A model generated the notes under the pieces. The model saw nothing but the letters and a program-made list of their open reading frames with translations, made no database searches and was not told the origin of the DNA. The translations under genes and the position numbers were made by a program. Shown here piece by piece: positions 1 to 39,147 of a DNA stretch of 39,147 bases. Every line of letters begins with the position of its first letter. The first letter of the stretch is position 1. This DNA is from Martelella mediterranea (GTDB taxonomy: Bacteria; Pseudomonadota; Alphaproteobacteria; Rhizobiales; Rhizobiaceae). The DNA is taken from NCBI RefSeq assembly GCF_004342225.1, contig NZ_SMAR01000035.1, forward strand, positions 1 to 39,147, written 5' to 3'.

Positions 1-1
1 G

Positions 2-91
2 AAGCTCGATTGGTTCACCTCGGCCGGACAGGCCCATGACGCACTCGCCATTCTGGAGCAAAGCAAGCGCAAGCGCGGCTACCGCGACTGA
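2..91 (+). CDS. C-terminal end of an unidentified protein (partial)
   Basis: Frame 2 is open from the window edge to a TGA at 89-91 and encodes 29 residues ending in SKRKRGYRD, a basic tail. The upstream part lies outside the window, so no family can be named. It is followed by about 80 bases without a gene before the convergent toxin-antitoxin pair. The reading is supported only by the open frame and a plausible soluble composition. Confidence 0.4.
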   Translation, partial: KLDWFTSAGQAHDALAILEQSKRKRGYRD

Positions 92-169
92 CGCGTGGTT
101 GACGCACGGTGGTCACGCCATCAACAGGCATCAAATGGCCTTCCGCGCAGCAGGCCGGCAGAAATACAC

Positions 170-511
170 TTAGGAAGCGGCTCGATGTTCTGAAGCGCTC
201 GAAGCTGTCCCTGCAGACAAGGCTGGAACAACCTGAATTTTAAGATCGAGCGCTTTGGCCACTTTCATCAAAGTTGCCATTGTCGGGTTCCCGTTGCCGG
301 AAAGCGCGCGCGAAAGACCTTCCCGAGAAAGCCCGGTGTCACGCGCCAACTGGCTCATATTGCGCGCTCGCGCAATGGTTCCAAGAACGACAGCGATATA
401 TTCAGGATCGTCTCCGCCTTCTTCCATCGCGGCATCCAGGAAGGCAGCAATATCTTCGTTGGTTTTCAGGTAATCGGCCGCATCGAAACGGCTAAAAACT
501 TCCTTTGCCAT
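170..511 (-). CDS. HigA-like helix-turn-helix antitoxin
   Basis: This 113-residue protein matches the addiction-module antidote family with an Xre/Cro-type helix-turn-helix. Residues about 50-70 (MSQLARDTGLSREGLSRALS) form the DNA-reading HTH, followed by GNPTMATLMKVAKALDL. The family neutralises the RelE/HigB-type toxin by binding it and represses the shared operon. The ATG lies 4 bases after the toxin stop codon and has an AAGGA Shine-Dalgarno inside the end of the toxin gene, so the two are translationally coupled. Toxin-before-antitoxin order is typical of higBA. The last ~17 residues are low in complexity (alanine and serine) and probably disordered. Confidence 0.85.
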   Translation of the reverse strand: MAKEVFSRFDAADYLKTNEDIAAFLDAAMEEGGDDPEYIAVVLGTIARARNMSQLARDTGLSREGLSRALSGNGNPTMATLMKVAKALDLKIQVVPALSAGTASSASEHRAAS

Positions 512-515
512 AGTT

Positions 516-812
516 TCAATCCTTCCACTCGTCGGCCAGCATTTTTGCGGCCTTGATGTCCTTTTTCTGCGTCGACTTGTCGCCGCCGCAAAGCAAAACG
601 ATAATCAACTCGCCGCGCCTCATATAATAAACTCGATATCCCTTGCCGTAGTGAATTCGAAGCTCGGAAATCCCCGAGCCCACGGGCTCCACGTCACCGG
701 GATTGCCCATTGAAAGTCGCACGAGGCGAGCGGCGACCTTTGCGGCCACAGTTCGGTCTTTCAGGCTCGAAAGCCAGCGATCAAATGTTGCCGTTTTGAT
801 TAACTCGACCAT
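516..812 (-). CDS. RelE/HigB-type toxin of a type II toxin-antitoxin pair
   Basis: The protein belongs to the RelE/ParE superfamily (phage Gp49-like, PF05973), presumed ribosome-dependent mRNA interferases. Visible family hallmarks are FDRWLSSLKDR near the start, GDVEPVGSGISELRIHYGKGYRVYY in the core (given here as the blocks GDVEPVGSG, ELRIHYG and YRVYY), and LLCGGDKSTQKKDI near the end. I chose the ATG at 812 (98 residues, MVELIK...). The in-frame GTG at 830 lies inside the operator and upstream of the predicted transcription start, so it is unlikely to be used. It forms an operon with the HTH antitoxin, which begins 4 bases after its stop. Confidence 0.85.
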   Translation of the reverse strand: MVELIKTATFDRWLSSLKDRTVAAKVAARLVRLSMGNPGDVEPVGSGISELRIHYGKGYRVYYMRRGELIIVLLCGGDKSTQKKDIKAAKMLADEWKD

Positions 813-818
813 ATGCCT

Positions 819-860
819 ACTATAAGTCACACTGGACTAAATTGCAAACTATAAATCACA
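819..860 (-). promoter_or_regulatory. Promoter with duplicated operator of the toxin-antitoxin operon
   Basis: Two 13-base copies, ACTATAAGTCACA at 819-831 and ACTATAAATCACA at 848-860 (12 of 13 identical, 29 bases apart), flank a good sigma-70 promoter on the minus strand. That promoter is TTGCAA at 847-842, a 17-base spacer and TATAGT at 824-819. The -10 box is part of the proximal repeat, so antitoxin binding would block RNA polymerase, the usual autoregulation. The predicted start of transcription falls on or next to the ATG at 812, implying a leaderless or nearly leaderless toxin mRNA. Assignment as antitoxin operators is inference from position and repetition. Confidence 0.65.
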
Positions 861-1039
861 GCCGACTCATGTCACCTGTTCATGCAGTAATGCTCGATTT
901 GTCGGTTCAATGGTTTTCCTGGCTTCGAGCTTTCTTTTTTGAACTAGCGCGCGCAATAGCAGCTTCCGCGCTCAAAATATTCGGCTTTTCGGGTGTCGGC
1001 CAGAGAACAGGAAGACTGACAGCCTTCCTGAAACTGACC

Positions 1040-1213
1040 TCATTCGAGGTCAGCGTTCCAAGACGCTATGTCCTGCTCAAACTGAAGCTCCTCTGCAGCT
1101 ACCAGTGCTTCAAGCTTTTCAAGTTCTGCTTCAGCATCCTGCCGCTCGCCCTTCGAGAAGTCGCAGTTCGTCAGCTCGGCGCGAAGTTCATTGATCTGAT
1201 CGATAGTCGTCAT
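1040..1213 (-). CDS. Small acidic coiled-coil protein, unknown function
   Basis: The gene encodes 57 residues starting MTTIDQINELRAEL and ending SWNADLE. It has a strong Shine-Dalgarno, AAAGGAGA, about 8 bases before the ATG at 1213. The sequence is rich in glutamate, alanine, leucine and glutamine with heptad-like leucine spacing (LEKLEALVAAEEL), so a short helical or coiled-coil protein is likely. I do not recognise a family. Small acidic proteins of this kind are common among the accessory genes of rhizobial plasmids. It sits just downstream, on the same strand, of the folded element at 1267-1369. Confidence 0.7.
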   Translation of the reverse strand: MTTIDQINELRAELTNCDFSKGERQDAEAELEKLEALVAAEELQFEQDIASWNADLE

Positions 1214-1266
1214 GTTTCCGTCTCCTTTTGTTGACGGAAACCGGCCACCGGTGATCGCAGGGCAGT

Positions 1267-1369
1267 GTCAATGATCGCGAAGCGACCGGCAGCGCCGGTG
1301 AATGGGGGTGCCGATTTTGTTGCTGCCCGCAGGGCAGCGGCAAAATTGGGGGCACCGTTCATCATTGAC
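1267..1369. repeat. Nested inverted repeats in an intergenic region
   Basis: Four nested or adjacent stems are visible: GTCAATGAT (1267-1275) with ATCATTGAC (1361-1369); GGTGCC (1307-1312) with GGCACC (1351-1356); a central 15-pair hairpin at 1314-1346 (13 Watson-Crick and 2 G-U pairs, loop GCA, core GCTGCCC/GGGCAGC); and a small hairpin ACCGGC-AGC-GCCGGT at 1285-1299. Together they can form one long branched structure of about 100 bases between the Fic gene and the small protein gene. It could be a structured RNA leader or terminator, a nickase or transfer site, or a mobile palindromic element. The sequence does not decide between these. Confidence 0.6.
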
Positions 1370-1489
1370 GCTGACCAAGGAGCCGTAAGCTAACCCGGCA
1401 GAAAAAGAAGGGAACCGCAGCCTCAGCAGCCGCGACCGAATCCGGCGTCCAGCCGGCAATCTACGCTGCACAATCAGTAGGATTGGATA

Positions 1490-2404
1490 TTAGCCGAGAC
1501 CGTGCCCAAAGTCGTCGTCACGCCCCCTACCCCCTCGGGCGTTCGCGCGGGTCTTCCGTGGCGTTTCGAACACAACATGCTGCCCTTGCTCGGGCAACGG
1601 CCGTGGCAGGTCCTTTGTCTTGCCGACGACAATATTCTTCTTGTCATGCATCATGAAATCCGACCCACCAACCCCGACCAGGACGCCATCATAGCGACGG
1701 CCAGGCTCGGTCGTTGCCATATAGCGATTTTGCCAGTCAAAGCCTTGCGAGGTCAGGAAAGTCTGTGCCTTCTCCAAGGATTGCACGCGTTCCGGATCAG
1801 AGATCTCGCGGAACATTCGCTTGAAGGCATCGACATCGCCGCGTTCATGACCGGCAATGCTGGCCTGCGCCATGCGCTCGGCCGACACGACATCGAAGCT
1901 CAGTTCGTGACCGGCGTTCTTCGCCAGCGCGATCATGAACGCCCTCTGCGTCCGGCCATTGCCTTCGCGAAACGGATGAATCGAGTTGAGCCGATTGAAA
2001 TAGCCTGCCGCCTGGTCGGCAAACGTCTCTCGGTCCAGGCCGCGCAGGAAGTTCTGACCGCGCAGGTCCTCGGAAAACCGGTCCAGTGCGCTGGAAATGG
2101 CCGGGCCAATCGCAAATTGCTTGCCGTCGATCTTCTGCATGGTCGGCATGGTCGCGACAGTGCCATCAGAAAGCTGAACCCGCTCGTCTCGGGTGCGCCC
2201 GGCCCATTCATAGACGTCCTGAAAAAGATGATGGTGAAGCGCTTTCAGATGCCGGGCATCAAAGGTCGGCTGCGGCCCACCCCCAAGACGCAGTTCGATG
2301 AGCCGGCCCGCAACCCGTTCCGCCTCAACGGCAGAGAGCTTGTCAGGATCGGTTAAGCCATCGATGTTCTTGAGGGTGCCGTTTTCGTAAGCGTAGTTCG
2401 TCAT
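1490..2404 (-). CDS. Fic-domain toxin (VbhT-like AMP transferase)
   Basis: This 304-residue protein carries the full Fic motif HPFREGNGRTQR with catalytic His143, in an N-terminal Fic domain (about residues 1-200). Fic proteins of this class transfer AMP from ATP to target proteins. The C-terminal ~100 residues (from about 205) are not recognisable and end in an arginine- and glycine-rich tail. The BID secretion domain of Bartonella VbhT is not seen. Its ATG overlaps the stop of the small antitoxin gene upstream by 4 bases (ATGA), so the two are translationally coupled. The arrangement is that of class I Fic toxin-antitoxin modules on alphaproteobacterial conjugative plasmids. Confidence 0.88.
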   Translation of the reverse strand: MTNYAYENGTLKNIDGLTDPDKLSAVEAERVAGRLIELRLGGGPQPTFDARHLKALHHHLFQDVYEWAGRTRDERVQLSDGTVATMPTMQKIDGKQFAIGPAISSALDRFSEDLRGQNFLRGLDRETFADQAAGYFNRLNSIHPFREGNGRTQRAFMIALAKNAGHELSFDVVSAERMAQASIAGHERGDVDAFKRMFREISDPERVQSLEKAQTFLTSQGFDWQNRYMATTEPGRRYDGVLVGVGGSDFMMHDKKNIVVGKTKDLPRPLPEQGQHVVFETPRKTRANARGGRGRDDDFGHGLG

Positions 2405-2610
2405 CCGTTGGCGGCGCGGAACTCTTTGAGCATTGGAACGATGTCCGAGGCCTCGATCTCACCGCGAATGAAAGCCTCGAAAATGTGATCCGTGGCCGGA
2501 TCGCGCTTCAGGCCTTCCATGGCATTGGAATGATCGGCGCTGTTGACCAGCCGGCGTCGCTGTTCCATTTCGGCGTCGGAGATGCGCGTCTTTTCAAGGG
2601 TGCTCGCCAT
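2401..2610 (-). CDS. VbhA-type antitoxin of the Fic toxin
   Basis: This 69-residue protein contains the inhibitory helix motif (S/T)xxxE(G/N) as SNAMEG at residues 28-33. In class I antitoxins Glu32 would reach into the Fic active site and block productive ATP binding. The flanking sequence (RRRLVNSADHS, FEAFIRGEIEASD) fits the VbhA antitoxin family of three helices. A GAAGGAAAAG ribosome site lies about 8 bases before the ATG. It is the first gene of the pair and overlaps the toxin start by 4 bases. Confidence 0.88.
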   Translation of the reverse strand: MASTLEKTRISDAEMEQRRRLVNSADHSNAMEGLKRDPATDHIFEAFIRGEIEASDIVPMLKEFRAANG

Positions 2611-2817
2611 GGTCTTTTCCTTCTTCAGATCGGTGAGGTTTTGCAGTCAGGCCGGTCTTCCTGGAATCTCTCAACCCTTGAACCGGCACGGTCCTGCTAT
2701 CCACTCTCGCTCTTGGTCGACAAATCCAGCGTAGGTCTATTGACCACGCCAACTATACCAGAACCAGAAGAAGAATTCTCTTGTTTTTATATGTTTGTCC
2801 CGGTGATCGGGGGTGCG

Positions 2818-3249
2818 TCAATCGTCTTTGCGGAGCCGTTTCGCTGGCAACGGAACGAACAGGTCATGAAACACGACCAACGCCGTATCAGGCTCGACAG
2901 CATAACGGCCGTTCTTCGTGACCTTATAGAACAGCCCCATCTCCTCGAGCACGACACAGTTGCGCGGAATCGTAAACCGGCTGACACCAAGACGGTCGGC
3001 AAGCATTTGGAGTGGCAGTATGCCGCCATCGAGCTGCGGATCATAGATCAGCCCGATCAGGCTCATGCGCAACATGGGCAACAGGTTCACATACCGGCTC
3101 GGCCGGTTCTCGATGACACTCGCAATCTTGATTGAGTTCACGCCCACTGTACCAGGCGGAATCTGCTCCAGTACAGGTGGTCCGTCGAACCACACAAACG
3201 GGTCATGCGGTTGCGCGCCCAATCCTTTGATAATCTCGTCTCTGGTCAT
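2818..3249 (-). CDS. Unidentified protein with a possible winged-helix domain
   Basis: The 143-residue protein starts MTRDEIIKGLG at the ATG at 3249; a GTG at 3276 would add nine residues but has no clear ribosome site. Residues about 85-130 read LQMLADRLGVSRFTIPRN followed by LEEMGLFYKVTKNGRYAVEP. This looks like a helix-turn-helix with a wing and suggests a small transcriptional regulator or plasmid-control protein. I do not recognise the N-terminal half. It stands alone between the Fic pair and DUF736, all on the same strand. Confidence 0.6.
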   Translation of the reverse strand: MTRDEIIKGLGAQPHDPFVWFDGPPVLEQIPPGTVGVNSIKIASVIENRPSRYVNLLPMLRMSLIGLIYDPQLDGGILPLQMLADRLGVSRFTIPRNCVVLEEMGLFYKVTKNGRYAVEPDTALVVFHDLFVPLPAKRLRKDD

Positions 3250-3445
3250 TCTCTCGCGACAGCTGTTCAAGCCCACATAGTGCTTCTTTTATATGCGTCA
3301 ACGTCCGTCATGAACGACGACACCTCTGCGGGTTCCGGTCCTTGACTTGGTAATGGCGGGCATTTCTCAATGCATGATACTTAATTTGAGTAGGGCTGGG
3401 ACACAAGTGCGGACTATTCAGGCCGGCGCGGATTTGCCAGAACCA

Positions 3446-3466
3446 GCGCGGCAGATACCGCCGCGC
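3446..3466 (-). terminator. Hairpin after the DUF736 gene
   Basis: GCGCGGC (3446-3452) pairs with GCCGCGC (3460-3466) around a 7-base loop, 10 bases past the DUF736 stop codon. A longer arm, CCGGCGCGG (3423-3431) with CCGCGCCGG (3461-3469), is an alternative fold. There is no U-tract, so it may be a stabilising or Rho-linked structure and not a classic intrinsic terminator. Confidence 0.45.
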
Positions 3467-3476
3467 CGGTGGAGCC

Positions 3477-3797
3477 TTAGCTCCAGGGGATCACGGTCAT
3501 CAGGTCATCATCGTCCTGGCCGGGAAACTTGCCGAGGTTTGCACGGAAGGCCCGGCTCGGGGTCGCAGCAGTCAGCTGCAGGTACTCTTCGCCGTTCTGG
3601 TTCGTCTGACGCCAGATGCCGCCAACCTCGATCTTCCGGCCTCGCGGGGACACGCCATACAAGCGGTAGACAGGCGCTTTCGGGTTCGTGCTGTTGAGCT
3701 CTTCGCCGGTGATGTCGAAGTCGAAGTCCAGCGCGGCGATGTTGCCTTCCAAAGTGCCGTTGTCGTTGAAGCGGATGAAGTTGATCAGGTCTGCCAT
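3477..3797 (-). CDS. DUF736 family protein
   Basis: The 106-residue protein (MADLINFIRFNDNGTLEGNI...) matches the DUF736 family, a small beta-rich protein found almost only on alphaproteobacterial plasmids and integrative elements, with no established function. Visible family features are the N-terminal FIRFNDNGTLEG block, YRLYG and a central VGGIWRQTNQNGEEYLQL. I chose the ATG at 3797 because GGAGA lies about 9 bases upstream and the family begins there. The frame stays open to 3971, but that extension reads through a structured non-coding region. Its presence supports a plasmid or integrative-element origin for the left part of the window. Confidence 0.88.
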   Translation of the reverse strand: MADLINFIRFNDNGTLEGNIAALDFDFDITGEELNSTNPKAPVYRLYGVSPRGRKIEVGGIWRQTNQNGEEYLQLTAATPSRAFRANLGKFPGQDDDDLMTVIPWS

Positions 3798-3904
3798 TGG
3801 TATGTCTCCGTTGTTTGATCGAATTGACAGGGACGCCAGGAAGGACCGGAAAAGGATGACTGCACCCTTCAGGGCCGCAGCGAAGCGAAGGGCGGCGTAG
3901 AACA

Positions 3905-3947
3905 CAAAAAGACGGAGGGTTTGCCGAAGGCGGAAACCGTCTTTTTG
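3905..3947. repeat. Inverted repeat upstream of DUF736
   Basis: CAAAAAGACGG (3905-3915) and CCGTCTTTTTG (3937-3947) form an 11-base perfect inverted repeat around a 21-base loop that can fold further (TTTGCC/GGCGGAAA). It lies about 110 bases upstream of the DUF736 start and could be a leader RNA structure, a terminator for either strand (a T-run follows on both), or a protein-binding site. Confidence 0.55.
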
Positions 3948-4277
3948 GGCGGAGACGTTGCTGACAGACACCGGGCCTTACAGTCCCATCGTCAATTGAT
4001 CGCAACAACAACGGCGAGACATTCCTACGCTATGGCAGCTTGCGTCAGCTTTGCGCAATGACATACCAATGCTGCACAGGCAACTCTCTGAACTGATGCG
4101 GTGGCTCACAAGCAAATGGAGAAGTGCAGCAGCCCATCAGATCGTGTCCCGCAGCGTGGCGTAGCTGGATCGGTGGTCACCAGTGCTTTCCGATAGGGTC
4201 GGCGATGTTGAGCCTCATTCCGATGGAAAGACCACCGATGACCGAGGAGTACGAGCGTCATAACAAAAATGCAACGG
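3948..4277. other. Intergenic stretch with no recognisable gene
   Basis: About 330 bases between the DUF736 leader and the end of the MFS gene. Short open frames exist on both strands but lack ribosome sites and family resemblance. I see no RNA gene, repeat or clear promoter here. It may mark a junction between the plasmid-type genes and the transporter. Confidence 0.5.
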
Positions 4278-5468
4278 TCAACGTCTACTTTGCCGTGCCG
4301 TCGATCTCGGCCTGACAGCGCCTGCAGCAACGACGGCAAGCAAAAGAAACGTCAACACAACCAGCATGGCGGTCCGGAGCCCGTAGTTCTCTCCCAGCAG
4401 GCCGAGAAAGGGAGGCCCGGCCAGAAACGCAATATAGCCGCCGATCGTAACCAGCTTCACGCGACCGCCGGAATTGGGCCCGGAACTGCCGGCTGCCGAG
4501 ATCGCGACGGGAAAGCCGAGGGAAGCGCCCAACCCCCAGAGAATAACCGCGGCTCCCGCCAAAACCGGATTGTTCGAGAGAATAACCAGGCTCAGCCCGA
4601 CCGCCCCCAAAATCGCGCTGGCGCGAATGACATTCGTCCGACCGAAGCGATCCAGAAAATAGCCTCCGGAGAATCGGCCCAATGTCATGGCGCAGGCGAA
4701 GATGAGAAAAACCAGCGAACCGGCGGTTTTGGAAAAGCCGTGCTCGTCAACCATCAGGATAGGAAGCCAGTCATTGGCCGCTCCTTCGGCAAGAGCGACG
4801 GCCAGGATAATCAGCCCGATAAGATAAAGGCGGGCGTCCTTCAGGAAGGGGTCTTCGCGCGCCTGCATGTCCTGACCGTCGCCTGCCGATGGCTGCCCGG
4901 CGCTTTTGCCGGGAATGAACCTTATGAAATAGGCAATGGCCGGCATCGTCAAAACAGCCACGAGCGAAAGATGCCATTCCACGGGCAAACGCGCCGCCGT
5001 CAAAGCGAAGCCCGCGACCGCGCCACAGATCGTGCCGAAGCTGAAGCAGCCATGCAGAAAATGCATGAACGACGTTTGGCTGAGTTGCTCGACAAGAGCA
5101 CCGTCAATATTGATCGCAATCTCACCCAGCCCCGTTCCCAGCCCGAAGAAACACAAGCCAAGGGCTACGATCGACATGGACTCCATGGCCACTCCACCGC
5201 CCATGACCAACAGGCCGGTCGGTATGAGGGCGGTACCGAGCAACGCCACCGACTTTGTCCCGTATTTGCTCACCAGAAAGCCGGCGAGCAGTATTCCGGT
5301 CATGGACCCGACGGAAATGCCAAGCAGAACGATACCCATCTCGGCAATTGAGGCACCGATACGGTCACGGATCGCTGGCGTTCGGGTGACCCATGACGAG
5401 ATCGAGACGCCGGGAATAAAGAACAACACGAACAGCGCAAATCGTCGCCTTTGGAGATCTGGAGTCAT
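4278..5468 (-). CDS. Major facilitator superfamily transporter (YbjJ-like)
   Basis: The 396-residue integral membrane protein has two bundles of six hydrophobic segments separated by a charged central loop (GKSAGQPSAGDGQDMQARED, about residues 195-214). The first loop carries the MFS signature variant FLVSKYGTKS, and the second half has the equivalent YFLDRFGRTN. It resembles the YbjJ/MocC-like group of bacterial MFS proteins, whose substrates are mostly unknown (sugars, drugs or rhizopine-related compounds have been proposed). The ATG at 5468 is preceded by GCGGA; a TTG at 5486 is a less likely start. It is monocistronic, and the IS3 remnant begins about 155 bases upstream. I cannot assign a substrate. 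Confidence 0.85.
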   Translation of the reverse strand: MTPDLQRRRFALFVLFFIPGVSISSWVTRTPAIRDRIGASIAEMGIVLLGISVGSMTGILLAGFLVSKYGTKSVALLGTALIPTGLLVMGGGVAMESMSIVALGLCFFGLGTGLGEIAINIDGALVEQLSQTSFMHFLHGCFSFGTICGAVAGFALTAARLPVEWHLSLVAVLTMPAIAYFIRFIPGKSAGQPSAGDGQDMQAREDPFLKDARLYLIGLIILAVALAEGAANDWLPILMVDEHGFSKTAGSLVFLIFACAMTLGRFSGGYFLDRFGRTNVIRASAILGAVGLSLVILSNNPVLAGAAVILWGLGASLGFPVAISAAGSSGPNSGGRVKLVTIGGYIAFLAGPPFLGLLGENYGLRTAMLVVLTFLLLAVVAAGAVRPRSTARQSRR

Positions 5469-5499
5469 AAAAATTCCGCCACACAACGCAAATATCCCG

Positions 5500-5528
5500 T
5501 CTGTAGATAGCGAGGGGAGTCACGTCAA
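5500..5528 (-). promoter_or_regulatory. Possible promoter of the MFS gene
   Basis: On the minus strand TTGACG (5528-5523) is separated by 17 bases from TACAGA (5505-5500), about 30 bases upstream of the MFS start codon. The -10 box is weak (3 of 6). Confidence 0.35.
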
Positions 5529-5539
5529 CTCAAAGTCTC

Positions 5540-5553
5540 CCGGGTCGACCCGG
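5540..5553. repeat. 14-base perfect palindrome CCGGGTCGACCCGG
   Basis: A perfect palindrome between the MFS promoter and the IS3 left end. It could be an operator for a regulator of the MFS gene, lying just upstream of its predicted -35 box. No second copy was noticed in the window. Confidence 0.5.
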
Positions 5554-5622
5554 TTCAATAAGCGTGGACTTTTGGGCGGCATCAATACAAAAGATGAGAG
5601 ACAAGGAACGGTGGAGTTACTC

Positions 5623-6510
5623 TGCCCCCTGAAAACTGGATCGTTTGATGTTGGAGTATTCCGCGGTATTTTCCTGGCTGGGAGAAGGAGTGGAAGAGAT
5701 GAAGGCATCGAAGTTTTCAGACGCCCAGAAGGCGTTTATTCTGAAGCAGGGGGATGACGGTGTGCCTGTGGCGGAGATTTGCCGCAAGGCCGGGATCAGC
5801 CAGGCGACCTACTTCAACTGGAAGAAAAAATACGCAGGTCTGCTGCCTGACGAGATGCGCCGGCTGAAGGCTTTGGAAGATGAGAATGCGAAATTGAAGC
5901 GGATCGTGGCGGACCTGACGCTGGACCGCGAGATGCTTCAGGATGTCATCCGCCGAAAGCTCTGAGGCCTGCCCGAACGCGCAAGCTTGTGGATGGGATG
6001 CTGGTAGACTGGGGGGTGTCGATCAGGCGAGCCTGCAAGGTTCTGACGTTCGACACCTCGACCTACCATTACAAGTCCCGCCGCATCGGTCAGGCCGCTC
6101 TTGAAAGACGGATCAAGGAGATATGCGAGACACGCGTCCGGTTTGGCTATCGGCGTGTTCACGTGCTCCTTCGACGAGAAGGCTGGACGGTGAATATCAA
6201 GAAGACCCGCAGGATTTACAAGGCGTTAGGGCTGCAGCTCAGGAACAAGCACCCGAAACGCCGGGTGAAGGCAAAGCTGCGCGAGGATCGCCAGGAGGCC
6301 GTAGGGCCGAACGATATCTGGGCGATGGACTTCGTTCATGATCAGCTCGCGGCAGGCAAGAAGCTGCGAATCCTGACCATTGTGGATATCCATTCCCGCT
6401 TCAGCCCGGCCACCGACCCGCGCTTTACCTATCGCGGTGAGGATGTGGTGCAAACGCTGGAACGGATTTGCCAGAAAGGCGGCTACCCGAAGACGATACG
6501 GGTGGATAAC
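5623..6510 (+). mobile_element. IS3-family element, right part lost
   Basis: The element has orfA, a -1 frame orfB and a probable left end near 5623 (TGCCCCCTGAAAACTGGATC). The homology stops abruptly after the orfB residues IRVDN, at about 6510, where IS110-type sequence begins. The catalytic glutamate of the DDE triad and the right inverted repeat are missing, so the copy cannot move by itself. Confidence 0.8.
5699..5965 (+). CDS. IS3-family transposase OrfA
   Basis: The 88-residue OrfA begins MKASKFSDAQKAFILKQGDD. It has the family's N-terminal helix-turn-helix (VAEICRKAGISQATYFNWKKKY, in blocks AEICRKAGIS and QATYFNWKKK) and a C-terminal leucine-zipper segment (LKALEDENAKLKRIVADL). I chose the ATG at 5699, preceded by GGAGTGGAAGAG, over the upstream ATGs of the same frame. 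The frame ends CGAAAGCTCTGA, and orfB continues in the -1 frame through CCGAAAGCT, consistent with the programmed frameshift of IS3 elements. OrfA itself looks intact. Confidence 0.88.
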   Translation: MKASKFSDAQKAFILKQGDDGVPVAEICRKAGISQATYFNWKKKYAGLLPDEMRRLKALEDENAKLKRIVADLTLDREMLQDVIRRKL

Positions 6511-6540
6511 GTCCTATGTCGAGAAAATCTGGCTGCTTAG
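5989..6540 (+). pseudogene. IS3-family transposase OrfB, C-terminally truncated
   Basis: The OrfB frame encodes the N-terminal HTH_21-type region (RRIKEICETRVRFGYRRVHV, in two parts) and the start of the integrase core. The first catalytic Asp is in WAMDFVHD and the second in TIRVDN. The native sequence should continue NGSEF... with the catalytic Glu, but after RVDN it turns into eight unrelated codons and a stop at 6538-6540. The break coincides with the end of an IS110-type sequence, so the gene was interrupted by a second insertion. In the intact element it would be made as an OrfAB fusion by -1 frameshifting. Confidence 0.85.
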
Positions 6541-6998
6541 GTCAGCAGGTCATAGGGCATCCGGTGTCCCGGGTGCCTTGTCAAGATTGCCCAGACGGGC
6601 TCTGCCGTCAAGAAATGATCTCTTCCATAGCAAACACAGGGTCCGCGCGATGGCGGCCCTCACCGTCCTTAATACGAGATCCCAATTCCCAAGCAGAAGG
6701 CCCGAACATTATCTACGAGGTCAGATGCCTGCCTCCACGGCTCGTGTCAGAGAGAGGTCCTTCCGCCTGGGCTCACCCCCTCGAAGAAGGGGCGATAGGG
6801 TTCGCCGTGTTTAACTACGGCGTGTACGGTGCGCGCCATCTTTGCCGCGATCGCGGTGTAGGCCTTGCGACGCAGATGAGCGTTGTGTCGGTCTTTCGAG
6901 ATGTAGCGTTCGAACTTGTCACGAAAGCTGTTGGTTCGCTTGAGAACGGCAGTCTGGCCGGCCATCCAGAGCGTACGACGCAGGCGGGCAGCGCCGCT
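6511..6998 (-). mobile_element. IS110-family element remnant inserted in the IS3 element
   Basis: The segment contains the 3' part of an IS110-family recombinase gene on the minus strand, followed by about 210 bases of non-coding sequence (6511-6720) that directly abuts the broken IS3 orfB. The recombinase N-terminus and the opposite end of the element are missing, so the remnant is dead. IS110-family elements have long non-coding ends that carry bridge RNA. The 6511-6720 stretch is the right place for one in the IS1111-type arrangement, but I cannot show it. Confidence 0.65.
6721..6998 (-). pseudogene. IS110-family transposase, C-terminal fragment with frameshift
   Basis: The frame reads SGAARLRRTLWMAGQTAVLK, then blocks NSFRDKFERYISKDRHNAH, LRRKAYTAIAAKMARTVHAV and HGEPYRPFFEG...GGRTSL. 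This is the conserved C-terminal end of IS110-family transposases of Rhizobiales. The frame stops at 6747 after GGRTSL. Removing two bases from the CTCTCTCT run just before that stop restores TRAVEAGI and a stop at 6721-6723, which looks like the original end. The N-terminal DEDD catalytic domain is absent; upstream an in-frame stop (6999-7001) and unrelated sequence follow. Confidence 0.7.
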
Positions 6999-7126
6999 TC
7001 ATGCCGGCAAAGGCCGTGGACGGAAGCCTGCGCAAGGCTTTCGGACTTGGAAAAAAAAACCGCTGAAAGGGCTGAGCCGAAACCGGCCGATGTTTGGCTC
7101 GCGCGGGGCCGCGCGACTGAAACCGT

Positions 7127-8149
7127 CTACTTTCGCTCCGCCACCGATCCACGCTCGATGACGCGGCAGGCAAGGACCTGTATCTCCGCATCGAGCTGAT
7201 CGTTCTGCAGCCGCGCTTCGAGCCTCTCGGCCCCTTTGAAACCCAGATCGTAATAGGGCAGCGCCGCCGTGGTCAGCTCCGGCTTCAGGGCGAGCGAAAC
7301 GGTCTGGAAATCATCGAATCCGACAATGCTGACATCTTCCGGGATCCGCAATCCGATGGACAATGCCGCAAGATAAACCTGCAACGCCATTTCGTCATTG
7401 CCGCAGATGATTGCGGACGGTCGCTGCGGCAGGCTCAGGACCTCGAGAGCGACGTCAAAAACATAGTTTTTCTCCTGCCCGATCTCGCCGTCCATGCCGA
7501 AGCGCACCTGCAGGTCTTCCTCGGCTATGCCTGCTTCCCGCGCTGTTTCCATGAACGCCCGATAGCGCAATTCGGCGCCGATCAGTCTCGGATTCAGGCG
7601 AATATAGGCCAGCTTGCGATGCCCGCGCCCGATAAGATAGCGTGTCAGGTCACGAGACCCCTGTTCATCGTCCGGCACGATCACATCGGCAATTCTGCCG
7701 CTTTCCGGTCGGCAATTCACCTGCACCGTCGGGATATCCACGTCTCCCGGCGCGGGATCGATCAGGCGGTGGTACATGCTGACATACAGGACGCCGTCGA
7801 TCCGGTGCGACTGGAAGGTTCTCCAGATATCGTGTTCGCGCTCGCGCTCGCCATTGGTGTTGGACAGGAGGAAGGTCTTGCCGTTGGCATTTGCCCAATC
7901 CTGAACACCGCGCACGATATCGCCCGAATAGGGCGTCGTTGACACGAAATCGGTGATGATCCCGATGATGCGGGACCGGTTGGAGCGGATCAGCCGGGCG
8001 GCCATGTTCGGCACATAGCCGAGATCGGCAATGGCTTTTTCAACCTTTTCAAAGGTATCGGGGTTGACGTTGGGCTCGCGGTTGACGACCCGCGACACCG
8101 TCTTGTTGGACACGCCGGCCACGCGGGCGACGTCTTTGATACTCACCAT
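7127..8149 (-). CDS. LacI-family repressor 1
   Basis: The 340-residue protein has the LacI HTH at its N-terminus (SIKDVARVAGVSNKTVSRVV, residues about 3-22), the hinge helix YVPNMAARLIRSNRS and a periplasmic-binding-protein-type effector domain (SRIIGIITDFVSTTPYSGDI, GFDDFQTVSLALKPELTT). The ATG at 8149 has GAAGG about 8 bases upstream; the longer frame back to 8254 would cross the operators. It is divergent from importer module A and almost certainly controls it through the operators at 8206-8254, and probably itself. The same operator pair precedes the GH91 gene. It is a close paralogue of LacI repressor 3 (VSTTP..., VNCxxExxR, VPDDxQGS, GNDEMALQV and GFDDFQ are shared). Confidence 0.92.
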   Translation of the reverse strand: MVSIKDVARVAGVSNKTVSRVVNREPNVNPDTFEKVEKAIADLGYVPNMAARLIRSNRSRIIGIITDFVSTTPYSGDIVRGVQDWANANGKTFLLSNTNGEREREHDIWRTFQSHRIDGVLYVSMYHRLIDPAPGDVDIPTVQVNCRPESGRIADVIVPDDEQGSRDLTRYLIGRGHRKLAYIRLNPRLIGAELRYRAFMETAREAGIAEEDLQVRFGMDGEIGQEKNYVFDVALEVLSLPQRPSAIICGNDEMALQVYLAALSIGLRIPEDVSIVGFDDFQTVSLALKPELTTAALPYYDLGFKGAERLEARLQNDQLDAEIQVLACRVIERGSVAERK

Positions 8150-8205
8150 GTTCGGCCTTCCTGCATAGGTAAGCGACGCTAGTATGCCTTTTTGGAAATA
8201 ACAAC

Positions 8206-8268
8206 ATGACAACGTCGACATTTTTCTTCTGTCGACAATTGACAACGTCGTCATGGGTGAACTAGCAT
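8206..8268 (+). promoter_or_regulatory. Module A promoter with two LacI-type operators
   Basis: Two near-palindromes, TGACAACGTCGACA (8207-8220) and TGACAACGTCGTCA (8240-8253), lie 33 bases apart (three helical turns). The second overlaps a consensus -35 box TTGACA (8239-8244) paired with TAGCAT (8263-8268, 18-base spacer). Binding would therefore block polymerase, and binding at both sites could loop. The pair recurs at 32567-32602 before GH91, 22 bases apart. LacI repressor 1, transcribed divergently from here, is the likely ligand. The half-sites TGAC/GTCA and central ACGT fit the CG-centred operators of the family. Confidence 0.75.
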
Positions 8269-8321
8269 CTTTCCGAAATCCATTGGGGGAGAGAACCCCG
8301 ACATTTTTCAGGGAGGACTAC

Positions 8322-9584
8322 ATGCTTCATTTCCACAGTACCGTCGCCGCTCTGGCGGTGGTCACCGCTGCATCCGCCGCGCAGGCGGAAACCATCAACG
8401 TGCTTGTCGAGAATGGCGGCGAGATGATGCAGAAGGCAATTGCCGAACAGTTCACCGCTTCAACGGGCATCGACGTCAACTTCGTCGTCGTGCCTTATCA
8501 GGGCGTGTTCGACAAACTCTCCGCGGAGATCGCGTCGGGCAACTCGAATTACGATGTCGCGACCATCGATGTCGTCTGGACAGCGAAATTCGCGCCCTAT
8601 GTGGAAGACATTTCCGCCCTCTTCACAGATGACGTGAAATCGGACATGGCCCCCGCCCTGCTGGCGGACGCGCAGTTTGAGGGCCGCTATGTCGGGATGC
8701 CGACCTGGGCCAATGCGGAAATCATTCTTTATCGCAAGGATCTGTTCGAAGATCCCGCGGAACAGGCCGCCTTCGCGGACGAATATGGCTACGATCTCGC
8801 CCCGCCGGCGAACTGGCAGCAGTGGCGCGATATCGCAAAATTCTTCACCCGCGACACCAATGGCGACGGCGAGATTGATATCTGGGGCACCGACGTCATC
8901 GGCGGCACGTCCGAAGAGTGGATGTCGGAAGTCCTGCAGGCCGGTTCACCCGGCGTCATGCTCGATGACGACGGCAATGTAATCGTCGACAACGAAGCGC
9001 ACCGCGTCGCGCTGGAAAACTATATCGCACCGCATTGCATCGATCATTCCGCGCCGGCGAATGTCAATGAAATCAGCTGGGGCGAGGCGCAGAACCTGTT
9101 CTATCAGGGCAAGACGGCGATGATGAAATTCTGGGCCCATGCCTACCGGATGGTGCCGGAGGATTCGGTCGTCTACGGCAAGGTCGGCGCCGCACCGATG
9201 ATGGCAGGCCCGGCCGGGATCGGCGTGGTGCCGGGCCCCTGGTACAACGTGATCCCGTCGACCGCCGCGCACAAGGATGCGGCCCGCCAGTATGTCGCCT
9301 TTGCATTCGAACACAACGCGCTCGGCATCGATTCGCCGCTCGGCCTGGCGGCGGCGAATTCGGCCTATGAGAGCTATGAAGACAAGTCCGGTTACGAGCA
9401 CTTCAAGCCGTTGCTGGAAACACTGGCCGGCCCTGCCACCAGGGGCAGGCCCCTGGACGTCCACTATCAGGAGATGGTCGACGAGGCGTTTCTGCCCGCA
9501 TTGCAGGAAGCGCTGACCTGCGACGCCGATCTGGACGACGTTCTCGCCAATGCCAAAGAGACGCTTGAAGATATCGTCAACTGA
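8322..9584 (+). CDS. Sugar-binding protein of ABC importer A (CUT1)
   Basis: The 420-residue family 1 extracellular solute-binding protein is exported to the periplasm. The N-terminus MLHFHSTVAALAVVTAASAA plus QA is a signal peptide, probably cut before ETINVLVENGG. Typical SBP_bac_1 blocks follow: EQFTASTGIDVNFVVVPY near residues 45-62, YDVATIDVVW, and GKTAMMKFW in the C-terminal half. The ATG at 8322 has GGGAGG six bases upstream; the frame from 8253 would start inside the operator. It is the first gene of module A, with two permeases and an ATPase after it and a hairpin directly downstream. Substrate is not visible in the sequence; the GH32 and fructokinase in the same operon suggest a fructose-containing oligosaccharide. 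Confidence 0.9.
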   Translation: MLHFHSTVAALAVVTAASAAQAETINVLVENGGEMMQKAIAEQFTASTGIDVNFVVVPYQGVFDKLSAEIASGNSNYDVATIDVVWTAKFAPYVEDISALFTDDVKSDMAPALLADAQFEGRYVGMPTWANAEIILYRKDLFEDPAEQAAFADEYGYDLAPPANWQQWRDIAKFFTRDTNGDGEIDIWGTDVIGGTSEEWMSEVLQAGSPGVMLDDDGNVIVDNEAHRVALENYIAPHCIDHSAPANVNEISWGEAQNLFYQGKTAMMKFWAHAYRMVPEDSVVYGKVGAAPMMAGPAGIGVVPGPWYNVIPSTAAHKDAARQYVAFAFEHNALGIDSPLGLAAANSAYESYEDKSGYEHFKPLLETLAGPATRGRPLDVHYQEMVDEAFLPALQEALTCDADLDDVLANAKETLEDIVN

Positions 9585-9595
9585 CGCTTTTGATC

Positions 9596-9617
9596 GGGCG
9601 CGTCCCGCGACGCGCCC
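9596..9617 (+). promoter_or_regulatory. Stem-loop between binding protein A and its permeases
   Basis: GGGCGCG (9596-9602) pairs with CGCGCCC (9611-9617) around an 8-base loop, 12 bases after the stop codon. There is no U-tract. Such hairpins protect the binding-protein mRNA or attenuate downstream reading, giving an excess of binding protein over permease. Confidence 0.55.
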
Positions 9618-9649
9618 TCGCCCCGCAACTTCCGATAGGAGAAGACAGG

Positions 9650-10525
9650 ATGTCCGAGCGGCGTTTCGTTCACATCATGATGGGGCCGGCTGCTCTGTTC
9701 CTGGCGGTCACGGTCGCCTATCCTGTATGCCTGCTCATCTACAATTCGTTCTTCGAGGTCGACCTGATCATGCCCGGCAACCGGGTTTGGGTCGGACTTG
9801 CCAATTATGTCGATGCGCTGACCTCGAGCCGCATTCGCGAAAGCGCCCTGAGAACGCTGCAATACAGCGTGTTCGCCCTGTTCTTCGAATTCGTGTTCGG
9901 CTTCCTCGCCGCCATGCTGTTCAATGCCATCGCCGGCAATTCGCGGTGGCACAGAACGATCTTCGCCCTGCCTCTGATGGTGCCGCCGATCGTCGCCGGC
10001 CTTTTGTGGCGGTTCCTGCTGGCCGGTAATATCGGCATCTTCAATTACTGGCTGGCCGGGCTGGGCATCATTTCGAGGCCTGAAGACATCCAGTGGCTTT
10101 CGAACAAGGATATCGTCATCTATTCGGTCTCGTTCGCGGATATATGGCTGACCACCTCTTTCGTGGCGCTGGTGAGCTATGCCGGACTGACCAATATTCC
10201 GCGGGACCTGATCGAGGCTGCCCGGATCGACGGCGCGAATGCGTTCAAGCGCTTCATCCATGTCACGCTGCCGCTGATGCGGCCCGTCATCGCCGTCATC
10301 GTCATCGTGCGCGGCGTCGATGCGGCCAAGACCTTCGACCTCATCTGGATCCAGACCCAGGGCGGCCCGCAGCACAGTTCCGAGGTCTTCTCGATGAACA
10401 TCTACCAGCGGATGGTTCGCTATGGCGATCTCGGCCAGGCATCGGCCTCTGCCACCCTGTTTCTGATTGCCATGATCGCGCTTGCCGCTGTCGCCTATTG
10501 GAAAATCTGGAGGCCGTCGAAATGA
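9650..10525 (+). CDS. ABC permease A1 (MalF/UgpA type)
   Basis: The 291-residue inner-membrane protein has about six hydrophobic segments. It carries the EAA loop EAARIDGANAFKRFIHVTLP near residue 190, the contact site for the ATPase in binding-protein-dependent importers. It begins MSERRFVHIMMGPAALFLAV at the ATG at 9650, preceded by AGGAGAAGACAGG. The next permease overlaps its stop codon by 4 bases (ATGA). Part of CUT1 importer A. Confidence 0.92.
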   Translation: MSERRFVHIMMGPAALFLAVTVAYPVCLLIYNSFFEVDLIMPGNRVWVGLANYVDALTSSRIRESALRTLQYSVFALFFEFVFGFLAAMLFNAIAGNSRWHRTIFALPLMVPPIVAGLLWRFLLAGNIGIFNYWLAGLGIISRPEDIQWLSNKDIVIYSVSFADIWLTTSFVALVSYAGLTNIPRDLIEAARIDGANAFKRFIHVTLPLMRPVIAVIVIVRGVDAAKTFDLIWIQTQGGPQHSSEVFSMNIYQRMVRYGDLGQASASATLFLIAMIALAAVAYWKIWRPSK

Positions 10526-11358
10526 CAACGCGTCAAAAAGGCGATCTGGGTCGCACATTGATCAATATCGCCGCCCTCGTCCTCGTCCTCTCCTATGCTA
10601 TTCCCTATGTCTATCTGGTGACGACATCGTTCAAGCCGTCCGTCGACGTCCAGCAGATACCGCCGTCGTTTTTCCCGCAAACGCTGTCGCTGGAGAATTT
10701 CCAGTCGGTACTGGCCACGTCCAGCCTGATGTCGGCATTCGGCAATTCCCTTGTCGTCGCTGTTTTGACGACCTTGCTGTCGCTCGCCCTTGCCATTCCC
10801 GCCGCCTATGTCGCGACACAGTACCGGCGGCCGGTAACGGTGATCTTCCTGCTGCTGGCGCTCATTACACGGATGGTCCCGGCTGTCTCGCTCGGCGTTC
10901 CGCTGTTCCTGCTGATGAAATCGCTCGGCCTGCTCGACACGGTCCCCGGCCTTGTGCTGGCGCATACCACCAATGCCGTGCCGCTGGCCTTGCTGTTGAT
11001 GGCGGCTTTCTTTGAAGGCGTTCCGAAGGAACTGGAAGAGGCAGCCCGCATGGATGGCTGCACCCGGTTCCAGGCATTCATGAAGATCATTCTTCCGATC
11101 ATGCGTGGCGGCATCGCCATCACGGCGCTGTTCTCCTTCATCGCCAGCTGGAATGAGTTTCTCTACGCACTGCTCCTGACCTCGGAAAATTCCAAGACGG
11201 CCCCGATCGCAATCGCCGAATACAACTCGGTTTACGGGCTCGCCTGGGGACCCATGGCGGCTGCCGCCGTCCTTTATTCCCTGCCGATCATTCTGGTGAC
11301 GCTGCTCTTGCAGAAACAGATCGTTGGCGGACTGACATTCGGCGCCGTGAAAGGATAA
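10522..11358 (+). CDS. ABC permease A2 (MalG/UgpE type)
   Basis: The 278-residue protein has six predicted membrane helices, the first at about residues 13-33 (LINIAALVLVLSYAIPYVYL). The EAA loop EEAARMDGCTRFQAFMKIIL lies in the second half, and the C-terminus FGAVKG is typical of MalG-type permeases. Its ATG at 10522 overlaps the A1 stop, so translation is coupled. It would form a heterodimer with A1, energised by the ATPase 9 bases downstream. Confidence 0.93.
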   Translation: MTTRQKGDLGRTLINIAALVLVLSYAIPYVYLVTTSFKPSVDVQQIPPSFFPQTLSLENFQSVLATSSLMSAFGNSLVVAVLTTLLSLALAIPAAYVATQYRRPVTVIFLLLALITRMVPAVSLGVPLFLLMKSLGLLDTVPGLVLAHTTNAVPLALLLMAAFFEGVPKELEEAARMDGCTRFQAFMKIILPIMRGGIAITALFSFIASWNEFLYALLLTSENSKTAPIAIAEYNSVYGLAWGPMAAAAVLYSLPIILVTLLLQKQIVGGLTFGAVKG

Positions 11359-11367
11359 CGGATTATC

Positions 11368-12510
11368 ATGGCTAGTATCAGCTTACACAACCTGAACAAG
11401 GTCTATGGCGACCGGTTCCACGCCATTCACGACCTGAGTTTCGATATCGCCGACGGCGAGTTCATGGTCCTTGTCGGCCCCTCCGGTTGCGGCAAGTCGA
11501 CCGCGCTCAGAATGATCGCCGGGCTTGAAAGCATCACCGGCGGCGAACTGCGCATCGGTGAGAGGATCGTCAATGACGTCGATCCCAAGGACAGGGACAT
11601 CGCCATGGTGTTCCAGTCCTACGCGCTCTATCCGCACAAGACGGTCAGGGAGAACATCGCCTTTCCGCTGCTGATGGCGAAGGTCGACAAGGCGGAGACG
11701 GAGCGCCGCGTCGCGGAGGCCGCCCGTATCCTGCAGCTCGAGCCGCATCTGGACCGCAAACCGGGTCATCTTTCGGGCGGCCAGCGGCAGCGCGTCGCCA
11801 TGGGACGCGCGATCGTGCGCAAACCGGCCGCGTTCCTGATGGATGAGCCGCTCTCCAATCTCGACGCAAAACTGCGCGTGCAGATGCGTGCCGAGATCGC
11901 GGCCCTGCAACGCGAACTGAAGGTGACGACCGTCTACGTGACCCACGACCAGATCGAGGCCATGACCATGGGCGACCGCGTCGCCGTGCTCAAGGATGGC
12001 TATCTGCAGCAGGTCGACACGCCGAAAAATCTCTACGACCGACCGGCAAACGTCTTCGTCGGCGCATTCATCGGTTCGCCATCGATGAACCTCTACGAAG
12101 CAACGCTTGACGGCGACAGCCTGACGCTCGGCAACCAGACCCTGGCGCTTTCCGAGAACCTCTGGAAGACCCGCCCGTCGCTTCGCGGCAGCCGGAACCA
12201 CCCGGTGATCGTCGGCATCCGGCCCGAAGACATGGAGGATGCAAGCCTTTCCGGTCTCACCACCACGCTCGATATTCCGGTAACGCTGGTTGAATCGCTC
12301 GGCGCCGAAGTGCTGGTTCACCTGGCGGTCGACGCCCCGTTCGTCGATGCCGGCGACCCGGACGCGATCGTTGCGGAAGGTTCGACCAACCGGGCTGTCG
12401 GCCGGTTCTCGCCGAAGTCGCAGGTCAAAACCGGCGACCGGGCGCGTGTGGCCATCGATACCGAACAGCTCCACTTCTTCGATCCGAAAACACGCGAAAG
12501 TCTCTGGTAG
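11368..12510 (+). CDS. ABC ATPase A (UgpC/MalK family)
   Basis: The 380-residue ATP-binding subunit has Walker A GPSGCGKST (37-45), Q-loop Gln83 in FQSYALYPH, signature LSGGQRQRV (135-143), Walker B FLMDEP with catalytic Glu160 and the H-loop in YVTHDQIEAMTM. The C-terminal ~130 residues form the OB-fold/TOBE regulatory domain of the MalK group (GIRPEDM is visible). It starts MASISLHNLNKVYG at the ATG at 11368. It drives importer A and follows permease A2 after 9 bases. Unlike modules B and D it is followed on the same strand by catabolic genes. Confidence 0.94.
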   Translation: MASISLHNLNKVYGDRFHAIHDLSFDIADGEFMVLVGPSGCGKSTALRMIAGLESITGGELRIGERIVNDVDPKDRDIAMVFQSYALYPHKTVRENIAFPLLMAKVDKAETERRVAEAARILQLEPHLDRKPGHLSGGQRQRVAMGRAIVRKPAAFLMDEPLSNLDAKLRVQMRAEIAALQRELKVTTVYVTHDQIEAMTMGDRVAVLKDGYLQQVDTPKNLYDRPANVFVGAFIGSPSMNLYEATLDGDSLTLGNQTLALSENLWKTRPSLRGSRNHPVIVGIRPEDMEDASLSGLTTTLDIPVTLVESLGAEVLVHLAVDAPFVDAGDPDAIVAEGSTNRAVGRFSPKSQVKTGDRARVAIDTEQLHFFDPKTRESLW

Positions 12511-12582
12511 CGAAACAGGTCCGCAGAGCAGAAACATCAACCATGCTCCGGGCCGGTTTTAGACTGTCTCCAATTACGGGTT

Positions 12583-14268
12583 ATGCTCATGCAAACTGAA
12601 ACCTTATCGCTGGAAAATGGCGAACTCCTTGAATTCTGGGCGCGCGGACGAAATCTGACACCTCATCCCTTCCGCATTACGATTGACGGGCAAACAGTCT
12701 ATTCGATTGCATCGCTCGCGCGCTGGTTCGACCACTTCAGCTACAGGCACCGCGAGGCGGCCACCGTGACCGTCGCGTGGGATCCGGAGGAAATCGAGAT
12801 TTCCTTCGCCTACAGTTACCGCCGCGAGACGGTTCTGCGCGACGGCATCACGCTCTGGCAGTTTCACGCCGACCGTATAGAGCGTCACGCCGGCGCGGAG
12901 ATCGACGCCCTTCTGCGCTCGGATCCGACGCGCCCGCAATGCCACTTCTCGCCGGTCGTCAACTGGATGAACGATCCGAACGGGCTCTGCCGGATCGGCG
13001 ACGACTGGCATCTGTTTTACCAGCTCCATCCGACCAATACCGAATGGGGGCCGATGCATTGGGGGCATGCGGTCAGCAAGGACCTGTTTTCCTGGACCCA
13101 TTTGCCGGTTTTCCTGCATCCCGGGCAGAACCTCGAACGGCTTGAGGCAACCGGCGGCGCCTTCTCCGGCACGGCCTTCCGGGATCGCGACGGAAAGCTC
13201 CGGTTTTACTATACCGAGCGCCTGCCCGCCTATGATCTGTTCAGGCACTATCGCGAGATCCAGAAAATCGCCGAACCTTCGGACGATATGGTGGTTGTCG
13301 AAGGGACGCGGGTGGTCATCGAGGAACGACCGGCGGGCGTCGAACACGACTTTCGTGACCCGAAGGTCTGGTGGGACGCGGAGAAAAATGCCTACCGCAT
13401 GGTCCTCGGCGCATCGATCGATGCCGACCCGGCAGTCCTGCTCTACGGATCACCATGCGGCAAGGTATGGGAGTATATTGGTCCCCTCTATCGGGCGCCC
13501 GACCGCTACAAGGCGGAAGGCGCGCGGGCCGTCGAGTGCCCGGACTTCTTCAGGATCGGCGACAAATGGGTGCTGATCATGGGCTTTGTCGGTCACAACG
13601 ACCCGGCGACCGGACGCCACAACCTGCTTTATGCCCTGACCGGAGACTTCGCCGACGACCGCTTCGTTCCCGACGACGATGCGTTCCAGCTGCTCGATTT
13701 CGGAACGGATTTCTACGCGCTGCAAAGTTTTTCGGCGGGCGACCGGCAGGTCGCCTTTGCCTGGCTGTTCAACTGGGAATACCGAAAACCCGCCGGTTCT
13801 CCCTATTCCGGCGAACTGTCGCTGCCGCGCGAACTGACGCTGGACAACCGTAACCGGCTCTGCATGAACCCGGTTACGGAATATGGACAGGTCTGGCCGC
13901 CCGTTCGCCTGTCCGGAAACGACGGGGACTACGCAATCGCGAACGCCCCGTTCGAAATAGCCCTTGAAGGCCTCATCGAAGGAACACGGATCGTTGCCAC
14001 GCAGGATGGCGACATTTCATTCGAAATCAGCGTCGCCCAGAACATGCTTTCGATCACATTGCCCCAGGACGACGGCTCCATTCGCTATGTCGCGCTGGTG
14101 CGCGAGGATGCCGATCTGCGGGTCGTCCACGATGCCGGTATCATCGAAGTCTTCGCCGAAGGCGGTGCGATCTGCGGCACGCGCAGAAACTACCGGAACA
14201 TCACGCCCGACCGGCTGCGGATCGACACACCCGCAACGGCGTTGGTTTGCGAAAGGCGCCGCACATGA
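12583..14268 (+). CDS. Glycoside hydrolase family 32, cytoplasmic beta-fructosidase
   Basis: The 561-residue enzyme has the three GH32 motifs: WMNDPNG (128-134, nucleophile Asp131), FRDP (transition-state stabiliser Asp259) and ECPD (acid/base Glu318). GH32 enzymes remove beta-fructofuranosyl units from sucrose, inulin or levan oligomers. The five-bladed propeller is followed by the usual C-terminal beta-sandwich. Unusually, about 125 residues precede the WMNDPNG motif, which is normally near the start; this N-terminal domain is not recognisable. There is no signal peptide, so it acts inside the cell on imported saccharides. The start is ATG 12583 or 12589, with only a weak ribosome site. Its stop overlaps the kinase start (ATGA). 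The likely job is to split a fructose disaccharide such as inulobiose, levanbiose or sucrose. Confidence 0.92.
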   Translation: MLMQTETLSLENGELLEFWARGRNLTPHPFRITIDGQTVYSIASLARWFDHFSYRHREAATVTVAWDPEEIEISFAYSYRRETVLRDGITLWQFHADRIERHAGAEIDALLRSDPTRPQCHFSPVVNWMNDPNGLCRIGDDWHLFYQLHPTNTEWGPMHWGHAVSKDLFSWTHLPVFLHPGQNLERLEATGGAFSGTAFRDRDGKLRFYYTERLPAYDLFRHYREIQKIAEPSDDMVVVEGTRVVIEERPAGVEHDFRDPKVWWDAEKNAYRMVLGASIDADPAVLLYGSPCGKVWEYIGPLYRAPDRYKAEGARAVECPDFFRIGDKWVLIMGFVGHNDPATGRHNLLYALTGDFADDRFVPDDDAFQLLDFGTDFYALQSFSAGDRQVAFAWLFNWEYRKPAGSPYSGELSLPRELTLDNRNRLCMNPVTEYGQVWPPVRLSGNDGDYAIANAPFEIALEGLIEGTRIVATQDGDISFEISVAQNMLSITLPQDDGSIRYVALVREDADLRVVHDAGIIEVFAEGGAICGTRRNYRNITPDRLRIDTPATALVCERRRT

Positions 14269-15221
14269 TCCTGTGTTGCGGCGAGGCGCTGATCGACATG
14301 ATCCCGGAGGCCACGCTCTCCGGCCAAAGCGGCTTCGTGCCGCATGTCGGCGGCGCCGTTTTCAATACGGCCATCGCGCTCGGCAGGATCGGAGCGGACG
14401 TCGCGCTTCTGGCAGGGTTATCGAGCGATCTCTTCGGAAGGCAGCTGATCGACGCGCTTCATAAAAGCAAGGTGTTGACATCGTTTGCGTCAATCCGCGA
14501 CCTGCCGACCACGCTGGCCTTCGTCCAGCTGTCGAACGGGCATGCACACTACGACTTCTTCGACGAGAACACTGCCGGGCGCATGCTCCTGCCGGTCGAT
14601 CTTCCGTCCGAACTCCCGGAAACCGTGACCACGCTGTTCTTCGGCGGCATCAGCCTGGTGACCGAACCCTGCGCGGACACATTCACAGCCTTTGCGGAGA
14701 AACATGCAGGGCAACGCCTCGTCATGGTGGACCCCAATATCAGGCCAGGCTTCATCCGCGACGAGCCCGCCTATCGAAAGCGGCTTGCACGCCTGATCGC
14801 GATTGCCGATATCGTCAAGGTCTCCGACGAGGACCTCGAATGGCTCTATCCCGGGCAGTTGGGGCTTGAGGCAAAATGCAGGAAACTACGGGCTGACGGA
14901 CCGTCGGTCGTGCTGGTCACGCGCGGAAGCAAGGGGGCGACAGCGATCGCCGGAGCCGCCATCCGCCTCGACCTGCCGGCAAGGGCCGTAGCGATGATCG
15001 ACACCGTTGGCGCGGGAGACACGTTCAATGCCGGTTTCCTGGCAGGATTGTCGGAAATTGGCGTGACGACAAAGTCGGCTCTTGGGTCGATGGATTCGCA
15101 CCGGTTCGCACATGCCGTCGAACTTGGAATCCGGGCCGCGGCCATAACGGTCTCGCGCGCGGGCGCCAACCCGCCCTGGCGCGAAGAACTGACCCTGCAA
15201 CCGGCTGCCTTGCAAACCTGA
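14265..15221 (+). CDS. PfkB-family carbohydrate kinase, probable fructokinase
   Basis: The 318-residue ribokinase-family protein has the N-terminal GG motif (VGGAVFNTAIALGRIGADVA, residues 28-47) and the second PfkB signature DTVGAGDTFNAGF (246-258) with catalytic base Asp252. These proteins phosphorylate sugars from ATP; the CGEALIDMIP start is typical of bacterial fructokinases. The ATG at 14265 overlaps the GH32 stop by 4 bases, tying it to fructose release by that enzyme. It would supply the fructose phosphorylation step for the whole locus, since no frcK-type kinase follows frcA. Fructokinase is the best call; 2-keto-3-deoxygluconate kinase is less likely given the neighbours. Confidence 0.87.
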   Translation: MILCCGEALIDMIPEATLSGQSGFVPHVGGAVFNTAIALGRIGADVALLAGLSSDLFGRQLIDALHKSKVLTSFASIRDLPTTLAFVQLSNGHAHYDFFDENTAGRMLLPVDLPSELPETVTTLFFGGISLVTEPCADTFTAFAEKHAGQRLVMVDPNIRPGFIRDEPAYRKRLARLIAIADIVKVSDEDLEWLYPGQLGLEAKCRKLRADGPSVVLVTRGSKGATAIAGAAIRLDLPARAVAMIDTVGAGDTFNAGFLAGLSEIGVTTKSALGSMDSHRFAHAVELGIRAAAITVSRAGANPPWREELTLQPAALQT

Positions 15222-15240
15222 ACGGCGATCAGGCGGGTCG

Positions 15241-16245
15241 TTAGACGGTCTGCCGCTCGACCAGTTCGACGGGCAGCACGACGTCCTCGACAGCGATCTG
15301 CGGCTGCTCTATCCGGCTGATCAGCAGATCGACCGCCGCGGCCGCCAGATTTTCGATCGGATGTTTCAGCGTCGTCAGACCAAGGCAGTGCGAGACCGTC
15401 GGCGTGTCATCCACGCCGAGGATCGAGACCTCGCCGGGCACTGAAATTCCAAGCGTCCGGCTTTCCGACAGGATGCCGAGCGCGACGACATCGTTGAGGC
15501 AGAAATAGGCGTCAGGTAAGGTGCCGGCGGCGTGGTCGCGCGCGACAACCGTGCGGCCGAGTTTCTCGTCCATCCGGCCGTATTCGACGGAAAAGGCGAT
15601 CCCCATTTCTGCCGCCTTGCCGCGCGCGCCTTCCACGCGCTCATCGAAACCGATGACCTGTTTCGGCGGAAAGCTCAGTACCTTTATGCTACGGCACTTG
15701 CGTGCCAGTCGTTCGAAGCCCAGTCGCCCGGACTGGACGTCGTCCACGCTGACGCTGGGAATGGCCGTCTGTTCCGAGAATTTACCGATCGAAACAACCG
15801 CCATATTGGCTTCCACGCGTCGTAAATCAGTACGCGCCGCCTCGGTGGCCTTTACGATGACTCCATCGATGAGCCTCTGATTTTGCCAGAGATCGGCAGG
15901 GTCGAGCAGCATCAATGTGTAGTCTCGTTCCTTGACCGCTCGCGCGACCATTTTGGCGAAATACATGAAGTAGAGATCTTCGAAGTAATAATCGTAATTG
16001 CTGGCGTCCCAGGCCAGCGCGATGGTCCGCGTCCGGCCGGTTGAAAGCGAACGGGCGAGCGGATCGATGGTGTAGCCGAGCTGTTGCAGTGCTTCCTCGA
16101 TCCGCTTTTGGGTTTTGGTCCCCATCCGGTTCAGCTTGCCATTCATAAACAGCGAGACGGTGCTCTTAGAAACACCGGCCAGCGTCGCAACATCCGCCAG
16201 CGTCGACCTCGGCCCGGAGAATTTGTCTTTGATTTCGTCGACCAT
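15241..16245 (-). CDS. LacI-family repressor 2
   Basis: The 334-residue protein has the HTH TLADVATLAGVSKSTVSLFM near residues 15-34 and an effector domain ending LGVDDTPTVSHCLGLTTLKH. I chose the ATG at 16245 (MVDEIKDKF); the TTG at 16320 would start inside the palindromic operator. It is divergent from module B and probably controls it through the GTCAACCGGTTGAC sites at 16302-16329. It is clearly less related to repressors 1 and 3 than they are to each other: a longer N-terminus, SLFMNGKLNRMG in place of SRVVNxxxxV, and a different operator. It converges with the fructokinase gene, 19 bases apart. Confidence 0.9.
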   Translation of the reverse strand: MVDEIKDKFSGPRSTLADVATLAGVSKSTVSLFMNGKLNRMGTKTQKRIEEALQQLGYTIDPLARSLSTGRTRTIALAWDASNYDYYFEDLYFMYFAKMVARAVKERDYTLMLLDPADLWQNQRLIDGVIVKATEAARTDLRRVEANMAVVSIGKFSEQTAIPSVSVDDVQSGRLGFERLARKCRSIKVLSFPPKQVIGFDERVEGARGKAAEMGIAFSVEYGRMDEKLGRTVVARDHAAGTLPDAYFCLNDVVALGILSESRTLGISVPGEVSILGVDDTPTVSHCLGLTTLKHPIENLAAAAVDLLISRIEQPQIAVEDVVLPVELVERQTV

Positions 16246-16301
16246 GAACACGTCCAGAGATGGGTAGAGCGTCTTTTTAGTGAATGTGATGCGGTTTTGG
16301 A

Positions 16302-16352
16302 AGTCAACCGGTTTAGTCAACCGGTTGACAAGATCGATTTTCCGGCTCTAAA
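16302..16352 (+). promoter_or_regulatory. Module B promoter and tandem palindromic operator
   Basis: A perfect 14-base palindrome GTCAACCGGTTGAC (16316-16329) is directly preceded by a degenerate copy GTCAACCGGTTTAG (16302-16315). The right half contains a consensus -35 box TTGACA (16325-16330); a possible -10 is TCTAAA (16347-16352, 16-base spacer). The sites lie between LacI repressor 2 and the first gene of module B, so they are the likely operators. A GGTT/AACC centre with CG in the middle fits LacI-family sites. Confidence 0.7.
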
Positions 16353-16393
16353 TGGTTCTCAAGCAACGCAGGACGCGCTTTAGGGAGCAGGCA

Positions 16394-17824
16394 TTGAGCA
16401 TATTCTATCGCCCGGAAGAGGCATGGGTCGGTGATGCGATCCCCGTCTTCGACGGCACCTACAAGATTTACTTTCTTGCCGACCGGCGCGCCGGCGGAAC
16501 CTATGGCGAAAACACGTCCTGGGACATGGTTGAAACCGTCGATATGGTGCGTTTCACCGAACATGGTACGGCCCTTCCGCACGGCACGGCCACGGCGCCC
16601 GACCGCAATGCCTATACCGGGTCGGTTCTGACGGACCGCGATGGCAAGCGGCATATTTTCTACACCGGCCACAACCCCGACATCACCGAGGACGAGCTCC
16701 CGCTTCAGGTCGTTCTCCACGCGTCCAGCGACGATGGCATCACATGGGAAAAGACGTCGGGTTTTGCGCTCTACAGCAAGAACGACCGGTACGAACGTCA
16801 CGACTGGCGCGATCCGTTCGTGTTTTGGTCGGATGAAAAGGCTTGCTACATCATGCTTGTGACAGCGCGACTGAAAGGCGCAAGCGCTCACACCGGCGGC
16901 TGCATCGCAGCGCTGCATTCGCACGACCTCGTCCATTGGGAAGAGGTCGAGCCATTCTTTGCACCCGACCAGTATATCACGCTGGAGTGCCCGGATTATT
17001 TCCGGATGGGCGACTGGCACTATCTGGTCTATTCGACATTTTCGGAGCGTTTTGTGACGCATTGGCGCAAGGCCCGCTCGCTTGATGGCCCGTGGCTTTC
17101 CGTTCCCGGCGACACCTTCGATGCACGTGGCTGTTACGCGCTTAAAACGGCCGGAGAAGACAGCGGCCGGCGCTTCGCATTCGGTTGGGTTCCCACCAAA
17201 AAGGGAGAGACCGATTACGGACCGTGGGAATGGGCGGGGACCCTGATTGCCCACGACATCTGGCAGGACCGCAACGGCGACCTGTTTAGCCGCTTGCCGG
17301 AAGCTCTGGTCGGATCGTTTTCCGATCCCGCGCCTCTTGATGTCCCTTTCAACGACGACGGCTGGCGTATTGGCCGGGTCGATGGTCAGGACAGGCTGAC
17401 GCTCGCCGATACGCCGGAAAAATGCCTCGTCGAGACCAACTTTTCAGACTGGAACGACGCACAGAGCTTCGGCATCGCGCTCCGTTGTGATCCTGACTTC
17501 GACAAGGGCTATTTCATCCGTTTCGAACCGGCCTTCAATCGCATGACGTTCGATATGTGGCCGCGACAGGAACCGGGCGAGTTCCAGTGGCAGATCGCCG
17601 GGGATCGGCCGCAAATGGTGGAGCTGGAGCGCTGGATCGATTTTCCGGCAACTGCCAGGCTCAACCTCAAGATCGTGATCGACGGCGACATTCTGATGGC
17701 CAACGTCAATGACCGCGTCACCATGACGACGCGGATTTACAACCATCGCGACGGCAAGATCGCCGCTTTTTGCAATGGGGGCGGTGTAACCGTGCACAGC
17801 CCTTCGGTGAAGACCGCACCGTAA
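16394..17824 (+). CDS. GH32-type glycosidase, variant nucleophile motif
   Basis: The 476-residue enzyme belongs to the GH32 (clan GH-J) propeller fold but lacks the WMNDPNG motif. In its place stands AWVGDAIPV near the N-terminus, with Asp14 as presumptive nucleophile. WRDP (Asp140) and ECPD (Glu198) complete the triad. Residues about 300-476 look like the C-terminal beta-sandwich. I chose the TTG at 16394: AGGGAG lies 6 bases upstream, and the ATG at 16352 overlaps the predicted -10 box. There is no signal peptide. It is the first gene of module B. This subgroup of GH32 is poorly characterised; a beta-fructofuranosidase acting on an unusual fructose disaccharide is the likely role. Confidence 0.8.
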   Translation: MSIFYRPEEAWVGDAIPVFDGTYKIYFLADRRAGGTYGENTSWDMVETVDMVRFTEHGTALPHGTATAPDRNAYTGSVLTDRDGKRHIFYTGHNPDITEDELPLQVVLHASSDDGITWEKTSGFALYSKNDRYERHDWRDPFVFWSDEKACYIMLVTARLKGASAHTGGCIAALHSHDLVHWEEVEPFFAPDQYITLECPDYFRMGDWHYLVYSTFSERFVTHWRKARSLDGPWLSVPGDTFDARGCYALKTAGEDSGRRFAFGWVPTKKGETDYGPWEWAGTLIAHDIWQDRNGDLFSRLPEALVGSFSDPAPLDVPFNDDGWRIGRVDGQDRLTLADTPEKCLVETNFSDWNDAQSFGIALRCDPDFDKGYFIRFEPAFNRMTFDMWPRQEPGEFQWQIAGDRPQMVELERWIDFPATARLNLKIVIDGDILMANVNDRVTMTTRIYNHRDGKIAAFCNGGGVTVHSPSVKTAP

Positions 17825-17849
17825 CCGGTCGGCAATTGTGGAGGAACAC

Positions 17850-19103
17850 ATGAAGAAATACAGCAAACTGATGACATCGTCGGCTCTGGTGGTCGGCGCC
17901 ATGATGATTTCGTCGGGCCTGGCCCAGGCAAGGGAACTGGTCTGGCTTTCGGCGCGCCCTGAAAACGGCGCCATCGTACAAACCGTGCGCGAACTCGCCG
18001 ACGCATACGCTGCAGACCATCCGGATTTTTCCCTCGACATTCAGGTGACGGCGGACCGCGCATCCTATCTGACGAAACTGCGCACGCTGATCGCTTCCGG
18101 CGAAGTACCCGACTTCTTCGACACCGACGCCGACCCGTTCGCGCGCCAGCTGGCGGATGCCGGTCTGATGGTCGACATGGCCGCTTTTCTCGATGAAGAG
18201 GGGCTGACGGACCGGTTTTACGAGCCTGCGATCCGCTATCAGCAGTTTTCCGATGGCAGCCTCTACCTTCTGCCGCTGGAATATCATCTCGAAATGACCT
18301 GGTACAACAAGGCCATGTTCGAGAAATACGGGCTTTCCGTACCGGAAACGCTGGACGACATGCTGGCGCTCAACACATCGCTGTCCGAAGACGGCGTCAC
18401 ACCGATCGCCATCTCGGGCACGGATGCCTGGCCGATGCTGCGCTATCTGGCCATGGTGCCGTTCCGCGATACCGGCAATGACTTCATCCGCAACCTTGCC
18501 GATGGCGACCTCGACACGGAGATGGCGACCAAGGCCGCTGACTTCTTCCAGGCGGTCTCACAGGGCTTTCAGCCGGGCTTCATCTCCACCGATTACGTGA
18601 CCGCGCGCAACATGTTCATCAATGGCGAAGCGGCAATGTACCGTATGGGAACCTGGGAACTTGCGACCTTCTCCAATGACGCCTTGCCGGAAGCCATGAA
18701 AAACAATGTCGGCTATTTCTATCTGCCGACAACGCCTGACGCCGTCACACCCGATAACGAGTTCTTCGGCAACAGCGGCATTGGCATGGCCGCATTCTCC
18801 GGCAGTTTCGACGATGAGGCCAAGGATTTCCTGTCTTATCTGCTGGAGAACTATTCCGATATCTATGTCGCGAAAAAGCAGCTGTCTCCGCTGAAATTCG
18901 AGCTGAAGGACGGCGTCACCTACGATCCGCTCTTTGTCGAGATCAAGCATGACGCTGACAATTACGGCGAGGAGTTTGCCAAGCCGTGGGACACCTTGCT
19001 CAGCCCTGACGCCAATCGCGTTATCAACGATGTGGCGTTCCGGCTGGCGACCGGTCAGATATCATCCGAAGCATTCGTGTCAGAGCTTGGGCGCCTGAAA
19101 TAA
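17850..19103 (+). CDS. Sugar-binding protein of ABC importer B (CUT1)
   Basis: The 417-residue family 1 solute-binding protein has a clear signal peptide (MKKYSKLMTSSALVVGAMMI then SSGLAQA, cut before RELVWLSARPENG). Visible features are SYLTKLRTLIASGEVPDFF, the ligand-lobe block LPLEYHLEMTWYNKAMFEKY and NGEAAMYRMGTWE near residue 255. The ATG at 17850 is preceded by GGAGG. It lies 25 bases after the GH32-type gene, and a strong hairpin separates it from the permeases. Substrate is not visible; the GH172 in the same operon suggests a difructose anhydride or other furanoside. Confidence 0.9.
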   Translation: MKKYSKLMTSSALVVGAMMISSGLAQARELVWLSARPENGAIVQTVRELADAYAADHPDFSLDIQVTADRASYLTKLRTLIASGEVPDFFDTDADPFARQLADAGLMVDMAAFLDEEGLTDRFYEPAIRYQQFSDGSLYLLPLEYHLEMTWYNKAMFEKYGLSVPETLDDMLALNTSLSEDGVTPIAISGTDAWPMLRYLAMVPFRDTGNDFIRNLADGDLDTEMATKAADFFQAVSQGFQPGFISTDYVTARNMFINGEAAMYRMGTWELATFSNDALPEAMKNNVGYFYLPTTPDAVTPDNEFFGNSGIGMAAFSGSFDDEAKDFLSYLLENYSDIYVAKKQLSPLKFELKDGVTYDPLFVEIKHDADNYGEEFAKPWDTLLSPDANRVINDVAFRLATGQISSEAFVSELGRLK

Positions 19104-19131
19104 CAGGTATTCGACCAATCCGCCTGACACA

Positions 19132-19165
19132 GGAACCGCCCCCGTTGACCGCCGGGGGCGGTTCC
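19132..19165 (+). promoter_or_regulatory. 12-base-pair stem-loop between binding protein B and permeases
   Basis: GGAACCGCCCCC (19132-19143) and GGGGGCGGTTCC (19154-19165) form a perfect 12-pair stem with a 10-base loop, followed by CAGAAAAAAG. There is no U-tract, so it is more likely an mRNA 3'-end stabiliser or partial attenuator than a full terminator; the permease follows after 20 bases. Confidence 0.7.
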
Positions 19166-19185
19166 CAGAAAAAAGGGAGGGCCAC

Positions 19186-20067
19186 ATGAAAATCCTGCAA
19201 AACCGGGTGAGCTGGCTCATTTTTGTCGGCCCTGCGCTTGCCTATTACGGCGTCATCGTCCTTTTTCCGATCCTGCAATCGCTGTGGTTGAGCCTGTTCA
19301 GCTGGAACGGCATCACGCCGGCGAAATTCGCGGGACTCGCAAACTATCGGGAAATGCTGGGAGATCGCTTCTTCTGGGAGGCCGTCCGCCACAACCTCGT
19401 CTATGTCGTGGTCGTGGTCGCCACCCAGATCCTCGGCGGGCTCCTGCTTGCCTTGATCCTGCTCAACCTCCGGCGCGGGCAGAACCTCGTCAAGACGCTG
19501 TTCTATGTGCCGGTAATCATCGTCACCGTCGCTATCGCCCAGATGTTCCGGATGATCTATTCGCTGCAGCCCGAAGGACTGATCAACGTCGTTCTTTCAT
19601 TCCTCGGCCTCGGTGGATTTACCGATGCCTGGCTGTCGAACCCGCACACCGCCCTTTTCGCGGTTTCCCTTCCCGAAGGATGGCGGTTTACCGGCCTCTA
19701 CATGATCATCTTCCATGCGGCACTGATGGCGATCCCGTCGGAACTGGAAGATGCCGCGCGGATCGAGGGCGTGAACGAGCTGCAGCTCAACTGGTACATC
19801 CGCCTTCCGTTCATTCGCAATATCCTGCTGCTCGCGACCGTCATGGCGACGACGGGCGCGCTGCGCGGCTTCGATATCCCCTACATCATCAATGCGCCGT
19901 CCGGTTACACCGAGATCGTCACCACCTACATGTACGACAAGGCGTTCTCCAGCCTCCAATATGGCTATGGCAGCGCGATTTCCATCTTCATCATTTTCGA
20001 ATGCGTCGTGTTCGTCCTCATGCTCGGCGTACTGCGAAAACTGTGGACGCGGAGGGCCTCGCTATGA
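19186..20067 (+). CDS. ABC permease B1 (MalF/UgpA type)
   Basis: The 293-residue membrane protein begins MKILQNRVSWLIFVGPALAY after a GGGAGG ribosome site. It has six predicted helices and the EAA loop EDAARIEGVNELQLNWYIRL near residue 185, which docks the ATPase. Its stop overlaps the start of B2 (ATGA). Part of CUT1 importer B. Confidence 0.92.
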   Translation: MKILQNRVSWLIFVGPALAYYGVIVLFPILQSLWLSLFSWNGITPAKFAGLANYREMLGDRFFWEAVRHNLVYVVVVVATQILGGLLLALILLNLRRGQNLVKTLFYVPVIIVTVAIAQMFRMIYSLQPEGLINVVLSFLGLGGFTDAWLSNPHTALFAVSLPEGWRFTGLYMIIFHAALMAIPSELEDAARIEGVNELQLNWYIRLPFIRNILLLATVMATTGALRGFDIPYIINAPSGYTEIVTTYMYDKAFSSLQYGYGSAISIFIIFECVVFVLMLGVLRKLWTRRASL

Positions 20068-20888
20068 GACGCCTGAAACGCAATATCTTTCTGGTCGTGG
20101 TGGTGGCCCTGCTTCTGGTCCAGCTGTTCCCGATCCTCTGGCTTCTGCTGTCGAGCTTCAAGCCTTCGCTGGCGCTGACATCCGCGCCCTTCTCCATCGG
20201 CACGGATTTCACGCTCGCAAATTATGCCGGCGTTCTGCGGGACAGCGACATTTTCATCTATATCCGCAACACCGCCATCGTGACCTTCATCAGCATCGCG
20301 CTGATCGTCATCTTGAGCGCGGGCGCGGGTTTCGCGCTGGAAATCATGGAGATCCGGCTGAACGGGCCGATCTCTACCCTGTTTCTGGTGGGGATCATGA
20401 TCCCGATCCAGGTATCGCTGATCCCGCTCTTCTCGATGTACCGGGATTTGCACCTGCTCAACAGCTATGACGCGCTGATCCTGCCGCAGGTCGGCTTCGC
20501 CCTGCCGCTGTCGATCCTGATCTTCCAGAACTTCTACCGTTATATTCCGCGCGAACTGATCGAGGCGGCGGTCATCGATGGCTGTAACATCTATCAGATG
20601 TTCTTCCGGGTGCTCCTGCCCTTGATGAAGAATGTGACGCTGACCGTCGCATCGCTGCAATTCGTGTTCATATGGAATGACTTCGTCTTTTCCAACACAT
20701 TCACCAATTCCACCCAGTACAAGACAATCGCCGTCGGCCTGCAGGAATTCATCGGTGCCTTCGGCGCAACCGATTGGGGACAGACCTACGCCGCGATCTG
20801 CATCAGCCTTCTGCCCGTTCTCCTTATCTATCTTCTGCTCAACAAGCAGATGATGGAAGGCATCGCGGCCGGCGCCGTCAAAGGATAA
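20064..20888 (+). CDS. ABC permease B2 (MalG/UgpE type)
   Basis: The 274-residue protein begins MRRLKRNIFLVVVVALLLVQ. It has six hydrophobic helices, the EAA-type loop IEAAVIDGCNIYQMFFRVLL and the MalG-type C-terminus AAGAVKG. Its ATG overlaps the B1 stop. The frame is open further upstream, but that part is a shadow of B1. The GH172 gene follows 5 bases after the stop. Confidence 0.92.
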   Translation: MRRLKRNIFLVVVVALLLVQLFPILWLLLSSFKPSLALTSAPFSIGTDFTLANYAGVLRDSDIFIYIRNTAIVTFISIALIVILSAGAGFALEIMEIRLNGPISTLFLVGIMIPIQVSLIPLFSMYRDLHLLNSYDALILPQVGFALPLSILIFQNFYRYIPRELIEAAVIDGCNIYQMFFRVLLPLMKNVTLTVASLQFVFIWNDFVFSNTFTNSTQYKTIAVGLQEFIGAFGATDWGQTYAAICISLLPVLLIYLLLNKQMMEGIAAGAVKG

Positions 20889-20893
20889 TCATC

Positions 20894-21988
20894 ATGTCGA
20901 TCGGCAATCTTAACGATATCTTCCGTCCGGCCGAGGGGCGCTCACGAGCCATCACCGCGGAAAATCCGACGGGTGCCAAGGGCGCGGGCGGCAAGGCCGC
21001 CGGACCGCTGGGAGTTGCCCGCAAGGGCCGTGCCTTCCTGCCTCTGCCTGCGGGTGCGGAACTGACGCTGTGCGACATTCGCACGCCCGGCATCATCACC
21101 CACATCTGGTGCACCACCTTCGACCAGACCGAAAAACACTGGTTCGCGCTGCGCAATATCGTTTTGCGGATGTACTGGGACGACGAGGAGACACCCTCGG
21201 TGGAAGCCCCGCTCGGCGACTTCTTCTGCAATGGCTTCGGTGAACGGGCAATCGTCAACTCGCTACCCGTTGTCGTCAATCCCACCGGCGGGATGAACTG
21301 TTATTTCCCGATGCCCTTCCGCAAGTCGGGTCGCATCACCGTCACCTCCGAACACCCGGAAGACATCGAGGCCTTCTTCTACCAGATCGACTATACGGAA
21401 AAGGACAGCCTTCCGGAGGACACCGAATATTTCCATGCCGCTTTCCGGCGCGAGAACCCCACCGCGCCCGGTCAGGATTTCGTCATCGTCGACAATATCC
21501 GCGGACGCGGGAAATATGTCGGCACCTTTCTCGCCTGGACGTCACTCGAACGCTTCTGGTACGGCGAAGGCGAGGTCAAGTTCTACATCGACGGCGACTG
21601 GGAGTGGCCGACGATCTGCGGAACCGGAGCCGAAGACTATTTCGGCGGGGCATGGGGTTTTGTAACCCCTAACAACGGCGCCGCCGTGGCAGAACAGACC
21701 TATTCCACACCGTTCATGGGTTTTCCCCAATTCGTCACCCGCGACAAGGTGCGCGCGCATATCTACGATGGCGCTGCCTTGCCGATGCGCGGCTTCTACC
21801 GCTGGCATTTGCCGGACCCCATCCTATTTGAAAGCGACCTCAAGGTGACCGTGCAGCAGATCGGCCATGACGGGCTGCGCCTGTTCGAGCGCAGCGACGA
21901 TCTTTGCGCCGTTGCCTACTGGTATCAGCGCGAACCCCATGCCGCCTTCAAGCCGTTACCCGATGCGGCCGGACGCCGGCCCAGGTGA
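20894..21988 (+). CDS. GH172 (DUF2961) glycosidase, candidate difructose-anhydride hydrolase B
   Basis: The 364-residue protein matches DUF2961, now family GH172. The founding member, alpha-FFase1 of Bifidobacterium dentium, makes and hydrolyses difructose dianhydride I; other members act on D-arabinofuranosides. Conserved blocks are LCDIRTPGIITHIWCTTF, YWDDEETPSVEAPLGDFF, FWYGEGEVKFYIDGD and CGTGAEDYFGGAWGF. The two acidic positions expected to form the catalytic pair fall in WYGEG (Glu225) and GTGAED (Glu247). There is no signal peptide, so it acts in the cytoplasm. It sits inside importer operon B between permease and ATPase, with AAAGGA before the ATG. It is only loosely similar to the second GH172 here and lacks that protein's C-terminal extension. 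Confidence 0.88.
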   Translation: MSIGNLNDIFRPAEGRSRAITAENPTGAKGAGGKAAGPLGVARKGRAFLPLPAGAELTLCDIRTPGIITHIWCTTFDQTEKHWFALRNIVLRMYWDDEETPSVEAPLGDFFCNGFGERAIVNSLPVVVNPTGGMNCYFPMPFRKSGRITVTSEHPEDIEAFFYQIDYTEKDSLPEDTEYFHAAFRRENPTAPGQDFVIVDNIRGRGKYVGTFLAWTSLERFWYGEGEVKFYIDGDWEWPTICGTGAEDYFGGAWGFVTPNNGAAVAEQTYSTPFMGFPQFVTRDKVRAHIYDGAALPMRGFYRWHLPDPILFESDLKVTVQQIGHDGLRLFERSDDLCAVAYWYQREPHAAFKPLPDAAGRRPR

Positions 21989-22013
21989 TCGGGCCATCTA
22001 GAAGGATTTACAA

Positions 22014-23084
22014 ATGTCTACCATTTCACTTCGAAAGCTGCAGAAGTCCTATGGCGCCGCGCATGTGCTGAGGGATATCGACCTTGAAGTTGAGGACGGG
22101 GCGTTCGTTGTTTTTGTCGGCCCCTCGGGATGCGGCAAGTCCACATTGCTCAGGATGATCTCCGGGCTCGATACGCCGAGCGGCGGCGAGATCTTCATCG
22201 ATGGCAACCTCGTCAACGATGTCGACCCGAAGGGGCGCGGCATTGCCATGGTCTTCCAGTCATATGCGCTCTATCCGCATATGACGGTGGCCGAGAACAT
22301 GGGCTTCGGACTGAAGATCGAGGGACGCCCGAAAGAGGAAATCCAGGCCACCGTCGGGAAGGTCGCCCAAACCCTGCAACTTGAGCCACTGCTCAAGCGC
22401 ATGCCCCGGGATCTTTCGGGCGGACAGCGTCAGCGCGTTGCTATCGGAAGGGCGATCGTGCGCGACCCGAACGTCTTCCTTTTCGACGAGCCACTGTCGA
22501 ACCTCGATGCGGAACTGCGTATCGAGATGCGTCAGGAGATCGCCCGTCTGCACAAGCAGCTCGATGCGACGATGATCTATGTCACCCACGACCAGGTCGA
22601 AGCGATGACGCTCGCCGACAAGATCGTGGTGCTGCGCGCGGGCAGGGTCGAACAGGTGGGCAATCCCATCGAACTCTACGAAAACCCGGCCAATGAATTC
22701 GTCGCCGGGTTTATCGGCTCACCGAAAATGAATATGTTCGACGTCACGGTAACGGACTTTGTTGACGGCAACACAACTGTTGCCTTCGCCGACGGCACGC
22801 AGATCGCCATTCCAACAGCATCTTCGCCCTCTTCCGGCGACAGGCTTCGCTGCGGTATCCGCCCTGAGCATATTTCGCCGCAAAAGGGGGGGACGCCGTT
22901 TGCTGTCGAGGTCGTGGAGCGGCTGGGCCACGGGACCTATCTTTACGGCGGCTTTCTGGGTGGCGAGAAAATCTGCCTCTCCCTTCCGCAGGATTACGCT
23001 GCCGCTGCCGATGAAACGATCGGCGTCGCCTTTGACCGTGACAAGGCGCGCCTGTTCGACCAGGACGGAAAACGTGTTTACTGA
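22014..23084 (+). CDS. ABC ATPase B (UgpC/MalK family)
   Basis: The 356-residue protein has Walker A GPSGCGKST (36-44), signature LSGGQRQRV (134-142), Walker B FLFDEP with Glu159, H-loop YVTHDQVEAMTL and a C-terminal TOBE/OB regulatory domain (GIRPEHISPQ). It starts MSTISLRKLQKSYG with AAGGA nine bases upstream. It is the last gene of module B, 25 bases after the GH172, and converges with LacI repressor 3. Confidence 0.94.
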   Translation: MSTISLRKLQKSYGAAHVLRDIDLEVEDGAFVVFVGPSGCGKSTLLRMISGLDTPSGGEIFIDGNLVNDVDPKGRGIAMVFQSYALYPHMTVAENMGFGLKIEGRPKEEIQATVGKVAQTLQLEPLLKRMPRDLSGGQRQRVAIGRAIVRDPNVFLFDEPLSNLDAELRIEMRQEIARLHKQLDATMIYVTHDQVEAMTLADKIVVLRAGRVEQVGNPIELYENPANEFVAGFIGSPKMNMFDVTVTDFVDGNTTVAFADGTQIAIPTASSPSSGDRLRCGIRPEHISPQKGGTPFAVEVVERLGHGTYLYGGFLGGEKICLSLPQDYAAAADETIGVAFDRDKARLFDQDGKRVY

Positions 23085-23098
23085 ACGGTCGGACCCGA

Positions 23099-24127
23099 TC
23101 AGACCCTGTTCAGGCGCTGAAGCGATTGCCTCAGCACAGGAACGCAGGGAACGGCGGTCCGGACGGTTTCGACGGGCTGCTTTTCGATGAGTTTCACAAC
23201 GTCGCGCACCGCGCGCTGGCCCATCTCGTAATAGGGAAGCGCCATGGTCGTCAGGCCGGGCCTGATGACGTCGCTGATGACCTGAAAGTCGTCGAATCCG
23301 ACGATGCTGAGATCCTGCGGAACACGCAGGCCCAGCGTTTGCGCCGCAGAAAAGACCTGCAGCGCCAGTTCGTCATTGCCGCAAAGCATGACGGTCGGAC
23401 GATCTTCAAGACTCAGGATCTTCATCGCGTTCTCGTAAGCGACATACCGGTCCTCGAAGACCTTGCCCACCAGACCTTCGACAAACCAGTCCTCCCGCGG
23501 CATAAGCTCCTTAGCCCGCATCAGATCGCGCACACCCGCTTCGCGAAGCCTCGCGGCCAGAATGGTCTGGTTCAGTCGGACATAACCGATCCTGCTGTGG
23601 CCGTGTTCAAACGCCAGCGCTGCGGCGTCATAGCTGCCCTGATAGTCGTCCGGAACAATGGCCGGAACCGGCCGGTCATTCTCAAGGCTGCAGTTGACCA
23701 GAACCGTGGGGACGGCCGGGTCCAGCTCCGCCTCCTCCACCTGGCGATGATACATCGTCACGAAAATGACCGCATCGCAGCGGTGTTCCTTGACCGTCTT
23801 CCAGCACCGCGCTCTTCGCTCCGGCTCGCTCCCGGTGGTTATCGTCAGCAGGGAATAGGGCGTCGCCTCGATCGCGTCGCGAACGCCGCGCACAATGTCG
23901 GTCGAAAACGGTGTGGTCGAAACGGAGTTGGTGACCAGGGCGACGACGCCGGACCGGTTGGTGCGCACCATGCGCGCAGCCCGGTTCGGAACGTAGCCGA
24001 GCTTGGCGATGGCTCTCTCGACGCGCTTGCGGGTCCTCGGGTCGACTTTCGCGTCATTGTGAACGACCCGCGACACCGTCTGGTCCGAAACGCCGGCCTT
24101 CTCGGCGACATCCTTGATGCTGACCAT
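23099..24127 (-). CDS. LacI-family repressor 3
   Basis: The 342-residue protein has the HTH SIKDVAEKAGVSDQTVSRVV at residues 3-22, hinge YVPNRAARMVRTNRS and an effector domain with VSTTPFSTDI and GFDDFQVISDVIRPGLTTMA. The ATG at 24127 has AGAAGG upstream. It is the last gene on the strand of module C, separated from GH116 by a hairpin, and is its likely regulator. It shares much of its sequence with LacI repressor 1 over the whole length, including the DNA-reading helix region, so overlapping operator recognition is plausible. Confidence 0.92.
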   Translation of the reverse strand: MVSIKDVAEKAGVSDQTVSRVVHNDAKVDPRTRKRVERAIAKLGYVPNRAARMVRTNRSGVVALVTNSVSTTPFSTDIVRGVRDAIEATPYSLLTITTGSEPERRARCWKTVKEHRCDAVIFVTMYHRQVEEAELDPAVPTVLVNCSLENDRPVPAIVPDDYQGSYDAAALAFEHGHSRIGYVRLNQTILAARLREAGVRDLMRAKELMPREDWFVEGLVGKVFEDRYVAYENAMKILSLEDRPTVMLCGNDELALQVFSAAQTLGLRVPQDLSIVGFDDFQVISDVIRPGLTTMALPYYEMGQRAVRDVVKLIEKQPVETVRTAVPCVPVLRQSLQRLNRV

Positions 24128-24148
24128 TTCAAGCCTTCTCTCTAAAAT

Positions 24149-24176
24149 CCCGGCCGAACCGCTGTGTCCGGCCGGG
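24149..24176 (-). terminator. Hairpin between GH116 and LacI repressor 3
   Basis: CCCGGCCG (24149-24156) and CGGCCGGG (24169-24176) form an 8-pair stem with a 12-base loop, followed on the minus strand by ATTTTAG. It lies 9 bases after the GH116 stop. The T-run is short, so termination of module C here may be partial, leaving the repressor linked to the operon. Confidence 0.6.
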
Positions 24177-24184
24177 GAACACAT

Positions 24185-26677
24185 TCACTGGGCGTCCGAC
24201 ACTTCTATCGCAATTCCATCGAGATCGCCGTAGAGAATTTCGATCCTGTGGTCGAGGCTCCCGTCTTCGGCGCGGGTGACTTCGATCGTTCCCCACCCCT
24301 TGCCGCAGATCCAGAAGCTGCGATAGCGACCGTCCTTCAATTTCGGCGCAAACGAAAGCTTGTCGTTGGGCAGGTCGGTCTTCTGGCCGGAGAAAGCGGT
24401 GATCAGACCGAAGCTCGCCATCGCCCGAATGTAGTGGTGACCGGCCTCGATCTCGCTCCACGGATTGCGCTTGAAACCGTCATAACGGCTGCGCAGGGCC
24501 TTCACCACCGTCAGCGCCTCATCGATCAGCCCAGCATGCACCAGATTGACCGCCACCTGATACTCGACGCCTGTCCAGACTTCGTCGCAATAGGCAAAGG
24601 CAAACCGCGGACGCCCGCCCTTCGGCCAGGTGCACAGGGTCAAGCCCGGCTCGTCGTTGAGCGCATAGGTTCGCTGAACCGAGTGCACCGCCCGCAATTC
24701 AGGCAGGAAATTATTGTCGAACACCGCCTTGATGGCGCTTTTCAGCTTGTCCGGCGCAACCAGCGCGCCCATGCCGGAAACATAGGCCATGAACTGCCCC
24801 AGAAGCTGATCGGAATGGCAGCCGATTCCATGTTGATATCGGTGTGCGTCGACATTGTCGATGCGTTGCACGAAATAGTCGCCGTCCCACAAAACGTCTT
24901 CGATGCCCCTCGAAGAGGCTGCCGCAAGCGCCGCGTAGCGCTCTGCTGTCCGCACGTCTCCCAGGCGCTCCGCCATTTCCACGCAGGCTTTCAAGGCGGC
25001 GCAATAGATGAAGCTCATCATCGGATTGGGACCGTAGAACTCGATGTCATAGGTATTGGATTGCTGCCCCTCCGGCAGGCCGTCGCCATCGGCGTCCCAG
25101 TGCGAAATCGCATAATCCATTGCAAGCCGTGTCTTCTCCCAGAGCTCCGAGAGAAAGGCATCGTCGCCGGAAAGCTTCCATTCCCGCCATACTCGCAGGA
25201 TGGAACCCATCTGCCCGTCCGCGGCCGGAATCATCTCCCACCTGTCCTGGCCGAGAATGGTGCGCGCCCTGAACGGCATCATGCCATTCTCGTCGGTTTC
25301 GTGATTGAACTCGACCCGGCGCATCGACTGCTCCAGTTCGGGAAACAGAAATGCAACCGTCTGCACATAATTCCAGACATGGTTGACGTTGCCCTGACCG
25401 CAACCGACATAGTCACGGATGCCTTCCCAACCGAGAAACTCACCGGTTTCGATCCGGAAAGCGCAGTGGGAGCGCATGGAGGCGATATTCGCCGCCACGG
25501 CATCGACGGCATAGGAAGGCAGATCGGTAGAATAGAGCGCCTCTTCGAACAGCCGCGACTGCCCTTCCAGACGCGCCAGATTGGCGCCAAGGTAGTCGGC
25601 AGCCGCCCAGCTGTCCTGATGGACCGTCGCATAGTGGTTGCGGATCGCAGGATACTTGCCGGCCTTGTAGTCGGCGATATCCTTGTCGAATTCGATCCAG
25701 CCGCGCGGCCTGTTGGGAAAATGCCAGGCGATGACGAAATCGATAACCGCTTCGCCATGCGGCGCCAGGTCCTTGCGAACGCCGACCGAGCCGATCTTTT
25801 CCTTCAGGTCGAGGAAGGAGAAGTCGTGAAAGTCCTTGAGCGCCGAGCCGGTGGCCTCGATCGGCCTGACCGGGTCCAGCATCCCGTCCGCCCTGAAATC
25901 CTCCCAGAAGTCCTGGGCGTTGTCGGTCCATTCTCCGTGCAGCCATTCGGCACGGCGGAAGGTGCCCTCTTTTGCCGTCGTCGCCAGCGACAGGGAGCCA
26001 TGATCGAAGCTTTCGACCGGAATATCCGGAGCCGTAAAATGGATGCCGGTCAGGGCCGCGGAATCCCGGTCCTCGTTATGCCCCTCCCCCTTGAGCCTGA
26101 CATTGTTGAAGACGTCGTAGCCGTCGAAACCGACGACATTGGCCATCGAGCCGACGACGGAAGCCTTCACCGGGACGGCGTGGGGGTTTTTCAACCGGTA
26201 ACGGATGACGGCAGCGGGAATGGCGCTGTCCTCGGCATTGAGCGGGATCAGCGGGGTGAAGGCTTCCATCGTGACCTCGAGCGGTACCGCGTCGTCGCAA
26301 AGCGCCACCTCGACGAACGGATACCCCGCCGACATCCGGGACTCCCGGAAACGCGGCAGCCCTGCCAGCTCGCCGTTCAGAAAGCCGTGCGACTTGTTGT
26401 AATGCGGGGTCACCTCGCGTTCGAGGATCCTGGCAACCGGGTCGCTGCCTTCTTTCTGCGCCCATAATGCAAAAAAGGTGAAAGGCAGGAAGTTCTTCTT
26501 GCCCGGCCAGTTGAAGATCTCCCAGTCGCGAAGCTCTCCGCGCGCGCCGATTGAGACGTTGCCCGTGCCGATGCCACCGAGCGGGAAGGCCGCCTCGCGG
26601 GCCTCGCCAGGATAGGACGGCCGTTCGCCGCGCTGATAGAGCTCGGCTTTGGAATAGATATAGTTCTGCGTAGACAT
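24185..26677 (-). CDS. GH116 (DUF608) glycosidase, GBA2-like
   Basis: The 830-residue protein matches family GH116: the N-terminal beta-sandwich starts AAFPLGGIGTGNVSIGARGE (29-48) and a C-terminal (alpha/alpha)6 barrel follows from about residue 370. The QSNTYDIEFYGPN block holds Asp544, the expected acid/base. Glu418 in LGWEG is my candidate nucleophile by position before the HVWNY block. Known members are retaining beta-glucosidases, beta-xylosidases and glucosylceramidases. There is no signal peptide. Its ATG lies 3 bases after the stop of permease C2, and it is the last structural gene of module C. A role on glucose- or xylose-bearing fructose saccharides is possible, but the sequence does not give the substrate. 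Confidence 0.88.
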   Translation of the reverse strand: MSTQNYIYSKAELYQRGERPSYPGEAREAAFPLGGIGTGNVSIGARGELRDWEIFNWPGKKNFLPFTFFALWAQKEGSDPVARILEREVTPHYNKSHGFLNGELAGLPRFRESRMSAGYPFVEVALCDDAVPLEVTMEAFTPLIPLNAEDSAIPAAVIRYRLKNPHAVPVKASVVGSMANVVGFDGYDVFNNVRLKGEGHNEDRDSAALTGIHFTAPDIPVESFDHGSLSLATTAKEGTFRRAEWLHGEWTDNAQDFWEDFRADGMLDPVRPIEATGSALKDFHDFSFLDLKEKIGSVGVRKDLAPHGEAVIDFVIAWHFPNRPRGWIEFDKDIADYKAGKYPAIRNHYATVHQDSWAAADYLGANLARLEGQSRLFEEALYSTDLPSYAVDAVAANIASMRSHCAFRIETGEFLGWEGIRDYVGCGQGNVNHVWNYVQTVAFLFPELEQSMRRVEFNHETDENGMMPFRARTILGQDRWEMIPAADGQMGSILRVWREWKLSGDDAFLSELWEKTRLAMDYAISHWDADGDGLPEGQQSNTYDIEFYGPNPMMSFIYCAALKACVEMAERLGDVRTAERYAALAAASSRGIEDVLWDGDYFVQRIDNVDAHRYQHGIGCHSDQLLGQFMAYVSGMGALVAPDKLKSAIKAVFDNNFLPELRAVHSVQRTYALNDEPGLTLCTWPKGGRPRFAFAYCDEVWTGVEYQVAVNLVHAGLIDEALTVVKALRSRYDGFKRNPWSEIEAGHHYIRAMASFGLITAFSGQKTDLPNDKLSFAPKLKDGRYRSFWICGKGWGTIEVTRAEDGSLDHRIEILYGDLDGIAIEVSDAQ

Positions 26678-26680
26678 TGT

Positions 26681-27577
26681 TTATCCTTTGACGCCTGCGC
26701 GCACGAAGCTGTCGACGATCCAGCGTTGGGCGACGAGAAACATGATGAGAACGGGAAGGATGGACAAGGCGACGGCGGCGATGACCTCGGACGTGCCCGA
26801 GGAATTGCCGACGGGTTCGCGGATCGACATGATGCCGACCGGCAGGACCATCTTGTCGATGGAGTTCAGGAAAACCAGCGGCATGAAATAATCATTCCAT
26901 GTCATGGTGAAGATGATGACGGAAAGGGCCGCCATCTGCGGTTTGGCCAGAGGTGCCGCAACGCTCCAGAAGGTGCGGAAGTGGCCGGCGCCATCCACGC
27001 GGGCGGCCTCCGTCAGATCCTTCGGCAGCGTGATGAAGAACTGCCGCATCATGAAGACCCCGAACACGCCGGACATGCCCGGTGCGAAGGCGCCGGTAAT
27101 GCCCGGCAGGATGAGGGCCCAATGGGAATCCACCAGACCGAGGTTCTTCATCAGCAGGAAGAGCGGCACGATGGTGGTCTGGGTCGGCATCATCAGCGAA
27201 GTCAGCAACGCCACGAAGAGCGGTCCCTTGAAGGGAAAGCGCAGTCGCGCGAATGCGTATCCCGCGATCGTCGTGACGGCCACATAACCGATGGTGACCG
27301 TCGTTGCGATGTAGAACGAGTTCCAGAAGAACCGCCCCATCGGAACGCCTTTGGAAAGCAGGCTGCGATAGCTTTCCAGAGTGGCATCTAGACCCGGAAA
27401 CCACTGCGGCGGCAGGTTGAACGCCTCCGACATCGGCCTGAGCGTTGTCGTGAACATCCAGAGGAAGGGGGCGAGCATGAGCAACGCGCCCACGCCCAGA
27501 AGAATCCAGACCAGCCAGTCCGTTGCGCGTGACCAGATGTGCCGGGCCTGACCCGGCCTGATGGTGATCTCACTCAT
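26681..27577 (-). CDS. ABC permease C2 (MalG type)
   Basis: The 298-residue membrane protein starts MSEITIRPGQARHIWSRATD (ATG 27577). It has six hydrophobic helices, EAA loop EAARVDGAGHFRTFWSVAAP and C-terminus SFVRAGVKG. Its start overlaps the end of permease C1 by 8 bases. An upstream TTG-type start at 27598 would add seven residues but lies deeper in C1. Part of CUT1 importer C. Confidence 0.92.
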   Translation of the reverse strand: MSEITIRPGQARHIWSRATDWLVWILLGVGALLMLAPFLWMFTTTLRPMSEAFNLPPQWFPGLDATLESYRSLLSKGVPMGRFFWNSFYIATTVTIGYVAVTTIAGYAFARLRFPFKGPLFVALLTSLMMPTQTTIVPLFLLMKNLGLVDSHWALILPGITGAFAPGMSGVFGVFMMRQFFITLPKDLTEAARVDGAGHFRTFWSVAAPLAKPQMAALSVIIFTMTWNDYFMPLVFLNSIDKMVLPVGIMSIREPVGNSSGTSEVIAAVALSILPVLIMFLVAQRWIVDSFVRAGVKG

Positions 27578-28490
27578 AGAACGTCCAATACTTTGCAAGA
27601 ATGAACTGGATAGCCGTGAGTGCGACGATGATCGCCAGCAGGATCAGCGAGATTGCCGAGGCATAGCCCATCTCCAGCGATTTGAAACCGGTTTCGTAGA
27701 TGTACATGACCATCGAGCGCGAGGCGTCGCCGGGACCTCCGTTGGTTAAAACGACGATCGACTCAAAGACCTTGAAGGCGCCGATCGTCGTATATGTCAG
27801 CAGGAAGAAAATGGTCGGCGACAGCAGCGGAATGGTGACGGACCAGAAGGTGCGCAAAGCACCGGCGCCGTCGATTTTGGCCGCATCGTAATACTCGTTC
27901 GAGATACTCTGCAGCCCGGCCATGGCAATCAGCATCGCAAAACCGACATTCTTCCAGACATCGAGGATGATGACCGAATAGAGCGCCATGTCCGGGCTTG
28001 AAAGCCAGCTCACCGACCCAATGCCCACCTTGTTCAGGTAATAGTTGATGATGCCGATGTCACGCTGGAACAGGAACTGCCAGATGACCGCAACGAAGAT
28101 CAGACCGACGAGAGACGGAAAGAAATATGCGGCGCGATAGACATAGCGCAGGGCCGCCGGCAGGTTCCTGTTCAAAAGGACCGCCAGCACCACGCCAAGC
28201 CCGACATTTCCCAACACGGCGAAGACCGCAAAGAAACCCGTATTCTTGAGCACTTGGGCCAGCCGGTCGTCCTCAAGCGCCCAGGCGAAATTTCCCAGCC
28301 CGGCGAATTCCGGCGGGCTGAGAAGGTCGTAATAAAAGAAGCTCATCACGAATGTCGCGATCATCGGCCCCGCGACGAAGACGGCGAAGCCAACCACGAC
28401 GGGCAGGACGAAGCAGAGGCCGGCTATGGTTTCGGACCGGTTTTCCGGTGCGAACCAATAGCCGAGATTGAAGCTGGTGCTCGCTGCCAT
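27570..28490 (-). CDS. ABC permease C1 (MalF type)
   Basis: The 306-residue protein begins MAASTSFNLGYWFAPENRSE and has six hydrophobic helices and the EAA-type loop YDAAKIDGAGALRTFWSVTI near residue 200. The ATG at 28490 lies 5 bases after the binding-protein stop with AGGGTAA upstream. Partner of C2. Confidence 0.92.
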   Translation of the reverse strand: MAASTSFNLGYWFAPENRSETIAGLCFVLPVVVGFAVFVAGPMIATFVMSFFYYDLLSPPEFAGLGNFAWALEDDRLAQVLKNTGFFAVFAVLGNVGLGVVLAVLLNRNLPAALRYVYRAAYFFPSLVGLIFVAVIWQFLFQRDIGIINYYLNKVGIGSVSWLSSPDMALYSVIILDVWKNVGFAMLIAMAGLQSISNEYYDAAKIDGAGALRTFWSVTIPLLSPTIFFLLTYTTIGAFKVFESIVVLTNGGPGDASRSMVMYIYETGFKSLEMGYASAISLILLAIIVALTAIQFILAKYWTFYE

Positions 28491-28495
28491 GGCAA

Positions 28496-29770
28496 TTACC
28501 CTGCCCGGCGGATGGCGCGTTTCAGTTCCCTGTCGCCCGAAGCCAGGGCATCCTCGGGCGATTTGGAATTGGTGATAACCTCGTCCATGACACGGCCGAG
28601 AATGCGATCGAGAGCATTGAAGTATTTCGGGGATGCGACCGGACGCGCGGTTTCGATCACGTTATAGAACAGCTCCGCGTTTTCGGGATGCGCCAGGAAA
28701 GCCGGACTTTCCGCCACTTCGCGATAGATCGGAATCTGCTGACCGATATCCATCACCTCGGTGACGGTTTCCACGGAAACGAGTTCCATGATGGCCTTGA
28801 AAGCCAGTTCGGGGTTTTTCGATTCCGGTGAGATGCCCCAGCCGGCCCCGCCGAATACCGTCGCGCTTGCCGCCTTGCGGGGCCACTCCACGATGTCGAA
28901 ATCGGTAAAGCCGTTCTTCACCCATCCTGCGACGGGCCAGCGTCCGGCGCCCGTCATGCCGAAACGACCGGCGGCGAACTGATCGTAAACGTTGAGCCCG
29001 ATCGGGTCGGGAGAGACCTTGTGGACATGCACGAGGTCGTGCAGCCATTGGGCGACTTCCACCATCTTCGGGTCCGTAAGATTGGATTCGGTGTAATCGT
29101 CGCTGACCGGATAGGTGCCGTTGGTCAGATACCAGGGGTGGATCGCGAAATTGAACCAGGGCATGCCGAAGCCATAAACGCGCTGCTCCTGCTCGCCTTT
29201 CGTCAGCGCTTTCGCGGTGTCAAGAAAATCATCCCAGGTCCAGCCGGGTTTCGGATAGGCAACGCCGGCCTCGTCGAAAACCTTCTTGTTGTAATGGATC
29301 ACCATTGTCTGCCAGCCGTTCGGCACTTCGTAGAGTTTACCGTCAACTGAAAGCGCATCCCTGAGTTGCAGCGGTATCGTGTCGAGCAATGCCCTGGCCT
29401 GCGGGTTGGCCGCGATCAGATCGTCAAGAGGCATCAAAAGCCCCTTGTCGACTGCCAGACGCACGCCTTCAATGGCGATGTTGATGATATCCGGCGGATT
29501 GCCGCCGGCGATCTGCGTCACCAGCTTGTCGGCATAATCCGACCAGGACGACACCGGCGTGATATTGTCGGCTACCGAGACATTCGGAAAACGCTCCTGA
29601 AAGCGCGCGAAGGCTGCTGCGTAAGCCTGTGCCTCGTCCGGATTGCCCCAGTTATAGGTCGTCAGGTTCGCCTTGACGTCACTGGAGACCGCCGCGCTCG
29701 CGAAGCGCGGCAGCGCCAGTGTTGCGGCCAGCGCGGCCGAAGAGGTCAGTATCTGTCTTCTGGTCTGCAT
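28496..29770 (-). CDS. Sugar-binding protein of ABC importer C (CUT1), Tat-like signal
   Basis: The 424-residue family 1 solute-binding protein begins MQTRRQILTSSAALAATLAL with cleavage expected after PRFASA. The TRRQIL start followed by a mild hydrophobic stretch resembles a twin-arginine signal, unlike the Sec signals of binding proteins A, B and FrcB. Ligand-lobe blocks include NITPVSSWSDYADKLVTQIA, NGWQTMVIHYNKKVF and FGGAGWGISPESKNPELAFK. It is the third gene of module C, after the GH172, and unlike the other binding proteins has no hairpin behind it; the permease starts 5 bases later. Confidence 0.9.
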   Translation of the reverse strand: MQTRRQILTSSAALAATLALPRFASAAVSSDVKANLTTYNWGNPDEAQAYAAAFARFQERFPNVSVADNITPVSSWSDYADKLVTQIAGGNPPDIINIAIEGVRLAVDKGLLMPLDDLIAANPQARALLDTIPLQLRDALSVDGKLYEVPNGWQTMVIHYNKKVFDEAGVAYPKPGWTWDDFLDTAKALTKGEQEQRVYGFGMPWFNFAIHPWYLTNGTYPVSDDYTESNLTDPKMVEVAQWLHDLVHVHKVSPDPIGLNVYDQFAAGRFGMTGAGRWPVAGWVKNGFTDFDIVEWPRKAASATVFGGAGWGISPESKNPELAFKAIMELVSVETVTEVMDIGQQIPIYREVAESPAFLAHPENAELFYNVIETARPVASPKYFNALDRILGRVMDEVITNSKSPEDALASGDRELKRAIRRAG

Positions 29771-29802
29771 CGTATGTTCCTCCCATACAAAAGAATGCTG
29801 CC

Positions 29803-31134
29803 TTATTCGGACTGTCCGAACTGGATATTGCGCGCCTCCCGTTCACGGGTGCGCTCAAGCTTGCGTCGAATCTCAACGTCCCTCAGCCGCTGATATTCGG
29901 CGTTGCGTTTCGCGGCGTCGGCAATCGCTGTCGCCTGTGTATCGGAAAGGGTTGAAGGATCCGCGAGCGTCGGCGTGCGGTTGCCGGGTGTGCTCGGAAT
30001 GCGGTCCTCGACCGGCGGGACCGTCAACCCCTTCGCCGGAACGGCCTGATACCAATAGGCCGTGGACGCCCAGTCGTCGCTGAGTTGGTTCGCGTGACCG
30101 TGTTCGATCGTGACGCGCAGACGCTTGTCGAAACGGACCGGATCCGTCAGATGGAAACGGTAGGAGACCTGATAGCCGGGAACCTTGCTTTCGTGGAGAG
30201 CCGAACCGTTATAGAGGTCCTTCTTGTCCTGCATCCCCCAGGCATGATTGAAATAGTCCTCCGTCCCGGTGCCATGGATGCTCGGCGGCCACTGATCGTC
30301 ATCGATGAAGAACATCTCGTCGCCCTCGCCCCACCACGACCCCTGGAAGTGGGCAACGGAGAGATTGCAGCCGACATATTGCCCTTTTCCCTCGGTTTCG
30401 AGGATCGTGTAGTTCCCCTCCCCCGTCAGGTTCGCAATGTTCACCTCCGGGCTGTTGACCTGAAGGCCCGGCGCCCAGCCCTTGCAGGGGTTTTCGCGCC
30501 GCCAATGGGCGTGAAAATAGGCAATGTCATCGTCGAGCGGGGCGTCGTACTGCTCATAGTCGACATAGAAATACTGGCCGTAGGGAACGTCATTCTGGTT
30601 CTCGACCTCGATGATCGCCCGTTCGTTGAAAGGCATCTGGAAATAGCAGTTGAAGGCCGCACTGCCGCCGAAGATGAAGCTCTCCTCCGGCTTGGCGGAG
30701 ACCGACATCGGCAGAGCCGAGTAGCTGCCTGGCATCGAATGCCCGACGCCGAAGAAGTCGCCGAGCGGCGCGATCACGGACGGCTCGTCGGCATTGTCCC
30801 AGTACATCTTGATCAGCACCTTGCGATAATAATGCGGATCGGCAACCTCCCAATTGAGCCCCAGGGCGTTATGAATCTCGAAGACGGGCGCGACGTAATT
30901 GCCCAGCGTCGGATCGATAAGGCCGGGGCCGAGAACGCGCCGGCAGAACTGCGTCGTCCACAAATGGGTGATGCAGCCGGGGCCGCGGATATCGGCAAGG
31001 CGGACGGTTTCGCCGGCGGGAATCAGCCAGTAGTCCTGATTCCTGCCTTCCTGATCCCAGCTCGAAAGCCGGCGGGAACGCGCGTTCTTCATCCGACTGA
31101 GATCGGACAACATGGAAAAACCTGGATTGCTCAT
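29803..31134 (-). CDS. GH172 (DUF2961) glycosidase, candidate difructose-anhydride hydrolase C
   Basis: The 443-residue protein is a full-length GH172 member. Blocks seen are LADIRGPGCITHLWTTQF, KMYWDNADEPSVIAPLGDFF, GSWWGEGDEMFFIDDDQWPP and HGTGTEDYFNHAWG. Glu270 and Glu292 occupy the two conserved acidic sites; as I recall, the pair in alpha-FFase1 is Glu270/Glu291, a close match in number as well as context. The last ~75 residues (from about 368) are a proline- then arginine/glutamate-rich helical extension absent from the module B paralogue. There is no signal peptide. Its ATG overlaps the stop of the ATPase gene (ATGA). The likely reaction is opening of a difructose dianhydride or cleavage of an alpha-furanoside. 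Confidence 0.88.
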   Translation of the reverse strand: MSNPGFSMLSDLSRMKNARSRRLSSWDQEGRNQDYWLIPAGETVRLADIRGPGCITHLWTTQFCRRVLGPGLIDPTLGNYVAPVFEIHNALGLNWEVADPHYYRKVLIKMYWDNADEPSVIAPLGDFFGVGHSMPGSYSALPMSVSAKPEESFIFGGSAAFNCYFQMPFNERAIIEVENQNDVPYGQYFYVDYEQYDAPLDDDIAYFHAHWRRENPCKGWAPGLQVNSPEVNIANLTGEGNYTILETEGKGQYVGCNLSVAHFQGSWWGEGDEMFFIDDDQWPPSIHGTGTEDYFNHAWGMQDKKDLYNGSALHESKVPGYQVSYRFHLTDPVRFDKRLRVTIEHGHANQLSDDWASTAYWYQAVPAKGLTVPPVEDRIPSTPGNRTPTLADPSTLSDTQATAIADAAKRNAEYQRLRDVEIRRKLERTREREARNIQFGQSE

Positions 31135-32228
31135 TGGACGTTACTCTCCTCGGGATCAAAAGTCGCCAGCCGGTTTCCGGCGGCGTCGAAGGCGTGGGCG
31201 GAACGCGCGTCGAAAGTCAGATTGACGATCGTGCCGTCAGGCAGGCTGGCGTCGTCGTCCGCCTTGGCGATGACCGGCTCTCCGCGCTCGGGTTGAATGT
31301 GAAGCAGGCGGTATTCGCCCATGTGCTCTTCGTGCAGGAGCCGGCCGCGAATGAGGGCATTCGGCTCGTCCGTCAGGTTCAGATGTTCGGGCCGAACACC
31401 CAGCGTTCCCTTTCCGGGTGAACCGGAGGTGGCCGGCAGCGTAAGCCCGCCCTCCAGACCCGAAACGGCGAGCCCTTCAGGGCCGGCGGTGAACTCGACA
31501 TCGAAGACGTTCATCTTCGGCGACCCGATAAAGCCGGCAACGAAGAGATTGGCGGGCCGCCGGTAGAGTTCGAGCGGCGCGCCCACCTGCTCGATGCGCC
31601 CGGCGCTCAACACCACGATACGATCGGCAAGCGTCATCGCCTCGATCTGGTCGTGGGTGACGTAGATCATCGTCGCCTGCAGTCGCTTGTGCAGCCGGGC
31701 GACTTCGAGACGCGTCTGTACACGCAGCGCCGCATCGAGGTTGGACAGCGGCTCGTCGAACAGAAAAAGCTTGGGTTCCCGCACAATCGAGCGGCCGATG
31801 GCAACACGTTGCCGCTGGCCGCCCGAAAGGTCTTTGGGAAGCCTGTCGAGATAGTCGCCGATCTCGAGCGCCTCTGCCGCCGATCCAACACGTTCGGCGA
31901 TCTCGGATTTCTTCATCCCCGCCAGCTTCAGGCCGAAGGACATGTTCTTGCGCACATTCATATGCGGATAGAGCGCATAGCTCTGGAATACCATCGCGAT
32001 GCCGCGTTCGACAGGGGACAGCAGGTTGGACACCTGCCCGTCGATCTTCAGTGCGCCCGTCGTAATGGGCTCCAGCCCCGCGATCATGCGCAAAAGGGTG
32101 GACTTGCCGCAGCCGGACGGCCCGACAAAGACGATCAACTCGCCATCGGCGACGGTCAGATTGATGTCGCGCAGCACCTCGAAGGCGCCGTAGCTCTTTC
32201 CGATTTCAGAAAGCTCAAGACTAGCCAA
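31131..32228 (-). CDS. ABC ATPase C (UgpC/MalK family), TTG start
   Basis: The protein has Walker A GPSGCGKST (36-44), LSGGQRQRV signature, FLFDEP Walker B, YVTHDQIEAMTL H-loop and a C-terminal regulatory domain (GVRPEHLNLT). I start it at TTG 32228 (365 residues, reading MASLELSEIGKSYG). A very strong GGAGGAGGAGA site lies 4 bases upstream, and the family begins at this point. The ATG at 32267 would add 13 unrelated residues and run through that ribosome site. It is the first gene of module C, about 70 bases after the predicted promoter. ATPase-first order is unlike modules A and B. Confidence 0.92.
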   Translation of the reverse strand: MASLELSEIGKSYGAFEVLRDINLTVADGELIVFVGPSGCGKSTLLRMIAGLEPITTGALKIDGQVSNLLSPVERGIAMVFQSYALYPHMNVRKNMSFGLKLAGMKKSEIAERVGSAAEALEIGDYLDRLPKDLSGGQRQRVAIGRSIVREPKLFLFDEPLSNLDAALRVQTRLEVARLHKRLQATMIYVTHDQIEAMTLADRIVVLSAGRIEQVGAPLELYRRPANLFVAGFIGSPKMNVFDVEFTAGPEGLAVSGLEGGLTLPATSGSPGKGTLGVRPEHLNLTDEPNALIRGRLLHEEHMGEYRLLHIQPERGEPVIAKADDDASLPDGTIVNLTFDARSAHAFDAAGNRLATFDPEESNVQ

Positions 32229-32265
32229 ATTATCTCCTCCTCCCGAGGCCGCATCACATGGCCTC

Positions 32266-32324
32266 ATGTCGATGACCGTTCGATGTCGACGTCGATTTTA
32301 TGTCGACGTCGACTTAAACGTCAA
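32266..32324 (-). promoter_or_regulatory. Module C promoter with phased GTCGAC-type operators
   Basis: On the minus strand TTGACG (32324-32319) and TAAAAT (32300-32295) form a good promoter with an 18-base spacer. The spacer holds the perfect palindrome GTCGACGTCGAC (32302-32313); a second copy, GTCGACGTCGA (32285-32295), overlaps the -10 and start site. The heptamer ATGTCGA occurs three times at exactly 17-base steps (32266, 32283, 32300). LacI repressor 3 is the likely binder. The core ACGTCG is shared with the TGACAACGTCG operators of module A and GH91. Confidence 0.7.
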
Positions 32325-32565
32325 CAAGAGTAATGAAATTTATTATCCCTTCTTTTCAATGATTTAAAATTTTCATATTTTTCTGAGAGGGCAAATTCGA
32401 GGAAAAAAAAGCGCTTCGCCGCTCGTCCGACTAGGCTCCAAATTTGGACGCCTCCATGCTGACCCATATTATTGTCCCCCTCCCCCGAAAGCTTGCGCTT
32501 CATACCCGGCCTCTCCACCTTGCCGTCACTGCTCGCAGCAGGAAATATGCGCACGATACCGATTT
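32325..32565. other. AT-richer intergenic stretch between divergent promoters
   Basis: About 240 bases between the module C promoter and the GH91 operators. It is locally AT-rich at 32330-32415 with runs of A and T. I see no gene with a ribosome site, no repeat and no clear hairpin. It may hold an activator (for example CRP-like) site, but no motif is convincing. Confidence 0.5.
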
Positions 32566-32617
32566 ATGACAACGTCGACAACACTTATTGACAACGTCGT
32601 CATATGATCCTTATGGT
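32566..32617 (+). promoter_or_regulatory. GH91 promoter with the same operator pair as module A
   Basis: TGACAACGTCGACA (32567-32580) and TGACAACGTCGTCA (32589-32602) are base-for-base the same two operators as at 8207-8220 and 8240-8253, here 22 bases apart in place of 33. The second again overlaps a TTGACA -35 box (32588-32593), followed after 18 bases by TATGGT (32612-32617). GH91 should therefore respond to the regulator of module A (LacI repressor 1), possibly also to repressor 3. Confidence 0.78.
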
Positions 32618-32706
32618 TGATCCCGAGCGGGGCGCGCGATCAGGAACGAAATGAAGATCGCTCGCGCAAGCGGGCCTCTGCGGATGACATAGCCTGGAGA
32701 AAACGG

Positions 32707-34098
32707 ATGACGAGCCACACTGTCGGGACCGACCGACCGCAACGCAATATGTCTGGCGAAAACTGCTACGATGTCACGCAATATCCCGGCGGCAACGCCT
32801 ACGAGGATATCGGGGCCGTCATCAACGCGATCATCGCCGACATCAAGCGCCGGCAAAGCGCTGTCGACAGCAATGGCGGCGGAAAGCCCGGAGCCGTGAT
32901 CTATATTCCCCCGGGCGACTATCACCTCGTCACACAGGTCGTCATCGATGTGAGCTTCCTGAAGATCGTCGGTTCGGGACACGGCTTCACATCCTCGAGC
33001 ATCCGGTTCAACACGCCCGCCGACGAACTGGCAAACTGGCATGAAGTCTGGCCGGGCGGCAGCCGTGTGATCGTCGATCTGCCTGAAGGCTCCGCCGCGA
33101 GGGGAGCAGAAGGCGCTGCTTTCCTGATCGGCCGCAGCGGCAATCCGCGCATAAGCTCGGTGGAGTTTGCCGACTTCTGCATCGACGGCCTGCACTTCGT
33201 CGACGACGGTCGGGGCGACGCCGAAAACACCTACAAAAACCGCAAGACGGGGATCCACGTCGCCAGCGCCAACGACTCGTTCCGGATAACCGGCATGGGC
33301 CTCATTTATCTGGAGCACGGTCTCGTCATTCACGATGCGGACGCACTCGCCCTCGACAACAATTTCATCGCGGAATGCGGCAATTGCATCGAACTCAGGG
33401 GCATGGGACAGGCCTCGCGGATCGCGAACAATTTCGTCGGCGCGGGGTATGATGGGCATTCCATCTATGCCGAAAACTATGGCGGCATACTGGTTTCGTC
33501 CAACAATGTGTTCCCCCGCGGCGCGAGCAGCGTCTATTTCTCAGGCGTGGTTCGCTCGTCCATTACCGGCAACAGGTTTCATTCCTTTTATCCCGGAATG
33601 CTGGTTCTCGCCGACAATTGCTGCGAGAATCTGGTTGCCTCGAACCATTTCCTACGTGATCGCGAACCCTGGACGCCGATGCAGAAATACGACAACGGCC
33701 TCGACGATCTCCACGGGTTGCTGCGCATCGAAGGCAGCAACAACTCGCTCGTCGCAAACCACATTTCGGAAACGATCGACAGCCATTACGTCAATCCGCC
33801 CGGGGCCAAGCCGGTGATCATCCATGTGGTTTCAGGCAGCGGAAACTATATCGCCAACAACCATATCGTCGCGACGACGGAAACAGCCGCCGAGGATGAC
33901 GCGCCGAACAGCGCCTGCTTCTCGACACAGGTCGGCGCATTGCTTTCGACCTCCAATCTGGCGGAGCTTGCCGTCACAACGGTGCTGATCCGGAAAGAGG
34001 CGGTACGCAACACCGTCCTCGATTGCGGCAATGACGATCAGGTGGTGCTGGACAGGAAAGAGAATGCATTCCGGGCCACGCCCAAATTCGGAGAATAG
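32707..34098 (+). CDS. GH91 parallel beta-helix enzyme: difructose-anhydride hydrolase or inulin fructotransferase
   Basis: The 463-residue protein matches inulin fructotransferases (EC 4.2.2.17/18) and difructose anhydride III hydrolase. Family blocks are GAVIYIPPGDYHLVTQVVID, HEVWPGGSR, VEFADFCIDG, ASANDSFRITGMGLIYLEHG, FIAECGNCIEL and SITGNRFHSFYPGM; NNF/NNH turns mark the right-handed beta-helix. Asp212 and Glu223, 11 residues apart, correspond to the catalytic Asp/Glu pair reported for the family. I start at ATG 32707 (GGAG 7 bases upstream). There is no signal peptide, whereas fructotransferases that attack inulin are secreted. An intracellular role, opening imported DFA III to inulobiose, is therefore favoured. 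It is monocistronic, with its own promoter carrying module A operators. Confidence 0.9.
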   Translation: MTSHTVGTDRPQRNMSGENCYDVTQYPGGNAYEDIGAVINAIIADIKRRQSAVDSNGGGKPGAVIYIPPGDYHLVTQVVIDVSFLKIVGSGHGFTSSSIRFNTPADELANWHEVWPGGSRVIVDLPEGSAARGAEGAAFLIGRSGNPRISSVEFADFCIDGLHFVDDGRGDAENTYKNRKTGIHVASANDSFRITGMGLIYLEHGLVIHDADALALDNNFIAECGNCIELRGMGQASRIANNFVGAGYDGHSIYAENYGGILVSSNNVFPRGASSVYFSGVVRSSITGNRFHSFYPGMLVLADNCCENLVASNHFLRDREPWTPMQKYDNGLDDLHGLLRIEGSNNSLVANHISETIDSHYVNPPGAKPVIIHVVSGSGNYIANNHIVATTETAAEDDAPNSACFSTQVGALLSTSNLAELAVTTVLIRKEAVRNTVLDCGNDDQVVLDRKENAFRATPKFGE

Positions 34099-34191
34099 AA
34101 CAGGCATCACGTCACGAAAGTCACCCCTCTGATTACGAAACGTGCATCTGTTCGGGTCGCGACTCCCGTAACGCCAGAAGGACGGGGTTTC

Positions 34192-35412
34192 CTATCCGGC
34201 GACCAGCACGGCGTTGAGATCGACGAGATAACGGTCGGAAAGCGGCAGGCTGGCGGCGCCGAGCGAACGGCCGTTCGGCCCGATCGTGCCCTCGGCAATT
34301 TCGGGTTTCTCGATGCCGGGGGCGTCGGTCCGCTCGAGGATCGCTGCCGTTCTCGCGACGATTTCAGCCCGGACATTGTCCGGTAGCCAGCCATCGATCA
34401 GCACGGTCCCGACATCGACGACGCAGCAGGAGGCGATAATGGCAACGGCCAGGCTTCTGCAGGTCTCGTCCAGCCAGGGCTCCAGCAGGCTGTCTTCGAC
34501 CAGCCAGTCATCCGGCGGCCCCCAAAGGCATTCACTGGATTGTCCGGCCAAGTTCATCGCTCGCTCCAGCAGGCAGAGAGAAGCCGTGTCCGCCAATTGA
34601 CAATATGAGCCATCCGCCTGCGCAATCGGCAGGGAACCGAGGGCTGCCGCATTGCCGGAGCGGCCGGTGTATAGCCGGTTGTCGAGCACAAGGCCGCCGC
34701 CGATGAAATAGCCGATAAAGAAATGCAGGAAATCCGGCGGGCGTTCTCCCTTGCCGAAGGCGAGTTCGGCGCCACAGGCGGCTGAAGCGTCATTTTGCAG
34801 ATAGACCGGCAGCCCGATACTGGCCTCCAGTTCAGCGCGAATGTCGCGGGTGCGCCACGCATCCATCTGTCCGGTCGCAACGCCCGCAATGCGGGCCCAG
34901 TCCCAGATGCGGAAGGGTATGGCGATGCCCATACCGGCCAGTCGCTCCTGCGGAACGGCGGTCCGCATCCGGGCAACCGCGGGCAGGACAAATGCCATCA
35001 TCTCGTCGAGACGCGGATAGTCGTAGACGAGATGGGCGCTGTCCAGAACCTCGCCGATAAAATTGAGAAGAACGATATCGGCCGAGCGGCGACCGATCTT
35101 GAGGCCGAAGAAGAAGGCACCATCGGGAGCCAGCCCCATCGGAACGGAGGGTTGTCCGATGCGGCCGCGCACCGGCTCGCCGCGTTTCAGAAGGCCTTCC
35201 TGCTCCAGGGAGCGCACGATCACCGCGCTTGTCTGGATCGAAAGGCCGGTCCTGCGCGCGATCTCTGCCTTGGCCAGCGGCCCGTTGCGGCGGATCGTGG
35301 ACAGCACCAGCCGCTCATTATGGGCGCGCACACCCGATTGATTGGAGCCTCTTGATGTCGTGAGATCTTTATGTCCCTGACCGTCTCCGGAAAAATGCGT
35401 TGTCACGTTCAA
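34192..35412 (-). CDS. frcR: ROK-family transcriptional repressor, FrcR-like
   Basis: The 406-residue protein has an N-terminal winged HTH (LSTIRRNGPLAKAEIARRTG, then LSIQTSAVIVRSLEQEGLL) and a ROK sugar-sensing domain (GIAIPFRIWDW, QNDASAACGAELAFG, FFIGYFIGGGLVLD). The usual ROK zinc-site CxCGxxGC cluster is not evident. It is divergent from frcBCA, as in the Sinorhizobium meliloti frc locus, so it should repress that operon in the absence of fructose. The start is TTG 35412 or GTG 35406: a GAGGAGG site (35417-35423) lies 4 bases before the TTG and 10 before the GTG. Confidence 0.85.
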   Translation of the reverse strand: MNVTTHFSGDGQGHKDLTTSRGSNQSGVRAHNERLVLSTIRRNGPLAKAEIARRTGLSIQTSAVIVRSLEQEGLLKRGEPVRGRIGQPSVPMGLAPDGAFFFGLKIGRRSADIVLLNFIGEVLDSAHLVYDYPRLDEMMAFVLPAVARMRTAVPQERLAGMGIAIPFRIWDWARIAGVATGQMDAWRTRDIRAELEASIGLPVYLQNDASAACGAELAFGKGERPPDFLHFFIGYFIGGGLVLDNRLYTGRSGNAAALGSLPIAQADGSYCQLADTASLCLLERAMNLAGQSSECLWGPPDDWLVEDSLLEPWLDETCRSLAVAIIASCCVVDVGTVLIDGWLPDNVRAEIVARTAAILERTDAPGIEKPEIAEGTIGPNGRSLGAASLPLSDRYLVDLNAVLVAG

Positions 35413-35469
35413 GCTACCTCCTCAGGTCTAGGTGGAGCATAATCCCTCGATTGTAAATTGGCCATAATA

Positions 35470-35499
35470 AATAAATCGGAGTGATTTATTATCTTGACA
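35470..35499 (+). promoter_or_regulatory. frc promoter region with inverted repeat
   Basis: AATAAATC (35470-35477) and GATTTATT (35483-35490) form an 8-base inverted repeat with a 5-base centre, directly followed by a -35-like TTGACA (35494-35499). ROK repressors such as Mlc and NagC bind AT-rich inverted repeats, so this is the best candidate FrcR operator. No good -10 box stands at normal spacing (TATGGT is 23 bases away), so the promoter itself is uncertain. Confidence 0.5.
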
Positions 35500-35593
35500 A
35501 ACCGCATCCCGATCGTGCTTCCTATGGTCATCGCGGCGATTGCCGCACTTGCGCGGGCTTGGGAGGCCTGCCGGTTAAAGGAGGAGAGATTTC

Positions 35594-36628
35594 ATGCCAT
35601 TCAACACACAGAGTGCTAAGGCCCTTTATTGCGCGACGGCGCTGGGCATCGCGGTTCTGGCCGGAAACGCGCAGGCAGCCGACACCTCGGCCTGCCTGAT
35701 CACCAAGACGGATACCAATCCCTTCTTCGTCAAGATGAAGGAGGGCGCTGTCGCCAAGGCCAAGGAACTCGGCATCGAGCTGAAGACCTTTGCGGGCAAG
35801 ATCGACGGCGATCACGAAACCCAGGTTCAGGCTGTCGAAACCTGCATTGCCGATGGCGCCAAGGGTATCCTGATCACGCCCTCCGACAGTTCGGCGATCG
35901 TTCCCGTCGTCGAGCAGGCCCGCAATGCCGGCATCCTCGTCATCGCGCTCGATACCTCGCTGGAACCGATCGACGCAGCCGACGCGACCTTCGCCACCGA
36001 CAACTTCAAGGCCGGTGAACTGATTGGGGCCTGGGCTGCCGCAAGGCTTGGTGACGAGGCTGCAAACGCCCGGATCGCCATGCTCGATCTCGGCGTCAGC
36101 CAGCCCTCCGTCGATGTCATGCGCGACCAGGGCTTCCTGCAAGGTTTCGGCATCGATCTGGGCGATCCGGGCCGCTGGGGAGACGAGACCGATCCGCGCA
36201 TCGTCGGCAACGATGTCACGGCGGGCAATGAAGAGGGCGGACAGCGGGCCATGGAAAACCTGCTCGCCAAGGATCCGATGATCAACGTTGTCTACACGAT
36301 CAATGAACCGGCTGCCGCCGGCGCCTATCAGGCGCTGAAATCCATCGGGCGTGAGAACGACGTCATGATCGTCTCTGTCGATGGCGGCTGCCCGGGCGTC
36401 CAGAATGTTGCCGATGGCGTTATCGGCGCCACGTCTCAGCAATATCCGCTGCTGATGGCTTCGAAAGGCATTGAGGCAATCGCTGCGTTCGCTGCCGACG
36501 GAACTAAGCCGATGCTGACCGAGGGCAAGAACTTCTATGATACCGGCGTCACCCTGGTGACCGATCATCCGGTTGACGGCGTAGAGTCGATCTCCGCCGA
36601 AGAGGGCATGAAGCTCTGCTGGGGCTGA
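35594..36628 (+). CDS. frcB: Fructose-binding periplasmic protein FrcB
   Basis: The 344-residue protein belongs to the ribose-binding-type (peripla_BP_4) family of CUT2 importers. It has a signal peptide ([20 protein letters not shown] then VLAGNAQA, cut before [12 protein letters not shown]). Blocks such as [59 protein letters not shown] and [20 protein letters not shown] match rhizobial FrcB, the fructose/mannose/ribose binding protein. AAAGGAGGAGA precedes the ATG. It is the first gene of the frcBCA operon and is followed by a terminator-like hairpin that would keep its mRNA in excess. Confidence 0.92.
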
Positions 36629-36650
36629 TCCCGGCTTCCCTCATCTGTTT

Positions 36651-36682
36651 GGAGGGGGCCGTAAACCGGCCTCCCCTTTTTT
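36651..36682 (+). terminator. Attenuator-like hairpin between frcB and frcC
   Basis: GGCCG (36657-36661) pairs with CGGCC (36667-36671), extended by G-C and G-U pairs from GGAGGG on the left and TCCCCT on the right, then TTTTTT (36677-36682). This is an intrinsic-terminator layout inside an operon. Partial read-through would give more binding protein than permease. Confidence 0.65.
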
Positions 36683-36748
36683 CGACAGCCAGGCAGACGG
36701 GCCGGAGCGTCCGGTTCGCGTGCCTGGAAACATTCGGGAGTGAGAAAC

Positions 36749-37822
36749 ATGCAGGAACCGACGGCACGGCGGGATGACTATGAATCCGCTCTGGCGCAAA
36801 GTCCCGCGAACGTAGCTGAATTCGAGCAGGAGCCAGTGTGGCTGATCGACAGGCTCCAGCATGCCCTGCACAAGACACCGGCGCTGGTGCCGCTGATCGT
36901 GCTCTTGCTGTCGATCGCGGTCTTCGGCGCATTGCTGGGCTCGAAATTCTTCTCGCCTTTCGCACTGACGCTGATCCTGCAGCAGGTTCAGATCATTGGC
37001 ATTGTCGCGGCGGCGCAAAGTCTCGTCATTCTGACGGCGGGCATCGATCTCTCGGTCGGCGCGATCATGGTCCTGAGTTCCGTCATCATGGGACAGTTCA
37101 CATTTCGCTACGGCCTTCCGCCCTCCGTATCCATCGTCTGCGGGCTCGCCTGCGGCGCTGCGGTCGGGTTCATCAACGGCTTTCTGGTTGCCCGTATCAA
37201 GCTGCCACCCTTCATCGTCACGCTCGGCATGTGGCAGATCGCGTTGGCGACCAACTTTCTCTATTCGGCCAACGAGACGATCCGCGCCCAGGACATCGAG
37301 GCTAGGGCGCCGCTGCTACAATTCTTCGGCAACAAGATTTCGCTGGGCGGGGCGGTCTTCACCTATGGTGTGATCTTCATGATCGTGCTGGTGGTGGTAC
37401 TTGCCTATGCCCTGCGCCAGACGGCCTGGGGCCGCCATGTCTATGCCGTCGGCGACGATCCCGAAGCCGCGGAACTTGCCGGCGTCAATGTCAGACGCAC
37501 GCTGATTTCCGTCTATGTCCTCTCCGGCCTGATCTGCGCCTTTGCGGGCTGGGCCCTGATCGGGCGGATCGGCTCGGTCTCGCCGACCTCGGGACAGCTG
37601 AGCAACATCGAATCCATCACCGCCGTGGTGATCGGCGGCATTTCACTCTTTGGCGGGCGCGGCTCGGTGCTCGGCACGCTGTTCGGCGCCCTGATCGTCG
37701 GCGTCTTCACGCTGGGGCTCAGGCTCATGGGCGCGGATGCCCAATGGACCTATCTCCTGATCGGCCTGCTGATCATCGCCGCCGTGGCTCTCGACCAATG
37801 GATCAGAAAGGTATCAATATGA
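36749..37822 (+). CDS. frcC: Fructose ABC permease FrcC
   Basis: The 357-residue CUT2 permease (RbsC type) has a ~45-residue cytoplasmic N-terminus and about ten membrane helices. The block ILTAGIDLSVGAIMVLSSVI (near residue 95) and GYG-type conserved segments such as GDDPEAAELAGVNVRRTLIS and GGISLFGGRGSVLGTLFGAL are visible. The ATG at 36749 has CGGGAG eight bases upstream. The stop overlaps the frcA start (ATGA). It acts with FrcB and FrcA to import fructose. Confidence 0.92.
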   Translation: MQEPTARRDDYESALAQSPANVAEFEQEPVWLIDRLQHALHKTPALVPLIVLLLSIAVFGALLGSKFFSPFALTLILQQVQIIGIVAAAQSLVILTAGIDLSVGAIMVLSSVIMGQFTFRYGLPPSVSIVCGLACGAAVGFINGFLVARIKLPPFIVTLGMWQIALATNFLYSANETIRAQDIEARAPLLQFFGNKISLGGAVFTYGVIFMIVLVVVLAYALRQTAWGRHVYAVGDDPEAAELAGVNVRRTLISVYVLSGLICAFAGWALIGRIGSVSPTSGQLSNIESITAVVIGGISLFGGRGSVLGTLFGALIVGVFTLGLRLMGADAQWTYLLIGLLIIAAVALDQWIRKVSI

Positions 37823-38598
37823 CCGGACCGCTTCTGAAGGCACGCAACCTCGTCAAACGCTACGGCAAGGTGACGGCGCTCGATCACTGCGATTTCGATC
37901 TCATGCCGGGGGAAATCCTGGCGGTGATCGGCGACAATGGCGCAGGCAAGTCGACGCTGATCAAGGCGATTTCCGGCGCCGTGCTGCCGGATTCCGGCGA
38001 GATCCACATGGACGGACGGCGTCTGCATTTCGCCTCGCCCAACGATGCCCGCGAAGCCGGTATCGAGACGGTCTACCAGACACTTGCCATGTCGCCGGCG
38101 CTGTCGATCGCCGACAATATGTTCATGGGTCGCGAATTGCGCAAATCCGGCATCATGGGCAAGGTCTTCCGTCAGCTCGACCGACCGGAAATGGAGCGGA
38201 TCGCCCGCGAAAAGCTGAACGATCTCGGCCTGATGACCATTCAGAACATCAACCAGGCGGTGGAAACCCTTTCGGGTGGGCAGCGGCAGGGCGTGGCAGT
38301 GGCGCGGGCTGCGGCCTTCGGCTCCAAGGTCATCATCCTTGATGAACCGACGGCTGCACTCGGCGTCAAGGAATCGCGCCGGGTGCTGGAGCTCATCCTC
38401 GACGTCAGATCGCGCGGCATTCCGATCATTCTGATCTCGCACAATATGCCGCATGTCTTCGAGGTGGCCGACCGCATCCATGTCCATCGCCTCGGCCGGC
38501 GGCTCTGCGTCATCGATCCGAAGGACCACACGATGTCCGATGCCGTCGCCTTCATGACCGGCGCCAAGGAGCCGCCGGAAGTAGCGATGACCGCCTGA
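37819..38598 (+). CDS. frcA: Fructose ABC ATPase FrcA
   Basis: This 259-residue single-domain ATPase has Walker A GDNGAGKST (38-46), signature LSGGQRQGV (151-159), Walker B VIILDEPTAALG (Glu176) and the H-loop LISHNMPHV. Most ribose-type importers have a fused double ATPase; a single-domain FrcA is characteristic of the rhizobial fructose system. It starts at ATG 37819, overlapping the frcC stop. The frcK kinase gene that follows frcA in S. meliloti is absent; an aroQ remnant follows on the opposite strand. Confidence 0.92.
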   Translation: MTGPLLKARNLVKRYGKVTALDHCDFDLMPGEILAVIGDNGAGKSTLIKAISGAVLPDSGEIHMDGRRLHFASPNDAREAGIETVYQTLAMSPALSIADNMFMGRELRKSGIMGKVFRQLDRPEMERIAREKLNDLGLMTIQNINQAVETLSGGQRQGVAVARAAAFGSKVIILDEPTAALGVKESRRVLELILDVRSRGIPIILISHNMPHVFEVADRIHVHRLGRRLCVIDPKDHTMSDAVAFMTGAKEPPEVAMTA

Positions 38599-39035
38599 GC
38601 CGACAGATTTTGGCCGACACCTTCCGATTAATCATGACAAAAGAGGGACAGCATTTCCGGTGATCCGGTTTCAGGCCGGAAATGCTGCCCCTAAAGACTT
38701 GTCCGCCGGCTGTAATATCCGGCCCCTCAATATCCTTCCGCCACCATTTCGCGCAGCAGCCGGCCATCACCGCCGTTGCCACGGGCGAGACCAGCGAGTT
38801 GTGGTACATCGGCTCGCGCTTGTGGACGTTGGAAATGTGGAACTCGATCATCGGGCAGGGATACATCTTCAACGCATCCATCATCGCCATCGAATAGAAG
38901 GTGAAGGCGGCGGGGTTGATCAAAAGGGCGCTCGAGCCGTCAATCGCCTCGTGGATCCATTCGATCATCTCCTGCTCGGAATTGGTCTGGCGAAACACCA
39001 GCCCCTCCTCGCCCGCCGCCTGCCTGCACATGGCT
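38552..39035 (-). pseudogene. aroQ: Type II 3-dehydroquinate dehydratase remnant
   Basis: The minus-strand frame encodes the C-terminal two thirds of AroQ: LVFRQTNSEQEMIEWIHEA, LLINPAAFTFYSMAMMDAL and IEFHISNVHKREPMYHNSLV, with the catalytic His in EFH and the substrate-binding NVHKREP block. The N-terminal third, with the GPNLNLLG start and catalytic Tyr, is missing. The frame instead runs into an IS3-family element at about 39035. At the other end it runs on through the 38649-38687 stem-loop and 47 bases into frcA without a normal AroQ terminus. Disrupted at one and probably both ends, it should be inactive. Confidence 0.8.
38649..38687. terminator. Stem-loop after frcA
   Basis: CAGCATTTCCGG (38649-38660) and CCGGAAATGCTG (38676-38687) form a perfect 12-pair stem with a 15-base loop, 50 bases after the frcA stop. 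There is no long T-run. It lies within the open frame of the aroQ remnant, which suggests that the coding part of aroQ has ended by here. It may terminate frcBCA. Confidence 0.55.
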
Positions 39036-39147
39036 TGGACTTGCCCTTATTTAGTGGAGAGGTTCTGTCTCAAAATTCCGGTTTATTACCTCGAACTGGA
39101 TCGGTGATTTATATCCGAGAGCAGAATGTCTGCGCACAGGATTATAG
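39036..39147 (-). mobile_element. IS3-family element, 3' end, continues beyond the window
   Basis: The sequence from about 39036 (TGGACTTGCCC, probable terminal repeat) to the window edge contains the end of an IS3-family orfB on the minus strand. It interrupts aroQ. It is a different subgroup from the IS3 remnant at 5623, judging by the terminal bases. Confidence 0.75.
39051..39147 (-). CDS. IS3-family transposase OrfB, C-terminal part (partial)
   Basis: The last 31 residues read YNPVRRHSALGYKSPIQFEV then INRNFETEPLH and a TAA at 39053-39051. The YNxxRRHSALGYxSPxxFE block is the standard C-terminus of IS3-family integrases, just after the catalytic Glu. The rest lies beyond the window. Confidence 0.85.
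   Translation of the reverse strand, partial: YNPVRRHSALGYKSPIQFEVINRNFETEPLH

Follow-up and report, generated by a model that had tools for sequence, protein, structure and literature searches.

Apparent uptake-and-digestion modules for difructose dianhydrides and related sugars, with an unusual GH116 gene, on a contig of Martelella mediterranea

The window analyzed here was the entire contig C35 of 39,147 bases, and the sequence ends at 39147. All parts listed in an earlier sequence-only reading were present as open reading frames in a Pfam profile search, with GH91 recognized by structure match. The enzymes comprised one GH91, two GH172 (DUF2961/GH172), two GH32 (GH32N), one GH116 and one PfkB kinase. 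Three CUT1 importers, each consisting of a binding protein (SBP), two BPD_transp_1 permeases and a MalK-type ATPase, were accompanied by one CUT2 importer with the domains Peripla_BP_4, BPD_transp_2 and ABC_tran; all four possessed the SBP, permease(s) and ATPase of their families. The regulators were three LacI proteins (7127–8254, 15241–16320, and 23099–24184) and one ROK protein with an HTH domain (34192–35412). In the genome, GH172 occurred at two places, both inside the window, GH91 at a single place, and GH32 at three, two inside the window and the third on contig C1.

A LacI gene and an operator-like repeat of its own were found in each of modules A, B, and C. Module A contained LacI, CUT1, GH32a, and PfkB together with a detached GH91; module B contained LacI, GH32b, CUT1, and GH172a; module C contained LacI, CUT1, GH172b, and GH116; and module D consisted of ROK and CUT2. 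The sequence-only reading had proposed one system with four importers for the use of difructose dianhydrides (DFAs). The DFA part of this idea was well supported, but separately regulated modules look likelier than a single system. Judged from the sequence, the genes look like uptake-and-digestion modules for at least two cyclic difructose sugars and a third related sugar.

LacI_A (7127–8254, minus strand; Pfam LacI and Peripla_BP_3) is the proposed regulator of module A and GH91. Two operator-like imperfect palindromes with the pattern TGACAACGTCGWCA, namely TGACAACGTCGACA (8207) and TGACAACGTCGTCA (8240), were located at 8207–8253. On the plus strand followed SBP_A (8253–9584, real start probably 8322; SBP_bac_1), a CUT1 binding protein with DFA III as the proposed ligand, the CUT1 permeases permA1 (9590–10525) and permA2 (10516–11358, in the 10093–11358 frame), both BPD_transp_1, and the ATPase MalK_A (11368–12510; ABC_tran and OB_MalK). 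GH32a (12583–14268, plus strand) was of the beta-fructofuranosidase type (GH32N, 238 bits; best PDB match 6num, E 2e-50), and its translation contained the WMNDPNG, RDP, and ECPD boxes. The PfkB sugar kinase (14247–15221, plus strand; Pfam PfkB) is a probable fructokinase; fructokinase was its top NCBIfam model, far below the cut-off (126.8 of 450 bits). A second pair of module A sites was found directly before GH91 (32567–32602). Four matches to the pattern were counted across the window, where chance would give 0.03, and all of them lay upstream of module A or of GH91. Of 42 SBP_A homologues, 34 had similar operator-like sites ahead of them; the eight module A loci with no site at the cut-off used included that of the only other genome carrying a GH116 module. 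GH91 and module A, 18 kb apart, thus apparently form one regulon.

GH91 (32617–34098, plus strand, start perhaps 32707) had weak matches alone in Pfam, the best being PF18835 at 32.3 bits (cut-off 30). It matched the solved DFA-IIIase 5zks over the whole length (E 2e-192), with 65% identity over 445 residues, and scored 643 bits against DFA-IIIase, 365 against DFA-III-forming and 273 against other fructotransferase chains. According to PMC11538131, the Blautia DFA-IIIase shares about 65% identity or more with characterized DFA-IIIases and 43–49% with DFA-III-forming fructotransferases; GH91 reached the former level, the comparison with fructotransferases being made by bit score. The alignment spanned the C-terminal insert of DFA-IIIase chains with Cys387 kept (the residue mutated in 5zl5), and the stretches matched to fructotransferases stopped at query residues 421–433, where the insert starts. 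These matches place GH91 with the DFA-III hydrolases, in line with the activity on DFAs that had been claimed for its family. Plasmid-borne GH91 matches were often annotated "NosD domain-containing protein" among the matches listed.

Among 71 GH91 loci (genome contigs), 40 carried homologues of LacI_A, SBP_A, permA1, and permA2, all with at least 60% identity, and 39 had the importer A set plus GH32a at 45% or above; the importer A set was missing from 31 at the 60% level. This co-occurrence suggests that the partners of GH91 are importer A and GH32a and not the adjoining module.

Module C was encoded on the minus strand in the order MalK_C (ATPase, 31131–32267), GH172b (29803–31134), SBP_C (28496–29770), permC1 (27570–28490), permC2 (26681–27598), GH116 (24185–26677), and LacI_C (23099–24184). 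The binding protein, the two permeases (all CUT1), the ATPase and the regulator, which was 43% identical to LacI_A, were assigned by Pfam; DFA I or a related difructose is the proposed ligand of SBP_C. Operator-like tandem repeats, ATGTCGACGTCGAT / ATGTCGACGTCGAC, lay at 32283–32315, and similar sites were found upstream of MalK_C in all six GH172b relatives tested. GH172b matched alphaFFase1 (7v1v, E 1.7e-175) and kept its E85, K147, Y187, W267, E270, E291, D292, W298, and G299 in the alignment, the two catalytic Glu included; of the Ca ligands, N31 and D33 were kept and N272 was replaced by Asp. In the tree it fell inside the alphaFFase1 clade (support 95/98). Residues and phylogeny together indicate that GH172b is of the DFA I synthase/hydrolase (alphaFFase1) type. 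PMC8605356 reports that mutants of the +1-subsite residues E85 and K147 retained 94–100% activity on an aryl arabinofuranoside and <5% on inulobiose, and that the inulobiose/DFA I equilibrium is 1:9. As the cyclic form is favored, net hydrolysis of DFA I requires fast removal of inulobiose.

The unusual part of the locus is GH116, which is near an exo-beta-D-arabinofuranosidase, yet lies within the DFA I operon. Its nearest solved relative was ExoMA2 (8ic6; E 1.6e-201, 45% identity), which belongs to GH116 subfamily 4. E431, H446, R483, and D557 of ExoMA2 were kept, as they were in 38 of 38 rows, so that this test cannot separate substrates within those rows. GH116 carried the changes C440G, C444V, T445N, and H553S at positions conserved in 35, 36, 34, and 29 of 36 relatives, all within six residues of H446 or D557. 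Three bases separate the gene from the preceding permC2, and LacI_C follows directly. This type of GH116 was represented by two sister sequences only, those of the window and of relative L134 (71% identity), which held equivalent operon positions with an alphaFFase1-type GH172 as partner. Tentatively, we suggest that GH116 may be a beta-D-fructosidase, a former beta-D-arabinofuranosidase whose pocket opened to the CH2OH of fructose, much like the Gly-for-Asn change in GH172, and that it may split inulobiose or a beta-fructopyranosyl disaccharide derived from diheterolevulosan II. The low number of sequences and an Asn-type GH172 some 3 kb away in L134 speak against this suggestion. No fructosidase activity was found named for GH116 in the accessible portions of the literature. 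It is unlikely that GH116 is an ordinary beta-glucosidase or a passenger with no link to the DFA I module. The passenger explanation agrees with the absence of GH116 (at least 30% identity) around the 71 GH91 loci, where flanks of at most 10 kb on either side were covered, and with five rhizobial GH172b operons lacking it (L016, L017, L047, L082, and L091), but not with its embedding in the operon in both genomes. Against a beta-glucosidase, GH116 has Arg and His where TxGH116 beta-glucosidase has His and Asp (PMC10509167).

Module B was preceded by LacI_B (15241–16320, minus strand; Pfam), its proposed regulator, and an operator-like repeat (16302–16329) consisting of the perfect palindrome GTCAACCGGTTGAC at 16316 and a partial copy at 16303; L134 had a one-mismatch copy before GH32b. 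GH32b (16352–17824, plus strand) showed full-length similarity to the GH32 enzyme of 6r3r/7znr/8a9y (E 1.5e-38), with the GD, RDP, and ECPD boxes kept in the alignment; 6r3r/7znr is an endo-levanase of Bacteroides. The CUT1 genes SBP_B (17838–19103), permB1 (19186–20067), and permB2 (20064–20888, in the 19284–20888 frame), as well as GH172a (20894–21988, ORF listed from 20774; DUF2961, 305 bits) and the ATPase MalK_B (22014–23084), followed on the plus strand, the importer genes being assigned by Pfam. GH172a lacked the alphaFFase1 +1 subsite: the E85 and K147 positions fell in gaps and Y187 was Phe. It was placed outside the alphaFFase1 clade, outside the Asn-type clade (100/100, 42-row tree), and was closer overall to the exo-alpha-D-arabinofuranosidase ExoMA1 (E 3e-74) than to alphaFFase1 (E 4.5e-43). 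The sequence-only reading of GH172 as a DFA-acting family was therefore supported for GH172b and not for GH172a, and module B may serve a sugar other than a DFA. According to PMC10509167, the Asn of ExoMA1 is the residue that blocks fructose. This Asn occurred at position 299 in 14 of 45 rows including ExoMA1, whereas both window GH172 enzymes had Gly, as did the Paenibacillus relative of GH172a. The module B gene order was also present in Firmicutes (Paenibacillus, Clostridiales, and Faecalicatena). GH172a-like enzymes, found on plasmids of Klebsiella and in loci of Enterococcus and Liquorilactobacillus, suggest that an alpha-fructofuranoside may be a common nutrient.

Module D comprised the ROK-family regulator (34192–35412, minus strand; ROK and HTH_24) and, on the plus strand, SBP_D (35594–36628; Peripla_BP_4), a CUT2 permease (36740–37822; BPD_transp_2), and a CUT2 ATPase (37744–38598; ABC_tran). 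The cargo is probably fructose; the likeness to the FrcBCA fructose importer is one of CUT2 architecture. CUT2 homologues (SBP 69%) adjoined the GH91 operon in only one of the 71 loci (Histidinibacterium L037).

From gene content, family assignment, residue signatures, conserved gene order and shared sites, which were read directly, we infer substrates, direction of flux and the pairing of regulators with sites. The locus is probably an accessory one that scavenges several DFAs and related difructose sugars. The three CUT1 importers would take in whole disaccharides, cytoplasmic enzymes would open and then split them, the PfkB kinase would phosphorylate the fructose, and the CUT2 importer would probably take up free fructose. 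In module A, importer A would bring in DFA III, GH91 would convert it to inulobiose and GH32a would split this, with LacI_A controlling the module and the detached GH91 via their common sites. Importer C would bring in DFA I, perhaps also diheterolevulosan II; GH172b would open DFA I to an inulobiose-type disaccharide, from which GH116 and/or GH32a would remove the beta-fructosyl unit. GH172a and GH32b of module B may act on a third alpha-D-fructofuranoside.

General uptake of fructans or fructo-oligosaccharides (sucrose and oligomers of the inulin and levan types), in which GH91 and GH172 would be accessory or DFA-forming, is quite unlikely. It fits the two GH32 enzymes, one of them resembling the enzymes of 6r3r/7znr, and the reversibility of the GH172b and GH91 reactions. 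However, GH91 scored far higher against DFA-IIIase than against fructotransferases, importers A and C accompanied GH91 and GH172b, respectively, across genomes, and the six window hydrolases do not look secreted. The enzymes had been said to lack visible signal peptides, and none was obvious when these six were screened with a crude hydropathy measure, the highest mean over 12 residues within the first 45: they scored 0.23–1.39 and the four binding proteins 1.68–2.14, though the test is rough, since PfkB reached 1.87.

D-arabinan, which the sequence-only reading had named as the alternative substrate, is unlikely because of the missing GH183 match, the GH91 and GH32 partners and the Gly in both GH172 enzymes. 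GH183 (DUF4185) had no match in the genomes of the window (G000), L134, and Muricomes, while positive controls gave matches. Of 13 actinobacterial genomes found with GH116, 11 were tested; all 11 had a GH183 match, which exceeded the cut-off in 10. The match was weak in G1409, the actinobacterium with the GH116 nearest to that of the window (47–48%), so GH183 absence alone proves little. Degradation of D-arabinan or another D-arabinofuranoside, with GH172 and GH116 trimming alpha- and beta-D-arabinofuranosyl ends and the fructan genes neighbors by chance, is very unlikely: the closeness to ExoMA1 and ExoMA2, the alpha-D-arabinofuranosidase activity also given for alphaFFase1 (PMC8605356) and an Asn-type (ExoMA1-like) GH172 about 3 kb beyond module C in L134, the sole relative with an equivalent GH116 operon, agree with it, but the pairing of GH116 with an alphaFFase1-type GH172b in both genomes does not.

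DFAs arise in heated sugar and also from inulin via microbial fructotransferases. GH91 of the window matched 85 of 72,556 plasmid records, 70 of them from Rhizobium, which suggests that rhizobial plasmids commonly confer DFA use; no paper on DFA use by rhizobia was found. For scavenging of DFAs, the locus offers three LacI regulators, three kinds of sites and three importers for direct testing, and its GH116 may have a new activity.

The sequence-only reading had proposed a search for the same neighborhood in other Rhizobiales, where it recurred. The pairing of GH91 and GH172b, for which no description was found in print, was not unique to this locus, as it also occurred on R. phaseoli plasmid pRphaR620a (NZ_CP013543, L082), with GH32, module C, GH91, and module A side by side, and in three Sinorhizobium genomes (L016, L017, and L047). 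All four shared GH91, importer A, GH172b, importer C, GH32, and two LacI genes in one region; unlike the window, they had neither GH116 nor module B in the stretches examined, and GH91 followed MalK_A while GH32 lay next to MalK_C, the two genes having traded places relative to the window.

Three published clusters can be compared. The D-arabinan cluster of Microbacterium arabinogalactanolyticum (GH183, GH172 ExoMA1, and GH116 ExoMA2; PMC10509167) likewise has an ABC importer and exo enzymes of GH172 and GH116 that lack signal peptides; the window differs in having no GH183 match, in Gly for Asn in GH172, in the GH91 and GH32 partners, and in the changed residues near the GH116 active site. 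The Blautia DFA-III cluster (PMC11538131) shares a DFA-IIIase-type GH91, GH32, an ABC importer, a sugar kinase in some strains, and a proposed import-then-open pathway; the window is alphaproteobacterial, its GH91 is detached from the importer operon yet has common sites upstream, and GH172, GH116, and further importers lie alongside. The Bifidobacterium dentium cluster (GH172 BBDE_2040, GH32 BBDE_2039, and an ABC transporter; PMC8605356) shares an alphaFFase1-type GH172 with the tested active-site residues and an adjoining ABC importer, whereas in the window the operon includes GH116 and is accompanied by a DFA III module and a third module. Importer plus GH91 plus GH32 in Blautia and importer plus GH172 plus GH32 in B. 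dentium follow the same logic as the window.

The host genome of the window comprises 4.30 Mb in 105 contigs, and the window is one whole contig of 39,147 bases. From left to right it carries module A (LacI_A, a CUT1 importer, GH32a, and PfkB), module B (LacI_B, GH32b, a CUT1 importer, and GH172a), module C on the minus strand (MalK_C, GH172b, SBP_C, two permeases, GH116, and LacI_C), a detached GH91 gene (32617–34098, plus strand) and module D (ROK and CUT2). Every part named in the sequence-only reading was found. An ORF on the minus strand (32611–33459) was rejected as GH91, since it had zero matches and GH91 lies on the opposite strand. The left end of the contig contained pieces of an IS3-type transposase, a DUF736 gene, a Fic gene and an antidote/Gp49-type pair, and the right end a partial dehydroquinase match. 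One transposase piece (5989–6540), left of the locus, matched HTH_21, and its rve match stopped at profile position 74 of 102. The pair (170–830) was toxin-antitoxin-like and consisted of an antidote-type HTH protein (PF21716) and a Gp49-type protein (PF05973). Within the genus, GH91 was present only in the host genome among 13 genomes searched, and the locus is therefore accessory; in the order, four of 397 genomes possessed GH91, the host included.

GH91 shared 65% identity with the solved DFA-IIIase (5zks) and retained the C-terminal insert with Cys387. Modules B and C occupy the 18 kb that separate it from the end of GH32a. The GH91 neighborhoods were compared in 71 loci of genome_contigs, among them three contigs from the same strain; some flanks were shorter than 10 kb. 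Homologues of LacI_A, SBP_A, permA1, and permA2, all at no less than 60% identity, were found in 40 of these loci and the set was absent at that level from the other 31; the same set plus GH32a (≥45%) was found in 39. This suggested that GH91 is part of module A, apparently forming one regulon with it.

Imperfect palindromes pointed in the same direction. One copy each of TGACAACGTCGACA and TGACAACGTCGTCA was located upstream of module A, and one of each upstream of GH91, with a spacing of 33 and 22 bases, respectively; four matches to the module A-type site were found in the window vs. 0.03 expected. Sites within two mismatches of TGACAACGTTGTCA were present upstream of 34 of 42 SBP_A homologues (≥60%), mostly with a spacing of ~22 bases, where the 42 include identical DNA in L072 and L135 and three homologues from one strain. 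No such site was found before the SBP_A homologues of the other eight loci (L027, L029, L034, L037, L038, L062, L072, and L135), and loci L023, L026, and L028 had only other forms of it. The regulation, via these putative operators, seems to have traveled with the detached GH91.

A second GH91 (44–50%) was observed near the DFA-IIIase-type GH91 in six of the 71 loci (1904–3052 in both L020 and L021; L028, 5883–6995; L060, 3320–4438; L063, 8830–10023; L064, 3269–4387). It is perhaps a DFA-forming fructotransferase, which would place maker and user in one locus. Three contigs of Sinorhizobium terangae USDA4894 (L006, L007, and L008) carried the same GH91 region with equal identities, which is either a repeated locus or an assembly duplication.

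GH172b of module C matched alphaFFase1, the DFA I synthase/hydrolase (7v1v), at an E-value of 1.7e-175. The 7v1v chain used had the published residue at all 13 positions looked up. GH172b retained E85, K147, Y187, W267, E270, E291, D292, W298, and G299 as well as the Ca ligands N31 and D33; N272 was replaced by D, as in the relatives of GH172b. The residue table contained 45 rows (two references and 43 distinct locus sequences, the two of the window included; one 128-residue fragment was dropped), and E85, K147, and G299 occurred together in 10 of them. GH172b fell inside the alphaFFase1 clade with a support of 95/98 in a tree of 42 rows, for which the program warned of meeting long branches. 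The three table sequences missing from the tree each have Ser at position 299 and left the conclusions unaltered. Tandem repeats (ATGTCGACGTCGAY) were found upstream of MalK_C, and similar sites preceded MalK_C in all six tested relatives with an adjoining GH172b; none was found before the MalK_C-like genes of L085 and L108, both of which are in other contexts. Coverage of the scan was limited to GH172b-type loci that have a MalK_C homologue at 50%, which excludes L087, L090, and L137. Residues, phylogeny and repeats together point to module C as a putative DFA I module. At a threshold of 1e-100, GH172b was detected in one of 289 genomes of the class, the host alone. A GH172 (DUF2961) of the model organism Sinorhizobium meliloti 1021 (pSymB; L089, 9001–10143) shared 37% identity with GH172b, lay in a CUT1 importer cluster and had Cys in place of G299; at E 1e-60 or better, GH172b was matched by 50 Sinorhizobium plasmid records.

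The GH116 gene lies 3 bases behind permC2, within the module C operon, and its nearest solved relative is ExoMA2, an exo-β-D-arabinofuranosidase (45% identity). A relative (71%) occupied the same operon place on a contig of MAG H1_MAG_00030 (L134), together with GH172b (72%), GH32a (48%), LacI_A, SBP_A, two permeases and GH91 of module A, LacI_B and a shortened GH32b. An Asn-type GH172 was located ~3 kb past module C on this contig, which counts against a pure fructose reading; it was rejected as a module B orthologue. Because this GH172 is Asn-type and GH32b is cut short, L134 lends support to modules A and C but to module B only as a remnant. Elsewhere, the sequences flanking the 71 GH91 loci contained no GH116 at ≥30%; in the family GH116 was detected in three of 394 genomes (the host and two at 34–36%), and in the phylum in one of 299, the host alone.

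Four key residues of ExoMA2 are named in PMC10509167; they were kept in GH116, yet they were invariant across all 38 rows and thus failed as a substrate discriminator. Columns were then selected in which the window and the MAG shared a residue absent from the other 36 rows, while at least 80% of those rows had another residue in common. Eight columns passed (305, 410, 440, 444, 445, 553, 601, and 653), and they depend on two sister sequences sharing a long branch (0.76). Positions 440, 444, 445, and 553 were at most six residues from H446 or D557; the other four were distant in sequence from the named residues, and at 601 ExoMA2 itself departs from the majority. The window and MAG pair had a branch support of 100/100 within the ExoMA2 clade (100/99). 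β-D-arabinofuranose is β-D-fructofuranose without C1, and for this reason a β-fructosidase is our preferred hypothesis for GH116. This enzyme specifically may instead act on D-arabinan. GH183 (DUF4185), the partner family in a known D-arabinan cluster, gave no match in the host genome, MAG H1_MAG_00030 or Muricomes, and had a match in each of the 11 actinobacterial GH116 genomes examined (of 13 found). One of these genomes (G1409), which holds the GH116 nearest to that of the window outside the MAG among those collected, had a GH183 match below the cut-off; therefore, GH116 of this clade may have further roles besides. Muricomes intestini, whose genome contains GH91, carried two GH116 genes flanking an ABC permease (L139, 200–5889).

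The nearest solved chain to GH172a of module B was ExoMA1, an exo-α-D-arabinofuranosidase. According to PMC10509167, the choice between fructose and arabinose depends on GH172 position 299 (Gly vs. Asn). GH172a had Gly instead of Asn, as did its sister from Paenibacillus (69–70% identity, support 100/99); the 45 rows had Asn (14), Gly (13), Cys (7), Ser (6), or Ala (5) at this position. The Asn-type rows and ExoMA1 formed one clade (100/100), and GH172a was outside it. The +1-subsite residues E85 and K147 were absent from GH172a. The order GH32b, SBP_B, permB1, permB2, GH172a was also found in Paenibacillus sanguinis (L136), Clostridiales 1_7_47_FAA (L140), and Faecalicatena contorta (L143), and Pseudarthrobacter chlorophenolicus pACHL02 had GH172a-like and GH32b-like genes in adjoining importer clusters, with a CUT2 set close by. 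Of the related GH172a genes, that of L086 neighbored PTS genes and a fructokinase, that of L080 PTS genes, and those of L081 and L088, on Klebsiella plasmids, a sugar permease. The module B site was not found before GH32b in L136, L140, L143, and L085. The substrate of module B would be an α-D-fructofuranoside other than DFA I. On conjugative plasmids of Klebsiella pneumoniae, the GH172a-like enzyme (50%; L081, 9962–11080; L088, 2962–4080) directly followed a lactose-permease-like transporter. Clostridium sp. Marseille-P2415 (L137–L138) contained two GH172a-like genes, one GH172b-type gene, GH91, two GH32, and two PfkB in ~30 kb, which amounts to a Firmicute version of the multi-module arrangement.

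The locus as a whole could instead be a general fructan system. However, none of the six window hydrolases appears secreted, in agreement with the lack of visible signal peptides seen earlier, and importers A and C accompany GH91 and GH172b across genomes. D-arabinan degradation as the role of the locus is unlikely: the nearest solved relatives of GH172a and GH116 are D-arabinofuranosidases, but the GH183 search, the Gly/Asn position in GH172 and the operon contexts argue against it.

The sequence-only reading knew of no described system with both GH91 and GH172 in one alphaproteobacterial locus, and it had proposed a search for the GH91-GH172-importer neighborhood in other Rhizobiales. That search succeeded, and public genomes do hold both families: Rhizobium phaseoli pRphaR620a and three Sinorhizobium loci share the order A, GH91, C, GH32. 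A published description of such a locus was not found among the titles and abstract beginnings of a literature search. The combinations GH91 plus GH32 plus importer and GH172 plus GH32 plus importer have already been reported (PMC11538131 and PMC8605356, respectively). In comparison with the order in R. phaseoli and Sinorhizobium, GH91 and GH32a are swapped in the window (A, GH32a, B, C, GH91), and the new features are the three-module layout with GH116 inside a putative DFA I operon, module B, and a detached GH91 carrying its own copy of the module A sites.
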